A stretch of 64,000 nt of DNA from Treponema sp. (GTDB taxonomy: Bacteria; Spirochaetota; Spirochaetia; Treponematales; Breznakiellaceae), in contig WRLF01000002.1 of the NCBI GenBank assembly GCA_009777735.1, forward strand, positions 124,001-188,000, in the 5' to 3' direction. Of this stretch, positions 1-64,000 are shown one piece after another (within the stretch, counting starts at the first letter, position 1; each line of letters starts with the position of its first letter). Below the pieces are notes generated by a model. That model was given only the letters and a program-made list of their open reading frames with translations. It did no database searches and was not told where the DNA came from. The translations under genes were made by a program, and so were the position numbers.

Positions 1-1
1 A

Positions 2-1531
2 TCCATTGGCAGCGAAGTTTTCAATGACTGTACCAGCTTGGCTTGGGTGGACTTCCCGGTGGCTACTTCCATCGGCAACCAAGCTTTCATTAGAAATACC
101 AGCCTGACAAGCGTGACCTTCCCGGCGGCTACCGAAATTGGCGGCATTGCATTCTCTGGCTGCACTAGCCTGATCAGCGCAGACTTCCCGGCAGCTACCT
201 CCATCGGCAGCAGTGCATTCTCTGGCTGCACTAGCCTGATCAGCGCAGACTTCCCGGTAGCTACCTCCATCGGCAGCAGTGCATTCTCTGGCTGCACCAG
301 CCTGATCAACGCAGACTTCCCGCTAGTTATCTCAATTGAAGGTGTCTCCTGGTTGACTGGCGCCTTCGAGGGCTGTACTAGCCTAAACAATGTGTCCTTC
401 CCGATGGCTACCAGTATCGGCAACCGCGCTTTCTTTGGTTGCACCAGTCTGGCCAGCGTATCTTTTCCGGCATCCACTTCCATCGGCAGCCAAGCTTTCT
501 CTGGCTGCACCAGCCTGACCAGCGTGTCTTTCCCAGCGGCTACTGAAATCGGTGGCAATGCCTTCCGTGGCTGCACCAGCCTGACCAACGTGTCCTTCCC
601 ATTGGTTACATCCATCGGCGAACAAACCTTCCATAGCTGCACCAGCCTAGCCAACGTGTCTTTTCCGGCAGCTACATTCATCAGCCACGGAGCCTTCGAT
701 GGTTGCAGCAGCTTAGTTTGGGCAGATTTTTCATTGGTTACCATCATTGGCCAAGAGGTCTTCTCAAATACTGGTACTATCGCTCTCACTGTAACTCTGG
801 GGCTGACAACTCCATCAGTTGGCACAGCAATATTTTCTGGCATTAGTGCAGCCAAAGATGTTACAGTGTGGGTTCCAGCTGAAGCAACAGGTTATACCGG
901 TTTCCCGCCAGAAAATACTACTTCCAATACTTGGGCAAATGCTTTTAGAGGCAGGGGGTGGAATGGGACAAGTTATCAAAACGGTTCGGTAAATGCAAAC
1001 ATTAATCTGATGCTAAAGTCTTATTACTACATTATTACATTCAATGCTAACGGTGGAACAGTCACCCCGGCAAACGCTGAAACAGACACAAACGGCAGAC
1101 TTGCATCCCTGCCAACGCCGGCAAGAGACGGATGGATTTTTACCGGCTGGTGGACAGCGGTAACAGACGGGGCGCAAATATTTACGAATACAGTATTCAC
1201 AGAAAACACTATTGTTTATGCACATTGGGAACCCGCCTCGATACCTTCTCCGCCTGCTAATTTAACTGCATCCAATGTCACGGTCAATGGCATGATAACC
1301 AATGTAGCAAGATTGAGATGGGATGCTGTTAATAATGCTACATCGTACAGAATCTACCGTAGGTTGCTCGTAACCGGTAGTAATTTTGAACTTATTTATA
1401 CGGTTGCTGGCGACAGAACAGAAAACACTGTACAATCAGCATCATACTCATATAACTATATTTATGGAGTAACAGCAGTAAATTCTTTGGGTGAAAGCGC
1501 TATGTCAACAGCGCAAACACCACTGCAGTAA
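2..1531 (+). CDS. BspA/TpLRR surface protein with Listeria-Bacteroides repeat and FN3-like C-terminus (5' truncated)
   Basis: The reading frame is open from base 2, and the repeat pattern is already running there (SIGSEVFNDCTSL), so the gene starts left of the window; the TTG at 38 is not a real start. About a dozen leucine-rich repeats of roughly 23 residues (pattern SIG..AF.GCTSL..VSFP) cover the first 250 codons and are typical of LRR_5/BspA proteins. A Listeria-Bacteroides (InlB B-like) repeat follows (ITFNANGGTV...GWIFTGWWT, about codons 340-400), then a fibronectin type III-like domain to the end. Such proteins are usually secreted and bind host or matrix ligands in treponemes and Bacteroidetes; that role is inferred here. 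Several repeat units are nearly identical at DNA level, so the repeat number is probably variable. Confidence 0.9.
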   Translation, partial: SIGSEVFNDCTSLAWVDFPVATSIGNQAFIRNTSLTSVTFPAATEIGGIAFSGCTSLISADFPAATSIGSSAFSGCTSLISADFPVATSIGSSAFSGCTSLINADFPLVISIEGVSWLTGAFEGCTSLNNVSFPMATSIGNRAFFGCTSLASVSFPASTSIGSQAFSGCTSLTSVSFPAATEIGGNAFRGCTSLTNVSFPLVTSIGEQTFHSCTSLANVSFPAATFISHGAFDGCSSLVWADFSLVTIIGQEVFSNTGTIALTVTLGLTTPSVGTAIFSGISAAKDVTVWVPAEATGYTGFPPENTTSNTWANAFRGRGWNGTSYQNGSVNANINLMLKSYYYIITFNANGGTVTPANAETDTNGRLASLPTPARDGWIFTGWWTAVTDGAQIFTNTVFTENTIVYAHWEPASIPSPPANLTASNVTVNGMITNVARLRWDAVNNATSYRIYRRLLVTGSNFELIYTVAGDRTENTVQSASYSYNYIYGVTAVNSLGESAMSTAQTPLQ

Positions 1532-1573
1532 GTGGCGAGCGCAAATGAAGTACACGAGTGACACCGTTTTCTT

Positions 1574-1602
1574 CTGGTGTACCTTCAAGTAAGGTACGCC
1601 AG
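1574..1602 (+). repeat. Intergenic hairpin between two BspA genes
   Basis: A 12-bp inverted repeat (CTGGTGTACCTT / AAGGTACGCCAG, one G-T pair) around the loop CAAGT lies 43 bases after the stop of the upstream BspA gene. No T-run follows, so it is only a weak candidate for a terminator; it could also be an mRNA-stabilising or repetitive element. Confidence 0.45.
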
Positions 1603-1711
1603 ATATGTGGCGTGGAGGTATAACAGTACGGCAAAGGTGTCATTTGAATTATGGTAACGCACGAGTGACAGACACCGGTTTATTCTGATAAATTATATAA
1701 GGGAGTTTGTT

Positions 1712-2689
1712 ATGAACAAAAAAACAGCAGCGTGGCTTGCAATGGCATTGACAGTTGGCTTTACGGCCTGCGGACAGTACAACGATGCAAGTGATTTTCG
1801 ATTCAGGCAGATACAAAACGAAAAGGCTGTGGAAATTAACGAATATACAGGGAGCAGGCAAGTTGTCCGTATCCCCCGGCGTATACAGAAGCTGCCCGTT
1901 ACGTCCATTGGGCGCAGAGCTTTTAGAGGCACTAACATTGTCAGTGTAACCATACCCAGCAGTGTTACCTCCATTGAGGAGGAAGCCTTCGAAAACTGCG
2001 CCAGCCTTATCAGCGTAACCATACCGAACAGCATAACCACTATTGGGAGGCGGGCTTTTGCTGCAACCGGACTAACCAGTATAACCATTCCCAACGGCGT
2101 TACTTCCATTGGGGGTGGAGCTTTTTTTGGTTGCGCCAGCCTCGCCAGCATAACCATTCCCAACAGCGTTACTTCCATTGGAGGTGGAGCTTTTGCAGGC
2201 AGTGTAACAGAAATACAACTTGCATCCGGTAACCCAATGTTTAGTTTGGTAGACGGTATACTATATGATAAAATGCAACATACATTGATTATGTATCCTT
2301 CTGGAAGAACAGGATCTTTTACCATCCCAAACAGCGTTACCTCCATTGGGAACAGTGCATTTGAACTATCCAACCTTACCAGCGTAACCATACCCGACAG
2401 CGTTACCACCATTGAGGATAATGCTTTTTATGGTTCCCGCCTTACCAGCGTAACCATACCAGGCAGCGTAACTGAAATTGGCGGTTGGGCTTTTCTTTCC
2501 GACGACCTTATAAGCGTAACCTTTACCAGAGGCAATACCCGTATTCATTTATTCTCATTTCATGGCGATTTAGAGGTTAAATATCTCGGAGGTGTCGACC
2601 CTTATGGAATTCAGCATATACGCGGCGGTGGCGCAGGCACATATACCACAGCTAATCCGGGGTCACGTGCGGTGTGGACGAAGCGGTAG
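1712..2689 (+). CDS. BspA-like leucine-rich repeat lipoprotein
   Basis: This 325-residue protein starts with a lipoprotein signal (MNKKTAAWLAMALTVGFTACG, lipobox FTAC at about residues 17-20). LRR_5 repeats of the form VTIPNSVTSIGGGAF follow throughout, broken around residues 165-205 by a segment typical of BspA proteins (NPMFSLVDGILYDK). A clear AAGGGAG ribosome site lies before the ATG. It is probably anchored in a membrane by its lipid and exposes the repeats. It follows another BspA gene and precedes a lipoprotein with a different repeat, so this end of the window is a surface-antigen cluster. The ligand is unknown. Confidence 0.88.
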   Translation: MNKKTAAWLAMALTVGFTACGQYNDASDFRFRQIQNEKAVEINEYTGSRQVVRIPRRIQKLPVTSIGRRAFRGTNIVSVTIPSSVTSIEEEAFENCASLISVTIPNSITTIGRRAFAATGLTSITIPNGVTSIGGGAFFGCASLASITIPNSVTSIGGGAFAGSVTEIQLASGNPMFSLVDGILYDKMQHTLIMYPSGRTGSFTIPNSVTSIGNSAFELSNLTSVTIPDSVTTIEDNAFYGSRLTSVTIPGSVTEIGGWAFLSDDLISVTFTRGNTRIHLFSFHGDLEVKYLGGVDPYGIQHIRGGGAGTYTTANPGSRAVWTKR

Positions 2690-2715
2690 AAGAGAAAACA
2701 AAAAAGGAGTTAATT

Positions 2716-4311
2716 GTGAGTAAAAATAATTTTTTGGGCATACTTGTAATTGTGCTGGTGTTTGGAATGATGGTTCCTGCCTGTGCGAATCAAGTGGACA
2801 GATCGCTTAATGGGACATGGGTTTATGAAGAAAAACATGAAGGAGAAGATGCGGAAGTACCTTTGGAGATAAGACATGAAGTGACTTTTAATAATGGAAA
2901 TTTTGAAATGTCTAATGATGGTCAGCCAGTGTTGAGGGGGAGGTACGCAACAGATAATGGGAAATTTACTCTAACAACGACCCATGTTCATGGTTTGATG
3001 CTGGGTTATGATTCTGGGTTTGAATCAAGATGGTATTCAAGAAATGAAATTAAATCTGCCTTTGTTCCATCACGAGTGTCCGAGGAGGAATTTGATCAGC
3101 TGTCTTTTACTACATTAGAATTATTTACATATAATTATTCTGTAGATGGTTATACACTTACATTAATTATTGAAGGAGAGCCTCCTCTAAGATTCATCAA
3201 ATCGTCTGGCAGATCGGCGGGGACGAGGCAAAACAGCGACAGCAATTCCCAAATCACAGCAACCGATCCCTTTTTTAATGCCGGGGATTGGACAGAAGCA
3301 GGGGATTGGACAGATGTCGGGGTTTGGGCAAATGCCGGTTATTGGAAAGACGGAGTATGGCATGCCTTAAGCTTGCCTCGCGAAGCAACAGATTCCCGTA
3401 CCAGCGGTATTACCGTGTCCGGCGATGTGGTCTATATTTCAGGTTCATACAGTATAACCGGGATGGGCGGTGATGATTTCGCCTGTTATTGGCGAAACGG
3501 GGTAATAAATATTCTGAGCATTCCAAGCGGAGCAACAAGCCCTCAAACCAGTGGTATTGCCGTGTCTGGCGATATCGTCTATGTTACAGGTTCGTACAGA
3601 AATGCCCAAAATATTGAGATCGCCTGTTATTGGCGAAACGGAGTAATAAATACTGTGAGCATTCCTGGCGGAGCAAGAGGTTCCAGCACCAGCGGTATTG
3701 TTGTGTCAGGAGATGTAGTCTATATTGCAGGTTCATACAGAAATGCCCAACACGATAATATCGCGAGTTACTGGCGAAACGGAGTATTAAATACTTTGAA
3801 TATTCCTAGCGGAGCAAGAAATTCCAGCGCCGATGGTATTGCCGTGTCAGGAGATGTAGTCTATATTGCAGGTTTTTACAGAAATGCCCAATACAAAGAG
3901 ATCGCATGCTATTGGCGGAACAGAGAGTTACAAAATCTAAACATTCCAAGCGAAGCAATCAGCTCTAGTGCCATTGGTATTACTATATCTGGAGATGTAG
4001 TCTATGTTACAGGTTCGTACAATATTGCCGACTTTGATTACATTGCAACGTACTGGCGAAACGGAGAGTTACACAACGTGAGCCTCCCGAGTGTTACAGA
4101 TCTTATTGCCAGAGTTATTGCCGTGTCCGGCGATATAGTCTATATTGCAGGATCGGGTAATTTCTTCAACCCAACCGTCTGCTATTGGGAAAATGGTGTA
4201 GTACACAATTTGATGATTCCTGTGAACTTTCAGGATAAATATGTTAGAATAACCGGTATTGCCGTATTTGGCGATTCAGTCTATATAACTAATACATTCT
4301 GGATGCAATAA
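2716..4311 (+). CDS. Lipoprotein with WRNG propeller-like repeats
   Basis: I place the start at GTG 2716 because AAGGAG lies 6 bases upstream and a lipoprotein signal follows directly (MSKNNFLGILVIVLVFG, lipobox VPAC). The frame runs open to 2674, overlapping the previous gene, but that stretch has no signal. Residues about 30-160 form a beta-rich domain resembling small lipocalin-like or copper-resistance-type lipoprotein folds (NGTWVYEE...). From about 215 onward there are seven or so 45-residue repeats combining ACYWRNG, SIPSGA, TSGIAVSGD and VYVTGSY. The regular length and the WRNG and VSGD cores suggest a beta-propeller. A shorter paralogue lies at 13373-14503 on the other strand. The function is unknown; exposure at the surface or in the periplasm is inferred. 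Confidence 0.82.
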   Translation: MSKNNFLGILVIVLVFGMMVPACANQVDRSLNGTWVYEEKHEGEDAEVPLEIRHEVTFNNGNFEMSNDGQPVLRGRYATDNGKFTLTTTHVHGLMLGYDSGFESRWYSRNEIKSAFVPSRVSEEEFDQLSFTTLELFTYNYSVDGYTLTLIIEGEPPLRFIKSSGRSAGTRQNSDSNSQITATDPFFNAGDWTEAGDWTDVGVWANAGYWKDGVWHALSLPREATDSRTSGITVSGDVVYISGSYSITGMGGDDFACYWRNGVINILSIPSGATSPQTSGIAVSGDIVYVTGSYRNAQNIEIACYWRNGVINTVSIPGGARGSSTSGIVVSGDVVYIAGSYRNAQHDNIASYWRNGVLNTLNIPSGARNSSADGIAVSGDVVYIAGFYRNAQYKEIACYWRNRELQNLNIPSEAISSSAIGITISGDVVYVTGSYNIADFDYIATYWRNGELHNVSLPSVTDLIARVIAVSGDIVYIAGSGNFFNPTVCYWENGVVHNLMIPVNFQDKYVRITGIAVFGDSVYITNTFWMQ

Positions 4312-4357
4312 AATATGCGCCATTTGTAAGGAGCATATCATATACAATTTTGATGAA

Positions 4358-4591
4358 ATGATTGCTGAAAGAAGCAGAGAAATTGAGCGCAATCCTGACA
4401 GTATTAACGCTTACAATCAGAGGCACGGGGGCACAGCGGTACACGGAGGGGAGAAGAGGTTGAAGAAGCTTTCACCCAATTTTTCTTATAATAGAGTTGT
4501 TCGGAAACTTCAGTTTACGAACAACTTCCGCTTAAAAAAGCAATTTTCAGTGTTTAGGCACTGGAAATTGCAAGACTTGTTCGGCAACTAA
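4358..4591 (+). pseudogene. Short ORF, probable gene remnant running into a hairpin cluster
   Basis: The first 25 residues (IERNPDSINAYNQR) resemble the start of a tetratricopeptide repeat, and AAGGAG occurs at 4328-4333. The rest translates through a degenerate G-rich intergenic repeat and the palindromes at 4496-4611. No full domain can be recognised, so I read it as the truncated 5' end of a lost gene rather than an active gene. Confidence 0.25.
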
Positions 4592-4611
4592 CCGAGTTGT
4601 CGAACAAGTCT
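4496..4611. repeat. Cluster of three consecutive palindromes
   Basis: Three hairpins follow one another. 4496-4525 has a 14-bp arm with one mismatch and a 2-base loop. 4540-4571 has a 13-bp arm with one G-T pair and a 6-base loop. 4573-4611 has a 17-bp arm with one G-T pair and a 5-base loop. The first and third share the core TTGTTCGG.AACT, so they are copies of one palindromic family. No coding function fits this stretch. It may be a REP/MITE-like element or a structured RNA 3' end. Confidence 0.6.
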
Positions 4612-4659
4612 AATGTTAATTGATTGACACACAAACAAAAATATATTATTAATAGAAGT

Positions 4660-5265
4660 ATGAAAAGATATGGAATGTTGATAATTTTTTTATTACTTAC
4701 ATCTCATGTATTTGCAGTATTTTATGGGTATTATGGCACTGAAGTGTATGAAAATTCGTACATATCGATTGAATTTGAGGCTGTTCCCATTCTGCTGATT
4801 CCTCCTGATGCTATTAATATTACCTATGAAAATCACCAAGAACTGTATTGGAGTTTGTTAATTTGGGCTGTAAATTCGCAAGGTAAACTGCATGATGTAA
4901 CTAATAGTGTACGTTTCTTTGTAAGATTTGGTAAGTGTGAAAAAATGATAATTAACGAAAACGATGAAACAATTGTGCAATCGGAGTTTATTTTTAATGA
5001 TTTCCAAGAATTACAGGCAGCAATTTTTGAAATATTAAATAATTTTTATAACATTGACGTGAGTTATAACGATTTACATTCTATACGGTTATTTGAGCTA
5101 AAGTATATTATGGATGATGAAAGTTATTACTCAATTGGCTTTTTTTTAACCGAAAATAGCGCAAAAAAGCACATAGAGCACGATGCAGACGATAAATACA
5201 TTATTGAAACCCGCTTGTTTACAAAGAATGAATTTATGGAAAGCGTACATATTATTGTAGGTTAG
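4660..5265 (+). CDS. Hypothetical secreted protein
   Basis: This is an unrecognised protein of about 201 residues. I chose ATG 4660 over TTG 4624 because a clear signal peptide begins there (MKRYGMLIIFLLLTSHVFA). The mature part is acidic and rich in aromatic residues and asparagine, without recognised motifs or cysteine clusters. It stands alone between the hairpin cluster and the convergent lon gene. Export to the periplasm is inferred from the signal; the function is unknown. Confidence 0.6.
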   Translation: MKRYGMLIIFLLLTSHVFAVFYGYYGTEVYENSYISIEFEAVPILLIPPDAINITYENHQELYWSLLIWAVNSQGKLHDVTNSVRFFVRFGKCEKMIINENDETIVQSEFIFNDFQELQAAIFEILNNFYNIDVSYNDLHSIRLFELKYIMDDESYYSIGFFLTENSAKKHIEHDADDKYIIETRLFTKNEFMESVHIIVG

Positions 5266-5334
5266 AACTGCAGCAATCTAAAACACAGCAGTAACTTTTC
5301 CCTTCCTTCTTCCTCTCCGTGCCCTCTGTGCTCC

Positions 5335-7770
5335 CTAACCCGGTAGCGCCAGCGCCAGTACTTCCTCGAAGCGTTCAACAAGATGGAACGTGATGCTTTT
5401 TTTTACATGGTCGGGGATGTCGTCAAGGTCGCGTTCGTTCTGTTTGGGGATGATAATATGCCTGGCCTTGTTGCGGCGGGCGGCAATGGTTTTTTCCTTT
5501 AAACCGCCAATGGGCAGAATGTGACCGGTAAGTGAAAGTTCGCCGGTCATTGCCAGCCTATCTTCGACAACCTTGTTCCGCATGAGAGAAAGCAGCGCTG
5601 TTGCCATGGTGATGCCCGCCGAAGGGCCGTCTTTGGGTGTCGCACCTTCTGGTATGTGCAGGTGGATGTGGTTCGTGTCAAACCAGTTGTTTTCTAAACC
5701 GTAATGTTCCACTGCAAGTTTCCTCGCCACAGTCATGGCTATCGCTGCGCTTTCCTTCATTGTATCGCCCATTTTGCCGGTAAGGGTCAGGCCCTCTTTG
5801 CCGGGAACCGATGCTGCTTCAATTACCAGGGTGTCGCCGCCCATGCTTGTCCATGCAAGCCCCACGGACATGCCCGGCTTGTCGGCCTTTTTTATATCGC
5901 CTTCGGGGAAAATCGGTTTGCCCAAATATTTTTCGATAAGTTTTTTGTCAATGGCAAAACAGTCAACAGCATTTTTTTTTGCAGCGGTTTTAGGTTTTTC
6001 TACAGCGGCTTCATCAGCCGCAGCTTCGTCCTGCTCGACGATCTGTTTGGCAATTTTACGATGAATACTGTCAAGGTTTTTTTCAAAATTCCGTACACCT
6101 GCTTCACGGGCATAAGCATTGGCAATATGTAAAAGGCTGTCCTTCGTATACCGTACGAGATTTTTTTTCAGGCCGTTTTTTCTGAGGCTTTTGGGTACCA
6201 GGTAGCGTTTGGCTATTTCCAGTTTTTCTGTGTCGATATAACCGGGCAGTTGGATAATTTCCATGCGATCGAGCAGCGGCGGGGGAATGGTGTCCAGGGT
6301 ATTGGCGGTAACGATAAAAAAAACATTGGAAATGTCAAACGGAAGGTCAAGGTAATGATCGCGGAATGCGTAGTTTTGCTCGGGATCGAGTACTTCCAAA
6401 AGCGCGCTTGCCGGATCGCCCTGATAACTTGCCCCCATTTTGTCAATTTCGTCGATCATAAAAACCGGATCTTTGGATTTAACGATCTTCAGCCCCTGGA
6501 TGATCTTGCCCGGCATTGCGCCGATGTACGTACGGCGGTGTCCCTTGATCTCCGCTTCATCGCGCATCCCGCCGACCGAAAACCGAAAAAACTGTTTGCC
6601 CAGAGCGCGGGCAATGGATCTGCCAACAGAGGTTTTTCCCACGCCGGGCGGCCCGACAAGACAGATAATCGATCCCTTGGAAGCTGTGGTTTCCGAGGTG
6701 TTTTTACCTGCTTCCATACTTCCTCTCAGTTTGCGTACGGCTAAATATTCGACAATACGGGTTTTAACATCCTTTAATCCGTAATGGTCGGATTCAAGTA
6801 TCGTCTGAGCGTTTTTCATATTGAAGCTTTCAGGTTCCGGGGCAAGCCAGGGAAGGCTGACAATCACATCGAGGTAATTGCGCGTAACAATAAATTCTGC
6901 TGAGTTCGGTTCCATCAGGTTGAATTTTTCAAGTTCCTGTTCCACAATCTCCTTGATTTCGCCTTCAAATTTAAAAACATCCAGTTTTTCCTTGAAACGC
7001 TGGTAGTCGGAACTCTTGGCGTCGGTCGTCATTCCCAGCTCGCCTTTGATCGCCTTAAGTTCTTCTTTTAAAAAATAATCCCGCTGAGATTTTTCGATTT
7101 TTTCGTTTATTTCTCTTTGTATTCTTTTTTGGATTCGCAGCAGTTCCTGTTCTTTTTTGATGAACACCAGTACCTGTTCCATGCGTTTACGAACATTGAG
7201 GGTCTCCAAAATCTTCTGCTGTTCCGCCTTGTCGATATTTAATATGCTGGTAATAAAGTCGGCGATTTTTCCGGGATGATCGATGTTGATCATGTTCAGA
7301 CGCATTTCCTCGGAAAACAGGGGATTGTTTTCGGAAATCTGTTTCATTTCCGAAATGAGCGCGCGGGTAAGGGCCTTTACCTCGCTCGTATTGTCTTCTT
7401 CTTCCTCAAGGTATTCAACCGCTGCTACGATAGGATTGCTGGCATGAAGGGTTTTTTTTACCCGGAAACGCTTGAGTGTGGAAATAAATATATTCACCCC
7501 GCCGTCGGGAAGGTTGATTTTTTTGACGATTTTGGCGGCTGTTCCAACCTTGTACAAATCACCGATAGATGGTGTTTCGGTCTCATTTTGCATCATTACC
7601 AGCCCGACCATTGCGTCTCCGTTAACGGCATCATCCACTACTTTTACATCAACCGGGTTTCCAATCATAATCGGAGTAAAAATCCCCGGAAAAATCGGCC
7701 TGCCCATGAGTGCCACCAAGGGCAGCTTATTGGGGAGAATTTGGTCTATAGGTACAATTTGATCAGACAT
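5335..7770 (-). CDS. lon: ATP-dependent protease Lon
   Basis: Full-length Lon (811 residues from ATG 7770; the ORF can be read to GTG 7800 but Lon homology starts near residue 10). Lon degrades damaged and regulatory proteins in the cytoplasm as a hexamer. The order is the N-terminal substrate domain (about 10-205), a coiled linker (210-300), an AAA+ module with Walker A GPPGVGKT (373-380) and Walker B VFMIDEID (436-443), and the S16 protease domain. The catalytic dyad is visible as Ser717 in KDGPSAG and Lys760 in GGLKEK. A small acidic Ala/Lys-rich insertion at about 580-600 separates the AAA and protease parts. It is transcribed divergently from carD. The ribosome site is weak. Confidence 0.97.
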   Translation of the reverse strand: MSDQIVPIDQILPNKLPLVALMGRPIFPGIFTPIMIGNPVDVKVVDDAVNGDAMVGLVMMQNETETPSIGDLYKVGTAAKIVKKINLPDGGVNIFISTLKRFRVKKTLHASNPIVAAVEYLEEEEDNTSEVKALTRALISEMKQISENNPLFSEEMRLNMINIDHPGKIADFITSILNIDKAEQQKILETLNVRKRMEQVLVFIKKEQELLRIQKRIQREINEKIEKSQRDYFLKEELKAIKGELGMTTDAKSSDYQRFKEKLDVFKFEGEIKEIVEQELEKFNLMEPNSAEFIVTRNYLDVIVSLPWLAPEPESFNMKNAQTILESDHYGLKDVKTRIVEYLAVRKLRGSMEAGKNTSETTASKGSIICLVGPPGVGKTSVGRSIARALGKQFFRFSVGGMRDEAEIKGHRRTYIGAMPGKIIQGLKIVKSKDPVFMIDEIDKMGASYQGDPASALLEVLDPEQNYAFRDHYLDLPFDISNVFFIVTANTLDTIPPPLLDRMEIIQLPGYIDTEKLEIAKRYLVPKSLRKNGLKKNLVRYTKDSLLHIANAYAREAGVRNFEKNLDSIHRKIAKQIVEQDEAAADEAAVEKPKTAAKKNAVDCFAIDKKLIEKYLGKPIFPEGDIKKADKPGMSVGLAWTSMGGDTLVIEAASVPGKEGLTLTGKMGDTMKESAAIAMTVARKLAVEHYGLENNWFDTNHIHLHIPEGATPKDGPSAGITMATALLSLMRNKVVEDRLAMTGELSLTGHILPIGGLKEKTIAARRNKARHIIIPKQNERDLDDIPDHVKKSITFHLVERFEEVLALALPG

Positions 7771-7881
7771 AGCTTGTTTTCTCTGGAGTAACCATAACAC
7801 ATAAAAGAGGGTGAATCAACGGCAGGAAGCAGAGAGCAGGGGGTTCGCCGGGAGAATAAAATAACCCGCTTAAAATGGATG

Positions 7882-7910
7882 TTCACTTTTTTTTTAATTC
7901 ATGATATACT
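7882..7910 (+). promoter_or_regulatory. Promoter of carD, likely leaderless transcript
   Basis: TTCACT (7882-7887) and TATACT (7905-7910) are separated by exactly 17 bases. The carD ATG is at 7919, only 8 bases after the -10, so a start about 7 bases downstream would leave 0-2 leader bases. No Shine-Dalgarno sequence is present before the ATG. Confidence 0.6.
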
Positions 7911-7918
7911 AACCGATA

Positions 7919-8422
7919 ATGAGCAAAGTTAAGAGTTTCCAGGTTGAGCAGAAGGTTGTGTACCCCAGTCAGGGTGTTGGCATTATCAAATCTATTGAGC
8001 AGATAAAATTCAAGACTACAAAGGTACCCTACTATATTATTTACATTGAAGCGTCTGATATGACTATCAAGGTACCTGTAGATAGAGCATCTGAATTGGG
8101 CATCCGTTCAACGGTTTCAAGGGATGAAGCCTTAAAAGCCCTTGAGTTAATCAGCGAAGATTTTGAACCGATTCCTTCGGACTGGAAACTCCGCTATCAG
8201 ATGAATCTGGATTTGCTGAAAAAAGGCAGTATTAAGGATATTGCCAGCATAGTCCGTTCGTTGTACCACCGGAGTAAGGTCAAGGAATTGCCAATTCTTG
8301 AAAAGAAACTCTACGATTCTGCACAAAAACTTTTGGAGGATGAACTGGCTATTTCGCTTCGTAAATCCAAAAAAGAAGTGGAAGATATGATTCACGAACG
8401 TCTTGAGCCGCCGGAAGATTAA
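7919..8422 (+). CDS. carD: CarD-family RNA polymerase-binding transcription factor
   Basis: The protein has 167 residues, the usual size. The N-terminal RNA-polymerase-interacting domain (KVVYPSQGVGIIKSIEQ, residues about 12-65) is followed by a helical DNA-binding domain (WKLRYQMNLDLLKKGSIKDIASIVRSLYHR, split over about 95-125, with the conserved Trp). CarD binds the polymerase beta subunit and stabilises open promoter complexes, controlling rRNA and stress genes in mycobacteria and spirochaetes. It lies directly before ispD with a 6-base gap. The absence of a ribosome site and the position of the -10 suggest leaderless translation. Confidence 0.93.
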   Translation: MSKVKSFQVEQKVVYPSQGVGIIKSIEQIKFKTTKVPYYIIYIEASDMTIKVPVDRASELGIRSTVSRDEALKALELISEDFEPIPSDWKLRYQMNLDLLKKGSIKDIASIVRSLYHRSKVKELPILEKKLYDSAQKLLEDELAISLRKSKKEVEDMIHERLEPPED

Positions 8423-8428
8423 TCTTCT

Positions 8429-9160
8429 ATGACACAATTTTCTGTAGCGGCAGTTATATGCGCCGCCGGTGCTTCTGCACGAATGGAAGGAAGCAAAAAA
8501 GAATACCGTCCGCTGCCTGGGTCAACAGAAGGCCTTACTGTACTCGGTGCGGCTGTTTCGGCATTTGCTTCTATCCCGGAAATAACTTCCATCGTCATCA
8601 CCGTTCCCGAAGATGCCCCTCTCGGCGATGCCGAGGCCCGGAACGCCCTGCCGCCGAAATTGCTTGAGGAAAAAGGTACGTTAATACAGTTTGTCAGCGG
8701 CGGAAAAACCCGTCAGGATTCTGTGTATAATGCCTTGCTTTCGCTTGCTGCTTCTTCTGTAAACTTTGTACTGATACATGACGGTGCCCGCCCGTGGGTA
8801 AGTATTTCCATCATTAATCAGATTATCGATGCGGTACAAAAACACCATGCCGCTATCCCGCTTTTGCCGCTGGTTGAAACCCCGAAAGAAACAGATGCGC
8901 CTCTGGATACATTCATGAACAGTGCAAACACCGGCTCGGTTTTCATAAAACACCATCTCAGGCGATCCGTTACCGGAACCGCTCAAACACCCCAGGGGTT
9001 TGCGTTTCCGGAGATACTTGCCGCTCACCGGCAGGCAGCGTCGCAGAACATTTCTTTTACCGATGATGCCGAAATCTGGGCTTCATTTTACGGCCCTGTT
9101 GCCGTTATCCCCGGTGAGCCGGAGAACCGTAAAATAACTTTTGCGGAGGATTTGTGCTAA
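8429..9160 (+). CDS. ispD: 2-C-methyl-D-erythritol 4-phosphate cytidylyltransferase
   Basis: IspD joins CTP and MEP to CDP-ME in the non-mevalonate isoprenoid pathway. The N-terminal nucleotide-binding loop is VICAAGASARMEGSKKEY (residues about 9-26), and the substrate motif IHDGARPW is near residue 112; the C-terminal segment TAQTPQGF is also typical. The 243-residue length is normal. It overlaps ispF by 7 bases (stop TAA 9158-9160; ispF GTG 9154), so the two steps of the pathway are translationally coupled. Many spirochaetes and other bacteria carry a fused IspDF; here the two enzymes are separate frames. Confidence 0.95.
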   Translation: MTQFSVAAVICAAGASARMEGSKKEYRPLPGSTEGLTVLGAAVSAFASIPEITSIVITVPEDAPLGDAEARNALPPKLLEEKGTLIQFVSGGKTRQDSVYNALLSLAASSVNFVLIHDGARPWVSISIINQIIDAVQKHHAAIPLLPLVETPKETDAPLDTFMNSANTGSVFIKHHLRRSVTGTAQTPQGFAFPEILAAHRQAASQNISFTDDAEIWASFYGPVAVIPGEPENRKITFAEDLC

Positions 9161-9627
9161 AAATTGGTTTAGGGCGGGATTTCCACCGTCTGACTGAAGG
9201 GCGGCGCTTTTTGCTGGGCGGAATAGCAATTCCCGCACAACTCGGTGAATTGGGACATTCCGACGGTGATGTATTGGCCCATGCAGTCTGCGATGCAATC
9301 CTCGGCGCCGCCGCGTTAGGCGATATTGGCAGCCTGTTCCCTCCGTTAGACCCTGCCTGGAAAGATGCCGATTCAATGGAACTTTTGCGCTCTGCATTTA
9401 GCATGGTAAAACAGGCAGGCTGGCACCTTGTTAACATTGACTGCGTGGTAAACTGCGAAGAGCCAAAGGTTCTGCCCTTTCGTGACAACATCCGCCAATC
9501 TCTTGCCGCCGCGCTTGAGGTTCCCGTTGATGCGGTTTTTGTCAAAGGCAAGACAGGTGAAGGTCTGGGCCCAGTCGGCGAAGGAAAAGCCGTGGAGGCA
9601 GTGGCAGTGTGTCTGCTAACAAAGTAA
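9154..9627 (+). CDS. ispF: 2-C-methyl-D-erythritol 2,4-cyclodiphosphate synthase
   Basis: IspF cyclises CDP-ME 2-phosphate to MEcPP with loss of CMP. The zinc ligands are visible as Asp8 and His10 in GLGRDFH and His at about 42 in the conserved HSDGDVLAHA; the C-terminus carries KGKTGEGLG. The 157-residue length is normal. It starts with GTG at 9154, inside the end of ispD, with GCGGAGGA just upstream as a good ribosome site. The N-terminal GLGRDFH instead of the more common GxGYDVH is a spirochaete-like variant. Confidence 0.95.
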   Translation: MLKIGLGRDFHRLTEGRRFLLGGIAIPAQLGELGHSDGDVLAHAVCDAILGAAALGDIGSLFPPLDPAWKDADSMELLRSAFSMVKQAGWHLVNIDCVVNCEEPKVLPFRDNIRQSLAAALEVPVDAVFVKGKTGEGLGPVGEGKAVEAVAVCLLTK

Positions 9628-9679
9628 AAGTTAAAAATTAAAAAGTAAAAGATAAGAAGTAAGAGGTAAAAAAAATAAA

Positions 9680-10366
9680 GTGAAGAGTGAGATTAATTGG
9701 GGTTCTGTGCACCGTGCGTTGGTGCATTGGCGTAAAGGCTTACAATCCGATAATGAAAACAGAAACAAAGAGCCGTCGGTAACCACTGTGGCTGAATATT
9801 ACAGCCATGATCCGTGGGCTATTCTGGTTTCCACGATCCTCAGTTTGCGTACAAAGGATGAGGTAACGCTGGAAGCATCAAAGCGGCTGCTGGCAAAGGC
9901 GCCGGGGCCGCGGGAGCTTGCGGCACTGCGGGTAGACCATGTTGCCCGGCTTGCATATCCTGCAGGATTTTATCGTACTAAAGCGGCAAACCTCAAAAAA
10001 ATCGCCGCCATTCTGCTTGAGCAGTACAACGGCGAAGTCCCTGCCGATATGGATGCATTACTCGCTCTGCCCGGTGTGGGACGTAAAACGGCCAATCTTG
10101 TGTTGATAGAAGCGTTTGATCTGCCCGGTATCTGTGTTGATGTGCATGTTCACCGCATAGCAAACCGCTACGGCTGGCTTTCCAGCAAAACACCGGAAGA
10201 AACAGAAATGATCCTCAGAGAAATTCTGCCGAAAAAATACTGGAAGGGGCTTAACGCCCTGCTGGTATTGTACGGCCAAAACCTGTGCCGACCGGTAAGC
10301 CCGTATTGTTCCCGGTGTCTCATTAAGCAGCAGTGCAAACAAGTCGGTGTAGAACGATTCAGGTAA
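9680..10366 (+). CDS. nth: Endonuclease III (DNA glycosylase/AP lyase)
   Basis: Nth removes oxidised pyrimidines in base-excision repair. The helix-hairpin-helix LPGVGRKTANLVL (about 130-142) contains the catalytic Lys136, and Asp154 is the second catalytic residue (VDVHVHR). The iron-sulphur cluster cysteines are present with C-x6-C-x2-C-x5-C spacing (203, 210, 213, 219). The 228-residue length is usual. Translation starts at GTG 9680. The 52-base gap after ispF is an A-rich imperfect repeat of AAAGT-type units. It ends 8 bases inside the convergent phosphatase gene. Confidence 0.94.
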   Translation: MKSEINWGSVHRALVHWRKGLQSDNENRNKEPSVTTVAEYYSHDPWAILVSTILSLRTKDEVTLEASKRLLAKAPGPRELAALRVDHVARLAYPAGFYRTKAANLKKIAAILLEQYNGEVPADMDALLALPGVGRKTANLVLIEAFDLPGICVDVHVHRIANRYGWLSSKTPEETEMILREILPKKYWKGLNALLVLYGQNLCRPVSPYCSRCLIKQQCKQVGVERFR

Positions 10367-11042
10367 CAAGTGTTTGTCCCGACAGTTTGTATTTAAGTAG
10401 TGTAGTTTCTTCGGCAGTCAGCTTTATGGTCTTTTTCAGGTAGTTTTCTGCTATACCCTGTAAATTCTGATCGGTTATAACTGCATAACCGCCCATTACT
10501 GATAGATTTTCCATGACAACCATCATGTCACATTTGCTTACCTCAGTATAAATGCTGGACCCGAATGAACTGTTGAAGGACTCAAGATAATCGGCGGCAA
10601 TCTCTTCTATTGTTGCCCCCATGAAAGATTCCAGTACCATGGAAACAAAACCGGTACGATCAACACCGGCATGGCAGTGGATCAGATACGGACCATCGCT
10701 ATTGATTATAAATTGCAGGGCTTTTTTTAGTTTTTTGTTAAAACTATCACTGGTAAAACCAAAATTCATGCCCAGTGCAATGATATGATTGTTTTTGTAT
10801 AGTTTGCTGTACCAGGGGGCAATAAATGCTTTACCGGCTAACCCGGATTCGGTATCGCATAGGTTAAGTACCGACGCTATTTTCGCTCTAATCGCCAATA
10901 TCGCATGCGCTTTTCCCTGTTTGTTGTCTTTTATTGGATGGCTGCTGCGGTAAAGCGTTTTGGGCACAATATTCCCCATGCAAATTTCGCGGAAATTTGC
11001 CTCTTGTGCATCTGCAGAAATTATCATTTCGTTATGCATCAT
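10359..11042 (-). CDS. Tyrosine phosphatase family protein (PTP1)
   Basis: The signature HCHAGVDRTG (His122-Gly131) is the Cys-x5-Arg active site of the bacterial Y_phosphatase3 (PF13350-like) family, which dephosphorylates phosphotyrosine or phosphoinositides. The start is at ATG 11042, overlapping the stop of the WYL regulator by four bases (ATGA), with AGGCGG just upstream. The longer frame to 11084 has no better start. It therefore forms a two-gene unit with WYL1 and falls under operator A. The paralogue at 15941-16645 shares the NFREICMGN N-terminal motif and the active site. The substrate is unknown. Confidence 0.87.
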   Translation of the reverse strand: MMHNEMIISADAQEANFREICMGNIVPKTLYRSSHPIKDNKQGKAHAILAIRAKIASVLNLCDTESGLAGKAFIAPWYSKLYKNNHIIALGMNFGFTSDSFNKKLKKALQFIINSDGPYLIHCHAGVDRTGFVSMVLESFMGATIEEIAADYLESFNSSFGSSIYTEVSKCDMMVVMENLSVMGGYAVITDQNLQGIAENYLKKTIKLTAEETTLLKYKLSGQTLVT

Positions 11043-12049
11043 TTTACCGCCTGTTTTTTCATTTTCTTTACATGCTGCTGCCAATCATCAACAAATTCCC
11101 GGGGCTTTTGCGGAACGGCAAAACAGCCGAAGGACAATACCCATCTTAGCACCTTGTCGTATTGAGTGCTGGTAAATTCGATAGTAATGCTGTCATCATG
11201 TTCGGTTATTTTTTGATCCGCAGCCCATTGGCGTTCTGTTGCGAAGATTACCGCTTCTTCATAACAGTTAATGGCAAAACGCTTTTTGTCCTGTCCGGCA
11301 AAAACGCCGAAGTACGAGTCCCCTGTTGCTTCAGTATAACTGTAATTCTGCGGAAGTTTAAAATTGTCTTTGGTCAGAACGGCGTTTTTCATACGCGACA
11401 GAGAAAAAACCCTGATTGCCTTACGCTCTTCCGAAAAACCGTAGAGATACCACACACCGGAATCAAACAAAAGCTGATAGGGACGAACCCGCCTATTTTG
11501 ATAATCTTCATCCCTTACCCCCAGATATTCAAAAGAAATGATGCGATTCTCTTTCAGGCCGGCAACCACGGTGTTCCATATTTCAGGCTGCACTTTGGCG
11601 GAGGCGATCTGTGGTACCACAATCCTGTTATCCAGCCAATCGCGGTTACCGTCAGCAGCAAGAGGCGCAACAATGCTTTCCAGCAGTTTGACCGAGGGCT
11701 CGTACAACGGTGTTTCCCGGTACAGAGACAGAATGTTTTTCGCCATGCCCAGCGCCAGCATATTTTCTTCTCCGGCAAATCCTGCAGGCAGACGAAAGGT
11801 TTTTTGTGAGTAATAATACCCCCGGTGATATGCATCATATTCGATGGGGGCATCAAGCTGCCATTTCATAAACTCAATGTCCCGGCTGATGGTGGAAATG
11901 CTTAATGTGTCCAATCTCAGTTGTTCAATCACTGTTTTAGCCAGTTCATTGGTGTTGGGGTATTTTCCCGATGCTATCTGCTGATCGATAATGTACAGCC
12001 TTTCCAGAGCCATCTTTGGCCGGTTTACCGGTTTTTTTGCTGTTTTCAT
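11039..12049 (-). CDS. WYL-domain transcriptional regulator (WYL1)
   Basis: This is a 336-residue regulator with an N-terminal winged helix (about 12-75, including STISRDIEFMK as the recognition region). A WYL domain follows (about 165-250, with VWYLYGFSEERKAIRVFSLSRM seen in pieces around 205-225), then a C-terminal WCX-like part. WYL domains bind ligands such as nucleic acid ends or nucleotides and control DNA-damage and phage-defence operons in other bacteria (PafBC, BrxR/CapW). The gene sits directly behind operator A, so it is probably autoregulated. The -10 TATACT lies 6 bases before the ATG, implying a leaderless mRNA. A close paralogue is at 25311-26318. Confidence 0.92.
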   Translation of the reverse strand: MKTAKKPVNRPKMALERLYIIDQQIASGKYPNTNELAKTVIEQLRLDTLSISTISRDIEFMKWQLDAPIEYDAYHRGYYYSQKTFRLPAGFAGEENMLALGMAKNILSLYRETPLYEPSVKLLESIVAPLAADGNRDWLDNRIVVPQIASAKVQPEIWNTVVAGLKENRIISFEYLGVRDEDYQNRRVRPYQLLFDSGVWYLYGFSEERKAIRVFSLSRMKNAVLTKDNFKLPQNYSYTEATGDSYFGVFAGQDKKRFAINCYEEAVIFATERQWAADQKITEHDDSITIEFTSTQYDKVLRWVLSFGCFAVPQKPREFVDDWQQHVKKMKKQAVK

Positions 12050-12055
12050 ATCTAC

Positions 12056-12092
12056 AGTATAGCACAGTTAGTCTGTCATGGGGTGGTAGAGC
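12056..12092 (-). promoter_or_regulatory. Operator-promoter A of the local regulon (WYL1-PTP1)
   Basis: The 23-bp operator is at 12070-12092. Read on the minus strand it ends in TGACAGACT, followed by 8 bases and the -10 TATACT (12056-12061). The ATG at 12049 is 6 bases further, where transcription should start. Confidence 0.75.
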
Positions 12093-12115
12093 AGTGTTTT
12101 TTCCTGCTGTTACTA

Positions 12116-13255
12116 TTACAATACCCCATCCCAATTTTCAGCAATTAATAACATTTCCTTTATTTTACATTCAAATGCATTAGTAATGTTATGAGTATTT
12201 GAATAAAGGTCTAAATAAAAATCTTTATTCCAATATCTATATTGATCCATATATTGATATAAAGGCCATGGTTTTGTTTTTCTGTAATTTAATCCTCGTA
12301 AATACTCATCTAATTCTTTAGACATGCCTGTACCACAACAACCATAATATAAATTTTGTAAATTGCTTCCCTCGAATTCAAAATCAATTTTAAAATTCTT
12401 CCATTCCTGTTTAAACAACGAAAAACCCCAATACGAACTGAAACAACCATCCAATGATAAGTCTATTTCAAGATTTAACCGTTTGGCCAAATCTGATATA
12501 AGTGGTACAAATTTATCTTTTAAAATTTGTAATTTCATATCATTAAAATTTTGAAAAACAACAAACGCCGCCGAAATATTTTCAACATCCTTTAAAATAA
12601 CATCTAAATATTCTTTTTGCATTTCCTTTTCCCTTTCCTGTCCGGTTAAATGTTTCACCAATATAATATATTGGGTTAAAGTTTCACGTAATAATGGATT
12701 GTTTATAGATTCTTTTTTACACAATTCAAGCCAATTTATAATATGTTCTTTATAAGATATTTTTTTATACTCCGGTTTTTCCTGACCAAAACTCCCTTCA
12801 CTTGGTTCGCTTCCAAATAAAGTTAAATACAATAGATGTGCTTTGGGATTATATTTATTATACCTTAGTAGTTGATTCCATTGATCATTTGCATATATTT
12901 TATTTTCAATAAATATTTGTTGATTTTTATTATTCGTTAATGTAATATCTATTCTACCGCCGGATTTATAATCTTCAGATACAAATCCAATAAATTTTTC
13001 TGTTTCAGTAATAACATTGTCAATTGAAAAATCAGATATTTCTATACACTCAAGAAATAGCCTTAAGAATTTATTGCCATTTTCATGCATTCCTCCGGGG
13101 TTTAATAATGTTGCAATAATTTTTGAATGACTTATCTCATCGGCAGATAAATTTAAAAGATTGAAAATATTAAAATTTTCTCCGGAAAATCTGTATATTT
13201 CCCGATATTTTTTATTAATGCTTGAAATTTGTGATAAAAATAACTCAAGACTCAT
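12116..13255 (-). CDS. PD-(D/E)XK nuclease superfamily protein (PDDEXK_4-like)
   Basis: The N-terminal motif EISHSKIIATLLNP (40-53) with HENGNKFL is characteristic of the PDDEXK_4 group. The catalytic core is Asp103 (GRIDITL), Glu117 and Lys119 (IFIENKI), followed by Gln at about 125. The C-terminal 150 residues form a separate domain with YYG and Trp/Tyr-rich motifs that recur in other proteins of this region. Such enzymes are usually predicted DNases near defence genes; the target is unknown. It is a single-gene unit behind operator B. The composition is distinctly A+T-rich compared with lon or nth, suggesting acquisition. Confidence 0.8.
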   Translation of the reverse strand: MSLELFLSQISSINKKYREIYRFSGENFNIFNLLNLSADEISHSKIIATLLNPGGMHENGNKFLRLFLECIEISDFSIDNVITETEKFIGFVSEDYKSGGRIDITLTNNKNQQIFIENKIYANDQWNQLLRYNKYNPKAHLLYLTLFGSEPSEGSFGQEKPEYKKISYKEHIINWLELCKKESINNPLLRETLTQYIILVKHLTGQEREKEMQKEYLDVILKDVENISAAFVVFQNFNDMKLQILKDKFVPLISDLAKRLNLEIDLSLDGCFSSYWGFSLFKQEWKNFKIDFEFEGSNLQNLYYGCCGTGMSKELDEYLRGLNYRKTKPWPLYQYMDQYRYWNKDFYLDLYSNTHNITNAFECKIKEMLLIAENWDGVL

Positions 13256-13301
13256 ATTTATCCCTTATAAAATTAAACTAATCCTGTAAATCGTTTTTTT
13301 G

Positions 13302-13324
13302 GGTCTGTCATGTAGTGGCAGATC
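13302..13324 (-). promoter_or_regulatory. Operator B of the local regulon (PD-(D/E)XK nuclease)
   Basis: 23-bp operator with proximal half TGACAGACC on the minus strand, 47 bases before the ATG at 13255. This is the only copy without an obvious TANNNT box 7-8 bases downstream; the following bases are CAAAAAAACGATTTA. Confidence 0.65.
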
Positions 13325-13372
13325 TATGGTAATATCAAATCCCCGCTTGTTACAGGAAAGCAGTGGCGATTA

Positions 13373-14503
13373 TCACTGCATAAAACTGTCCCCGCCTGAA
13401 ACATAGACGGTATTTTCGAATACTGCTATACCGGTTGTGGCAAAATAGTTCCATGCGTTATTAGGAAAACTCATGGTTTGGAATGCCCCATCCCGCCAAT
13501 AACAGGATATTCCATATTGGTATTCGTTATTAGCATAATTTCCTGCAATATAAACTTCATTGCCTGATACGACAATACCGTTGGTACTGCCTCCCAATGT
13601 TCCAGCCGGAAGGTTCAAAGTCTGTAATACTCCGTCTCTCCAATAACAGGGAGTTTTTCTGTTGCGAGCATCGGTGAATGATCCGGTAATATACACCGTA
13701 TTGCCTGAGATAGCTATACCACTGGTATTGCCGTCTGTTGCTCCGTTCGGAAGGTTGAGAGGCTGCAATTCCCCATCTCGCCAATAGCAGGGAATAGTTC
13801 TGTTTCTGCTATCTATGTAGGATCCGGCAACAATAACTGTATTGCCTGATACGGTTATACCAGTGGTACTACTTCTCTTTGCTCCGCTTGGAAGGTTCAG
13901 AGGCTGCATAACTCCATCTCTCCAGTAGCAGGCGAATGTGTCAGCATTCCAGTCATGGGTATTGGCGTACCAGCCGGCAACATAGACCATGTTGCCGGAT
14001 ACAGCAATACCTGTGGTACTACTCTGCCTTGCTTCATTCGGAACATTCAATGATTGTACCGTTCCATTTCTCCAATAGCAGGGAATGCTTTTCCCGAGAA
14101 TGCTGTAATTTCCTGTTATATAGACCGCATTGTCAAATACGGCAATGCCGCTTGAGTCGCCTCCAAGTGCTTCGTCCGGAAGGTTTAGGTTTTGCATCAC
14201 TCCGTTTCGCCAATAACAAGGCAAAGATACTAAACTCCCCCAGGGATCATCATCTGATTGCTCTTCAGCCAGATCAGCTATGTACGAACCCGAAATATAA
14301 ACATCACTGCCGGATACGGCTATACCGCTGGTACCAGTACTCACAAAAACGTCGTCGGAAGGGCTCAGGTTTTGCAGCGCTCCGTTCCGCCAATAGACGG
14401 GGTCTACACGAGCACATCCCGGACATGCATCAGCGGTAGTGTTGGAGTGCAATAAAAGCCCCGCGAGAGTAACGATAAAAACGACAGTAATTTTCTTTAA
14501 CAT
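13373..14503 (-). CDS. Secreted WRNG-repeat protein
   Basis: This 376-residue protein has a signal peptide (MLKKITVVFIVTLAGLLLH...) and about seven 45-48-residue repeats with PCYWRNG, LNLPNGA, TSGIAVSGN and VYITGSY. It is a paralogue of the lipoprotein at 2716-4311 but lacks that protein's N-terminal domain. The AGGAG ribosome site lies before ATG 14503. The regular repeats suggest a beta-propeller or similar solenoid in the periplasm or on the surface. It is richer in G+C than its neighbours and has no copy of the local operator, so it seems unrelated to the regulon around it. The function is unknown. Confidence 0.8.
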   Translation of the reverse strand: MLKKITVVFIVTLAGLLLHSNTTADACPGCARVDPVYWRNGALQNLSPSDDVFVSTGTSGIAVSGSDVYISGSYIADLAEEQSDDDPWGSLVSLPCYWRNGVMQNLNLPDEALGGDSSGIAVFDNAVYITGNYSILGKSIPCYWRNGTVQSLNVPNEARQSSTTGIAVSGNMVYVAGWYANTHDWNADTFACYWRDGVMQPLNLPSGAKRSSTTGITVSGNTVIVAGSYIDSRNRTIPCYWRDGELQPLNLPNGATDGNTSGIAISGNTVYITGSFTDARNRKTPCYWRDGVLQTLNLPAGTLGGSTNGIVVSGNEVYIAGNYANNEYQYGISCYWRDGAFQTMSFPNNAWNYFATTGIAVFENTVYVSGGDSFMQ

Positions 14504-14955
14504 ATCTATCTCCTAAAAAATTATATTTCTGTATGTATTATATCAAAGTAATACATATAATTACAATAGAACTCTTTTAATAAGCCAGTTTAGCCTGCGT
14601 GACTGGAGGCTGGGAAATGCCCTGAGTTCCGGACGATGTAAGCCGGCGCATGGATATACAAAAATACTTTAACTTGCGTGTGCTGTGTAAAAAACCTTCA
14701 TGGATCTTATTTATAGATGATATTTCAATTATGAACAACCCTGCGGCACAGGGCATGTACTTGAGCGGAATATCTATCTCGCCGCCATCATTTACTGATG
14801 GTTATCTCGTTCTAGTAGCTAGTTATATTAAACCTCAGCCCCAACTCCGCGAACTGCGCGGCTATCAAAGCCAGACTGATATTGCCCGGCGGATCGGGCT
14901 TTCCTATTTCGAGTAAATTTATTAATTCGACAGTCTCGTTATGCTCAGTATTATA
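14504..14955. other. Intergenic stretch without supported gene
   Basis: An open frame of 88 codons on the plus strand (14650-14916) lacks a ribosome site and any recognisable domain. Small inverted repeats (for example GCCCG-gcggat-CGGGC near 14886-14901) are present. It may hold the remnant of a former gene; nothing more can be supported. Confidence 0.4.
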
Positions 14956-15903
14956 TTACTTTATGTTAACTATTTTTAAGTAATTTTTTATTGTGTTTTC
15001 TAATATTTTTTCAGTATTATCATTATTATAAAAGTCATTTGGATTATATCTAAAATCAAGTAAGAAATCAGAATCCATTGTCCATGAATTACATTCACAA
15101 CATATATTATCTTTTTCAGAAAGTATTAATTCTTTCAATTTATTTAATATTTCTATATTTTTCGAACAAAAACTTATGCAAACATACATATCAGATTTAA
15201 ACAAAATATCTTCATATAATCCAATACTAATTACTTGATCTTTTAATATCCATTTATTTAAGAATGTCGTTTTATAGTTCCAAAAATATTCTCCTATATC
15301 ATAATTGTTATAGTAACGCCATTTATCAACAAAACCATATTTTTTAAATAAGTTAAAAAGTATAGAATAAACATTATTTTCCAGATAGATTGAACGTTCA
15401 TAGTTTATTGGAGGATTTGATGTTTTTATTGTTTTTGAAAAGTCATCAATAGATTTTATAAAACCAATATCTCCAGATAATATTTTACTTTCAATATTTC
15501 CATATTCCACAAGATCTATGTTTTGTAAATTACAAGAGATTTTTCCAAAATCATCGCTTGATCTAACGACAAGAACCATCTTTGGGGATACTATCTTATT
15601 ACCAAATAATCTAAATAAAGTACTATCCTCGTTATTTAATGAAGCAATGATTCTTGATCTATATTCTAATATTTGTCCAATATTGTCTCGTGTTAAATCA
15701 CCTCTTTTAAATTCAATAATAACCGGGAAACCAGTTACAGAGTCTTTTAATATTAGATCAATTCTTTTATTTCCCTCAATATAGAATTCCTTATCTTTAT
15801 TAAATTCTTTGAGTTCCGGTATATTTTGATAATTCAAATTTATCAACCACGGGTATTCCGAAATAAATTTCTGAATATCCCATTCATACTTAATAGTTTC
15901 CAT
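14956..15903 (-). CDS. PD-(D/E)XK nuclease-like protein (NucS/DUF91-like core)
   Basis: This 315-residue protein starts at ATG 15903, 6 bases after GGAGG. The core is RIDLIL (Asp49), VIIEFKRG (Glu64, Lys66) and a following Gln77, matching the Asp-Glu-x-Lys-Gln pattern of predicted endonucleases such as the NucS/DUF91-type fold. The C-terminal half is unrecognised. It is the third gene of the DUF4116-PTP2-nuclease run on the minus strand, 37 bases after PTP2, and probably shares operator C. It is A+T-rich. A DNA-cleaving role is inferred from the motif only. Confidence 0.72.
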   Translation of the reverse strand: METIKYEWDIQKFISEYPWLINLNYQNIPELKEFNKDKEFYIEGNKRIDLILKDSVTGFPVIIEFKRGDLTRDNIGQILEYRSRIIASLNNEDSTLFRLFGNKIVSPKMVLVVRSSDDFGKISCNLQNIDLVEYGNIESKILSGDIGFIKSIDDFSKTIKTSNPPINYERSIYLENNVYSILFNLFKKYGFVDKWRYYNNYDIGEYFWNYKTTFLNKWILKDQVISIGLYEDILFKSDMYVCISFCSKNIEILNKLKELILSEKDNICCECNSWTMDSDFLLDFRYNPNDFYNNDNTEKILENTIKNYLKIVNIK

Positions 15904-15940
15904 ACAACCCTCCAAGTTATTAATATTTTATCATATAAAT

Positions 15941-16645
15941 CTATTTAAAGTCAATGGTGTTTTGGTAACGTAATATCTCTTTCAACCTTTCAAGTTGTTC
16001 TTTTGACAACCCTATATTCTTTAAAAAATACTTTTCTATATTCGCTTGCAAATTTCTACGATCTTCAATTTTTCCATTAACTATTGCATTAATTTGACCA
16101 TAAATATTTCTTCCGGTAATATATTGTAATTCATCATTTTTTGCATCTGCAAAATCTTTTCCATAAGAAAGAAGATAATCATATATGATCTCGTCAATGC
16201 TTGCACCACATAACAATGCAATAATTGCCGCAACAAATCCGGTTCTGTCAACACCGGCGTTACAATGAATAAGATACGGCCCTTTGTGAATTAATAAAAA
16301 CTCAATTCCTTGTCTCAATTTATAATTAAATACTTCATATTCAAATGTATTAAGAAAATCGAACTCAAATTGAATATCAAGTCCTATAACATTATTTTCT
16401 CTGAGCAAAGTATTATACCATGGAACTAAATTGGCAATAATTTCCAGATCTGATGCATTCCCGGCTAAATTAATGACACAATTAATGCCTGCTTCAGAAA
16501 TAAGTTTATCGTAAATACGGTCTCTTTCCGGGTCAATTCTAAAAACTGGATAACTGCCTCGGTATATAATTCCTTTTTTCATGTTTCCCATACATATTTC
16601 TCTAAAGTTGGTGATTTCGTTGTCGTTGATGTATTTAATTTTCAT
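15941..16645 (-). CDS. Tyrosine phosphatase family protein (PTP2)
   Basis: The active-site loop HCNAGVDRTG (His127-Gly136, nucleophile Cys128, Arg134) and the N-terminal NFREICMGN motif make this a paralogue of PTP1 at 10359-11042. The start at ATG 16645 overlaps the stop of the DUF4116 gene by four bases (ATGA), so the two are translated together. The likely activity is dephosphorylation of phosphotyrosine or a small phospho-metabolite. Having two copies, each inside a separate unit of the same regulon, suggests that this activity matters to the system. Confidence 0.85.
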   Translation of the reverse strand: MKIKYINDNEITNFREICMGNMKKGIIYRGSYPVFRIDPERDRIYDKLISEAGINCVINLAGNASDLEIIANLVPWYNTLLRENNVIGLDIQFEFDFLNTFEYEVFNYKLRQGIEFLLIHKGPYLIHCNAGVDRTGFVAAIIALLCGASIDEIIYDYLLSYGKDFADAKNDELQYITGRNIYGQINAIVNGKIEDRRNLQANIEKYFLKNIGLSKEQLERLKEILRYQNTIDFK

Positions 16646-17772
16646 AATATGCCTCTTTTGGCCCTAAACCAAGGATCATCTTCATCGAGCTCTTCCAGAG
16701 CCCTTTTAACGTATTGGTCGATATAGAGTTGACGAAGTTCCGGTATTTGTTTTATTTTTTTGGGTGCAAAGCGAAGAGCCAGACAATTTTGCTTAACTGC
16801 TTCAAAGAAGATTTCCTGAGTATGAAATATTTTTGGTACATATAAAAGTGCAAAAACAGTTTGTTTTATTGCAGCCATACAGATATCCTCAGTTTTAAAA
16901 TATTCGGGCACATATTGCAGTGAATCTCCTTCACGCTGTACAGCCAAAAGACAAAGCTCTTTAGTCATGTACTCTTTCGGAACATGTTTAATCGCAGAGC
17001 TCTTATTTTGGACAGCGGTAATGCAAAGGTCTGTAGTCTTTAGTTTATCAGGAACAAATTCAAGGGCATAACCATTATCTTGTACAGCGGTAGAGCAAAG
17101 CTCTGGAGTTTTAAGTCTATTCGGAACAAATACAAGTGCATACCCATTTTTCTGAACTGTATCAAGACAAAGACTATAATTCCTTAATTCAATTGGTACA
17201 TATTCAAGTGCGAAAGCATCTTCCTGCACCGCAGCAAGACAAAGTTCAGGAGTTTTGTATTTTTTGGGGACATATTTGAGCGCCTCTCCTTCTTTTTTTA
17301 CAGCAGCAAAACACATTTCCAATGTCATAATTGCTTTAGGAACAAGTTCAAGCGCACCGCTGTTTTGTTGTATTGCAATAAGACATATTTCCTCGGTCAT
17401 GAGGTGTTTAGGTACATCCACAAGCGTACACCAATTTTTTTGTACAGAGGTTAAACAAAGTTCTGTTGTTAGTATTGATTTTGGGATGTAATTGATCACA
17501 TAACTGCCTCCTTGCATAGCAGCAAGGCAAATTCCTGTTGTTTTTAATGCTTTCGGCACATATTTTAGTGCAACACCGTCTTTTTGAACGGCGGCAAAGC
17601 ATAAATCTTCTGTTTTTAGTGCTTTTGGCACATATTTAAGCTCTTCTCCATTCTCTTGTACGGCATTAAGGCAGAGTTCCGGTTTTTTAAGCTCATCGGG
17701 AACATTAAAAAGCAAAAAATCTTTTTCTTTGTAAAGAATTCTGGAATATAATTCTGTATTTTTCTTTGCCAC
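16642..17772 (-). CDS. DUF4116 repeat protein
   Basis: Nearly the whole protein is made of about fourteen 24-residue repeats with the pattern KTPELCLAAVQ.NG.AL.YVP, typical of DUF4116 proteins, which form helical solenoids and probably mediate protein contacts. I place the start at GTG 17772 because GAGGAG lies 6 bases upstream; the longer frame to 17793 contains that ribosome site. It is the first gene of an operon with PTP2 and a nuclease behind operator C. The last 30 residues are charged (ALEELDEDDPWFRAK). No enzyme motif is visible, so a scaffold or sensor role is inferred. Confidence 0.8.
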   Translation of the reverse strand: MAKKNTELYSRILYKEKDFLLFNVPDELKKPELCLNAVQENGEELKYVPKALKTEDLCFAAVQKDGVALKYVPKALKTTGICLAAMQGGSYVINYIPKSILTTELCLTSVQKNWCTLVDVPKHLMTEEICLIAIQQNSGALELVPKAIMTLEMCFAAVKKEGEALKYVPKKYKTPELCLAAVQEDAFALEYVPIELRNYSLCLDTVQKNGYALVFVPNRLKTPELCSTAVQDNGYALEFVPDKLKTTDLCITAVQNKSSAIKHVPKEYMTKELCLLAVQREGDSLQYVPEYFKTEDICMAAIKQTVFALLYVPKIFHTQEIFFEAVKQNCLALRFAPKKIKQIPELRQLYIDQYVKRALEELDEDDPWFRAKRGIL

Positions 17773-17792
17773 AGCATTCTCCTCATAATACA

Positions 17793-17828
17793 AATTTATA
17801 CTATTAGTCTGTCATGGGATGATAGAGT
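17793..17828 (-). promoter_or_regulatory. Operator-promoter C of the local regulon (DUF4116-PTP2-nuclease)
   Basis: Operator at 17806-17828, proximal half TGACAGACT on the minus strand, then 7 bases and TAAATT (17793-17798) as -10. The GTG start is at 17772. Confidence 0.72.
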
Positions 17829-17897
17829 TGGATTCTTTTTTTCGGCTATCGTTCCATTTTTATGGTATTTTACCACTTCTGGCATATTTACATATAT

Positions 17898-19661
17898 TTA
17901 ATTTAAATTCCAATTGTCAAAAATAAATTTTATTATCTTATCTCTTCGATCAATTATTTCATTTTCACCCCAAGTTTTTTTTGTTTCCAATACCTGTTTT
18001 ATTTTTTTATTTGAAAAGAAATCCTTATCAAATAAATCTATTTTATCTACAGGGTTATTATCTTTTTTAGCAGAATTGTCTCCCCAAACCATTAACCCAA
18101 GGTTTCCGATATTATTTAAGAAATCCCTTTTGAAATCATCCGAGTATTCAGTAAAATTTGGTGTCTGTGGCGTGATATGGTCAATTGTATTTTCTTTTCT
18201 TTTTGTTTCATATTTATTTTTGAAATCAATAGGGGTTAAAAGTCTTGCTCTTTCCACATCTCTTAAATAATTCTCATATTTCCATAGAACATATTTAATA
18301 TTACTAGAATAGTGATAACTATTTTTTAGAAAATAATTTTTACAACTTCCAGTAAAATCCCACCAGTCTTGAAAACCATGTTTTAAAATTATTTGAAGTG
18401 ATTCTTTCAATTTAACTATATCACCATTATAATTTTTAGCTATAGTTGGAAGACTATTTGTTCTATAATCAGCAGACCTGTATATCAGTCTAAATAGAAT
18501 GTTTTCGACAATCTTCATTACCTCAAATATTGTTTTTTCATCTTGCTTGTGAAAATGAAACAGCTTTATTAATAAAGGAATACTATTTTGAGTATCAAGC
18601 AACAACGAATCTGTAATTGAATTATTCTGCTCAGCAATTTTTTCTATTTTTTCAATTGTATGAAACGTTTCTTTCAATGTATAAACAAAACGCTTGATCC
18701 ATTCTTCTTTCTTTTCATTTTCTGTAATTACTTTAATTGCAGATTTAACATTGTCCAACGCATTTCCACTACCTGGTAAAAAAGCTACATTATGAAAACC
18801 TAATACTCTATCTTCGTCAAAAGATATTCTTTCTGATTGCCTGTATATATCGCAAAATTCCATCTCCATTTCTTTAATTACACTCACAGGATCATCAGAT
18901 ACTGCATATACTTTATGCATTAAAAATGCTTTTAATTTTTCTAGTGTTGTTAAATCCTTTCCTCGGTCATTTTGAAAAGCAAATATTTGTGTTGCCTGAA
19001 TTTTATCATCAACCTGGAATGTTGTAATAACCGCTTCTTCAACTATTTTTTTCCAAGTTAGAATTTCATGTATTTCTGCTTTTTCAAAAATATATTCAAA
19101 TGCTTTTTTTGCATTTGCAATTCTTTTCTGAGATTCAGTATCAAAGGCATTTCCAGCATCACAGTTTTGAAAAACTAAGTTTTTAAAAAACGGGTTGTCG
19201 TATTCAACTGTAGAAAATTTATAGTCTTTTCCCATTTGGATATAATCTTCACGAATACGCCATGTTTGAATTTCTTCACCATTCTCATCGAATAATTTTA
19301 TGTCAGAAAGGCTTGAATGCATTTTATCTTCTAAAGTATTCTCTCTACGTTTTTTTTCAAGATCCAATTTTCTTTTTTCAAGTTCCTGTATTAAACAACT
19401 AAAAAATATTACCACTGTTGTTAGTCTTTGCTGTCCATCAATGACCCAGTATTTATTTTTATCGTCCTTGTCTTTTTCAAAAAGGAAATGTCCTAAAAAA
19501 TATGGTTTTTTTGGATCTTGATCTTTTATATCAATGATAAATTGCTCAACTTGTTTTCTATCTTTATCACATTCCCATGAATAAGCTCTCTGATAAGCCG
19601 GAATTGAAAATTTTATGCCTTTTTCATGAAAAAGCTTTTCGACTGTCGTTTTTTCTTCCAT
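17898..19661 (-). CDS. DUF262/DUF1524 protein, GmrSD-like restriction enzyme
   Basis: This 587-residue protein has the DUF262 N-terminus with the ParB-like signature DGQQRLTT (75-82) preceded by IPAYQRAYSWE. It ends in a DUF1524 HNH-type domain (ENTIDHITPQ, then LNNIGNLGL, about 495-545). This fused layout is that of GmrSD-type (type IV) enzymes, in which the DUF262 part uses nucleotide energy and the HNH part cuts modified DNA; activity on modified phage DNA is inferred. GAGGT precedes ATG 19661. It is the last gene of the run started at operator D. It is strongly A+T-rich, unlike the housekeeping genes. Confidence 0.87.
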   Translation of the reverse strand: MEEKTTVEKLFHEKGIKFSIPAYQRAYSWECDKDRKQVEQFIIDIKDQDPKKPYFLGHFLFEKDKDDKNKYWVIDGQQRLTTVVIFFSCLIQELEKRKLDLEKKRRENTLEDKMHSSLSDIKLFDENGEEIQTWRIREDYIQMGKDYKFSTVEYDNPFFKNLVFQNCDAGNAFDTESQKRIANAKKAFEYIFEKAEIHEILTWKKIVEEAVITTFQVDDKIQATQIFAFQNDRGKDLTTLEKLKAFLMHKVYAVSDDPVSVIKEMEMEFCDIYRQSERISFDEDRVLGFHNVAFLPGSGNALDNVKSAIKVITENEKKEEWIKRFVYTLKETFHTIEKIEKIAEQNNSITDSLLLDTQNSIPLLIKLFHFHKQDEKTIFEVMKIVENILFRLIYRSADYRTNSLPTIAKNYNGDIVKLKESLQIILKHGFQDWWDFTGSCKNYFLKNSYHYSSNIKYVLWKYENYLRDVERARLLTPIDFKNKYETKRKENTIDHITPQTPNFTEYSDDFKRDFLNNIGNLGLMVWGDNSAKKDNNPVDKIDLFDKDFFSNKKIKQVLETKKTWGENEIIDRRDKIIKFIFDNWNLN

Positions 19662-19704
19662 AATTTAACCTCATTTAAAATATATATACATTTTCTATTT
19701 TTGT

Positions 19705-20352
19705 CTACAATTTTGCTCTGTTTTTGTCATTTTTTATACCGGTTCTCCTTCTCTTATAATAATTGATAATTAATTCCATTGATTCATCAAAATTTATTTC
19801 CGTGTCTCCGTTCTGATTCATAATAATTAAAATATCCGGTTTACCTATTTCAAGGACGTATTGAAAAGTATCAAATATTCTACTGCACTGTTTGATTTGT
19901 TTCCAATCTTCATATTGTGCTCCTCCGGCTTGTGCTGATGTTTCAAAACGTTCCATTGAGTTAATATTTCCCCAGATAAAAGACTCCGGCAAATCTGTAA
20001 TATTTAAATTCTTTTGATTTTTCTTTTTATAAATATTCGTTATAAATCGGATTATATAATCCCAATATTTTGTTTGTTGATTATTTACCATTTCCAAATA
20101 CTTGTTAAGATCTGTTACATAATCATACGCAAGTTCTGTTGAGATGGTATATCTTTCCATAAAATCCTGAAAAGAAAGCCATCCATTTGTTTCAAGTCCA
20201 AAAAACGCCATTTTTACCGGAGATTTTTCATAGTACTTCCCAACCCTAGGAATATTTATTGCAGGCATTCCTGTCGTATTAAATGCTCCGAGATTTTCAA
20301 TAAATTTGTCTATTAATGAACAATATTTTATTTTGAATTGATTATATATCAT
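19705..20352 (-). CDS. Unknown protein in DUF262 operon
   Basis: This 215-residue protein is not recognised with confidence. Motifs such as MAFFGLETNGW near residue 48, SFIWGNINS near 125 and PDILIIMNQNGD near 175 are arranged like the phosphate- and base-recognition loops of the uracil-DNA-glycosylase fold, but catalytic residues cannot be assigned. It starts at ATG 20352, 8 bases after the upstream gene, with an AGGTAG-like ribosome site, and is followed 43 bases later by the DUF262 enzyme. A nucleic-acid role next to the nuclease is a guess. Confidence 0.6.
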   Translation of the reverse strand: MIYNQFKIKYCSLIDKFIENLGAFNTTGMPAINIPRVGKYYEKSPVKMAFFGLETNGWLSFQDFMERYTISTELAYDYVTDLNKYLEMVNNQQTKYWDYIIRFITNIYKKKNQKNLNITDLPESFIWGNINSMERFETSAQAGGAQYEDWKQIKQCSRIFDTFQYVLEIGKPDILIIMNQNGDTEINFDESMELIINYYKRRRTGIKNDKNRAKL

Positions 20353-20360
20353 TATGTTTG

Positions 20361-21044
20361 CTACCTTTCATTATTAATATCAAAAAACAATAATCGTTGT
20401 TCAAGATAATCAATTTTCTCAGAAAAATCTACTAAAAATTTAAGGCATCCATAATGTACATTATGAATATTCAATGCTTCAATAAACATATTTAATTGAA
20501 AAAACATATGTTCATTTATACTACTTTCTCCAGTCGCGACGCTATGCCAATTACTTTTTTTATCATATTCAATTATTTTGTTTTCAAGCATATTTACATC
20601 ATCTATTAAATAATCATTGTAATTTATATTGACAATATTATCATTGTTTTCTTCATTTTTATTACACGTTATCATTATAATATTTTTTTTGTCTTTATTT
20701 TCATATTCAATATTATTTGGTGTAATAAATATATATTTATTAATTTTATTATTTTTTTTGTTTCCCCATCCAGCTATTATATCGTTAGCAACATCTATAA
20801 TTTTTAGATTTTGACTCCATATCATGTAAAGTGGGAATTCTAAATATTTATATTGTAATGTATCCTCGTTTATGATTTTTTCAAATATACTTGAAAATGG
20901 ATAATTTTGCTTTAATATTCTGATAATAAATATTTGGGGGATATGTAAATCATTTGCCACGATGTTTCCAAATATTTTTTTTATATCAATATTATATGGC
21001 GTATTTATTCTATCATAGTAGATAGACCAAGCATCATAATTCAT
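20361..21044 (-). CDS. Unknown protein, first gene of the DUF262 operon
   Basis: This 227-residue, Asn/Ile-rich protein has no motif I recognise. GGAGG lies 6 bases before ATG 21044, and the leader runs back to the operator D promoter with its -10 at 21079-21084. It is very A+T-rich. Cotranscription with the following two genes (gaps 8 and 43 bases) suggests a shared task with the GmrSD-like enzyme. Confidence 0.62.
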   Translation of the reverse strand: MNYDAWSIYYDRINTPYNIDIKKIFGNIVANDLHIPQIFIIRILKQNYPFSSIFEKIINEDTLQYKYLEFPLYMIWSQNLKIIDVANDIIAGWGNKKNNKINKYIFITPNNIEYENKDKKNIIMITCNKNEENNDNIVNINYNDYLIDDVNMLENKIIEYDKKSNWHSVATGESSINEHMFFQLNMFIEALNIHNVHYGCLKFLVDFSEKIDYLEQRLLFFDINNER

Positions 21045-21078
21045 TATTTCCTCCAGCGTTTTCTGTTCTCATGCTCAA

Positions 21079-21115
21079 AGTATAGCATTGTTGGTCTATC
21101 AGGAGTTGATAGAGC
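21079..21115 (-). promoter_or_regulatory. Operator-promoter D of the local regulon (unknown-unknown-DUF262)
   Basis: Operator at 21093-21115, proximal half TGATAGACC on the minus strand, 8 bases, then TATACT (21079-21084). The gap sequence AACAATGC closely matches AACTGTGC at operator A. Confidence 0.75.
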
Positions 21116-21360
21116 GGAATCTTTTTCCCAAAATTTCACACAAAGGCACTAAGGACACGGAGGGCACCAAATAAAGAAGTGAAATAGAGAGGCGGGAGCC
21201 TTCAGGGTATTGTTATAAAATTTTCGCTAACCCCCTGCGAGGGTCTTGACAAAATATGGTTTTTCTGCTTATATATTGAAAATTGCTCAAAAATCAATAA
21301 AATATGGTATTATATTAATAGTTCAATAATATATACAGTATTTATGAGAGGTAAAAAATT
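21116..21360. other. Divergent intergenic region with degenerate repeat and plus-strand promoter
   Basis: Bases 21135-21170 carry a degenerate G-rich repeat (GGACACGGAGGGCACC), also visible inverted near 5310-5332 and degenerate near 4425-4450. TTGACA at 21248-21253 and TATATA at 21272-21277 (spacer 18) are a plausible promoter for the plus-strand gene at 21361. Confidence 0.45.
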
Positions 21361-22515
21361 ATGAATAAAGATATTTTTCTTCGCAAAGCTATAGGTATTA
21401 TTATTTTATTGGTTTTACTATTTTTTGTATCACCAATCATTTTTAGAGTATATCAAATCGAAATACTACCATTACAAATATTTGGAGCTCTAATAGGTGT
21501 GTTTATTACATCAATAATTACATGGGTTCTGTTATATGGACAAACTAAAGCATCAGAAAAACGTGAAAAAAACGTGAAAATATTTGAAAAAAAACAAGAA
21601 GTATATCATGATTTTTTATTAAATCTAAATAAAATTATTCAAGATGGAGAAATAACAATTTCTGTACAAAACGAAGATTCTAAAGAAAATGTAGATGAAT
21701 TTAAGGACTTGCTTTTTCAAATGGGGTATATCCAAATGCATACCAGCGAAAAGAACAAAAAAAAGATATTTGAAACAGTTTTTAACATAATTAAAGAAAT
21801 GAATAGATTTAATTCGCTTGGAAATAGTAAGCAAAATGACATTCCTAATTTTTATGCTAATCTTGCAGAATATATATTTGATATAGTATCAGTATTTAAA
21901 AACGATTTATATGATGAGGAAAAAACAAGAATAAAAAAAGAGGAAAAAAATAACTTCCTAACCAAAGAAGATATTAAAGACAATCTTGATAAATGTAATT
22001 TATTTATACAAAATGTGAACTTTGATCGTTACGAATTACAGAAATACTTTTGGGATGAATTGCAAAATCAATTGTTGAAATTAAATAAAGATTATATAAA
22101 TGAAGTGAAAGACTTCACATTAGATATACAAAAATATTACAATAAAAAGCCTCGGCATATGCATTATGGAATTAATTTTCCTGTTTATACAATGCAGGAT
22201 CAAGAAAAGGTATATTTTCATTTAAATATCGAAAATGATTACTATTATGGATTCACTGACAAAGAAAATTTAAATTCAAATCCAAAAATCCCTCAAATTT
22301 GCAAACAAGTTGATAAAGGATTTGAAAAAAATAAATGGTGGTATGGGTGGAAACATTCAGATTGTTACAATTTAGATTTTTGGAATTTAAATTCGGAATC
22401 ATTTAATCGTTTAAAACATCCAAATTATAGCGAAAAACTAATAAAGGAAATTGCTGAAGAAATTGACAGTCATATTAAGAAATTTAAAGAAATAGCAGCT
22501 AAAAACTCAATTTGA
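21361..22515 (+). CDS. Two-TM membrane protein with large cytoplasmic domain
   Basis: This 384-residue protein has two N-terminal membrane helices (about 10-30 and 38-58), a charged coiled segment (KASEKREKNVKIFEKKQE) and a large soluble part. The last 110 residues contain YYYGF, NKWWYGWKH and DFWNL, a pattern like the C-terminal domain of the nuclease at 12116-13255 (YYGCC, KPWPLY, DFYLDLY). It is the only long plus-strand gene amid the minus-strand island genes and has GAGAGG before its ATG. It may be a membrane-anchored sensor or effector using the same recognition domain; the function is not known. Confidence 0.68.
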   Translation: MNKDIFLRKAIGIIILLVLLFFVSPIIFRVYQIEILPLQIFGALIGVFITSIITWVLLYGQTKASEKREKNVKIFEKKQEVYHDFLLNLNKIIQDGEITISVQNEDSKENVDEFKDLLFQMGYIQMHTSEKNKKKIFETVFNIIKEMNRFNSLGNSKQNDIPNFYANLAEYIFDIVSVFKNDLYDEEKTRIKKEEKNNFLTKEDIKDNLDKCNLFIQNVNFDRYELQKYFWDELQNQLLKLNKDYINEVKDFTLDIQKYYNKKPRHMHYGINFPVYTMQDQEKVYFHLNIENDYYYGFTDKENLNSNPKIPQICKQVDKGFEKNKWWYGWKHSDCYNLDFWNLNSESFNRLKHPNYSEKLIKEIAEEIDSHIKKFKEIAAKNSI

Positions 22516-22562
22516 TAGAATTTTGTTTTTTCAATGATTTGAAAATGAATTTCACTCATCGG

Positions 22563-23618
22563 TCAATTATTTAAAACATTCTTCATGAAGACATTGCGAA
22601 TAATATCAATTACTTGATCTTTCAGTAATTCAATATTATCATTTTCCAAAAAATATTTTTTATTCAAAGGAAAATATAGCCAGTCATCATCATCAAAATA
22701 GTCGTTATAACCATCTTGAATGATCAATTCTTTTTTTAAGTATTTTTTTTCAAATGCTATAGAAAAAATATAATCATCAGGTTTTTTATTTATATCACGA
22801 ATATCTGGTACATTATAGTTGATTAAATTTAGCGATAAGCCAATAAAAATACATGGTTTGGCATTATAAGCAAAAAATTTTCCAATTATATCTACCGTAT
22901 CTACACATTTGTATTCATCTGAAGGAGTGAGAATACATTCTTTTATTGTTATAAGATCATTTTGAATACCTTTTACAAGCGAAAATACTTTGTCGCAAAG
23001 TTTCAAAGATTCCAATACATCTTTTGGATTATACAGCATAGCAACCTCATAAGGAGTTAAATTAATTCCCTCATCATACAATGAAGTTTTACCAGTAATA
23101 ATTTTAATCAAATAGTCAAGACTCTCTTTTATTATAGGGGATTCTTTTTGAATTTCTAAATCAAGCAAATATTTTAGAAAATCTTCCCATAAAATTAATT
23201 TTACCAGTCCATTATGTTGCTCTACTAGCTTTTGCAATTCATCTATATGAGAATAATTTTCTGGAACAATAAAAATGAAACCAATATTTCTTTTTATTTT
23301 TGTATATTTATTTACAGAATCTATGTAAAATGTTTTTTGACTTTCCTGCAATAAAGTACCAGTTCTTATTTTATTTTCTATTATGTAAAAACAATTTACA
23401 TTTTCAATAACTATATCAGGTATACCTGCATCAGGAAAATACTTTTGAGTTGTAATGTTTTCTAATTTAATTTCTTCGATAACTTCTTCTGGTATATTGA
23501 AATATTTTAGACAAATATTTCTGATATACTTTGATCTGAAAAGATTACACAATAGTTCTGTCGCCGTATTTTCATTTTTTCGAGTTAACCTATAAAATAT
23601 ATTGTCGTTTCTTGTCAT
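22563..23618 (-). CDS. PD-(D/E)XK nuclease family protein
   Basis: This 351-residue protein has an N-terminal RKNENTATELLCNLF segment (Glu16/Glu21) and a core of Asp68 (GIPDIVIE) and Glu81-x-Lys83 (FYIIENKI), as in the PDDEXK_4-like nucleases. The C-terminal third contains IFIGLSLN and DDWLYFPL, again resembling the accessory domain of the neighbouring nuclease. No Shine-Dalgarno site precedes ATG 23618, only an A+T-rich run. No regulon operator is near it. It is probably a DNase of the island; the target is unknown. Confidence 0.75.
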   Translation of the reverse strand: MTRNDNIFYRLTRKNENTATELLCNLFRSKYIRNICLKYFNIPEEVIEEIKLENITTQKYFPDAGIPDIVIENVNCFYIIENKIRTGTLLQESQKTFYIDSVNKYTKIKRNIGFIFIVPENYSHIDELQKLVEQHNGLVKLILWEDFLKYLLDLEIQKESPIIKESLDYLIKIITGKTSLYDEGINLTPYEVAMLYNPKDVLESLKLCDKVFSLVKGIQNDLITIKECILTPSDEYKCVDTVDIIGKFFAYNAKPCIFIGLSLNLINYNVPDIRDINKKPDDYIFSIAFEKKYLKKELIIQDGYNDYFDDDDWLYFPLNKKYFLENDNIELLKDQVIDIIRNVFMKNVLNN

Positions 23619-23682
23619 AACATATATTAAATTAAAAAAATTTTCATGTCAAGTACTCGCATCCGTATTTCCCCCAACATAC

Positions 23683-23700
23683 CCCCGGATAATCCCGGGG
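23683..23700 (-). terminator. G+C-rich hairpin after the Cys-rich gene
   Basis: CCCCGG and CCGGGG pair around a 6-base loop, 9 bases after the stop of the Cys-rich gene. No T-run follows on the minus strand, so termination is uncertain. Confidence 0.4.
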
Positions 23701-23709
23701 ATATGATAA

Positions 23710-23964
23710 TTAACCAGGTATTGGCGAGTAACAATTGCTAGGAGCAGATTGATAAGCAGCACTAGGGTGCCGACCGCCGCCACACTTATTACTTGGGCCT
23801 TCAAAAAGGCGGCAACTACCGCATACATTGCTGTCAAAAAGACTTGCAGGGCCTTTAAAACAATTGATCGGAGCAGATTGATAAGCAGCACCAGGGTGTC
23901 GACCGCCTGCACACTTTTGACTAGGGCCTACAAATAATTGACACTGTCCGCATGTATTAGCCAT
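23710..23964 (-). CDS. Small duplicated Cys-rich protein
   Basis: This 84-residue protein consists of two similar units with CGxCxLFxGPSxKC, GGRHP and AAYQSAPxNC. Each unit keeps four Cys (C-x2-C-x9-C-x16-C) and one His, so each probably binds one metal ion, like small zinc ribbons. AAAGGAGG 6 bases before ATG 23964 supports a real gene. The two units are also very similar as DNA, showing a recent duplication. A 25-codon frame upstream (24004-24081) carries a third partial copy of the motif. No homologous family comes to mind; the function is unknown. Confidence 0.7.
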   Translation of the reverse strand: MANTCGQCQLFVGPSQKCAGGRHPGAAYQSAPINCFKGPASLFDSNVCGSCRLFEGPSNKCGGGRHPSAAYQSAPSNCYSPIPG

Positions 23965-24003
23965 TATTGGCCTCCTTTGCGCTTACAGTCCGCACGACTT
24001 TTG

Positions 24004-24081
24004 CTATTCATTGCCCAACGGACAATATGACCGGAAACTCCGGCATTTTCCACAATCAATTTTATCCGCCTGATCTATCAT
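24004..24081 (-). CDS. Tiny Cys-rich peptide or partial copy of the downstream motif
   Basis: A 25-codon frame reads CGKCRSFRSYC near its centre, matching the CGxCxLF motif of the protein encoded 40 bases downstream. It has no clear ribosome site. It may be a degenerate extra unit of the same gene or a short leader peptide. Confidence 0.3.
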   Translation of the reverse strand: MIDQADKIDCGKCRSFRSYCPLGNE

Positions 24082-24227
24082 ACAATGATCGTTCACTCAT
24101 GAATTCCAGTTTAAATGTCTGCAAATACAGCCGAATGTTTGTATTATATTTCATTTGCATACATTATGTCAAGGCAAATTCTTCAATAATCATTCAAATG
24201 CACACTTTTATGGCATAAAATGACTGA

Positions 24228-24566
24228 ATGAATGGGGAGTTTTTCTGGAAAATGGTCAAAAATGAGGTGGATAGGCAAAATACCAGTTTTGAGTGGCTAT
24301 ACCAGAAAACAAATATATCTAAAGGAACATTTTCTTCATGGAAAAACAGAAATATCATTCCCAGAGCGGGCGAGGCGTTCCGTATCGCGCAAGTACTTAA
24401 TGTATCGGTTGAATATCTGTTGACCGGTGCCGACCGGGACAATTCCCCGTCAAACCTTGCTGCCCAGGAAATAACCGGAATGATTCCATTTTTTGACGAC
24501 AATGATTTGCAAACACTTCTCGCCACAGTACGGTCAATGGCTGCACGGTATAATCGCAAAAAATAG
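24228..24566 (+). CDS. XRE-family helix-turn-helix regulator
   Basis: This 112-residue protein has a Cro/CI-type helix-turn-helix (about 18-68): FEWLYQKTNISKGTFSSWKNR with IPRAGEAFRIAQVLNVSVEYLLTG in the following helices. The C-terminal 45 residues are short and helical (FFDDNDLQTLLATVRSM). It stands alone on the plus strand, upstream of the GxxExxY repeat cassette. No good ribosome site precedes ATG 24228; an inner ATG at 24252 would cut the first helix. The operator is unknown; it may control the divergent Cys-rich gene. Confidence 0.82.
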   Translation: MNGEFFWKMVKNEVDRQNTSFEWLYQKTNISKGTFSSWKNRNIIPRAGEAFRIAQVLNVSVEYLLTGADRDNSPSNLAAQEITGMIPFFDDNDLQTLLATVRSMAARYNRKK

Positions 24567-24584
24567 GTTTTCGATATTTCAAGA

Positions 24585-24717
24585 GGGACACAGATTTCCA
24601 CTGATTATACTGATTAGCACTGATTAAGAAAGTTAAAAATATGGAAGATAACAAATAATAATATTCTGTGTAAATCTGTAAAATCTGTGCTAATCTGTGT
24701 TCCATGGCATCCATTCC
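24585..24717. repeat. Short empty copy of the GxxExxY-flanking inverted repeat element
   Basis: The left arm (GGGACACAGATTTCCACTGA and further ACTGATTAGCACTGATT units) and the right arm (TCTGTGTAAATCTG..., TGTGCTAATCTGTGTT, CATCCATTC) are inverted copies built of about 11-base ACACAGATT-like units. Only about 30 bases lie between them. The same two arms bracket the coding cassette that follows, so this is a non-coding derivative or solo copy. Confidence 0.65.
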
Positions 24718-24748
24718 AATGGGACACAGATTTCCACTGATTGAACTG

Positions 24749-24789
24749 GATCCTCAACCGAGCCGCAAAGCGGCGAAGGTTCCCCTCCT
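24749..24789. repeat. 41-base palindromic insertion nested in the cassette left arm
   Basis: Compared with the empty copy, the left arm is interrupted after ACTG by about 41 bases with the hairpin GCCGC-AAA-GCGGC flanked by AACC and GGTT. Both sides continue as in the empty copy, so this is a clean nested insertion. Confidence 0.55.
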
Positions 24790-24881
24790 GATTAGCACTG
24801 ATTAAGAATAAAGGGTTTGAGTAATATTTGCTATTGCCGGATTGCTCGTAAGTATTTTATTATCAGATTGAGGCATAACTA

Positions 24882-25253
24882 ATGGACTATTTGTATGAAG
24901 AAGAAACATATTCCATAATTGGAGCGGCTATGACGGTTCATCAAGAACTGGGATACGGGTTTCTTGAGGCTGTATATCAGGAAGCATTGGAAAAGGAATT
25001 TCAATTGAAAAACATACCATACAAACGTGAAATTCCTTTAAAAGTATACTATAAGAATGAGCCACTGGATAAGTGTTACATTGCAGATTTTATTTGTTAT
25101 GATAAAATTATTGTTGAAATCAAAGCACTATCACAGATAATTCCTGAACATCAAGGGCAAGTAGTTAATTATCTATCAGCAACCAAATTAAAGCTTGGCC
25201 TCATTATTAATTTTGGGAACAAAAGTTTGGAGTATAAAAGAGTAATAAAATAA
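24882..25253 (+). CDS. GxxExxY protein (PDDEXK_3 family)
   Basis: This 123-residue protein shows the family name motif G26-F-L-E29-A-V-Y32 and the core Asp69 (IADFICYD), Glu79-x-Lys81 (IIVEIKAL), as in PDDEXK_3 proteins. GxxExxY proteins are widespread, small and poorly understood, and are often found beside repeats and in variable regions. Here the gene sits exactly between inverted repeat arms that also occur next door without a gene. The start at ATG 24882 has no strong ribosome site. Nuclease activity is inferred from the fold only. Confidence 0.85.
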   Translation: MDYLYEEETYSIIGAAMTVHQELGYGFLEAVYQEALEKEFQLKNIPYKREIPLKVYYKNEPLDKCYIADFICYDKIIVEIKALSQIIPEHQGQVVNYLSATKLKLGLIINFGNKSLEYKRVIK

Positions 25254-25310
25254 TCTGTGTAAATCCGTAAAATCTGTGATAATCTGTGTTTCATGCCATC
25301 CATTCTTCTG

Positions 25311-26318
25311 CTAACTCGCTGTTTTTTGCATTTCTGCAATATTATAACGCCAAGTTGTTACCAGCAATTCCGGCTCCAGCGGGCGGGCAGTGCAGCCGCG
25401 GGACAATACCCACTCAATTACTTTCAGAAATTGGGTGCTGGTAAAAGTAAGCATAATTCCGTCATCGGCTTTACTGATTTTTTGATCATCAGCCCATTTG
25501 CGATCTTTTACCCACGCAATGGAATAATCGTAAAAAGCAATTTTAAACTTGTATCTTTTCTGTCCGGCAAAAATGCCAAAATAGCTTCCCGCGTTAATGG
25601 CACGGTAATCAAAATCTTTGGGCAGGGAAAAATGATCTGTGGTTACAACGATATTCTTCATGCGGCAGAGTGAAAAAATACGTGTTTCCTTTCGTTCTTC
25701 GGCATATCCGTACAAATACCAAATGCCGGTATCAAACAACAATTGATACGGTTTAACACGCCGGCTCTGGTACTTTTCATCATAGCTTCCCATATACTCA
25801 AAAACAAGAATACGGTTTTCCTTGAGGGCTGTTGTGACAGGCTCCCACACATCATTTACAACGGAAGCTGAAGGAACCTGCGGTACCACAATGCGATTTT
25901 CAAACCATGACGAATTGCCTTCGGCTGCCAGCGGTGCTGTGATGCAGTTCAAAAGGTTGTTAGCCGCCTCGTAAACAGGCGTGTTGCGATACAGCGAAAG
26001 AATATTTTTTGCCATGCCCAGAGCCAGCAGTTCATCAGCTCCGGCAAAACCCATTGGAATACGGTAATTTTTTTCAGAGTAATAATACCCACGGTTGAGG
26101 GCATCGTATTCAATGGGGGCGTACAGTCTGTCCCTCATGAAGGCAATATCCCGGCTTATGGTCGGAACGCTCACCTCTCCCCATTTATCAAGCAGATATT
26201 CCGCCAAATACCTTGAGTTTGGATATATTCCCGAGGCTATCTGCTGGTCGATGTAAAACAACCTTGTTAGTGCTGATTTTGGCGGCGATGGTACGGTTGA
26301 TTTTTTATCTTTTTTCAT
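25311..26318 (-). CDS. WYL-domain transcriptional regulator (WYL2)
   Basis: A close paralogue of WYL1 with the same winged-helix N-terminus (LFYIDQQIASGIYPN, SVPTISRDIAFMRD in about residues 20-65), WYL core (IWYLYGYAEERKETRIF) and C-terminal domain. I prefer ATG 26318, which aligns with the WYL1 start, over TTG 26327, which would overlap the stop of the Sel1 gene as TTGA. It is the second gene behind operator E, so both WYL proteins lie in units carrying the shared operator. They may form homodimers or a heterodimer like PafB-PafC; this is inference. The 3' end touches the right arm of the GxxExxY cassette. Confidence 0.9.
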   Translation of the reverse strand: MKKDKKSTVPSPPKSALTRLFYIDQQIASGIYPNSRYLAEYLLDKWGEVSVPTISRDIAFMRDRLYAPIEYDALNRGYYYSEKNYRIPMGFAGADELLALGMAKNILSLYRNTPVYEAANNLLNCITAPLAAEGNSSWFENRIVVPQVPSASVVNDVWEPVTTALKENRILVFEYMGSYDEKYQSRRVKPYQLLFDTGIWYLYGYAEERKETRIFSLCRMKNIVVTTDHFSLPKDFDYRAINAGSYFGIFAGQKRYKFKIAFYDYSIAWVKDRKWADDQKISKADDGIMLTFTSTQFLKVIEWVLSRGCTARPLEPELLVTTWRYNIAEMQKTAS

Positions 26319-26323
26319 GTTTT

Positions 26324-27685
26324 TCAATTAATTTTCTTTTGGTAATGGTTTTGGTGTATTACTTTGACATCTGTCCATATTTGGTCTATATTTAAAATAT
26401 CATGAAAACTCCAATGGTTTTCCAGCAAGACATGAATTGCGTAACATATATAATGGTCATTAAATACTCCATCCAGATATTGGTTATTCCAGTTAATTGA
26501 CTTATCCATAAAAACAGGGATTTCCTGTTCAATCCATTCAAACCTGGAATGGCTGATATCAAATTCAATTGGATGATATTTAGGTTCTGATAAAACCAAA
26601 GCAATACAATCTTCCTCATAATCATTTTTATCAAAAATATATGGTTGTAATGTAATTTCTATTTCATAGTCAGAAAGAAATGGATCATTGTTCTGTATTC
26701 TCATTTCTAGATTTTTTGCAATAGTCAGCGCTTCATTATATGATTTAATAAAAATACTCATGAGTTTATCATTTATCTCCAGGAATTTCTTTTTCTTGCT
26801 TTTTGTCCAGGAAAAATTTTTGTTTAGTTTTTCATATCTTTTCAATAAAGCTTTATTAAATTCATATCTGAAAGGCCATTCAGATTTTTTCTTGTAGAAA
26901 TATATTGCTAATTCTTCCAATTCACTAACGGAAAAGTCTTCTATTACCTTTGGCTTCTTAAAATTAATCAATGTATCATTATCAATTTTCAAAATTTCGT
27001 TTTCTTGATCATTATACTGCAAAACATAGTTAGTGTTATTTTTTCGATTAATGTGAAAATAATAAATCCCATCGTTGTTCTTATTCCAGTTGGATCCTGT
27101 TTGTTCATACTTTTTATACCAATATTCGGCTTTTTCAGGATCTTGTATCACGCCAATTCCATTGGCATAGCAAAATGCTAAATTATGATATGCAATATTA
27201 TTTGCATCTTGTGCTGCCAGATTAAAATAATATACCGCATCTTCACGATTTTTTGGTAATCCATCTCCTTTATAATAACACAATCCAAGATTAACAAGTG
27301 CATTTCTATGATGCTGCGCTGCAGATCTATGATACCAATACACTGCTTTTTCAAAATTTTGGGGTACACCTTCTCCTTGATGATAAATACAACCAAGATA
27401 GAATTGCGCTACATAATTACCTGCTTCAGCTGCCTTCGTATACCACAACAGCGCTTTTTCTCCGTCTGTTTGAAAACCATCTCCATTATTATCATAACAA
27501 TGTCCAAGCCAATATTGTGCCCCGGTATTGCCTTGATCTGCAGCTTCAGTGAGCCAGTGAACAGCTTTTTCAAAATCTTTTTGTATGACTCTTCCAAAAT
27601 AGTAATAACATCCAAGATTATATTGCGCTTCGGCATCACCCTGTTCTGCTTGTTCCTGCAATTTAATAATGTCAATTTCCTGCAT
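26324..27685 (-). CDS. Sel1-repeat protein with unknown C-terminal domain
   Basis: This 453-residue protein begins with five or six Sel1-like repeats of 36 residues (for example AQYWLGHCY, EKALLWYTKAAEAGN and AQFYLGCIYHQGEGV), covering about residues 10-200. The second half is an acidic, aromatic-rich domain I do not recognise. Sel1 repeats mediate protein-protein contacts in signalling. AAGGAG lies before ATG 27685. It is cotranscribed with WYL2 (2-base gap or 4-base overlap depending on the start), so it could be a partner or anti-regulator of the WYL protein. Confidence 0.82.
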   Translation of the reverse strand: MQEIDIIKLQEQAEQGDAEAQYNLGCYYYFGRVIQKDFEKAVHWLTEAADQGNTGAQYWLGHCYDNNGDGFQTDGEKALLWYTKAAEAGNYVAQFYLGCIYHQGEGVPQNFEKAVYWYHRSAAQHHRNALVNLGLCYYKGDGLPKNREDAVYYFNLAAQDANNIAYHNLAFCYANGIGVIQDPEKAEYWYKKYEQTGSNWNKNNDGIYYFHINRKNNTNYVLQYNDQENEILKIDNDTLINFKKPKVIEDFSVSELEELAIYFYKKKSEWPFRYEFNKALLKRYEKLNKNFSWTKSKKKKFLEINDKLMSIFIKSYNEALTIAKNLEMRIQNNDPFLSDYEIEITLQPYIFDKNDYEEDCIALVLSEPKYHPIEFDISHSRFEWIEQEIPVFMDKSINWNNQYLDGVFNDHYICYAIHVLLENHWSFHDILNIDQIWTDVKVIHQNHYQKKIN

Positions 27686-27702
27686 GGTGTCTCCTTATGT
27701 TA

Positions 27703-27738
27703 AGAATAACCAACCGGTCTATCAAGAGGTGATAGACC
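27703..27738 (-). promoter_or_regulatory. Operator-promoter E of the local regulon (Sel1-WYL2)
   Basis: The most symmetric copy: GGTCTATCA and TGATAGACC are perfect inverted halves (27716-27738). Seven bases further on the minus strand is TATTCT (27703-27708), then AAGGAG and ATG 27685. Confidence 0.78.
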
Positions 27739-27778
27739 AATGAAAAATATACTATTATTTATAATTAGCCTTAGATTT

Positions 27779-28843
27779 TTAATCTTTAAGGAATACACCT
27801 TTATGAAAATCACCTCGTTCAAATTTAATGGCATTCCTGTTTATCGCATCCATTATTTTCTGCCTGGCTTGACGAGTTTCACTCAATGTATATTTCTCGT
27901 ATTTATGATTATTTTCTATTAAATCATTAATCTCATCAGCGGTTTTAATGGATAAACATTGCATAATAATCTCCCTGGAACGCTTGTCAATTCCCTTGAA
28001 AGCTTTAAGAAGTGTATAGGTTCCGAAATTTTTTAACGCTTCTTTAATAATCAATATATTGCAATGCTCATTGTGGATTTTACCGTTGTGTTCAAGTATT
28101 TGCTCAAAACGAATAAGTAACGGTTTTGTTATTTCATACTCAACCATTGGTTTAATATGTCTGGCGTAGATAAATCTTCCCTTCTCTGTTTCAAGCTCAT
28201 TTAAATAATTGCATAAACCATCTGCAAGATGATATGTTTCATAAATCGAGATGGATACACTGTCGGCAATATTACCTGATCCGCGAAATACCATGACAAT
28301 ATTATTTCTTTCTTCTTCAGCAAACGGCGGGAAGCACTTTCTTAGTTTAATTTTAGTTCTTTTACCAAATGCATCAATTGCTTTATCAAATGTTTCAGTA
28401 GATAAATACTTATACGTGTCCAAAATAAGCTGTCTTGCATCTTCAATATCTGACTCAGCATATGGTTCCACATATTCAATATCTTCTTTAAGCATTCCTG
28501 AAGCTCGTTTGGACATATTTTTAAAAAAATGATCTTTTATTTCTTTTTTTGCATCTTTCAAAGCTAATACCAATATATCTGAGTCAAGTTCACGCAATAA
28601 TTTTTGCAGGTTTCTATTGCTTATGGTTAAAATATCATCAAAAGTAAAGGGCACATACTTCTCAAGAGAGTATTCTCTATTTAGGTATATTTCTCTGGCA
28701 TTAAACCTCTCTCCGCATTCAAGAGAAATACTGTTTATGAAACGGCAAAACTGCTTCGCTTCCTGATAACTCCCGCAGAGATAAACCATTACATGGGTTA
28801 CTTTCTCGCTGTTTTCGCGGGTTATAAGAACAATGTTTTTCAA
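27779..28843 (-). CDS. Protein with one clear and one degenerate FliG C-terminal-type domain
   Basis: I place the start at TTG 28843, with GGAGG 6-7 bases upstream; the open frame to 28927 would translate operator F and is rejected. Residues 68-148 (FTFDDILTI, LLRELDSDILVLALKDA, NMSKRASGMLKEDIEYV, then DIEDARQLI) strongly resemble the FliG C-terminal torque-generating domain. Residues about 268-336 (LLKAFKGID, SETRQARQKIMDAI) look like a second, degenerate copy. The N-terminal 60 residues and the middle are unrecognised. True FliG sits in the flagellar motor switch; here the gene is in an accessory island under operator F, so a motor-interacting or repurposed role is possible. Confidence 0.72.
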   Translation of the reverse strand: MKNIVLITRENSEKVTHVMVYLCGSYQEAKQFCRFINSISLECGERFNAREIYLNREYSLEKYVPFTFDDILTISNRNLQKLLRELDSDILVLALKDAKKEIKDHFFKNMSKRASGMLKEDIEYVEPYAESDIEDARQLILDTYKYLSTETFDKAIDAFGKRTKIKLRKCFPPFAEEERNNIVMVFRGSGNIADSVSISIYETYHLADGLCNYLNELETEKGRFIYARHIKPMVEYEITKPLLIRFEQILEHNGKIHNEHCNILIIKEALKNFGTYTLLKAFKGIDKRSREIIMQCLSIKTADEINDLIENNHKYEKYTLSETRQARQKIMDAINRNAIKFERGDFHKGVFLKD

Positions 28844-28864
28844 TTGAAACCTCCGTATGGTAAT

Positions 28865-28900
28865 AATATAGTATATTGGTCTGTCATGAGGTGATAGACC
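28865..28900 (-). promoter_or_regulatory. Operator-promoter F of the local regulon (FliG-like protein)
   Basis: Operator 28878-28900 with distal half GGTCTATCA and proximal half TGACAGACC on the minus strand, 7 bases, then TATATT (28865-28870). It overlaps the last codons of the upstream gene, which ends at 28884. Confidence 0.77.
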
Positions 28901-29795
28901 GATAAAAATTCCACCAATCGCCCACAACCTCCATTTTTTTTAAATCCAAATATGCATACCCCGAATGTGGATATGTATTATTCTCGATCTCAATTTTAAA
29001 CAAGCTATTTTCTGTATTCACACCTTTCATTTCAGAAATTTCTTTCTTTTCGACATCCACCGGATTAACCCATGCATAATAATTAACCTTTTTATATTCG
29101 CTGTAATTATATTTTGGCCCTTTATAGAAAAATCCTTTGGGGAAATGCCTTTCCAAATTTATTCCTTTATAACCAGTTTCGTGTTCCAGCATTATAAAGT
29201 TTGGATCAAAGACTCTAAGAAGTTTATGATATTTTTTTATTACATTATCCAGAGATGTCTGATCTAAACCGGCAATCAATTCTGGTTCACTGCAGATATT
29301 TGGATAGATCATGAGCCGCTTATGAGTATAGGTGAGCCGGAAAACCCTTTTATCAACTGAAACCCAAAATACCGGGCCTCCAGTCAGTACATTGCCCATC
29401 CATGTAACAAAACAATCGTTGGAATAAATTATCTGAAAACATTTATAAAGTTGTTTATACCCCCATTTGTTGACAATACTGAAATTAGCCTGGCAGCAGC
29501 CGAAATTACATACTTCTCCGGTATAATTCAATACAGGTATAGATGTAAATTTCCATGTGGATGCTCGTTCAATACCCAGAAAATCGTTATTATGCAATTG
29601 TTTCAATAAATCATTAGCATCTTTTGCCGGTATATTACAATATATTTTAGCTTCATTTAATTCACTTTCCAAATCAGATTTATTCTTTCTTTTAATATAG
29701 TTAATTGCACCTTCATTGAGAAAAAATGATTTATACATCATCATTTTTTCTTTTTTATTCATATGTATATTTAACTTTGCAATATCTTTCTGCAT
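28884..29795 (-). CDS. Unknown 303-residue protein
   Basis: No family is recognised. The protein has a charged N-terminus, a Cys pair (VCNFGCCQANF) near residue 95 and many aromatic residues in the second half (YNYSEYKKVNYYAW, GDWWNFY). No signal peptide or membrane helix is visible, so it is probably cytoplasmic. GAGGAG precedes ATG 29795. It is a single-gene unit behind operator G and its stop lies inside operator F, which serves the next gene. Membership in the regulon is the only clue to function. Confidence 0.65.
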   Translation of the reverse strand: MQKDIAKLNIHMNKKEKMMMYKSFFLNEGAINYIKRKNKSDLESELNEAKIYCNIPAKDANDLLKQLHNNDFLGIERASTWKFTSIPVLNYTGEVCNFGCCQANFSIVNKWGYKQLYKCFQIIYSNDCFVTWMGNVLTGGPVFWVSVDKRVFRLTYTHKRLMIYPNICSEPELIAGLDQTSLDNVIKKYHKLLRVFDPNFIMLEHETGYKGINLERHFPKGFFYKGPKYNYSEYKKVNYYAWVNPVDVEKKEISEMKGVNTENSLFKIEIENNTYPHSGYAYLDLKKMEVVGDWWNFYRSITS

Positions 29796-29836
29796 AAAAA
29801 CTCCTCTTTTTTGTCAAATGATGTTCTTATACAGTT

Positions 29837-29872
29837 ATTCTATCAATCTGGTCTATCACAGGATGATATGGC
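29837..29872 (-). promoter_or_regulatory. Operator-promoter G of the local regulon (unknown 303-residue protein)
   Basis: Operator 29850-29872. The proximal half TGATAGACC is intact, the distal half GCCATATCA is degenerate. Seven bases downstream on the minus strand is TAGAAT (29837-29842). Confidence 0.7.
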
Positions 29873-29947
29873 AGATATTTTTCACCCCAACTTCCCCATC
29901 CTCAACCCCGCAGCTGGTCATGGCATCGTCAAAGGTTTCACAACCAA

Positions 29948-30166
29948 TTACATTGAAACAGCTATTTTTTCACGTACCAGTTCACCGATGATTTGCGAAG
30001 GCGTTTTTTGGCTTGCAGTAGAAACAGATATAATATAATTGGCAGAAAGATCATCAAGCGCAACCATCCTGGATATTTGGCGGGCTTTTGTCGGATCAAC
30101 TTTGGGCGGATATTTTGTAACAAATTCATCAAGAGCTTCGGCTTCTTCTTCGGTCATCTTTGGCAT
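29948..30166 (-). CDS. Antitoxin-like protein of a BrnTA-type pair
   Basis: This 72-residue protein starts at ATG 30166 (AGAGGT upstream), 2 bases after the toxin stop. The N-terminus is acidic (MTEEEAEALDEF) and the C-terminal part (TASQKTPSQIIGELVREKI) resembles a short ribbon-helix-helix-like segment, as in BrnA or CopG-type antitoxins. The toxin gene comes first, the order known for BrnT-BrnA. It would neutralise the toxin and autoregulate the pair; both are inferred. Confidence 0.65.
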   Translation of the reverse strand: MPKMTEEEAEALDEFVTKYPPKVDPTKARQISRMVALDDLSANYIISVSTASQKTPSQIIGELVREKIAVSM

Positions 30167-30168
30167 AC

Positions 30169-30429
30169 TTACCTCTTTTGGTTTAGCAAAGGAAAATAGA
30201 TACTCCTGCACTTCATGGCATGGAATACATTTACAGTCTCATCTTCCTCATCTTCATTATACATGATTTCCAGCAAATTGCCAGAGCGATCAAAGCCAAT
30301 ACGGATATATTTATTTTCCATTTCTTCCATAGGGCCGTCATATTCGGGATTGTAAAAGACCCAGTATATGTCTTCTTCTGTAACCCCGTGCTTAAATGCA
30401 GTTTTGTTGAACTCTATCTTCGGAAACAT
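30169..30429 (-). CDS. BrnT-like toxin
   Basis: This 86-residue protein has the layout of BrnT-like ribonuclease toxins: an N-terminal KHGVTEEDIYWVFYNP helix region, a central strand pair YIRIGFDRSGNLLEIMY and a terminal VNVFHAMKCR motif. It is followed directly by a small antitoxin-like gene. BrnT toxins cleave RNA and arrest growth; that activity is inferred from family resemblance. No regulon operator is nearby. Confidence 0.68.
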   Translation of the reverse strand: MFPKIEFNKTAFKHGVTEEDIYWVFYNPEYDGPMEEMENKYIRIGFDRSGNLLEIMYNEDEEDETVNVFHAMKCRSIYFPLLNQKR

Positions 30430-30489
30430 TAGGCACTATACCACATTTACATAGGTTATACCTAGAGATCAACAAAGATATCGTGAAGA

Positions 30490-31053
30490 TCACCCCAACT
30501 TCCCCATCTGCATCCCCGCAGCTTTGAGCAATCCTTTAATGCTGGTTTTCTCCCCAAATATTTCCGCAGCCATTTGCACGAGTTTACCGCATGTCTGTGC
30601 GTCTTCAAGTGCGTTGTGAGCCTTATATACAATGCCAAAATTTTTTGCCAGTGCGGTAAGGGCATGGGATTTTAGATCAGGCCATGTTTTACGGGCAAGA
30701 TTGCAGGTGCAAAAATACGATAATTTTGGAAGAGGGATTTCATAATATTCCAGCGTAGCCCGCAGCACTCCCATGTCAAATGCTGCGTTATGCGCCGCAA
30801 GAGGCAGCCCTTCCAAAAAATCAGATATTCCATTGTCCCACAGATATTCAAAATCATACGCATCTTTTACGTCATCCACCGTAAGGCCGTGAATGTCGGT
30901 AAAATCAGGGCGTATGTACAGCTTTGGCGGACGGATGAGCGAGTAAAAAGTATCAACAGGTTCGTAGTCACAGAATTTGACCAGGCCAATGGAAATCGCG
31001 CTGTTAGGCTTATACGTGGCGGTTTCAAAATCAATGGCAATAAATTTATTCAT
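30490..31053 (-). CDS. DEDDh 3'-5' exonuclease (DnaQ-like)
   Basis: The DEDDh motifs are present in order: IDFETA (Asp8, Glu10), HNAAFD and HNALEDA with the final His and Asp. This is the fold of DnaQ/epsilon-type exonucleases, which degrade DNA or RNA ends. I chose ATG 31053, inside the last codons of the AAA ATPase (8-base overlap), because the longer frame adds only residues that overlap the ATPase. It is the second gene behind operator H; the close coupling suggests that the ATPase and exonuclease act together. Confidence 0.88.
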   Translation of the reverse strand: MNKFIAIDFETATYKPNSAISIGLVKFCDYEPVDTFYSLIRPPKLYIRPDFTDIHGLTVDDVKDAYDFEYLWDNGISDFLEGLPLAAHNAAFDMGVLRATLEYYEIPLPKLSYFCTCNLARKTWPDLKSHALTALAKNFGIVYKAHNALEDAQTCGKLVQMAAEIFGEKTSIKGLLKAAGMQMGKLG

Positions 31054-32776
31054 GGGCAAATCCAATCTTTTTACTGTTTGTGGGCTCATTCAATGTTTCA
31101 GCCTTGCTGTAGGCAACAAGGGTATCCAGAGAAAGCCTTGTCACCTCTGGGTGGCGCCCCCCATTGATTATATCATCAACTTCGGTTTTGCGGGCAATGT
31201 TTTCAATCTGACCGCCGGAAAGTTCAAAACGGGAAGAAAGTTCTTTGGCTGACTCTTCGGCAAGCCCTGGCAGCAGGGAGTGCCATATACCCATACGGTT
31301 TTCCGGACCGGGTTTATCAAACGTTACTTTGTACAGAAAACGCCTCTCAAAAGCTTTATCCATGTTCTGCGTTAAATTGGTTGTGGCAATGAGTATGCCG
31401 GAAAGGTTTTCCATTTCCTGTAAAATAATGTTTTGGATGGTATTTTCGGTCTGATCTACCGAGCGGCTGGAAGAAGAAAATTCTTTCCGTTTGCCAATAA
31501 CCGCATCGGCCTCGTTAAAAAGCAAAATTGGCGCAATTTTTGAATTTTCAACCGCTGTCCGGTAGATTTCAAATACTTCTTTTATTCTTTTTTCGCTTTC
31601 ACCAAACCACATGCTTTTTGTTTCAGAAATATCAACCATCATGATATTCCGTTTTGTTTCACGGGCAATCTGGTAAGCAGTCTCGGTTTTCCCGGTTCCC
31701 GGCGGGCCGGAAAACAAACACGCAAACCCCTTCCTCATACCTTTTTTGTCCAGCCTTTTTTGGATTTTGCAGAAATTTTTATCTTTGAGCAGTGATATGA
31801 GTTTTTTGATTTCTCCGGTTTCTCTTTCATTGTAGAACATTTTTTTTGGTTTAATTGAATTAAACAGTATAAGGTTTTTTTGATAGTTTCTTTTTCCCTT
31901 AATGTTCATTTCTGCCAAAAGTTCTTTTTTTGCCTTGTCCGATAATTTCCATGAATCGGAATTGACAAAACCGTCATCATTCGTATGTACTACAAATTTT
32001 CCCTCCATGAGTGAATGGGAGCCATCAGATAAACCTTGTTTAACTTCAGAAAATAAAAACTTCCTGTCATATAAAAATTCAATATCATGGGCGCCGATAT
32101 TATCATCATTGTTGTTTCCGAATAAATGGCAAAAACAGAGCAGTAACACAAGAGTGCCGTTTCTGAATTTATAGCTCATTATTTTTTTGCAAAACTCAAG
32201 ATGCATATTTTGTGCTATAAGATCCAGGAGTTCCGCTTTCATGGAATTATATGTCAGCTCATTATTGCTTCTCTCGTCAAAAATCCGCTCAAGAACAATA
32301 AATAAAGCAGAAATGGTAAGGTTTTCATTGTTTTCCGGAACAAACCCATTGTTTTTCCGCAGCGACTCAGCAACATTGCGGGGGATTCTGTATGAAATAC
32401 CGTCATCATCCCTGCGGCAGCGGATGAGCCGCTTTTTTTCCAACTCTTCACAGTCGTTCATATATTTGATAATCCTGACTTTGCTGCATTTTATAGACTC
32501 GGCTATTTCGCTGATATGGATACACCTTTCATCGCTTTTTTCCATAAAATGCGAAAACAACACTGCCTGAACAGGGCTGATATCAAGTTTCGTGCATATA
32601 TAATTGAGATAGCATTTTCCTCTGACCAGGCTCTTGGTTATTCCGTATTTTTTGGAAATTTCAATGATTTTTTCGATATGATCCAGGAGGCACATATCCT
32701 GCCTGGAGACGGAATCCGCGGATTCACACCGAAAAGAAAATAACTTTGCCTTTAAGGCAGAAATTGCTTGTTTCAT
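31046..32776 (-). CDS. AAA ATPase with N-terminal winged-helix region
   Basis: The 576-residue protein has a helical and winged-helix N-terminal part (about 75-135, ISEIAESIKCSKVRIIKYMN). A C-terminal AAA module carries Walker A GPPGTGKT (357-364), Walker B ILLFNEAD (417-424, with Asn where Asp is usual) and an arginine-finger region AFERRF (475-480). Such ATPases remodel protein or DNA complexes. The -10 of operator H ends 6 bases before ATG 32776, so the mRNA is probably leaderless. It overlaps the exonuclease gene by 8 bases. A combined ATPase-nuclease defence or repair role is inferred. Confidence 0.87.
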   Translation of the reverse strand: MKQAISALKAKLFSFRCESADSVSRQDMCLLDHIEKIIEISKKYGITKSLVRGKCYLNYICTKLDISPVQAVLFSHFMEKSDERCIHISEIAESIKCSKVRIIKYMNDCEELEKKRLIRCRRDDDGISYRIPRNVAESLRKNNGFVPENNENLTISALFIVLERIFDERSNNELTYNSMKAELLDLIAQNMHLEFCKKIMSYKFRNGTLVLLLCFCHLFGNNNDDNIGAHDIEFLYDRKFLFSEVKQGLSDGSHSLMEGKFVVHTNDDGFVNSDSWKLSDKAKKELLAEMNIKGKRNYQKNLILFNSIKPKKMFYNERETGEIKKLISLLKDKNFCKIQKRLDKKGMRKGFACLFSGPPGTGKTETAYQIARETKRNIMMVDISETKSMWFGESEKRIKEVFEIYRTAVENSKIAPILLFNEADAVIGKRKEFSSSSRSVDQTENTIQNIILQEMENLSGILIATTNLTQNMDKAFERRFLYKVTFDKPGPENRMGIWHSLLPGLAEESAKELSSRFELSGGQIENIARKTEVDDIINGGRHPEVTRLSLDTLVAYSKAETLNEPTNSKKIGFAHE

Positions 32777-32782
32777 ACTTAA

Positions 32783-32818
32783 AATATAGCATGTTGGTCT
32801 TTCATAGGATGACAGATC
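32783..32818 (-). promoter_or_regulatory. Operator-promoter H of the local regulon (AAA ATPase-exonuclease)
   Basis: Operator 32796-32818, proximal half TGAAAGACC on the minus strand, 7 bases (AACATGC, like the gap at operator D minus one base), then TATATT (32783-32788). The ATG follows after 6 bases. Confidence 0.74.
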
Positions 32819-32847
32819 AATAAAACATTAGCCGCAGGATGATTATC

Positions 32848-33498
32848 TCATGCAGAATAAATTACTATATCAATGGCGCTGAGAAACAAAATTGACATGG
32901 GGATTTCAATAAGGTATCCATCCGGCAAATCAGTGAAGCCGATTTCTGTTTCGTCTTCATCGTTTTTTAAAGTTACTTTTATTATGTCCGCAACACATTT
33001 TTTGCTGATGGAAAGGCGGTATTTACTGGCAGCTAAAAACATTGCCGCCATTGCATTGTCTTCGGTTACGCCTGAACTGCCTGCCATGTCAATATGTATA
33101 GTTATATTCTTCCCGTCGTATTTATGAATAAAGCTATGGCTTCCCCGGTTAATGGCATTGGAGACATCTCTGTCCCGGTAGTTCAGGCTCATAGAAATTA
33201 ATAAACCAATATCAAACTCATTATTTATATTTGATATTGATGCTCCAAATTCATTGTAGTCATCAAAATCAATTTCGCTATCTCCGAAAATATCATCAAA
33301 TATGTCATCATAGTCAATCGAACCGGAATTGTCGAAACTGTACGCCATTTCAAGGAGGATTTTGCTGAGTGTAACCTTTATTGAATTCCGCTCAAAACCA
33401 TTGTTGTCTTTTGTAATATTGTGATAAATATCAAAGCAGCCTGATATGAACAGGCTTTGAATAAAAATAATTACTAAAAATGCAGATTGCTTTTTCAC
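32848..33498 (-). CDS. Hypothetical lipoprotein
   Basis: This 216-residue protein has a lipoprotein signal (MKKQSAFLVIIFIQSLFISGC, lipobox ISGC at about 18-21). The mature part is acidic (DYDDIFDDIFGD) with a strand-rich region and no recognised domain. It follows the 464-residue protein by 31 bases on the minus strand and probably shares its transcript. It would be lipid-anchored in the periplasm; the function is unknown. Confidence 0.68.
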   Translation of the reverse strand: MKKQSAFLVIIFIQSLFISGCFDIYHNITKDNNGFERNSIKVTLSKILLEMAYSFDNSGSIDYDDIFDDIFGDSEIDFDDYNEFGASISNINNEFDIGLLISMSLNYRDRDVSNAINRGSHSFIHKYDGKNITIHIDMAGSSGVTEDNAMAAMFLAASKYRLSISKKCVADIIKVTLKNDEDETEIGFTDLPDGYLIEIPMSILFLSAIDIVIYSA

Positions 33499-33529
33499 TT
33501 GATACCCCTTTCAGAAAAATCATAACGTA

Positions 33530-34924
33530 TCACTTGCCGGGGTTTATTCCCAGGCGCTTTAGCTGTTCTTCTTCTTCTTTTTGGGAACTGTATTCATGCC
33601 TGATGCGATTTGCCCGGACAATACAATTTTTAATTGCAGCCAGTTCCGGCTTAATTCCCTTAATTTTATTGCGGTCTTCCCTGGGTACGCTGCTTTTAAA
33701 GTATTCATCAAGTGCATTCAGGGTACGATAGTATAACTGCACATCTTTAAGGGTCCGCTCAAGGTAACCCATAATCTGATCTTCGGTCATGGCAGAAAGT
33801 TTTGTCATTACCGGTCCTTGACCGCTCATCCCGGAAAGTATTTTTATTCTTTTTTCCAGGTCGGCGCGGAATTGGTGGTAATTAAGGTTTTCCTTTTTAT
33901 GTTCTCCTGTTGACTGATCGATATAATCAAGTTCATAAATAACATCTTCCGGCCCGGCATTAATTACTGCCCGGATTAATAACCTTAGTCTTTCCATAAA
34001 ACCTTTTTTTCTATTGGCAAGCACTGTTTCATTTTCTGTCATTTTTTGGGCAGTTTCATTCATTGCGGCTGCGGATGCTCCAATGGCCAGGATCCCATCC
34101 ATGAGAATATTTTTATAATTTATCTTTGGTTTCGTTTCTTTTTGTTTTACTTCCGCAAGTTGGAGCGATCTAAGGATGGCATCCTTCATGACAGGGCCGT
34201 CTTTGGAATAATCCTCTTTTATCAGTTCTTCAATATAATCCTGATAAAACGGTTTTCCGGGCATTGCCGTACTCAGTTTTTTCTTGATATTCATTACAGT
34301 CGCTTCCTGCGGCTGCATGCCCGTAATTAATCCTCGGATATTAAGCTTATAGGTTTCTTTGTGGTAAATGGAAAGGTCCCGCAGAATACCCATGACCGTG
34401 GCGGTACATTTTGCGAGCTTTGTCAGGGACTCACCTATAATGCTAATGGTTATATGATCCGCTCCTGCCTTTGATTGATTGGTTATTTCGGCGACAACCT
34501 TGGTATTATGCGATTGGGAATCCGGCGTCAGGTTTACCCAGTCTATATACCGTACCAGCCCGAGGATTTTCCTAATCCTCATAAGGTTTAAAAAGTCTAC
34601 TCCGAACTGGCAAAAATTAACCAGAAAGTCAAGCTGGCTGTCAAAACTGGCCAGTCTGAGTGAAATCTGCTCCATTCGTTTTGCTTCGTTAAATGGTCCG
34701 GTTTCAGGTACTTCAAGGTCAGTTATCTTCGATTCTTGCTTGTAAGGGTCTTCGTTTATCAGTTTCTTTTTGAGAAACATATTGTACAAAACCGAATACG
34801 ATATTTGAAAAACACGGAGTTCTTCTTTGAGTTTGCCAAGTTCTGACTTTTCCAGCCATTCTTTTCTTGCCAGAAGCGCATCAGAGAGGGATTCTATATA
34901 ATTAGGAGCTGCAACATCACTCAT
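33530..34924 (-). CDS. Unknown helical cytoplasmic protein
   Basis: This 464-residue protein has no signal or membrane segment and is predicted by eye to be largely helical (many Leu/Glu/Lys heptad-like stretches, for example LARKEWLEKSELGKLKEELR and KKGFMERLRLLIRAVINA). It ends in the charged segment SSQKEEEEQLKRLG. I do not recognise a family, though the style fits proteins conserved within treponemes. It is the first gene of a two-gene unit with the following lipoprotein. Its composition resembles the core genome, so the accessory island seems to end near here. Confidence 0.68.
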   Translation of the reverse strand: MSDVAAPNYIESLSDALLARKEWLEKSELGKLKEELRVFQISYSVLYNMFLKKKLINEDPYKQESKITDLEVPETGPFNEAKRMEQISLRLASFDSQLDFLVNFCQFGVDFLNLMRIRKILGLVRYIDWVNLTPDSQSHNTKVVAEITNQSKAGADHITISIIGESLTKLAKCTATVMGILRDLSIYHKETYKLNIRGLITGMQPQEATVMNIKKKLSTAMPGKPFYQDYIEELIKEDYSKDGPVMKDAILRSLQLAEVKQKETKPKINYKNILMDGILAIGASAAAMNETAQKMTENETVLANRKKGFMERLRLLIRAVINAGPEDVIYELDYIDQSTGEHKKENLNYHQFRADLEKRIKILSGMSGQGPVMTKLSAMTEDQIMGYLERTLKDVQLYYRTLNALDEYFKSSVPREDRNKIKGIKPELAAIKNCIVRANRIRHEYSSQKEEEEQLKRLGINPGK

Positions 34925-35004
34925 CCATATAAATTATAGATAAAAAACAGAAAATTTGCAAGGAAAGCTCAAGCAAAAAGGCTTTTATTTCCATAATAAG
35001 GGGT

Positions 35005-35790
35005 ATGAAAACTTTTTATTTTATCTTGATTTTTTGTGCTGCGTTATTGGCACACAACTGCGGGGAAGCCCCTGTGGATTCCAGATATTATCTGGTATTG
35101 CCGGAACTGCCGGATTCATGGGAAACCGTTCTTGGCAGCCCGCACTGGCAGTTGGAATGGATTAGCGATTCAGGCAATAAAGAGACGAGAATTGTCCAAG
35201 GCGATGCTCGCAGCCTGGAGGTTACCCTGCCTCAAACCTGGGCGAGTCCTGTTGTAGCAATGCCGTTTTGGCCTGAAAAAAGTATAAATACCGGTCTTTT
35301 CAAGCCGGCCGGAGCGATATTTCCCCATGATGTTTCCGGCAAAACCCTCGTTTTAAGCTGGCAGGGAGGGGTGGATGCTTCATTATTCTGGGAATTTGCT
35401 GCAGCGTATGGCAGAACAGGTCAGGTTTCCGCCACTCCGCGGCTGCCCCACAATTTCAATTGGCCGCGTTTTCGCGCACTTTTTGACGATCCTGCTCTCA
35501 ATGGCGAGGTTCGCGCCGATCCCTGGCTTGCGGACTGGAGCAGCATTGCCGAAAGAACTGTCCAGTCTGGTTTTGACCGGCGCCGCCTCGTGCCCGAAGC
35601 CCGCAGCAGCATCAGCGTACCTGTTACTTCCGGCCCCTGGGTTGGCACTTCCCCCTTTGCCGCCCCACTGTTTTTTGAAGGAATTCCTGTCTTCCCGGTC
35701 AGACAGACAGCAGACACTTGGGTTTCTTTCGAAGGGATCATACGTTGCAGCAGTGAGACATGGATTTTTTTTCAAAATAATGTACAATGA
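35005..35790 (+). CDS. Hypothetical lipoprotein
   Basis: This 261-residue protein has a lipoprotein-type signal (MKTFYFILIFCAALLAHNCG, lipobox AHNC). The mature part is rich in Trp, Pro and Ala, with beta-sandwich-like spacing and no recognised motif. AAGGGG precedes the ATG. The next lipoprotein gene begins 4 bases after its stop, so the pair is an operon. It may be part of the cell envelope; the function is unknown. Confidence 0.68.
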   Translation: MKTFYFILIFCAALLAHNCGEAPVDSRYYLVLPELPDSWETVLGSPHWQLEWISDSGNKETRIVQGDARSLEVTLPQTWASPVVAMPFWPEKSINTGLFKPAGAIFPHDVSGKTLVLSWQGGVDASLFWEFAAAYGRTGQVSATPRLPHNFNWPRFRALFDDPALNGEVRADPWLADWSSIAERTVQSGFDRRRLVPEARSSISVPVTSGPWVGTSPFAAPLFFEGIPVFPVRQTADTWVSFEGIIRCSSETWIFFQNNVQ

Positions 35791-35793
35791 CCC

Positions 35794-36894
35794 ATGCACC
35801 GAATTTTACTTTTAGTGACAGTCACTTTTTTGATCACCTTTTCTTGTACTCGCTTGAGCTATGAACAGCCGGCAATACAGCCTATGGCGGTTTTGCAGGC
35901 GGGGGAATACCCTTTGTGGTTTCAATTAACCGCAAACGGGCCAAAATTGCTTGAATCGATTATCGACGCTGAATTTTCCGCTGCTCTCATGCCCTGGCCT
36001 CTGGCGCCGCATATCCGATTTTCTCTTGCGTGGGGTAAGGATGTGCTGATGGCGGTTAACCGCGACGGTTTCCTCTGCTTTTCACCGTGGACGGACAGAA
36101 CAGGAGAAAATGACGGCATTGGGATGTATCATTTTTCCGGCAAAGAATTCTGGCCGCTGTACACAGTGGGCGCATTCATTATGTATGACGATAAACCGGC
36201 GGCTTTGTTGTACCGAGATGACCGGTTTTTGGATTCGGGGGTGCCGCTGCCTTCACCACGCTTGTGGACATTTGACTTTTTTTCCAATGTGCCGCAACCC
36301 CTTGCCATGCCTTCAATAGATATTTTTTCACCGGAAGACGGCTGGGATGTAGATTCCATCCGCCGGGGTGTTGACGGCAATTGGTTTTACCGTGCTGTCA
36401 GAAAATCCGGCTCAACACCCGGAAGCAGGATGTTTTTTCGCAGTGATAACCTTGCTGTACCGGGCGAACAGGTGTATTCCGGCGCATTCCAGGGAGCGGC
36501 CATGCCCGAACTGCCTGTCAATGCACCTGAACCGCTGCGGAAAATGCTTGACGCTTTATTTATCGAAGGTGATTGCCAGGCAGTTATCGTGGTATCTCCC
36601 GAATTTCAAAGTGCCCGCTTTTTTGCTTTGAACAGGGAAAGTACTGCTTTCTCCGGATTTTACTCAAACATCTCAGGATCATCCGGCGCTTTTCTCGTTG
36701 TAACGCACCCCCGGGGCGATGCTGTGTTTATTGAAAATAATAGCCGCTATTTTTCTCTGCCCGCCCTTCCTCGCGGATTTGCATATACCGGTATAACCGT
36801 GGTTGGAAATACCATTGTTGCCTCGTGGGAAGAGCAAGAGGGGTACAGCATTGGAGCAGCGGGTTTTATGGTACTGGCTTTACCGCATTTCTAA
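35794..36894 (+). CDS. Hypothetical lipoprotein
   Basis: This 366-residue protein has a short lipoprotein signal (MHRILLLVTVTFLITFSC). The mature part is beta-rich with Trp-rich strands and repeated glycine turns, suggesting a propeller-like or sandwich fold; no motif is recognised. There is no separate ribosome site, and translation is probably coupled to the upstream lipoprotein (gap of 3 bases). The partner arrangement suggests the two work in the same envelope complex. Confidence 0.66.
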   Translation: MHRILLLVTVTFLITFSCTRLSYEQPAIQPMAVLQAGEYPLWFQLTANGPKLLESIIDAEFSAALMPWPLAPHIRFSLAWGKDVLMAVNRDGFLCFSPWTDRTGENDGIGMYHFSGKEFWPLYTVGAFIMYDDKPAALLYRDDRFLDSGVPLPSPRLWTFDFFSNVPQPLAMPSIDIFSPEDGWDVDSIRRGVDGNWFYRAVRKSGSTPGSRMFFRSDNLAVPGEQVYSGAFQGAAMPELPVNAPEPLRKMLDALFIEGDCQAVIVVSPEFQSARFFALNRESTAFSGFYSNISGSSGAFLVVTHPRGDAVFIENNSRYFSLPALPRGFAYTGITVVGNTIVASWEEQEGYSIGAAGFMVLALPHF

Positions 36895-36915
36895 AAGCCC
36901 GCCTTGCAATTTATT

Positions 36916-36931
36916 CTATACAGATGTATAG
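36916..36931 (+). promoter_or_regulatory. Palindrome upstream of the radical SAM gene
   Basis: CTATACA-GA-TGTATAG is a perfect 7-2-7 inverted repeat, 6 bases before the ATG and overlapping TATTCTATAC, a plausible -10 region. It may be an operator for the repair gene. Confidence 0.4.
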
Positions 36932-36937
36932 TGTTTT

Positions 36938-38215
36938 ATGGACATTGGCGAAAAACTGACCATTCTGGCAGGCGCGGCAAAATACGATGCCTCGTGCGCT
37001 TCATCGGGTAGTGACGGGAAGGGAGCAAAGGGCGGGAAAAAATTTGGGGCGAGTTTGCCTGCCGGGGTTTGTCATAGCTGGACCGAAGACGGGCGCTGTG
37101 TCAGCCTCTTAAAAGTGCTGTATTCCAATGCCTGCCGGTACGACTGCGCCTACTGCGCGAACCGTTCTTCTGCCGATATTCCCCGCAGTAGCTTTACCGT
37201 CCGGGAATTGGTTGATTTAACGAGTGAGTTCTACCGGCGTAATTATATCGAAGGGTTGTTTTTATCGTCAGGTATTTTTGCCGATCCCGACATTGTAATG
37301 GAAAAACTGATCGAAACCGCCCGTACACTCCGTACCCAGGCCGGTTACGGCGGCTATATCCACATGAAAATAATCCCCGGTACAGGCGAGCGATTGATCC
37401 GCGAGGCAGGGCTCTGGGCCGACCGTCTCAGCGTAAATATAGAACTTCCCACCGATAAAAGCCTGCAATACCTCGCGCCGGACAAATCCGGTAAGTCGAT
37501 TCTTGGTGCAATGGGGGATTTTTCGGATTTAACCGGTGAATATGAGGAATCCCGGCGTACATCCCGGTTTTTACCGCAGGGAAAAGTGTCTGTCCCCGCT
37601 TTTGCACCGGCAGGGCAAAGTACCCAGCTTATTGTCGGGGCCAGCTCTGAGGATGACCGGCAGATCATCAACCTTTCCAGTTCGCTGTACCGTAAATTTT
37701 CCCTCAGACGGGTATATTATTCAGCATTTATGTTCCCTGAAACACAGGCTCGCAGAATCAGCGATCCCCGCCTGCCGGACATTCCTGGTCCTCCGCTTGT
37801 TCGCGAACATCGCCTGTATCAGGCGGACTGGCTTTTGCGTTTCTACCATTTTGCCGCTGGAGAGATCCTCAATGAAGATCAGCCCTTCCTTGACCCCCAT
37901 GTTGATCCCAAAACCGCGTGGGCTTTGCGGAACCTTAATTTTTTCCCTGTTGAAATAAACCGCGCCGATTACGAAACATTGCTCCGTGTACCCGGCATAG
38001 GCGCTAAAACTGCCCGCCGTGTTATCGAAACCCGGCGTTCCCGCAGCATCAGTTTTGACGGCTTGCGCCGCCTTGGCGCTGTACTCAAAAGGGCCCGTTA
38101 TTTTATCACCTGCGCCGGCGCTTTCATCGAACAATCCGATGACCCTAAACGTATATACCGCCTTCTTTCCGACATTGATGGGGCGGGGTTGCAGCTTCCG
38201 CTGTTTGAGTTTTAA
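36938..38215 (+). CDS. Radical SAM protein, DNA modification/repair type
   Basis: The 425-residue protein has the radical SAM cluster motif C-x3-C-x2-C (Cys66, Cys70, Cys73 in NACRYDCAYC) and a C-terminal helix-hairpin-helix (VPGIGAKTARRVI, about 350-362) that should bind DNA. This combination matches the family named putative DNA modification/repair radical SAM protein, distantly related to spore photoproduct lyase. The usual partner gene of that family is not next to it. A 7-2-7 palindrome lies just upstream. The reaction is unknown. Confidence 0.85.
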   Translation: MDIGEKLTILAGAAKYDASCASSGSDGKGAKGGKKFGASLPAGVCHSWTEDGRCVSLLKVLYSNACRYDCAYCANRSSADIPRSSFTVRELVDLTSEFYRRNYIEGLFLSSGIFADPDIVMEKLIETARTLRTQAGYGGYIHMKIIPGTGERLIREAGLWADRLSVNIELPTDKSLQYLAPDKSGKSILGAMGDFSDLTGEYEESRRTSRFLPQGKVSVPAFAPAGQSTQLIVGASSEDDRQIINLSSSLYRKFSLRRVYYSAFMFPETQARRISDPRLPDIPGPPLVREHRLYQADWLLRFYHFAAGEILNEDQPFLDPHVDPKTAWALRNLNFFPVEINRADYETLLRVPGIGAKTARRVIETRRSRSISFDGLRRLGAVLKRARYFITCAGAFIEQSDDPKRIYRLLSDIDGAGLQLPLFEF

Positions 38216-38313
38216 GGGTCACAAACCAATGAGTTTTTTCTCCCATTCTTGTAACTTAGGCTATTTTCATGCATTTTCTATATGGTATATACTATTTCAA
38301 AAGGGGGCTTTCT

Positions 38314-39609
38314 TTGCATCGCGGCTTTGCATTCATTGTGTTCTTGTGTTTGGGCTTATTATCTCTCATCCGGCAGTTGGATTCATTGACTATTTCTCTG
38401 GATGATGTTCTGGAATTGGGATTTGAGAACAGCCTGAGCCTGCAAAGAAACCTCATAGACGTTACCAGTGCCGAATATTCGGCAAACAGATTATGGGCGG
38501 AAATTTTCCCCGCAATTTCCGGAACCCTGGGCGCAAATTACTCAACGAATCTTTTTTCCGATGTCGTCGGTCCTGCGGCAAGCAGCAACAGATTTACCTA
38601 CAATATTGGTGTGGGGATTAATCTGTCGCTTAATGCAGGGATTCCTTATGCCATGCGGAATATCCAACTGGCATACCAAACAAGGCTGTTAAATTATGAG
38701 GATGCGCGTAATCAACTGGGGATACAATTAACAAAAGGCTTTTTCAGCCTCATAGCCGACCGGGACAACCTTGCTGTCCTTGCCGATACGTTAAGTTTGG
38801 CACAATTGCAACTTGACAGAAATGAAGCGGCGTTTAACAACGGCCGTATCAGCGAACTAACATTGCTGCAGAGCAGACTGGGGCTTGAGAACGCCCGCTA
38901 CAGCCTGAGTACAGCACAGTCAGTGTATATTAACCGTATGAGTGATTTTCTTGTCCAGCTTGGCATTGATCAGGATACCGATATATTGCTTGACGGTCAA
39001 ATTGAGATTGTAAGAGTAGAAATAGACGCTGAGCAGCTGATCAATGAACACCTTCTCAGACGGCCCGATATAATCAGCCTGCACCAGGAAATTGAACGGC
39101 TGGAAAACGCCGAAAGGCAGCTCTATTTTTCATCAAGAGCGCCGTCGGTTAACTTGTCTGCGCAATGGAGAAACACCGGCTTGAATCCTTTTGCAGATAA
39201 TCTCAGCGGAAGCGCTACGTTGACAATTCCCATCGACCCATGGATTTCGGGTACCGGCAGATACCAGTCTGTCCGCAATGCATCAGATTCAATAGAAAAA
39301 GCGCGTCTTGATCTGCAAAGTGCCGAGGATGCCGCGGTTGCACAAATTCGTTCTCTTGCGATGAATCTGAGAAACTCATGGGAAAGCATTGAGATTGCCC
39401 GCCTCAGCCTGAGCGCTGCAGAACGGACCTATGAACTTACCGAACTGGGGTTCAGAAACGGCACGATTGAATCACTGAGGCTGGAAGATGCCCGCAACAA
39501 TTTGGTACTGGCACGTCAGCGGCTGCTGCAAAGCGAGCTTTCTTATCTGAATATGATCCTTGACATATCAGCGGTTTTGAATATTGACTGGAAGGACTTA
39601 ATGCAATGA
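38314..39609 (+). CDS. TolC-family outer membrane factor of RND system 1
   Basis: I prefer TTG 38314, preceded by AAGGGGG at the right distance, over ATG 38269; the signal-like hydrophobic stretch (HRGFAFIVFLCLGLLSLI) then begins at the N-terminus. Two repeated TolC halves with long helices (for example YEDARNQLGIQLTKGFF and LQLDRNEAAFNNGRIS; later VAQIRSLAMNLRNSWESIE and TYELTELGFRNGTIE) form the trimeric outer membrane channel. It overlaps the adaptor gene by 4 bases (ATGA). It exports the substrates delivered by the pump downstream; the substrate is unknown. Confidence 0.87.
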   Translation: MHRGFAFIVFLCLGLLSLIRQLDSLTISLDDVLELGFENSLSLQRNLIDVTSAEYSANRLWAEIFPAISGTLGANYSTNLFSDVVGPAASSNRFTYNIGVGINLSLNAGIPYAMRNIQLAYQTRLLNYEDARNQLGIQLTKGFFSLIADRDNLAVLADTLSLAQLQLDRNEAAFNNGRISELTLLQSRLGLENARYSLSTAQSVYINRMSDFLVQLGIDQDTDILLDGQIEIVRVEIDAEQLINEHLLRRPDIISLHQEIERLENAERQLYFSSRAPSVNLSAQWRNTGLNPFADNLSGSATLTIPIDPWISGTGRYQSVRNASDSIEKARLDLQSAEDAAVAQIRSLAMNLRNSWESIEIARLSLSAAERTYELTELGFRNGTIESLRLEDARNNLVLARQRLLQSELSYLNMILDISAVLNIDWKDLMQ

Positions 39610-40571
39610 AAAAAAAGAAAATTGTAACCATTATTATCATTTCGTTTATTGCGCTGTTTGCAATACTTATTGCCCATTCTTTACTTACAGGTTCAGCGGG
39701 TTCGTCTGGCTCGACAAGCTCACCAGTTGGGGGAGGGCCAGGCGGTGGGCCGGGTGGCGGCGGGCGTCAGGCTGCTGTTGTCCAGGCAGTGGAAGTTACG
39801 GCTGATACCATCGAAAACAGTGTTGTTATTAACGGCGATGTGCTGGCGCGGAATCAGGTTGCGATTTTTCCAACGATGGGGGGCAGGCTGGTGCAGCTTC
39901 GTTTTGCAATCGGCTCCAGAGTTAGCGCCGGAAGCATCGTAGCGATGGTTGATCCCTCACAGCCGGGAGAAGTGTTTTCCTTCAACCCCGTTGTCTCTCC
40001 CGTTTCAGGAACGGTGCTCCAGGCGCCTTTCAGTATCGGTGATACTGTTTCGGCACAATCGGCGCTGTATGTGGTGGGAGACCTCTCCAGTCTGCGGGTA
40101 GAAACTTTTGTGCCGGAACGTTTTGTCGCTGCAATTACGCAGGGGCTTCGCGGTGATGTGACGCTTGAGGCGATTCCCGGTGAAACCTTTTTTGCGGAAA
40201 TTGACGAGATTGACCCGGTGCTTGATCCGGCAAGCCGCACCCTGCGTATTCGGCTGCGTTTTATAAATCAACAGGGGCAGATTGTCATGGATCCCCGGAT
40301 ACGGGCGGGGATGTTTGCCACCATCAGCCTGGTCACCAGAACGAGAACGAATGTACCGGTAATACCGAGAACCTCGGTGATCAGCACCTACGGATCGTGG
40401 ATTGCATTTATTGTTGACGAAAACAACATCGCCCGCCGGCGTTTGCTGGAACTGGGCATAGAAAACGAACAGTTTTTTGAGGTACTCAGCGGTATCGATC
40501 TGGGAGAACGGATCGTTACTGCCGGGCAGAATTTTCTTACAGACGGCGACCCTGTCCGTATTGTTAATTAA
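39606..40571 (+). CDS. RND efflux periplasmic adaptor subunit 1
   Basis: This 321-residue membrane-fusion protein has an N-terminal membrane anchor (KKIVTIIIISFIALFAILIA), a flexible Gly/Ser-rich linker (about 33-55), a lipoyl-like barrel split by a short hairpin (GGRLVQLRFAIGSRVSAGS, then SGTVLQAPFSIGDTVSAQ) and a beta-barrel with DPASRTLRIRLRF. It joins pump and channel. Its gene overlaps tolC and ends 12 bases before the pump gene. Confidence 0.9.
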   Translation: MKKKKIVTIIIISFIALFAILIAHSLLTGSAGSSGSTSSPVGGGPGGGPGGGGRQAAVVQAVEVTADTIENSVVINGDVLARNQVAIFPTMGGRLVQLRFAIGSRVSAGSIVAMVDPSQPGEVFSFNPVVSPVSGTVLQAPFSIGDTVSAQSALYVVGDLSSLRVETFVPERFVAAITQGLRGDVTLEAIPGETFFAEIDEIDPVLDPASRTLRIRLRFINQQGQIVMDPRIRAGMFATISLVTRTRTNVPVIPRTSVISTYGSWIAFIVDENNIARRRLLELGIENEQFFEVLSGIDLGERIVTAGQNFLTDGDPVRIVN

Positions 40572-40583
40572 CGGAGTATAACC

Positions 40584-43500
40584 ATGACATTAGCCAGTTT
40601 TTCGGTTAAACGGCCGGTAACCGTTGTCATTCTTTTTGGATTGGCAATTGGGATAGCAATCACTTTAATTGTAAATCTTGCCGTTGACCTGTATCCTTCA
40701 AACGTCCGTCCCCTGCTGGTGATTATGACACGCTTCCCCGGATCGGGTCCCCTTGACATTGAGAGAAATGTTACCGAGCCATTGGAACGGGCGTTGTCAA
40801 CTTCGCAAGGCCTGGTCAATATGACCAGTAATTCCATGTTTGAGATGAGTTTTGTCAGGCTGGAATTTGCTTATGGTACTGATATGGACAAGGCTGCCAA
40901 CAACGCGCAGATACTGGTAAACCGGCTTGCCAATTCCCTGCCCGACGGTATACAGACACCCACTGTACGGCGGTTTGATGACAGCGCCGCGCCGGTAATG
41001 CGGCTTGTGGTCCGGGGCAATTACCCGCCCGACCAGCTTCGTATTTTTGCCGAAGATGAAATTCAGCCAAATGTCGAAAAGATCGACGGTGTTGCCGCTG
41101 CGGAAGTTACCGGCGGTACAACTCAGATAGTCAAGGTGGCGGTTTCGCTTAACCGGCTTGCCGCTTTCAACATTACGTTAAATGACATTTCGAATTCGCT
41201 GCGGGGGCAGAGCATACTCTCGTCGGGCGGCAATTTGCGCAGAGGCACCCGCGAGTACCAGATCATGACGCAGGAAGAACTTGTCAGCATCGATCAAGTC
41301 AGGCGGATCGTGGTTAAAACGGTAAACCTGCCCGCTTCCGGCTATGCGCAGGCAAACCGCTCGCAGGTTATCCGGCTTGAGGATGTCGCTGATGTGAATC
41401 TGGGGTATAACGAAAATGCCGCACGGGTTACGATTAACGGGCAGAGCGGCGTGTACCTGCAGGTCAGCAGTGAAAGCGATGCGAACCAGGTGCGGGTATC
41501 CGATAATGTCAGGGCAGCGTTAGATGAAATTAACGCAGAGCTTCCCCAGGGGATAACTCTGGAAGTACTCTCCGACAATACCACCATGATTAGGGCAACC
41601 ATGGGACAGGTATACAGCAATGCCTGGCAGGGGGCGGTTTTGGCCATGATGGTTTTATTGATATTCCTCCGGAATATCAAAGGGACATTTATTATCGGGC
41701 TTGCTGTTCCCATTTCCATTATGCTGACATTAATGTTCATGTCGATTTTCGGGTTTACGTTAAACCTTTTAACCATGACCGGACTCATAATGGGCCTGGG
41801 TATGACAATGGACAGTTCCATAGTTATTCTTGAAAATATCCACAGTTACCGCGAGCGCGGCGCAAAAGCTTCCATAGCGGCTATTTTGGGAAGCCGCGAA
41901 ATGATGATGGCGATAATATCTTCTTCGGCAACGACCCTGTGTGTATTTATCCCGCTGATTATCTACAAAAACGACCTTGAAGAAATGGGCCAGCTTTTTA
42001 GCGATCTGATTTTTACGGTGGTAATAACCTTAAGCGTTTCACTGCTCGTTGCCATTACCCTGGTGCCCAGTCTCTGCGGCGCGATACTGCCGCTGAACAC
42101 CCGCAAACAAAAGCCGCTTAAAACAAAACTGCTTCGTACAATTGACGATGCGATGGAGCGGTTTTTCAAATCACTGGAAAACAAATACAAAAAAGCGCTT
42201 GATTACTGCCTTTCTCATAGGCTGCTCATTGTATCCCTTGTTGTTCTCATTCTGATTTTTTCACTGATGCAATTTGGCAGTATAGGGATGAATATGTATA
42301 CCCGTATTCGCGTTGATGACACAGTTAATATGAACCTTTCAATGCCTCAGGGAACTGCCATTGACGTTACGGAAGCCATGTTATTCAGGCTGGAAGAAAT
42401 CGTCAAACAGGAAGTGAGTGATTACAACCACATCATCCTTACCGCCCGGCGCAATGCTTCGGGAAATTTGCAGATTGTTCTTCCCGAACCGGCATTGCAA
42501 ACGGAAACGCCGGACATGATAATCCGTAAACTGACTCCCATTGTCAGTCAAATCCCCGGTATACGGGTTCGTTTCGGCGCGGGGCGCGGGATGGGGGGAT
42601 CCCGATCAGCGGTAGAGGTTGCCGTCAGCTCTCGTAATTACAACGCCCTCATGGATACGGCAAACGAAATCCACGGTATTATTGAGCGCTATTTGCCCGA
42701 TATTGAAAATCCTGCGGTCAACATCGATGAAGGCGCACCTCAATTACAGATTGAAATTGACCGCGACCGTGCCGCCAGTTTCGGCCTTTCCCTTGCCGCC
42801 ATTGCTTCGGAAATACGCACTGCCATGGATGGCACAACCGCCACTACCATGACCCAGGGCGAACGGCTGGTAAATGTACAGGTGATGCTCCGGGACGAAG
42901 ACCGGCAGGGCCTGCCCAATCTGGATGCGATTTTTCTGATGAGCCGTAACGGTTCCCGTGTTTCACTTTCCAATGTGGCGCACATTGCCGAAAGCCGATC
43001 GCCTACATCAATCCGCCGTGAGCGGCAGGAGCGTGTTGTCCGGGTTACCGGTGACCTTGGCCCCGGTATTGCCGCCACCGAAATGCAGCGCCGTTTAATT
43101 GATACAGTGGACCATTACCTGGTCCCCCGTGAAGGGGTGAGGGTGCGGTACCTGGGTGAAGCGGAGCAAATACAGTCGTATGTTTGGCGTTATGTGCTGA
43201 TCATCGGGACTGCGATCTTCCTGGTCTTTGGGGTAATGGCAAGTCAGTTTGAATCGTTTGTCGACCCGCTGATTATCTTTTTCTCAATTCCGCTGTTGTT
43301 TATCGGTGTTATCTGGATATACAAAATCGGCGGCCAGGCGATGTCGATGTTCTCGATTGTAGGTGTTGTTGCTCTGGTCGGTGTTGTAGTAAACAACGGA
43401 ATAATATTGGTGGACTATACGAATACCCTGCGTTCACGGGGGTTGAGTCTGCGCGAAGCCTGTCTTGAGGCGGGACGTAACCGTCTGCGCCCGATTATGA

Positions 43501-43748
43501 TGACGAGTTGTACAACGATTCTTGCCATGTGCCCCATTGCCTTTTTCCCCGGTGCCGGTGCGGAGACCATCCAGCCCATCGGCCAGACTTTTGTCGGCGG
43601 ACTTTCCGTAAGTTTCTTTATGACTCTGTTTGTTACTCCGGTGATGTACTCACTGCTAAACGCACGGCATGAGAAGAAGAAAGCTAAAGAGATTGATACT
43701 GTACCGGAATTGCCATTTTTGGAACAGCAGCCGGTCAAAATAGGGTAA
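40584..43748 (+). CDS. RND (HAE1-type) efflux pump permease 1
   Basis: The 1054-residue pump has the classic twelve-TM layout with two large periplasmic loops. TM4 carries MGLGMTMDSSIVILENI, where the Asp of the proton relay is kept and the second Asp is replaced by Ser, as in many HAE1 proteins. The N-terminus (SVKRPVTVVILFGLAIG) and the repeat in the second half (VGVVALVGVVVNNGIILVDYT) are typical. It exports hydrophobic compounds using the proton gradient. It is the third gene of a TolC-MFP-RND operon. A second full set lies at 52.8-58.6 kb. Confidence 0.94.
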   Translation: MTLASFSVKRPVTVVILFGLAIGIAITLIVNLAVDLYPSNVRPLLVIMTRFPGSGPLDIERNVTEPLERALSTSQGLVNMTSNSMFEMSFVRLEFAYGTDMDKAANNAQILVNRLANSLPDGIQTPTVRRFDDSAAPVMRLVVRGNYPPDQLRIFAEDEIQPNVEKIDGVAAAEVTGGTTQIVKVAVSLNRLAAFNITLNDISNSLRGQSILSSGGNLRRGTREYQIMTQEELVSIDQVRRIVVKTVNLPASGYAQANRSQVIRLEDVADVNLGYNENAARVTINGQSGVYLQVSSESDANQVRVSDNVRAALDEINAELPQGITLEVLSDNTTMIRATMGQVYSNAWQGAVLAMMVLLIFLRNIKGTFIIGLAVPISIMLTLMFMSIFGFTLNLLTMTGLIMGLGMTMDSSIVILENIHSYRERGAKASIAAILGSREMMMAIISSSATTLCVFIPLIIYKNDLEEMGQLFSDLIFTVVITLSVSLLVAITLVPSLCGAILPLNTRKQKPLKTKLLRTIDDAMERFFKSLENKYKKALDYCLSHRLLIVSLVVLILIFSLMQFGSIGMNMYTRIRVDDTVNMNLSMPQGTAIDVTEAMLFRLEEIVKQEVSDYNHIILTARRNASGNLQIVLPEPALQTETPDMIIRKLTPIVSQIPGIRVRFGAGRGMGGSRSAVEVAVSSRNYNALMDTANEIHGIIERYLPDIENPAVNIDEGAPQLQIEIDRDRAASFGLSLAAIASEIRTAMDGTTATTMTQGERLVNVQVMLRDEDRQGLPNLDAIFLMSRNGSRVSLSNVAHIAESRSPTSIRRERQERVVRVTGDLGPGIAATEMQRRLIDTVDHYLVPREGVRVRYLGEAEQIQSYVWRYVLIIGTAIFLVFGVMASQFESFVDPLIIFFSIPLLFIGVIWIYKIGGQAMSMFSIVGVVALVGVVVNNGIILVDYTNTLRSRGLSLREACLEAGRNRLRPIMMTSCTTILAMCPIAFFPGAGAETIQPIGQTFVGGLSVSFFMTLFVTPVMYSLLNARHEKKKAKEIDTVPELPFLEQQPVKIG

Positions 43749-43750
43749 CC

Positions 43751-44776
43751 GTGGAAAAAATCCCCGCAGCCATCATCGGCCTTGGCCGTATTGCCAGCCT
43801 GCTTGAAGAAGACAGTTTGCGGGAAAAACCCTGCACCCATGCAGGCGCAATTACCGCTCACCCTGACTGCTCCCTTATTGCCGGCTGTGACAGTAACGAA
43901 AAACGCCGCCGCCTTTTTACGGAAAAATGGCAGGTGCCGGTATACGCCGATGCCGCCGAAATGCTTCGGTTGCACCGGCCGCGCATTCTCTCCATCGCCA
44001 CGCACCCTGACAGCCATTATCAGTATTGCAGCCTTGCGGCAAGTTTCGGTGTACCGGTGGTTATCTGCGAAAAACCGCTGGCCGACACCATTGTAGAAGC
44101 CCGAAAAATTGCCCGTCTCTGTGAGTCAAGCCAACAGCCGATCCGCATTCTTACGAATCATGAGCGGCGTTATTCGCAAGATTACATTCGTGCTAAAGCG
44201 ATTATTGACGGAAAAAGTTTAGGCAAGCTGTTAAGTGTACGGGCCGTTTTGTACATGGGTAAAACAAGGCGGCTGCTGCAAGTACTGTGGCACGACGGTA
44301 CTCACCTTGCCGATGCGATTATGTTTCTGACCGGTGCGGTATTGAAACACCGTCAGCAATGGGGAGCGAAGCTTTCTGCGAAATCAGGAACCGTCTGGCT
44401 GGAAGGGAAACTGCAATCCGCGCCACCTCCGGTTGGCACGCCACTTCCGGGTGGCGCGCTGCCTGTACCGGTTATCATGGAAGTCGGTGCCGGGCGGGAC
44501 CATCTTGTGTTTGAAATTGAGTTTTCCTGTGAAAAAGGCAGGCTGCGGATCGGCAACGGAGTTTTTGAGGTATGGGAAAGTTTACCCAGCCCTTATGCCG
44601 AACAATTCCGTTCGCTCAAATCTACCGGCGAAGTATTTCGCGGTCCCACAGGTTATTTTGCCAACATGATACAAGACGCAGTTGACTGCGTGAAAGAAAG
44701 AAGCAGGAAGCCCCGTTCAAGTGCGGCTGACGGGTTGAAGGTAATTGAATATTTACATTCAGTGAAGGCGTGGTAA
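43751..44776 (+). CDS. Gfo/Idh/MocA-family oxidoreductase
   Basis: This 341-residue protein has an N-terminal Rossmann fold (AAIIGLGRIAS, about 6-16), the EKPLAD motif (about 98-103) with the catalytic Lys, and HDGTHLAD near 180. Such enzymes oxidise or reduce sugars and inositols with NAD(P). The start is GTG 43751, 2 bases after the pump stop, so it is cotranscribed with the efflux genes, although a functional link is not obvious. The substrate is unknown. Confidence 0.86.
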   Translation: MEKIPAAIIGLGRIASLLEEDSLREKPCTHAGAITAHPDCSLIAGCDSNEKRRRLFTEKWQVPVYADAAEMLRLHRPRILSIATHPDSHYQYCSLAASFGVPVVICEKPLADTIVEARKIARLCESSQQPIRILTNHERRYSQDYIRAKAIIDGKSLGKLLSVRAVLYMGKTRRLLQVLWHDGTHLADAIMFLTGAVLKHRQQWGAKLSAKSGTVWLEGKLQSAPPPVGTPLPGGALPVPVIMEVGAGRDHLVFEIEFSCEKGRLRIGNGVFEVWESLPSPYAEQFRSLKSTGEVFRGPTGYFANMIQDAVDCVKERSRKPRSSAADGLKVIEYLHSVKAW

Positions 44777-44887
44777 GGAAACAGCGGAATCTATTCGTTT
44801 TTTTACCAATATTTTAACAATCCACTCATAGTACTTTAACTCGTTCAATGTACGTTTTTCTTAACAATATATTTAAGGAGTGAATTT

Positions 44888-45694
44888 ATGAAGATTAAAA
44901 TTGCCGCAATTTTAATGGCTGTTCTGACTGTAACAAGCGTTTTTGCACAGCGGAACAGGGCGAACTACACAATCGAAGTAGGCGGTTCTACTTCGGTAAC
45001 ACCTCTGATGGAGTTGTTTTCCGCAACGTATAAGGCGAACAATGCTCACATCCAGGTTAACATTAACGGAACCGGATCCGGTGACGGCATCAGAAATGCA
45101 GGTGTTCTCTATCAGGTTGGCATGTCCAGCCGCGACTTAACTCCCGAAGAAAAGGGACAAGGTCTTAGAGAAGTTGTTGTTGCTATTGACGGCATTGCCG
45201 TTATTGTAAACAACAGCAACCCTGTCAGCAATCTTACCATCGAACAGATTCGCGGTATCTACACCGGCGAAATCACAGACTGGAGTCAGGTTTCCGGCGG
45301 CGCAAAAAGAGGCAGAATAGCGGTTATCAGCCGTGAAGCAGCTTCCGGCACCCGGGGCGCTTTCGAAGAATTCGTAGGATTCCAGGGCAGGCTTGTTCGC
45401 GGCGCAAATGAAACAACAAGTACCGGTGCAATCAAAGCCAGTATTGCCCAGAACCCGGATGCAATTGGTTATATCTCACTCGGTTCTGTTGACGACACAA
45501 TCAAAGCGCTTCAGGTTGGCAGCGTTGCAGCAACTACCGGAAATGTGCAGAATGGCACATATAGACTGGCTCGTCCTTTCATCGTTTTGACCGGAGCAAA
45601 TGTTCATGCTGAAAGCACTGCTTTTATTAACTGGATGACAGGCAGTGACGGCCAGAGAATTGTTAGCAGCAACGGCTGGATACCAGTCAGGTAA
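44888..45694 (+). CDS. pstS: Phosphate-binding (PstS-like) periplasmic protein
   Basis: This 268-residue protein has a Sec signal (MKIKIAAILMAVLTVTSVFA) and the phosphate-binding loops GGSTSVTP (about 32-39), TGSGDGIRNA (about 60-69) and ASGTRGAFEEF (about 150-160). PstS captures phosphate for the PstCAB transporter, but pstC, pstA and pstB are not adjacent in this window. AAGGAG precedes ATG 44888. Three hairpins follow the gene. Confidence 0.9.
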   Translation: MKIKIAAILMAVLTVTSVFAQRNRANYTIEVGGSTSVTPLMELFSATYKANNAHIQVNINGTGSGDGIRNAGVLYQVGMSSRDLTPEEKGQGLREVVVAIDGIAVIVNNSNPVSNLTIEQIRGIYTGEITDWSQVSGGAKRGRIAVISREAASGTRGAFEEFVGFQGRLVRGANETTSTGAIKASIAQNPDAIGYISLGSVDDTIKALQVGSVAATTGNVQNGTYRLARPFIVLTGANVHAESTAFINWMTGSDGQRIVSSNGWIPVR

Positions 45695-45704
45695 GTACAT
45701 TAAG

Positions 45705-45801
45705 TGGTATCTGCCATTAAAACAGCAGATACCAATGCGATGTACGACATTAAAACGTCGCACATCTCCAGATGCCTGACACTGTTTAGCGGTGTCAGGC
45801 A
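45705..45801 (+). repeat. Three consecutive hairpins after pstS
   Basis: Hairpin arms are at 45705-45714/45725-45734, 45739-45748/45757-45766 (one mismatch) and 45773-45782/45792-45801, 10 bp each. The first two loops share ATTAAAAC. The last is followed by ACTTTATT and could terminate pstS; the repeated form suggests a family of 3' elements or a structured RNA. Confidence 0.55.
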
Positions 45802-45867
45802 CTTTATTGGCCTTCGTTAAGATTAAAAAATTTCTCTTTCCTGCCGATAATGGTATAGGAGTCTACC

Positions 45868-46407
45868 ATTAAAAAGCTATCATTATTAATTATTTGTGTT
45901 TTTTTCTCATCGTATTCCATGTATGCCGATGAATCTGCATACGAGACTAATGTCACGTTTCGGGGGTTTTCCTGGGGAACCAGTATGGATGAAGTCATCA
46001 GGACAATGGGGAATCCGGTATCAAGAGAAGAGGCTAATGGGTTTATATCACTTTTCTGGGAAAATGTTGAAGTTAACGGGTATATGACTTATATGCTCGC
46101 CTATTTTTCATCTGATGGGCTGCAGGGGGGGACTTACTATTATTTAACCAGAGTAGATGACCTGGATGAACTGATGAGATGTTACACTGAAGTACAAAAC
46201 TATCTTCGCAGCCGCTACGGTCCCACTCGTGTATTCAACAGTATTATCAGGGAATTACGCCCGTATGACAGCTTATGGAATCTAAACAGCGGCAGCATTC
46301 ATCTGAAAGTTAATACACGCCATGCTGATAATGTTACCTTGTGGTTTTGTTCTCCGGAAATGACAAGGCAAATGTACGGTGATCTTCCGGATACTACGAC
46401 AGGATAA
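45868..46407 (+). CDS. Hypothetical secreted protein, probable ATT start
   Basis: The first ATG of this frame (45919) would cut a signal peptide in half. Reading back to ATT 45868 gives KKLSLLIICVFFSSYSMYADES, a clean signal, with AGGAG exactly 6 bases upstream of the ATT and a stop just before. I therefore propose a rare ATT start. The mature 160 residues show TFRGFSWGTSMDEVIRTMG, a motif seen in small bacterial proteins of unknown function. No enzymatic motif is visible. Confidence 0.6.
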   Translation: MKKLSLLIICVFFSSYSMYADESAYETNVTFRGFSWGTSMDEVIRTMGNPVSREEANGFISLFWENVEVNGYMTYMLAYFSSDGLQGGTYYYLTRVDDLDELMRCYTEVQNYLRSRYGPTRVFNSIIRELRPYDSLWNLNSGSIHLKVNTRHADNVTLWFCSPEMTRQMYGDLPDTTTG

Positions 46408-46413
46408 AATCGT

Positions 46414-47223
46414 CTGCTGTTAACGGACATTGGTGTAAATCTTTTGAGTCCCTCATTTGACCGGGATCGTGAAGAGGTGCTTGCTGCGGCAGCCGCCGTT
46501 GGGGTAACAAAGCTAATAATCACCGGAAGTACCATCGAAGACAGCGAAAAAGCAGAAAATTATGTTAATACGAATTCTATCACCAACATCCATGTGCAAT
46601 GCAAAACAACCGCCGGAGTCCATCCTCACAACGCAAAACACTGGAACGCTCCGGCTTTGACCAGGCTGCGGGAACTGGTGTTACAGGGCAGTGATACAAT
46701 TGCTGCCATTGGTGAATGCGGCCTTGATTATAACCGCAATTTCTCCCCGCCGGATACTCAGCGTTCATGTTTTGAGGATCAGCTTGCCCTTGCCGCCGAG
46801 CTGGGAAAATCGGTGTTTCTCCATGAGCGCGATGCCCATAACGATTTTTCCGCCATTTTGAAAAAATACCGCTCCGGCCTGCCCGGCGCGGTTGTCCATT
46901 GCTTTACCGGTACAGCAGCGGAATTGGAAGTCTATCTTGCTATGGACTGTTATATTGGCATCACCGGGTGGATCTGCGATGAACGGCGGGGCAGCCACCT
47001 TATCCCGCTGCTCCGGCAAATACCCGTTGACCGCCTGCTTTTGGAAACCGATGCCCCTTACTTAATACCCCGCAATTTGCCGGGCCCCCGCAGCAAAAGA
47101 AACCGCAATGAGCCCCGTTTTCTCCCGCACATCGCTGCCTTCGCTGCAAATGCCCTGGAAAAAACGCCGGAGCAGATAGCCGGCGAAACAACCGTAAACG
47201 CAACCCGGCTTTTTGGATTGTAA
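46414..47223 (+). CDS. tatD: TatD-family metal-dependent DNase, probable CTG start
   Basis: TatD proteins begin with a DIGVNL motif; here the frame reads LLLTDIGVNLLSPSFDRDR upstream of the first usual start (TTG 46444), which would remove it. I therefore choose CTG 46414, with AGGA 9 bases upstream. The metal and catalytic motifs IGECGLDYNRNF, HERDAH, VHCFTG and LETDAPYL follow as in E. coli TatD. The enzyme is a 3'-5' exonuclease active in DNA repair and protein quality control. The start lies 6 bases after the previous stop, so both genes with unusual starts may be coupled. Confidence 0.85.
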   Translation: MLLTDIGVNLLSPSFDRDREEVLAAAAAVGVTKLIITGSTIEDSEKAENYVNTNSITNIHVQCKTTAGVHPHNAKHWNAPALTRLRELVLQGSDTIAAIGECGLDYNRNFSPPDTQRSCFEDQLALAAELGKSVFLHERDAHNDFSAILKKYRSGLPGAVVHCFTGTAAELEVYLAMDCYIGITGWICDERRGSHLIPLLRQIPVDRLLLETDAPYLIPRNLPGPRSKRNRNEPRFLPHIAAFAANALEKTPEQIAGETTVNATRLFGL

Positions 47224-47293
47224 CTAAAGGACATGTACCCGCATGTTATATGCCAATTCCTGAAGCAGTTGAATTAAGGCAATTCAAGCGACC

Positions 47294-47322
47294 TTGACGT
47301 TTTTGATAGTTTATTCTACTCT
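47294..47322 (+). promoter_or_regulatory. Promoter before the CsgG-DUF1566 gene
   Basis: TTGACG (47294-47299), 17-base spacer, TACTCT (47317-47322), upstream of GGAGG and ATG 47356. Confidence 0.45.
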
Positions 47323-47355
47323 TATTGTGACTATATTTTGGAGGTAGTTGCAAAA

Positions 47356-48390
47356 ATGAAAAATCGGTTTTTAATCATTGGGTCATTGATTTGTGTGCTG
47401 ATATTTGGCATGGGAAAGACAGTATCCGCTCAAACGCTCAGCCTTGATGCCGCGATTCGCGCCGCCGCAGGCGAAATATCTACCCATTTGGACCGGGGAA
47501 GCAAGATTGCTGTATTGTCCATGCGTTCTGATTCCCTGCGGATGTCGAACTATCTTTTAGAAGAATTAATCTCTGCTATGGTATCTCATCGTACGCTTAC
47601 GGTGGTTGACAGGGCACAGCTTGAGCTTGTTCAGCAGGAATTAACATTCAATGTGTCCGGAGATGTCAGCGATGCATCGGCTCAGGCAATTGGACAGATG
47701 CTGGGTGCACAGGCAATTGCCACTGGTTCATTTGATAATATTGGCAGTCTTTACCGATTTAGAGTACGGGTAATTCTGGTTGAAACCGCGGCTATACAGG
47801 CTACCTATTCCGCAAATATTCAAAACGATCAGATCGTAGCGTCTTTGATGGGGGCGGTTCATATCCCCGTTACTGTGCCTTCTGGGTCTTCTGTGCCTTC
47901 CGGGCCTTCCGGTACATATCAGGTCGGGGACACCGGTCCCGCCGGTGGTATAATCTTTTTCGACAAAGGCTCTTTTGGAGACGGCTGGCGCTACCTTGAA
48001 GTCGCTCCAGCCTGGGTCGATACCACAGCCGAGTGGGGTTCGCGTGGGAATGACATACCTGGCACCAGTACCGCTGTGGGCAGCGGCAAACGGAACACCC
48101 AGCTCATCGTGGAGCAATTGAACCAGCGCGGTGAACGCCAGCGAGCTGCACAGATATGTGCAAGTTTGGAAATAAACGGCTTCCAGGATTGGTTCCTTCC
48201 AAGCAGGGACGAGCTTAACCTGCTGTTCCAGAACCGCTTGCGTGTCGGCAACTTACAAGAGGCCAGGTACTGGTCTTCCTCACAGCATTCCAGAACCAGT
48301 GCGTTAGCCCAGAATTTCAACAATAACGGCAGGCAGAGTGACCATAACAAGTTCGACAATTACAGAGTTCGTCCCGTGCGAGCCTTCTAA
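47356..48390 (+). CDS. CsgG-like/DUF1566 secreted protein
   Basis: I choose ATG 47356 (GGAGG upstream) over TTG 47338. After a signal peptide (MKNRFLIIGSLICVLIFGMG...) comes a CsgG-like domain (SKIAVLSMRSDSLRM, TVVDRAQLELVQQEL, about 50-160). It is joined by a Ser/Pro linker to a DUF1566-like domain (GPAGGIIFFDKG, then FLPSRDELNLL and YWSSSQ, about 195-344). DUF1566 domains are surface modules often found in expanded treponeme families. The CsgG part may form or recognise an outer membrane assembly. The function is unknown. Confidence 0.82.
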   Translation: MKNRFLIIGSLICVLIFGMGKTVSAQTLSLDAAIRAAAGEISTHLDRGSKIAVLSMRSDSLRMSNYLLEELISAMVSHRTLTVVDRAQLELVQQELTFNVSGDVSDASAQAIGQMLGAQAIATGSFDNIGSLYRFRVRVILVETAAIQATYSANIQNDQIVASLMGAVHIPVTVPSGSSVPSGPSGTYQVGDTGPAGGIIFFDKGSFGDGWRYLEVAPAWVDTTAEWGSRGNDIPGTSTAVGSGKRNTQLIVEQLNQRGERQRAAQICASLEINGFQDWFLPSRDELNLLFQNRLRVGNLQEARYWSSSQHSRTSALAQNFNNNGRQSDHNKFDNYRVRPVRAF

Positions 48391-48415
48391 TACGGATTAT
48401 TTCCGGGCAGATAAA

Positions 48416-48553
48416 TCAGGGTTTACCGGATGTGTCTTTACCGCAGTTTGTTTGTGAACCGGTCTTTCTGTGGTAATCCTGACAGGCTTTGCAATCACCG
48501 TGGCGCTTGCAATTATAAGGGCACTTGCAATCAGTATTATTTTTTTCCGGCAT
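48416..48553 (-). CDS. Tiny Cys-rich protein (45 residues)
   Basis: The 46-codon frame starts at ATG 48553 with AAGGAG in front and encodes DCKCPYNCKRHGDCKACQDYH, with a further Cys downstream; six Cys and two His in 45 residues suggest a metal-binding finger. Small proteins with this CxxxCxRHGxCxxC layout occur in firmicutes and treponemes without known function. It ends 20 bases before creD begins to be transcribed on the same strand side, and lies immediately downstream of the creD stop, likely in the same transcript. Confidence 0.7.
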   Translation of the reverse strand: MPEKNNTDCKCPYNCKRHGDCKACQDYHRKTGSQTNCGKDTSGKP

Positions 48554-48573
48554 ATTAATCTCCTTTTTTATTC

Positions 48574-49995
48574 TTAGAAACCGTTGTCTCCCTCGGTTCC
48601 GTACCAGTTCAGCTTTCTCGTTACGAACATCACCAAAGCAACAACAACAAATGTTCCAATAGACCCAATCAGCAATGCATAAGATTCGGCGTTAAGTACG
48701 GCATAGAGCAGGGTATATGACAGCAGAACAACCAGGCCCATATACCAGCTTCTGTTCCATGAAGGTAAAAGGGATCGTGAATACAGTGTCAGCAAAATGA
48801 CAACCGCGACTCCCGCTATGAGGTAAGCAAGATAAAATTGCATTTGCTCGGAAAGCGATAGCAGCAACAAATAGAAAATTACATTTGCAATTCCCGAAAG
48901 CAGATACGGTACCGGATGAATTCGTTTCTTGGCGGACACTTCCAGTAAAAACAATGTTAAAAAAGGAATTATAATAAAAAGTATTGCATATTTTACCGCT
49001 CTGGTATTAAGCGAGTAAGTATCAATTGCCCGGAAAAAGTTTACACCGAAAAATGAACTCGAATAATCCCGGCTGTCCGGGCCGCTGTCGGTTTTCCAAA
49101 ACAGCGGTATGTCACGGCTCAGGTAGCTGATGTCCCATACTGCGTCAAAACCGCTGTCGGTAATGGTTGAACTGCCGGGGAGAAAAGAACCCTGGAAAGA
49201 CGGCGACGGCCAATCCGTTGACACAGCGGCATGAGTATCCTGTCCCACGGGGAGAAAACTTACCAACTGACCGCCCTGCATGGCAATCACTATGTCAAAA
49301 CTTGATTCGGTATTGCCAAAATCCGGCAGGGCTGCATGCATGCCGCTGCCGCTGCCGCTCAGGTTACTGTTGTAAGTACGCCTGTCCAGAGTTGGGCCGG
49401 TGATCATGCGGGCAAAATTCAGCCCTTGATTGCCCGGCTGAAAGAACAGATCGTTGCCGTTCCACGCTGCTCTGTCGATTCTCCGGATGCCTTTCTGGCT
49501 TGAAAGAACTATAATCAACTCTGCCTGGTTTAAAAAAATTTCTTCGTTGGACAGCAGGGAAGCAATGGCCTGAGCCGGATTAAATGTTCCGGAAAATGAT
49601 AGATCGCCTGAAAACAGCGGTACTGAAAAAATTCCCCGTTTACGAATTTCGGTTGTGAAATTTGCTCCAATATCCAGTTTTTGCGGCATAATAACCAATG
49701 TAAACGGCCTTCTGGCAGTTTCTATTCTTTCCCCGTCCCTTTCGGTTATGGTACGGACTTCTTCTGTCCTTATACCGGGAATGGTAATTGCCGGACCTGC
49801 TGCGATCAGTTCGCTGCCCCATGCTTCCATAATATCCGCTTCGGCGAAACGCGCCGTATGATTTCGATCGTTGATAAGGCCTCGTATCATGGTAAGGGGT
49901 ATTAATAGCAGTAATACCAGAGAGATCAGCATGAATATTTTAAAAGTATATCCCTGGGTAAAATTCTTAAAGCGGGGCTTTTTTTCGTTTTCCAT
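48574..49995 (-). CDS. creD: CreD-like inner membrane protein
   Basis: This 473-residue protein has an N-terminal membrane anchor (about 20-40), a large periplasmic region with typical CreD segments (RPFTLVIMPQKLDI, FSGDLSFSGTFNPAQAI) and five or six closely spaced C-terminal membrane helices (about 330-460). CreD belongs to the CreBC regulon in enterobacteria and affects colicin and antibiotic tolerance; the exact role is unknown. No creBC genes are next to it here. Confidence 0.88.
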   Translation of the reverse strand: MENEKKPRFKNFTQGYTFKIFMLISLVLLLLIPLTMIRGLINDRNHTARFAEADIMEAWGSELIAAGPAITIPGIRTEEVRTITERDGERIETARRPFTLVIMPQKLDIGANFTTEIRKRGIFSVPLFSGDLSFSGTFNPAQAIASLLSNEEIFLNQAELIIVLSSQKGIRRIDRAAWNGNDLFFQPGNQGLNFARMITGPTLDRRTYNSNLSGSGSGMHAALPDFGNTESSFDIVIAMQGGQLVSFLPVGQDTHAAVSTDWPSPSFQGSFLPGSSTITDSGFDAVWDISYLSRDIPLFWKTDSGPDSRDYSSSFFGVNFFRAIDTYSLNTRAVKYAILFIIIPFLTLFLLEVSAKKRIHPVPYLLSGIANVIFYLLLLSLSEQMQFYLAYLIAGVAVVILLTLYSRSLLPSWNRSWYMGLVVLLSYTLLYAVLNAESYALLIGSIGTFVVVALVMFVTRKLNWYGTEGDNGF

Positions 49996-50022
49996 AATGC
50001 TACATTAGATTATTCTATCAAT

Positions 50023-51426
50023 TTAAGCAATTGCCTTTTCCCGGGCAAATTTTGCGAAAATATCATAAAGAATTAAGTCTATTTTAGGATGTTTTACAAT
50101 GAATTCTTCATGCATCATGGCAAGAGCTTCTTCTGTTGTCATGGCTTTGCGGTATTTACGGTTCGGATCGGTAACGCTGTCAAATACATCTATTATTTCC
50201 AGAATTTTCGCGGGAAAGTATGCCAGGGTTTCAAAGTCCAGCATTGGTTCAAGTTCATAGGCAATACAGGCTTCCTGTTTAGCCAAGGGATTTGCTTTTT
50301 TGTAATCATCAAGGTACGATCTGAAATATCCATACCCCCCCGGATCACCATAGTACTCGTGGTGATACCCGGTTATTAGTCCTGCTTCTCTGGGGTAATT
50401 TGTTTTGTTCATAATGGATGTATAGCCAATCTTAACGTGTTGAACGACAATGTCACGGTTATATGCCGCTTCTCCTTCATGGTATTCAACATCGGCAGCT
50501 TTACCGATATCGTGGACTAAAAAACCCGTTGCCCAGTCATAAAAATGGCTTTCAGGTATTGCCCTCATGCCTCCAAGGAAAACTTTTTCAAGTGAAATGT
50601 CATCGGGATGGATATGGGGCATTAGAGAATGGTAGAATTTCCGCTGTTTATTATCAAATGAAATTCGCAATTTATTAATCATGCTGGAAGTAGTTACTAT
50701 GTTATTGTAGTAGGAAAGGAACGCAAGTCCGTTCAGGTACACGCGGGTCATGTGCTGGATTATTGTACCGTTGGATTTTGCAACCAGGGCGTTCATCAGA
50801 TCGTCGTTAAAGATATTTGTTGATATAAGCTGGACAGACGATTTTACAAGCTCACGGGTGGAATCCACCAGCTCCTGGGTCTGTTTTTTTGATTCATCGC
50901 CTGATTTGTTAATGGTATTCATCAATGCTGCATGGTTATGCAGCATGGCGTTCTGTGCTGTTTCAACCAGGGCTTCGGTTATAAGGCCCTCCTGCCTGGG
51001 TTTCATGACAATCAGATTGTCCAGCCGGATTTTATTTTCCTTGAGTTGTTCTATTCGTTCGGGTTCCGGCATGGCAACAATGGATTCATAATCAGTTCCA
51101 AACCCTTGTTCGGTAAGTGCGTTGTCCGGTTCCAGAAGAACTTCGCCGTTATCCTTTATTATTGGCTTCCAGTCAGATCCATATTTTTTTACAGCTTCTT
51201 TTGCTTTGGCAAAGTCTTCGTTGGAAATAAAATATTCCCATGCCTCGTTCTTGCTCCAGAACTGATTATTGTTTTCGTACATACCTTTGAAAGGCATATA
51301 TTTGTTGTTTCCTGTTTCTCTGCTGACACAGATAACCGTTACATTTTCCTTGATGCATGCATTAATATAGTCCTTGCCGCCAGCCATAGCATCCCGCACC
51401 AATACAACCGTGCCTTTCTTTACCAT
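50023..51426 (-). CDS. HD-GYP-like domain protein
   Basis: The 467-residue protein has an N-terminal response-like region without clear receiver residues (about 1-55), a helical middle part and a C-terminal HD-GYP-like domain. That domain shows VHDIGKA (His305, Asp306), HHEYYGDPGGYGY (355-367, a GYP variant) and DVFDSVTDPNRKYRK. HD-GYP enzymes break down cyclic di-GMP. The altered GYP motif may change activity. The PilZ protein at 60126-60896 suggests cyclic di-GMP signalling in this organism. Confidence 0.82.
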   Translation of the reverse strand: MVKKGTVVLVRDAMAGGKDYINACIKENVTVICVSRETGNNKYMPFKGMYENNNQFWSKNEAWEYFISNEDFAKAKEAVKKYGSDWKPIIKDNGEVLLEPDNALTEQGFGTDYESIVAMPEPERIEQLKENKIRLDNLIVMKPRQEGLITEALVETAQNAMLHNHAALMNTINKSGDESKKQTQELVDSTRELVKSSVQLISTNIFNDDLMNALVAKSNGTIIQHMTRVYLNGLAFLSYYNNIVTTSSMINKLRISFDNKQRKFYHSLMPHIHPDDISLEKVFLGGMRAIPESHFYDWATGFLVHDIGKAADVEYHEGEAAYNRDIVVQHVKIGYTSIMNKTNYPREAGLITGYHHEYYGDPGGYGYFRSYLDDYKKANPLAKQEACIAYELEPMLDFETLAYFPAKILEIIDVFDSVTDPNRKYRKAMTTEEALAMMHEEFIVKHPKIDLILYDIFAKFAREKAIA

Positions 51427-51512
51427 GCCTAGTACTATATTCTGTTTTTTTGTTTATGGCAAGGGATAAATTTTTCACTTGAAAAAGTTTAGTAAATCTT
51501 TCTCAAAACCTG

Positions 51513-51561
51513 TTGCGTTTTACGATTTCATTTGTTAAAATGTTAACGACCGGACGGTAAC
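51513..51561 (+). promoter_or_regulatory. TetR gene promoter with operator-like palindrome
   Basis: TTGCGT (51513-51518), 17-base spacer, TAAAAT (51536-51541). Directly after the -10 lies a 20-bp imperfect palindrome (51542-51561; GTTAACGACC paired with GGACGGTAAC, 8 of 10 pairs), just before the ATG at 51568. It is a likely binding site for autorepression. Confidence 0.58.
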
Positions 51562-51567
51562 AAAAAG

Positions 51568-52857
51568 ATGAAGAAAGCAGAAATAATTGATGCGGCTTTC
51601 CGGGTATGGGGTCGTAATTTTTATCATAATACCAGTCTCAGCCATGTGGCACGTGAGCTAAAAGTGTGTAAACCGGCGTTGTATCGCCACTTTATAAGCA
51701 AACATGCGCTTCTTGAAGCCATGGCTATGCGCTTTTTTGATGATTATACCGCTTTTATCCATGAAGATTTTGAAAAAGCCCTGAAAATTGAGGACAAAAA
51801 CGAAGGGGTATTCATGGTAATCCGTTCTGCTACGGAATTTTATGCGCGGAATGTCCATTTGTTTATCTTTGCATTGGCAGAACTCCAGGCTCCCAAGCTG
51901 GCTGGATTAAATTTGCATGAGGAACTTCACAAACGCGGTATTGATTTTCTGTTTTTCTTCAATTCAATCAGCGGATATTACATTTTTGACCCATTGGTAA
52001 TGCGTCTTGCCTTTGCTACGCTTACCTTTTTTATAGCAGGTTTTCATAATTGTCATAAAAAAGAGTGGTTCCTGATTAAACCACAGCCTGAAAAAGCAAT
52101 TGCGAATATAATCGATACGATTAGCACCATTGTAGGGTCGGGTCTGGATTATACCGCTAAAGAAATACAGGTGCTTGATTACCAGGAACTGGAAAACCGC
52201 ATTAAGGGAACAGTGAACAGCATAGAAGATGATCCCTTGCTCAGGGCTGTAGCTGCAGCAGTAGCGGAAGCCGGCCCCTGGGAAGCGTCAATGGAACAAG
52301 TCGCACGACGTTCAGGTTTGGCAAAAAGCAGCCTTTATTGTCATTTCAAGAGTAAAAATGATATGATGTACCAGCTTTTCATGACCGAATCCCTGCGGAT
52401 TATCGATTTTTCCCGGCAGGGGATGAAGCAGTCAGCGATTCCACTGGAACAGTTGTACCTGGGAATTTTTTCGATAGCCGAATACCTCCGTTCAAAGCCG
52501 GATATTTTGGTTTGCCTGGATTGGGTACGCAATCAGCGGCTTGACTTTAGCCCGTCTGATGATCAAAATGAGTCGAAAATTGATTTTTTACAGCTTTTTG
52601 AGGGCATTGGTATAAAGCCCTTGCAAATAGAAACAGATAATCCCTGCGTTTCCCCATGGATCCTTTTTCTTATCGTTAAGACATTAATGACAAGGAACTC
52701 GGAGCCTTTATTTGCCGGGGGACAGACATTGCCTGTTAAGGAACAGACGTCGTCTGCTAAGGGACAGGCGTTGAGCAATGTGCCGGACAGCGACATCAGA
52801 ACATTGTACCGCTTTATTACTTTAGGAATTGGAGGCTTTGTTACAAGTGAAAAGTGA
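51568..52857 (+). CDS. Tandem TetR-family regulator
   Basis: This 429-residue protein carries two TetR modules in one chain. The first DNA-binding domain is residues 3-50 (SLSHVARELKVCKPALYRHF) and the second 224-270 (SMEQVARRSGLAKSSLYCHF), each followed by a ligand-domain-like helical part. A normal TetR is about 200 residues and dimerises; here one chain may act as an internal dimer. Near the C-terminus a 21-base tandem repeat (52720-52782) encodes an irregular 7-residue repeat. It is directly upstream of, and overlaps, the second efflux operon, so it probably represses that operon. Confidence 0.87.
   Translation: MKKAEIIDAAFRVWGRNFYHNTSLSHVARELKVCKPALYRHFISKHALLEAMAMRFFDDYTAFIHEDFEKALKIEDKNEGVFMVIRSATEFYARNVHLFIFALAELQAPKLAGLNLHEELHKRGIDFLFFFNSISGYYIFDPLVMRLAFATLTFFIAGFHNCHKKEWFLIKPQPEKAIANIIDTISTIVGSGLDYTAKEIQVLDYQELENRIKGTVNSIEDDPLLRAVAAAVAEAGPWEASMEQVARRSGLAKSSLYCHFKSKNDMMYQLFMTESLRIIDFSRQGMKQSAIPLEQLYLGIFSIAEYLRSKPDILVCLDWVRNQRLDFSPSDDQNESKIDFLQLFEGIGIKPLQIETDNPCVSPWILFLIVKTLMTRNSEPLFAGGQTLPVKEQTSSAKGQALSNVPDSDIRTLYRFITLGIGGFVTSEK
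52720..52782 (+). repeat. 21-base tandem repeat inside the TetR gene
   Basis: Three consecutive 21-base units start with GRACAGRC; the first two match at about 16 of 21 positions. They encode GQTLPVK, EQTSSAK and GQALSNV. The unit preserves the frame, suggesting insertion or slippage in the linker region. Confidence 0.5.
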
Positions 52858-54325
52858 AAAGTTAATAGTTAAAAGTTGGGACCAGAGTTGTTGTACGAAA
52901 AACAACATTGCTTCCGGGTTATCCCCCGGTAGCCCGAATTCTGAACCCCGATCCCCGATCCCCGATCCCCGATCCCTTATACGATTTGTTCTCTGTTCTC
53001 TATTCTCTGTTCTCTGCTCTCTGTTCTCTATTCACTTGTCTGCAGACACGATGCGGCTTACACCTGATGAGGCGGTTGAGCGGGCAATAAACAGTAATCT
53101 TGGTTTGGAATCGGAGCGTGTTGGCCTTGCTACAAGAAGGCGTGCATCTAATCTTTCGTGGAACCAATTTATCCCCAGCATTACTGTTGGGGGGAGTATG
53201 ATTATTGATAATGAGAGGAGTACGGTTAGAATCGTAGAGTTTGATCCTACTCATGGTCTTGTTCCCCTTGTCATTGATAACCCACGGTGGAATTTGGCTG
53301 TTCCGGTGCAGGCTTCGCTTACTTTGACAATGGCTATGTTTGAGAATATGAACCGGCTGCAACTGGATTATGAATCCGGGCTGATTGCCTACGATAAAGC
53401 AAAACTCCAGCTTGAGCGTGATGTTCGTAAGGCGTACAACAGCATGTTGATGTTACAGGAAAACATCGCCCTGTTAAACGAAAGTTTTGAAGCTGCAGAA
53501 AGGCGGGTGCAGATGGTACAGGCAAATTACCGTGCCGGTCTTGCGCCGGAGTTGAGTTTACTGCAGGCGCAGGTTGCCAGGGAAAATATGCGGCCGGTGA
53601 TGGATCAGGCCGAAACGGGCCTGCGGCTTTCCATGGCTAACTTTGCCATGTTCCTGGGGTTGCCGTACGATACTCCCTTTGAGCTTCTGCCTCCGGAACA
53701 TACAACGGAATTCATTCCCCTTGATGTGAGGGAATTAATCTCTCAGGCAGCTTCAGGCAAACCAGACATTCAGGAATTGCGGCATAATATCCTCATGCTG
53801 CAGAGCGTCCGTAAAGTGCAGGTTTATTCGTTGCTGCCTTACCTCAATTTAAACTGGGGTATTACGCCTATGTATTTGAGCGATCCGTTGAATGAATGGA
53901 GACGATCCGGCGCCCTCACCATTACATTGGGGGTACGGCTGCACAGTTTGCTTCCTTTCAGTACTGATTTTCAGGGTATACGTAACATCGATGATCAAAT
54001 TACCACAGCCAATATCGGGCTTGCCCGGATGATCCAGGGAACCGAGATTGAAATTTACAACACCGTGTTGTCGCTGGATCGAACGCGAGTTACAGCCGAA
54101 GCGCAGGCTCAAACCGTAAACCTTGCCGAACGGTCCCTGCAGTTAACCGAACAGGCATACCGAGCCGGTTTGCAGGATTTTTTACAGGTGCAGAATGCAG
54201 AACTTGAACTGCGCCAGGCCCGTGTCCAGATGCTTGAACAGCAATTCAACTACCTCAACGGTCTATTGGACCTTGAATATTCGATAGGAGTCCCATTCGG
54301 TACCCTCAGTAAAAAGGAGAATTAA
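52847..54325 (+). CDS. TolC-family outer membrane factor of RND system 2
   Basis: The mature protein from about residue 70 is a typical TolC (RLTPDEAVERAINSN, AYNSMLMLQENIALL, RVQMVQANYRAGLAPELSLL and a repeat at the C-terminus). Its N-terminus is abnormal: from GTG 52847, 11 bases inside the TetR gene, it translates a palindromic repeat (52878-52977) before a hydrophobic stretch (FVLCSLFSVLCSLFSIHLSA) coded by TTCTCTGT-type tandem repeats. The signal peptide thus follows an inserted 35-residue leader. The same insertion is seen in the next gene. Export could still work if the leader is tolerated. Confidence 0.84.
   Translation: MKSEKLIVKSWDQSCCTKNNIASGLSPGSPNSEPRSPIPDPRSLIRFVLCSLFSVLCSLFSIHLSADTMRLTPDEAVERAINSNLGLESERVGLATRRRASNLSWNQFIPSITVGGSMIIDNERSTVRIVEFDPTHGLVPLVIDNPRWNLAVPVQASLTLTMAMFENMNRLQLDYESGLIAYDKAKLQLERDVRKAYNSMLMLQENIALLNESFEAAERRVQMVQANYRAGLAPELSLLQAQVARENMRPVMDQAETGLRLSMANFAMFLGLPYDTPFELLPPEHTTEFIPLDVRELISQAASGKPDIQELRHNILMLQSVRKVQVYSLLPYLNLNWGITPMYLSDPLNEWRRSGALTITLGVRLHSLLPFSTDFQGIRNIDDQITTANIGLARMIQGTEIEIYNTVLSLDRTRVTAEAQAQTVNLAERSLQLTEQAYRAGLQDFLQVQNAELELRQARVQMLEQQFNYLNGLLDLEYSIGVPFGTLSKKEN
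52878..52977 (+). repeat. Palindromic repeat captured in the tolC2 signal region
   Basis: A G-rich left part (GGGACCAGAG), the hairpin CCGGG-TTAT-CCCCCGG and a C-rich right part (repeated ATCCCCG) match the element at 54358-54479 over most of their length, including GTTGTTGTACGA and TTGCTTCCGGGTTATCC. Confidence 0.72.
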
Positions 54326-54329
54326 ATAA

Positions 54330-55415
54330 ATGAAAACGATGAAGTTGTTAATTAATAGGGACCAGGGACCAGGGACCAGGGACCAGGGTTGTTGTACGAT
54401 AAATGAAATTGCTTCCGGGTTATCCCCCGGTAGTCCGAATACTTCCCCCCGGTCCCCGATCCCCGGTCCCCGGTCCCTGTTTTTGCTTTTTTCTCTTTTC
54501 TCTTTTCTCTTTTCTTTTGCAAGTTGTGAACGGATACGGGAGTTTCGTGAAAGAAACAACGACCCCGGCGAAGAATCTGAAAGACAGGTAACCGTATTTG
54601 CCGTCAATACCACCACCGCTGTACAGGGGCAGATTCAGGATTATATCGCCCTTGCAGGAGACATTGTCGCCGGTTCCACGGTTGATGTATTACCCGAAAC
54701 TGCGGGCAGGGTGGCGGCAATATATGTTTCCGTTGGGCAGCGGGTAAGCAGGGGGCAGAACATTGCGGCAATTGACCCTTCCCGTCCCGGTATGGACTTT
54801 CTGTTAAGTTATGCCACTGCTCCCATAAGCGGAACGATAGCTGCAGTACCCGGGCAGGTCGGCATGATGGTCAGTCAGGCAGTGCCGCTGGCGCGGATTT
54901 CCGGCGGCGGCGGGCTTGAAATAAAGCTTGCCGTAGCAGAACGCTTTATTTCCAAAATGGCAATGAACCTCCCCTGTGTTGTTACCCTTGACGCATGGCC
55001 GGGAGAAACTTTCCTGGGCCGCATCACCGAACTTTCTCCGACGATTGACCTGGCCTCGCGCACCATGGAAGTCCGGCTTAATGTGAGTGACCCCCGCAGC
55101 AGGCTTAAACCGGGAATGTTTGCCAAGGTACGGATCATCACCGAGGAGAAAGATAATATCGTAAAAATTCCCGCCTCCGCTCTTGTTTCTCGTTTTGGAG
55201 AACAGTATGTGTATATGGTCGAAACAGACCCCGAAAACCCTGAGTTTCTTGTTGCACGAAAGCGGACAGTAGTGCCGGGCATTCTCATTGACGCGGTGCT
55301 GGAAATTCAGGACGGGCTTACGGCAGATGAGGAAATTGTTGTCCGCGGGCAGACACTGCTGGAAGATGGCGTGCGGGTGAATGTTATTGAAAAGCTTGCG
55401 CCGCTGAGCCCGTAA
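54330..55415 (+). CDS. RND efflux periplasmic adaptor subunit 2 (lipoprotein)
   Basis: From ATG 54330 (AAGGAG upstream) the protein starts MKTMKLLINR, then reads through a palindromic repeat (54358-54479), then continues with a hydrophobic segment and lipobox FASC at about residue 68. Normally these elements would be adjacent, so the repeat has split the signal between its n-region and its h-region. The rest is a standard adaptor: lipoyl halves (TAGRVAAIYVSVGQRVSRG, then SGTIAAVPGQVGMMVSQAV) and beta-barrel (DLASRTMEVRLNV). It connects the pump at 55428 with the TolC protein upstream. Confidence 0.86.
   Translation: MKTMKLLINRDQGPGTRDQGCCTINEIASGLSPGSPNTSPRSPIPGPRSLFLLFSLFSFLFSFASCERIREFRERNNDPGEESERQVTVFAVNTTTAVQGQIQDYIALAGDIVAGSTVDVLPETAGRVAAIYVSVGQRVSRGQNIAAIDPSRPGMDFLLSYATAPISGTIAAVPGQVGMMVSQAVPLARISGGGGLEIKLAVAERFISKMAMNLPCVVTLDAWPGETFLGRITELSPTIDLASRTMEVRLNVSDPRSRLKPGMFAKVRIITEEKDNIVKIPASALVSRFGEQYVYMVETDPENPEFLVARKRTVVPGILIDAVLEIQDGLTADEEIVVRGQTLLEDGVRVNVIEKLAPLSP
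54358..54479 (+). repeat. Palindromic repeat captured in the adaptor signal region
   Basis: Four copies of GGGACCA form the left arm and C-rich GGTCCCC/GATCCCC units form the right arm, so the whole element can fold into a long hairpin; the centre shares the hairpin CCGGG-TTAT-CCCCCGG with the copy at 52878-52977. Its in-frame length adds about 40 residues. Confidence 0.75.
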
Positions 55416-55427
55416 AGTGAGGTATAT

Positions 55428-58400
55428 GTGTTAGTTAAAACAGTTGTATCGAGACCGACAACATTTATGGTCATTTTCGCCCTGCTTGTCGGGCTGGGCC
55501 TTTTTTCTATGGCAAACCTCCCTGTTGATCTGTACCCGGAGATTAACCCTCCGTATCTGGTGGTGTTTACCAGCTACTCCGGGGCAGGGCCGGAAGAGGT
55601 AGAACGATCCGTTACCCGCACTTTAGAGGCAACGCTTTCGGGTGTCTCCGGGCTGGAAAATATAACCTCAACTTCATCACGAGGATCGAGCATAGTGATA
55701 ATGGAATTTACCTATGGCACAAACCTTGATGACGCATCGCTTTCTGTCCGTGACTACCTGGATCGGGTCAGGCGTTTTCTGCCCAACGAAGCGGAAGCGC
55801 CGATGATCTTCAGGTTTGACCCGGCAATGATTCCAATCATGGGGTTGATGGTAACGGGAAACCGCACGCCCGAAGAACTGCGGGAAATGGCCGAAGACAT
55901 TATCATCCCCCGCATTGAACAAACTCCCGGTATTGCAACGGCCTCAACAAGCGGCGGCAGGGAAAAAATTGTCCGTGTGGAAATTCCCCAGAACAGGCTT
56001 GAAGCCTACGGCCTTACCGTAACGCAAATCCAGCAGATGCTTGCCGTGCAGAATATGCAAACGAATGTGGGAACAATTACCGAAGGCGGCTTGTCGTATA
56101 TTCTAACCGCCATGGGCGAATATACCTCGATGGATCAAATCAGGAATACCGTCATTGCATACCGCGGCGGCGGCCTCGTTGGCAATCAGGTTGAAATGCC
56201 CCGGCAAATTTACCTGCGCGATCTTGCCGATGTATTTGAAGGGTATCGTGATGAAACAAGTGTCGTATATGTAAATGGCGAGACGGCGATCATGCTGACA
56301 GTGCAAAAACAGAGCGGGAAAAATTCCGTGCAGGCGGCAAACGATCTCCGTACACGAATTCAACGGCTGGAACGGGAAGTGCCGCATGACATCAAAATAA
56401 CCGAACTGTTCAACACTACCGACATTATCGAAAACTCCCTCAACCAGGTAACGAGCACCGCAATCTCCGGCGCTTTGCTGGCGGTTTTTATTCTGTTTGT
56501 TTTCCTCCGTTCGCTTAAGCCCACGTTGATCATCGGGATAAGTATCCCGGTTTCCATTGTTATTACCATGATGGTGATGTACTTTTTCGGCCTCACCCTC
56601 AACCTGATGACCCTAGCCGGACTGGTGCTGGGAATAGGAATGTTGGTTGATAACTCCATTGTTATTCTGGAAAATATTTATTATTACCGTGAAAAAGGGG
56701 CAAAGTTAAAAACCTCGGCAATACTGGGCACAGCGGAGATGATCGTTGCGATTACCGCGTCTACATTAACCACTCTTTGCGTGTTTTTGCCGCTGGTGAT
56801 GTTTCAGGGCCTGTTGGAAGTGTCCGGAGAAATGTTTGCAGGGCTTGCGTTTACCATCGCCATATCGCTGGGAATTTCCCTGTTCACCGCTTTGTTTCTC
56901 GTGCCGATACTTGCAAGCCATTATCTGCCCCTGGTTACACGAAAGCAACAACAGCTGACAGGTTTTCTGGCAAAAATCGATAGAAAATTTGATGATTTTT
57001 TCAAAGCGCTAGACAACAATTACCGCCGGGCGGTAGATAAAATATTGCGCCGGAAAATTATAACTATTTCCATTATTATGGCGTTATTTGCGGGGAGCAT
57101 TATTCTTATTCCCATTATCGGCTGGGAATTTATGCCTCAGCAGGATGAAGACAGTGTTATTGTTTCCGCCACTCTTCCCGTCGGAACTCCATTGGAGGAA
57201 ACCGAAGCAGTACTGCACCAGTTTCAGATGATTGTTGAACGGGAAATTCAGGGTTATGAGAATCTCGTTCTCAGGGCGGGCGGCGGCGGCTTTTTTGGCA
57301 TGGGCGGTGAATCGAGCAATTCCGGTTCGCTCCGAATTAACCTGCCTCCATTCAAAGATCGTATTGAAACTGCCAATGAAATAAAGGATATATTGCGGCC
57401 GCATTTTAACAGTTTCCCCGGAGTTTCATTTTCCTTGCGCGACGGAATGAACATGATGGGCGGCGGCGGCGCGGTTGATATTTCCCTGCGAACCGAAAAT
57501 TTGGTGAGGGGCAAAGAAATAGCGGAAAATATTTCCGCCCTGTTAAGCGAACATCTGAGCGATGTGGTTACCGAACCGCAGGTTGATCTGACTGACGGCC
57601 TTCCGCAGATTGAAATCATCATTGACCGTGACAAGATGTACGCGCTGGGCCTGAACACCTTAACCGTGGGCAATGAAATAAAAGCTGCGGTTGACGGCGT
57701 TATGGCTACCAGGTACAAAACCGGCGGCAAGGATTACGATGTAATACTGATTCTTGCAGAAGCGGATCGCAATACCCGTCCGGCGCTCGATCAAATATTT
57801 ATCAACAGTCAAATGGCTGGCAGGGTTCCCCTTTCCAGTTTTGTACACTACGAAGAAGGCACCGGCCCCCTCACCATCAACCGGGAAAACCAGAGCCGTA
57901 TTATCAGTGTTTCTGCAGGGGCGGTGCCCGGAGCAAAGCTGAACCTTCTGCATGGCCGCGTGGAAACCCTTATGAGGGAGAACATTCCCGTTGAAGATGA
58001 TGTGATTATTGAAATTGGCGGCGGTAATACTGAAATGGTAAAAATGTTTACCCGCTTCATCCTGATCTGTATTGTCGCAGTCTTTCTTGTGTTGGGGATT
58101 ATGGCCTCCCTGTTTGAATCGTTTCGGGAACCGTTTATCATTTTATTAACCATACCGTTATCGGTAATTGGCATTGTGGCAATTTACCTTATTACGAACA
58201 CCATTTTTAACGTACTGACCGCTGTTGGCCTGTTGGTGCTCGTTGGCGTAATTGTCAATAACGGCATTGTATTGGTGGATTATACGAACCTGCTGCGCAA
58301 ACGCGGCTATCCCTTGCACGAAGCCTGTGTCGAAGCCGCCGGCAACCGCCTCCGCCCGATTCTGATGACCACGCTCACCACAGTGTTCGGCCTTATTCCG

Positions 58401-58637
58401 ATGGCGTTTTTTCCCGGCGAAGGTTCTGAACTGGTTGCCCCCATTGGCAAGACGGTTCTCGGCGGCCTTACTTTCGGCACGCTGATGACACTGTTCCTTA
58501 TGCCGACTGTATACTTTATAATGAACAAACGTTCTGACGCACGCATGGCAAAAGCGCAGGCGCGGCGCGACCGGATTGCGGCAGGCGAAGGCCGAGCCAA
58601 GGAAATTCATCCGGAGTTAAACCCAGTTACCATTTAA
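55428..58637 (+). CDS. RND (HAE1-type) efflux pump permease 2
   Basis: This 1069-residue pump has the usual layout: TM1 after a short N-terminus (SRPTTFMVIFALLVGLG), TM4 with LGIGMLVDNSIVILENI (relay Asp kept) and the second-half equivalent VLVGVIVNNGIVLVDYT. Gly-rich loops (GGGGFFGMGGE, near 620) are unusual. It starts with GTG 55428, 12 bases after the adaptor. It is the energy-using part of the second efflux system; the substrate is unknown. Expression is probably controlled by the tandem TetR protein at the head of the operon. Confidence 0.94.
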   Translation: MLVKTVVSRPTTFMVIFALLVGLGLFSMANLPVDLYPEINPPYLVVFTSYSGAGPEEVERSVTRTLEATLSGVSGLENITSTSSRGSSIVIMEFTYGTNLDDASLSVRDYLDRVRRFLPNEAEAPMIFRFDPAMIPIMGLMVTGNRTPEELREMAEDIIIPRIEQTPGIATASTSGGREKIVRVEIPQNRLEAYGLTVTQIQQMLAVQNMQTNVGTITEGGLSYILTAMGEYTSMDQIRNTVIAYRGGGLVGNQVEMPRQIYLRDLADVFEGYRDETSVVYVNGETAIMLTVQKQSGKNSVQAANDLRTRIQRLEREVPHDIKITELFNTTDIIENSLNQVTSTAISGALLAVFILFVFLRSLKPTLIIGISIPVSIVITMMVMYFFGLTLNLMTLAGLVLGIGMLVDNSIVILENIYYYREKGAKLKTSAILGTAEMIVAITASTLTTLCVFLPLVMFQGLLEVSGEMFAGLAFTIAISLGISLFTALFLVPILASHYLPLVTRKQQQLTGFLAKIDRKFDDFFKALDNNYRRAVDKILRRKIITISIIMALFAGSIILIPIIGWEFMPQQDEDSVIVSATLPVGTPLEETEAVLHQFQMIVEREIQGYENLVLRAGGGGFFGMGGESSNSGSLRINLPPFKDRIETANEIKDILRPHFNSFPGVSFSLRDGMNMMGGGGAVDISLRTENLVRGKEIAENISALLSEHLSDVVTEPQVDLTDGLPQIEIIIDRDKMYALGLNTLTVGNEIKAAVDGVMATRYKTGGKDYDVILILAEADRNTRPALDQIFINSQMAGRVPLSSFVHYEEGTGPLTINRENQSRIISVSAGAVPGAKLNLLHGRVETLMRENIPVEDDVIIEIGGGNTEMVKMFTRFILICIVAVFLVLGIMASLFESFREPFIILLTIPLSVIGIVAIYLITNTIFNVLTAVGLLVLVGVIVNNGIVLVDYTNLLRKRGYPLHEACVEAAGNRLRPILMTTLTTVFGLIPMAFFPGEGSELVAPIGKTVLGGLTFGTLMTLFLMPTVYFIMNKRSDARMAKAQARRDRIAAGEGRAKEIHPELNPVTI

Positions 58638-58649
58638 AGGAGCAGATCT

Positions 58650-58922
58650 ATGCTACGAATTGAAATAATTGCCAATCATTCGGTAGAGGAAAACATACTT
58701 GAAGCACTGAAAAAAGAAGGCGCCGGAAAATATTACACAAAATACCCCGGTGTATTGGGAGTCGGTACTGCCGGCCCGCGCATGGGGGATGCTGTGTGGC
58801 CTGAGGAAAATTTTGCTCTGATTATCTGGTGTGAAGAGGAAGAAGCCCGCGCCATTCAACGGGCTGTTGCCAGGGTAAAGGAAAAATTTCCCGGCGAGGG
58901 GATTAAAGTATTTGGGCTTTAG
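58650..58922 (+). CDS. PII-like small protein associated with the RND pump
   Basis: This 90-residue protein follows the pump by 12 bases, with AAGGAG before the ATG. Its layout (IEIIANHSVEENILEALKK, then GVLGVGTAGPRMGDAVWPEEN and ALIIWCEEEEARAIQRAV) matches the small PII-like proteins seen beside RND pumps (PG0541 type). Such proteins have a ferredoxin-like fold and may sense a ligand to control transport. It is probably cotranscribed with the pump. Confidence 0.75.
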   Translation: MLRIEIIANHSVEENILEALKKEGAGKYYTKYPGVLGVGTAGPRMGDAVWPEENFALIIWCEEEEARAIQRAVARVKEKFPGEGIKVFGL

Positions 58923-58933
58923 GCGTTACCGGG

Positions 58934-60118
58934 TTAATCAGTAAAAACATTTCTGAGAATAAGAGATTGGCCGAACATATTCCGGGCTGTATTCATAAAG
59001 TAATCAACCGTCATTCCCCGGTCGATTTGCCGTGTTCTGTGCCGTGCTGCCAGTTCTTCTGTATACTCATGCAGAGGATAGACACCGAAGTTTGTCCAGT
59101 TGGCATCATAGTGAGTAACAACGGGAATAAGCCCGATTTCTTCTATGCTGATTTCTTCTTCTGATTTTTCAAGTCTGATATACATGAGTCCTCCCAGAAG
59201 GGTATGTTTTGGATGCTGTGCAGAAAAGAAATTGCCCAGAGAATAAAATACCGGCATCGTTTTACCATCGGGCCTTTCCAGAATTTCCATCGGCTGCAGG
59301 ACATGAGGATGATGGCCTATCACCAGATCTACCTGGTGCTGCGCGAGAAAAGCGGCAAGCCTCTCCTGATTCCTGTTTTGGACAAACTGATATTCCTCTC
59401 CCCAGTGCAATGATACAATCAGGAAATCGCAGTTGGAACGTATGTCTCTGATGTCAGCCTCCATTTTTTCCTGATCGATAAGGGATGAAAGATAGGATCG
59501 GTCTCTGGGAAAAGGGATGCCGTTCGTACCGTATGTGTATGCGAGAAAACCAACTTTAAAATTATTTTTCCCGATAATCACCCGGCGGGTATCTCGTTCT
59601 TCCTGACTGCGGAACATTCCCAGGTACTGTATATTTTCATAGTTATCCCAAAAATGTATGCTTGATAATACACCCGCTGCCCCTTTATCCAGGACATGAT
59701 TGTTGGCATGGTTTATGATATTAAACCCTGCTTCCGCAATCGAGGCACCCAATTCGGGAGGTGAACTGAATTGCGGATAGCCTGAATAACCAATGGAAGG
59801 GTTTCCTATTACAGTTTCCTGGTTAATAAATGCAATATCCGCAGGGAGAATATAATCTCTGATGTTGTCATACATGGAATCAAACCCGTTTGCCAAACCG
59901 ACTCTGATTATAATATCATGAATAAGGTTATCGCCTGCGGCAATAATCGTCAGATAGTCTGTCCCGGCCTGTCCTGCTGTTTCAGTTTCCCGAACAGGGA
60001 TTGATACTTCCCCGGAATCCTGAAAATAACCGTCTGCATCTTTCTGTTGAGCCGAACTTGCACAGAATACAAATAACAGGATAACAAAAAAAAATAAAAT
60101 ATTTTTAAATAACTTCAC
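58934..60118 (-). CDS. CapA-family metallophosphatase-like protein
   Basis: I choose GTG 60118 rather than 60193, because a lipoprotein/secretion signal (KLFKNILFFFVILLFVFCASS, Cys near 18) then lies at the N-terminus and the overlap with the PilZ gene disappears. CapA-type motifs follow in order: AAGDNLIH, INQETVIG, NHANNHVLD, SLHWGEEY, IGHHPHVLQPME and FYSLGNF. CapA-like proteins act in capsule or poly-glutamate metabolism. The -10-like TATAAT 6 bases before GTG could give a leaderless transcript, although it would lie over the stop of the previous gene. Confidence 0.85.
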   Translation of the reverse strand: MKLFKNILFFFVILLFVFCASSAQQKDADGYFQDSGEVSIPVRETETAGQAGTDYLTIIAAGDNLIHDIIIRVGLANGFDSMYDNIRDYILPADIAFINQETVIGNPSIGYSGYPQFSSPPELGASIAEAGFNIINHANNHVLDKGAAGVLSSIHFWDNYENIQYLGMFRSQEERDTRRVIIGKNNFKVGFLAYTYGTNGIPFPRDRSYLSSLIDQEKMEADIRDIRSNCDFLIVSLHWGEEYQFVQNRNQERLAAFLAQHQVDLVIGHHPHVLQPMEILERPDGKTMPVFYSLGNFFSAQHPKHTLLGGLMYIRLEKSEEEISIEEIGLIPVVTHYDANWTNFGVYPLHEYTEELAARHRTRQIDRGMTVDYFMNTARNMFGQSLILRNVFTD

Positions 60119-60125
60119 TATAGTA

Positions 60126-60896
60126 TTATAAATCCTTGTCCATTTTTGCCTGTAGATTTTGTTGAATATATTTTCGAATTCTTGTTCGTACATCGGGATC
60201 GATACGCTGGGTGAACAGGATCACATACGTTTTTTCCTTGCCTTCCATGCGGGAACCGAAATTAATGCCTTCCACATTGAGAATGGTTGTCTGCAGTTTT
60301 ATCTGGATATCTCTAAGCAGTGTGTTTTTTGCTATATCCGGATTACCGTCAAGTGTGCAGGATACGCCCACCACACTGACATCTTTTATCATGCCTTTGG
60401 TAAACAACCCGTTAATCGGGAGATTTACCGTTGTGTTGGATTCATTTTCCGTGGTTGCGCGGATAAACTTCCGCCTTCCTTTCGCATCGAGTGACTGTAA
60501 AACTTCAAATATATGCGCCATGGCTTTATCAAGATCGGATTTTAAAATTGTATAGTTGCGAACCTTTATCGTAAGAAGGTACTTGCGTTTTATCAGTTCA
60601 TCATCATTGGCTGTGATTATACCAACGGAAACATTCTTTGTTTCCGGTGAATTCAGTGTAATATTTATCCACGTTTCCCACTCCTTTTCCGGCATATGTT
60701 CGTTTATGTCAACAAAAACTACGGAATCGGGGTATTTTTTCAGTACTCTTTTTAGCTTGTCTTTATCTTTGGCTGCATATACCTCAAATTCCTGCTGAAC
60801 CAGTTCGGGAATTATCCTGTTTTGGACTACGACTGAGGGATGCAGAAAAAAAATTTTTTTTCCAACAATTTCTGAAGCGCTGCCTGTGTTATCCAT
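60126..60896 (-). CDS. PilZ-domain protein (cyclic di-GMP effector)
   Basis: This 256-residue protein has an N-terminal receiver-like region without the phosphoacceptor set (FFLHPSVVVQNRIIPEL, VVFVDINEHMP) and a C-terminal PilZ domain. The ligand motif RxxxR (Arg142, Arg146 in RRKFIR) and DxSxxG (Asp172-Gly177, DVSVVG) are intact, so it should bind cyclic di-GMP. In spirochaetes such proteins control motility or virulence. It is upstream of the CapA-like gene on the same strand. Confidence 0.86.
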   Translation of the reverse strand: MDNTGSASEIVGKKIFFLHPSVVVQNRIIPELVQQEFEVYAAKDKDKLKRVLKKYPDSVVFVDINEHMPEKEWETWINITLNSPETKNVSVGIITANDDELIKRKYLLTIKVRNYTILKSDLDKAMAHIFEVLQSLDAKGRRKFIRATTENESNTTVNLPINGLFTKGMIKDVSVVGVSCTLDGNPDIAKNTLLRDIQIKLQTTILNVEGINFGSRMEGKEKTYVILFTQRIDPDVRTRIRKYIQQNLQAKMDKDL

Positions 60897-60958
60897 AGCT
60901 TCATTATATGCAGGAAGATATAAATGAACAAGCGACCATCCTCCTATTCAAGCCCCGG

Positions 60959-60987
60959 TTGACCAATCCGGTGTTTTTTGATAAATG
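60959..60987 (+). promoter_or_regulatory. Candidate promoter of prs
   Basis: TTGACC (60959-60964), 17-base spacer, TAAATG (60982-60987), followed by GAGG and ATG 61009. A second -10-like TAAAAT occurs at 60988-60993. Confidence 0.4.
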
Positions 60988-61008
60988 TAAAATGAGGTTT
61001 CTCTTTTG

Positions 61009-62268
61009 ATGTACTCTAATCTGGCGAATCTTGCTGTTATAGCCTGCCCCGGCGGCGAGGTATTTGCCGATAAAGTGATTACCCACCTTGAAAAATTGTG
61101 TTGTAAAAAAAGTAAAAAGGCTGCGGACGACCTTGCCAGGCGTTACAACATGAGCGCCGATACAGTTGTTAAACAGATACAGTTTATTAACGAAATTACA
61201 GCCCGCAAAATGGGTAGAAAAAACACCCAAAAGTTTAAAATTCCGATGAAATTTATCTCTTTTCCCAATAGTGAGATAAAATCGGAAATTCTAGAATCAA
61301 TCCGGGGCAAGGATACATATATTTTCCAGGATGTCGAAAACCGTTATCCTGTGCGTTTTTCAAACCTTGATGAAGGTAAAGCGCTTACCGTCAACGACCA
61401 CCTGATGACACTGTTTGTCACTATTGATGCCGTAAAGCAGGCAGGAGCCCGGCAGATAACGCTGGTACTCCCCAGCTATCCTTATGCCAGGCAGCACAAG
61501 GCAAAGGGCAGGGAAGGGCTTACCGCGGGCCGTATTGGACAAATGTTTGAAAATCTGGGTGTCAGCCGCATTATTTCGCTCGATATACATTCCCGGGACA
61601 TTACGAATTCCTTTACCCGGATGCGGCTTGAGAATCTCCACGCAAGCTATCAGATAATCAAAACGCTTTCGGGCATGGACGGAATCCTCAATGATGACTT
61701 CGTGGTGGTGTCTCCTGACACCGGCGCGGTAGATCGGAATAAATTTTTTGCTTCGGCGCTCACTAAGCCTCTTGCCCTTTTATACAAAGAACGTGACTAT
61801 TCAAAACCCAGCAAGGATGCCGGGGAAAATAATATTTCCCAGATACGGCTGCTGGGTAATGTGAAAGATAAAACAGTGTTTATGGCGGACGATATGCTCG
61901 GTACCGGAGGAACCTTGATAAAGGGAATGAAAATACTCAAAGAACACGGGGCACGCCGGATTATATGCTCAATCAGCCTGCCGCTTTTTTCAGGTAATGC
62001 AGTTTCTTATTTTGATAAGGCATACGATGACGGTCTTTTCTACAGAATAATCGGCACGAATGCGGTTTACCAGGAAGAAGTCATGAATCGTGAATGGTAT
62101 ATCAATGTTAATATCTCAAGCCTCTTTGCTCAGATAATTTCCCGGATACATCAAAACCATTCCATATCAAGCCTTCTTGACAACCGGGAAATCATTAACC
62201 GCCTGCTGGCAGGAGTCGTCAAAGAGCCGGAGCAGCACCCCGAACTGCCTTTTAACAATAACGAATGA
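61009..62268 (+). CDS. prs: Ribose-phosphate pyrophosphokinase (PRPP synthetase), long form
   Basis: The PRPP loop VFMADDMLGTGGTL (about 292-305) and the ATP-binding HKAKGREGLT region (about 160-170) are clear. The protein has 419 residues against the usual 310-320; the extra length lies in the N-terminal 90 residues (a Lys/Cys-rich stretch CCKKSKKAADDLARRYNM) and in the C-terminal tail after INVNISSLFA. Such long forms occur in spirochaetes. The enzyme makes PRPP for nucleotide and amino acid synthesis. The stop overlaps the start of the HAD gene by four bases (ATGA). Confidence 0.92.
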   Translation: MYSNLANLAVIACPGGEVFADKVITHLEKLCCKKSKKAADDLARRYNMSADTVVKQIQFINEITARKMGRKNTQKFKIPMKFISFPNSEIKSEILESIRGKDTYIFQDVENRYPVRFSNLDEGKALTVNDHLMTLFVTIDAVKQAGARQITLVLPSYPYARQHKAKGREGLTAGRIGQMFENLGVSRIISLDIHSRDITNSFTRMRLENLHASYQIIKTLSGMDGILNDDFVVVSPDTGAVDRNKFFASALTKPLALLYKERDYSKPSKDAGENNISQIRLLGNVKDKTVFMADDMLGTGGTLIKGMKILKEHGARRIICSISLPLFSGNAVSYFDKAYDDGLFYRIIGTNAVYQEEVMNREWYINVNISSLFAQIISRIHQNHSISSLLDNREIINRLLAGVVKEPEQHPELPFNNNE

Positions 62269-62915
62269 AAACCTACAACCTTCCCGAACAATGCAATGCA
62301 ATTCTCTTTGATATAGATTCTACTCTGTATACCCATCCCGAATATGCCCGCCTGCAGCTTGATCTTCCGGTCAAAGAGCTTGCCCGTTTGCGGGGAATAT
62401 CGTTTAAAGAGATGAACGATGAAATTGCCCGGTTCAGAGAGGATTGGGCAAGGGAACATGACGGGCAGGTTATCAGTCTTGGAAATATTTTTAAGGCTTT
62501 TGGTATCAGCATTGGAGAAATTGTCAGGTGGCGGGAACAGCTTTTCAATCCTGAGCAATTCCTTGCGGAAGATATGCAGCTCCGTTCCGTACTCAAGGAG
62601 CTTGACTATTCTTGTATTCTGGCAGCAGTAACAAATAACCCCGTATCCGTTGCGGAAAGAACACTTCGCACACTGGGTGTTGAGGATCTGTTTCATGCGA
62701 TTATCGGACTTGACACTTGCGGTGTTTCTAAACCTCACGAAAAACCATTCATGCAGGCGGCGATTCTATGCGGCGCTGTTCCCGAAAACTGCATCTCTGT
62801 AGGTGACCGTTACGATATAGACATTGCCCTGCCGCTGGAACTCGGTATGGGCGGCATCCTGGTTGACGGTGTTAAGGACGTGTATAAAATTCCTGATGTG
62901 CTTTTTGGAGGGTGA
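62265..62915 (+). CDS. HAD-superfamily hydrolase
   Basis: The four HAD motifs are present: FDIDST (Asp16, Asp18), TNNP for motif II (Thr near 124), the KPHEKPF Lys, and VGDRYDIDI for motif IV. The cap region is short and helical (residues about 25-90). The length of 216 residues suits a phosphoglycolate-phosphatase-like enzyme. It overlaps prs by four bases and precedes the diacylglycerol-kinase-like gene, so the three form an operon. The substrate is unknown. Confidence 0.85.
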   Translation: MKTYNLPEQCNAILFDIDSTLYTHPEYARLQLDLPVKELARLRGISFKEMNDEIARFREDWAREHDGQVISLGNIFKAFGISIGEIVRWREQLFNPEQFLAEDMQLRSVLKELDYSCILAAVTNNPVSVAERTLRTLGVEDLFHAIIGLDTCGVSKPHEKPFMQAAILCGAVPENCISVGDRYDIDIALPLELGMGGILVDGVKDVYKIPDVLFGG

Positions 62916-62920
62916 TGATA

Positions 62921-64000
62921 GTGCGGATGGAGTATTTTGCCGAATCGTTAGCTGCAATATGCTCCCGAACCACAGCGGGAACGCCGGATCATGCGGCGAT
63001 GCATCTGCGATGGGCGATTATTTCAAATCCGAATGCGGGGGGCTTTAAATTACGTTCCCGCTGGAAGCAACACCGCCGGGCTCTGGATAAATGCAGGGCA
63101 GCAGCACAGGCAAATCCCCTGCGGGAAGGCGCTGGCCCTGTACAAGCTGCAGCGAATTTATGCACGGTGCCAACTCTGGCTTTGTGCGGCATGATACCAA
63201 CCAACAAACAGGGATCGGCAGCGGATACCGCAAAAGCAATAGTCAGTGAGGCCGAAGTGCATCCCGATTGTTTTTTTCTGATCATTACCGCAGGGGGCGA
63301 CGGTACCAGTCTTGAAGTACTGTCAGTTATGTACCATGCGTCTGAAGCGGTACGCTCCCGGATGGCAGCACTCCGCCTTCCCATGGGAACCGGCAATGAC
63401 GGATCTGATTCCCCGAAACTGGCCAACGCGCTTGATCTTTTGATACAACCGTCACGCATTGTCTTTACGCCGGCCCTGCGGCTGCATACCGCATCGGGCG
63501 GCCCTGCGGAATCCGGCGGTCCATATTTGGCTTTTAACATCCTTTCCATCGGGCTTGACGCTTTTGTAACACACATGACCAATAAAATGAAAGGCAAACT
63601 ACCCGGTGATTTTTACAAATTGTGGGTAGACCTTGCCGCCCTGCTGTATGAACGGCTATATACGGTTGGTATTCTTGGCGTACAGGCATTGGACGAGCAG
63701 GGTACGGAAGTAACATCATTCCGGGAAAAAATTCTCCTGCTTGCCATTGGTGTGTCAGGGTATAGAACTTATGGTTCGCAAAAAAAAATCCTTCCCGACA
63801 AACGCAATGTCTGTGTTATTAAGCAAATGTCCTTGTTCCGCAAACTGGTACTCAAGGAGCTTTTTTCAACCGGAAAGCATGTTTGCAAGCCGGAAGCGAT
63901 TTTATTCAACGCCCATCGTGTGGAAATTTCCGGCGAACACCCGATCCTTGCCCAAATGGACGGCGAGGCAGTCCTCCTGCAATGCGAAGATTTTCCTGCT
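62921..64000 (+). CDS. Diacylglycerol kinase-like protein (3' truncated by the window)
   Basis: The frame is open from GTG 62921 to the end of the window (360 codons). GGAGGG lies 8 bases before GTG, better than for ATG 62927. AIISNPNAGG (about 34-43) and ITAGGDGT (about 125-132) are the phosphate-binding motifs of the DAGK/sphingosine kinase catalytic domain, followed by LPMGTGND. These enzymes phosphorylate diacylglycerol or similar lipids. The C-terminal end lies outside the window. Confidence 0.85.
   Translation, partial: MRMEYFAESLAAICSRTTAGTPDHAAMHLRWAIISNPNAGGFKLRSRWKQHRRALDKCRAAAQANPLREGAGPVQAAANLCTVPTLALCGMIPTNKQGSAADTAKAIVSEAEVHPDCFFLIITAGGDGTSLEVLSVMYHASEAVRSRMAALRLPMGTGNDGSDSPKLANALDLLIQPSRIVFTPALRLHTASGGPAESGGPYLAFNILSIGLDAFVTHMTNKMKGKLPGDFYKLWVDLAALLYERLYTVGILGVQALDEQGTEVTSFREKILLLAIGVSGYRTYGSQKKILPDKRNVCVIKQMSLFRKLVLKELFSTGKHVCKPEAILFNAHRVEISGEHPILAQMDGEAVLLQCEDFPA

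Follow-up and report, generated by a model that had tools for sequence, protein, structure and literature searches.

CapW is a repressor, and to our knowledge the WYL proteins that control defence genes, BrxR and CapW, both repress, from one or two sites. The switching-on of defence islands is little known. DriD of Caulobacter is described, in the accessible part of a preprint (PMC12340889), as using a pseudo-palindrome over the -35 position (consensus ATACGAC-N7-GTCGTAT) whose distance from the -10 element is fixed, with a poor -35 element and several target promoters; according to the same part, its own gene is not activated. SiwR and PafBC of mycobacteria are, in the sections available, WYL activators working from the -26/-35 region, ahead of the -10 element (PMC10693628, PMC11804915). 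BrxR appears in the corresponding part of its report as a repressor with a site downstream of the promoter and inverted repeats at two places of its island (PMC9122601).

Here we present an analysis of the window, a stretch of 64,000 nucleotides of Treponema sp. DNA, in which eight copies of a 23-bp operator precede the gene units of an accessory island. No paper on this regulon was among the matches listed for open-licence PMC articles.

Eight operators and the units behind them

The initial annotation had reported eight interrupted palindromes of 23 bp, each just upstream of a minus-strand unit. All eight are present and lie 5' of such units, with the exception in detail that the copy at 28878..28900 shares bases with the 3' end of the gene upstream of it (28884-29795). 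Read on the gene strand, the operator consensus is GNTCTATCAYCYCATGAYAGACC with the arms TCTATCA-N5-TGATAGA, and the half nearer the gene is the better conserved one. With a weight matrix built from the eight, these score 25.4-32.8, against 13.5 for the runner-up in the 64 kb, a weak ninth candidate at 24072..24094 (-) with TAAAAT 7 bp 3', ahead of 23649-23912 and 22563-23618 (scores 13.5 and 16.5). A degenerate pattern with up to three mismatches gave 30 matches, compared with 12.3 expected from shuffles (largest shuffle 19).

All operators and genes of the units are on the minus strand. The operator at 12070..12092, with the -10 TATACT 8 bp 3', precedes the regulator WYL2 (11039..12049, Pfam WYL E 3.9e-16) and a first tyrosine-phosphatase-family protein (10359..11084, Y_phosphatase3 E 9.9e-16); the WYL2 ATG follows 6 bp past the -10, apparently leaderless. 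The copy at 13302..13324 shows no clear -10 and stands ahead of a PD-(D/E)XK (PDDEXK_4) gene (12116..13255, PADLOC candidate PDC-S26, E 1.2e-101). Behind 17806..17828, where the -10 is ambiguous (TATAAA at 5 or TAAATT at 7 bp 3'), are a DUF4116 repeat protein (16642..17772, GTG start probable), a second tyrosine-phosphatase-family protein (15941..16645, profile match) and an SduA_C (Shedu)-like protein (14956..15915, E 2.7e-7, merely weak in PADLOC). The operator at 21093..21115 (TATACT 8 bp 3') precedes a protein with no significant Pfam match (20361..21044), one with no Pfam match (19705..20352) and a GmrSD/DUF262 enzyme (17898..19661, PADLOC GmrSD-type Orf5/HEC-06). Past the -10 of this site a possible leaderless ORF of 12 codons (21034-21072, -) overlaps the start of the next gene, so that translational coupling would be possible.

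The arms are perfectly palindromic at 27716..27738 (TATTCT 7 bp 3'), ahead of a Sel1-repeat protein (26324..27685, C-terminal domain at about residues 246-450) and the regulator WYL1 (25311..26327). The copy at 28878..28900 (TATATT 7 bp 3') serves a FliG-like gene (27779..28843) with two FliG_C matches and probably a TTG start at 28843; it is separate from the best FliG match, on contig C11. A single unknown protein (28884..29795) follows the operator at 29850..29872 (TAGAAT 7 bp 3'). The last copy, 32796..32818 (TATATT 7 bp 3'), precedes an AAA+ ATPase (31046..32776), whose ATG 6 bp past the -10 is again apparently leaderless, and a DEDDh exonuclease (30490..31089, PADLOC DEDDh match). The ATPase is IetA/IteA-like in its ATPase domain, with an IetA-like match in PADLOC and a predicted structure of pLDDT 81.2 and pTM 0.47. 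The island also encodes a repeat-like protein without an operator of its own (13373-14503, -), with a possible signal peptide as judged by eye.

The gene content given earlier was correct in outline. The PADLOC matches adjoin the WYL genes, several being to candidate systems only, and defence is somewhat favoured as the purpose of the island. Searching 11 stretches of 7 genus relatives, six of which contain nth with 2-12 kb on its island side, tblastn recovered core flank genes but none of the window proteins tested from 10359-33498. The block is therefore accessory here. Carriage by a tRNA was rejected, as the window contains no tRNA, and so was phage carriage, since none of the 33 viral-contig stretches that match a pattern encodes a WYL relative.

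Spread of the site in the genome and the family

In the assembly (2.69 Mb, 83% complete) the pattern with up to two mismatches gave 33 matches, both strands counted, against 8 with a reversed control. The best of the places beyond the island are a pair between divergent leucine-rich-repeat genes (C3:152279/152344), C1:256 near a contig end, and C9:71624, which has a neighbour near C9:71680. Judged by eye, only C9 among ten sampled outside places has a -10 at the right distance. The sequence strongly supports the regulon with a common regulatory site that the initial annotation had proposed for the island, but in view of the C3 pair and C9 it is not purely local. Nor is the operator unique to this island: the promoter pattern occurs in 28 of 145 family genomes. 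A WYL match was obtained in 39 of the 145; nine genomes have the pattern without a WYL match and 20 a WYL match without the pattern, which represents one operator class only.

A scan of named genomes delivered 42 loci from 69 matched stretches, 39 of them with spirochaete titles (Treponema, Spirochaetaceae, Spirochaetales, Spirochaetes, Spirochaetia) and the other three from Syntrophomonadaceae, Fibrimonas and a weak Anaeromyxobacter match. The names of many isolates suggest termite-gut samples. The 67 non-redundant loci contain 173 matches with scores of at least 14, both strands included, where shuffles gave 6, 2 and 5, a count that, like the 100-site and close-WYL-gene counts given below, is partly circular because the matrix seeds come from such loci, mostly with a -10. 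Less circular are the pattern count in 28 of 145 genomes, the seedless count of 70 in 99 sites and the set of 64 WYL ORFs. Twelve close WYL genes with sufficient upstream DNA have no site scoring at least 14.

Some further loci were recorded. Palindromes are closely clustered, without the -10 layout, at L105:5281, 5519 and 5778 and at L094:9001 and 10328. L102 (title Syntrophomonadaceae) and L114 (title Fibrimonas) contain WYL-operator units, by horizontal transfer or misbinning. Genes for CI-like HTH proteins recur in the WYL loci of the window, L077, L094, L105, L064 and L211.

Promoter layout, regulators and payload

The site is a promoter element. It takes the -35 position at a near-fixed distance from the -10, as in DriD-like activators. 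As strand choice in the 100-site count had made use of the -10, a second count left out the seeds and relied on the score only; in it the -10 lay 7 or 8 bp past the site in 70 of 99 unique sites. A -35 hexamer with at least four matches is present at 2 of 100 sites, compared with about 12 expected at random places, a low number that owes something to the operator's own composition. Judged from the letters, regulon and promoter logic are almost certainly real.

An ATG 6 or 7 bp past the -10, i.e. at about +1, occurs at 44 of 100 sites (sites with a -10 at 6-9); with an ORF of at least 60 codons demanded (distance 5-8), 38 of 100 are leaderless. Sorted by first gene, leaderless starts were found for 25 of 32 WYL and 6 of 7 AAA genes, against 7 of 61 others (p 4.9e-12), WYL2 and the AAA+ gene being the cases in the window. 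In several WYL proteins the leaderless ATG coincides with the conserved N-terminus of the family. Sites that lack a leaderless start have a Shine-Dalgarno-led start further downstream in 42 of 62 cases.

The near-fixed distance from operator to -10 points to activation, which is clearly the more probable sign of control. A WYL dimer on the -35 region could instead shut the promoters, as BrxR does in a defence island, until infection or a ligand releases it; a repressor too could cover the -35 position. It would need no fixed distance to the -10, however, and should leave a usable -35, which was not found. The BrxR site itself is placed downstream of its predicted -10 in the available part of its report (PMC9122601), and DriD is the better fold match. 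Repression is therefore considered unlikely.

WYL1 is 55-56% identical to WYL2. The WYL protein has the architecture HTH, WYL and WCX, and the WYL1 model fits the DriD fold; by sequence alone PafBC outscores DriD as a match. Four WYL genes are present in the assembly. The copy on C15 comes with a pair of GCTCCATCA-N5-TGATTAACC sites, one of them on its own gene, and the copy on C1 has two sites ACTATRTCR-N5-TGACACAGT downstream. Behind C1-type sites, L035:5326-8845 is one unit with a protein matching a DNA-ligase domain and a protein kinase.

The recognition-helix residue preceding RD tracks operator positions 19-20 across 36 WYL-operator pairs (36 of 38 rows were kept; L115, without the helix region, and the second L036 ORF were dropped). 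Serine goes with AG in 23 of 25, tyrosine with TA in 5 of 5 and isoleucine with AG in 2 of 2 pairs, asparagine with AC or AT and histidine with TA or AA; position 58 ranks first among the columns for operator position 20 and second for 19. When the helix columns are left out of the tree, the classes largely coincide with clades, so the link is suggestive only. It was rejected as a proven code, as residue and dinucleotide change six times each on the tree, which offers no more than one or two independent pairs.

The WYL proteins very probably bind the 23-mers. Another regulator, such as the Phage_CI-like HTH protein at 24228-24566 (+), might do so, with the WYL genes as mere clients: CI-like HTH genes cluster together from four of the 67 loci (a lower bound, as ORF calling missed the window copy), occur in the window and near the WYL locus of genome G143 (L211), and at L077:4938-5270 one adjoins a palindrome. 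They are, however, in few loci, whereas the sites follow WYL genes; the palindrome closest to the window's CI-like gene, at 24072, is the weakest, and it is the WYL helix residue that goes with the operator. This makes a different binder very improbable.

Within 6 kb of 64 WYL ORFs (>180 aa) are AAA+ genes in 16 cases, DEDDh in 9, phosphatase in 5 and PDDEXK_4 in 5; a mixed DUF4116/leucine-rich-repeat cluster is near 8 of the 64, two single-linkage clusters (DUF4116, Sel1) also containing leucine-rich-repeat proteins. Genome G073 has 15 sites scoring at least 13 in about 45 kb, along with relatives from seven families of the window (WYL, AAA+, DEDDh, PDDEXK_4, phosphatase, DUF4116 and FliG-like, the last with 57% identity across 350 residues). 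A leucine-rich-repeat protein of G073, one of the proteins on C3 and others, including leucine-rich-repeat proteins in further WYL-type units, share the C-terminal domain of the Sel1 protein; carriers are 26324-27685 (-) of the window, L037:5409-7256, L208:8847-10985, L038:8614-10668 and L036:1034-1846. As the same domain stands behind Sel1 or leucine-rich repeats, the repeat modules seem to be swapped on it.

Extra FlhA-like (FHIPEP) genes follow sites at L084:940-1755, L038:3042-3821 (weak site, 12.7) and L041:11724-13757, and L085:3397-4215 is third in an AAA+-DEDDh unit. The copies in L084, L038 and L085 comprise the membrane part only (259-272 aa); that in L041 is full length but diverged. 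All four genomes contain a better match to flhA at another place, and FHIPEP gave no match in the fifth genome checked, which is the window's own assembly; four of five is not a frequency, because genomes were picked where a copy had already been observed. A membrane effector or motility decoy is a possible role. The many units of one to three genes with a single-orientation repeat between them and contents varying among genomes recall integron-like cassette or recombination boundaries, an extremely improbable origin given the near-fixed spacing to the -10, and often to the ATG, and the location 5' of genes.

A proposed activator model and its relation to known systems

The sites, their spacing, the absent -35, the family-wide placement on WYL genes and the DriD-like model fold are the observed basis from which we infer binding, activation and trigger. 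The island WYL proteins would be DriD-type activators, whose dimer would bind the 23-bp palindrome in place of a -35 element and hold RNA polymerase at a promoter whose sole good core element is the -10, 7-8 bp on. The regulator would amplify itself through its own site, along with the AAA+/DEDDh pair, and would turn on a payload made up of nucleases, phosphatases, repeat proteins and proteins resembling flagellar parts. Paralogues with different operators in one genome presumably run separate regulons. We give this model as a whole a probability of roughly 0.7. In it the trigger would probably be ssDNA or another nucleic-acid signal in phage attack or DNA damage; taken by itself, ssDNA or damage has slightly less than an even chance. 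The idea that a WYL damage response makes up for missing LexA was rejected: the LexA DNA-binding domain was found in 10 of 10 genomes searched, and such a response would fill no gap.

A wider reading is tentative and rather doubtful in its entirety. It would combine mutually insulated activator-promoter pairs, in which S, Y, N or H in the helix goes with AG, TA, AC/AT or TA/AA, respectively, and as many as four close paralogues in one genome, each controlling an accessory regulon of its own. Sensor and AAA+ partner would be made from leaderless mRNAs and so still be translated under attack. The payload would include proteins with repeat modules swapped on a common C-terminal domain, and diverged, often truncated FliG-like and FlhA-membrane-domain copies, which could jam motility or leak ions in defence.

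If the activator model is true, the loci form a natural, readable set of activator-promoter pairs; as operator, -10 and often start codon are at near-fixed spacing, regulons become predictable from the sequence. It would also place unknown proteins (DUF4116, FliG-like, FlhA-membrane-like) under one control and make their role testable.

Compared with the described systems, as far as the available parts of the reports go, the island is closest to DriD in its WYL protein of DriD-like fold, the pseudo-palindrome over a poor -35 and the several target promoters. It differs in operator sequence and spacer (N5 instead of N7), the DriD consensus being absent, and in that most close WYL homologues here carry a site on their own gene. 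The regulator mRNAs here are apparently leaderless and the targets form an accessory island. SiwR is reported, in the part available, with a single 19-bp palindrome beside its own gene, and PafBC, in the part available, as a heterodimer with a -26 motif. The PafBC pair is encoded side by side or fused; the two WYL genes of the island are 13 kb apart and might pair. As with BrxR and CapW, the WYL proteins stand beside defence genes, but the accessible account of BrxR gives two R-BOXes against the eight sites here. A BrxR/CapW-type operator would be placed to block a complete promoter; the site here lies over the -35 position, and no -35 is present.
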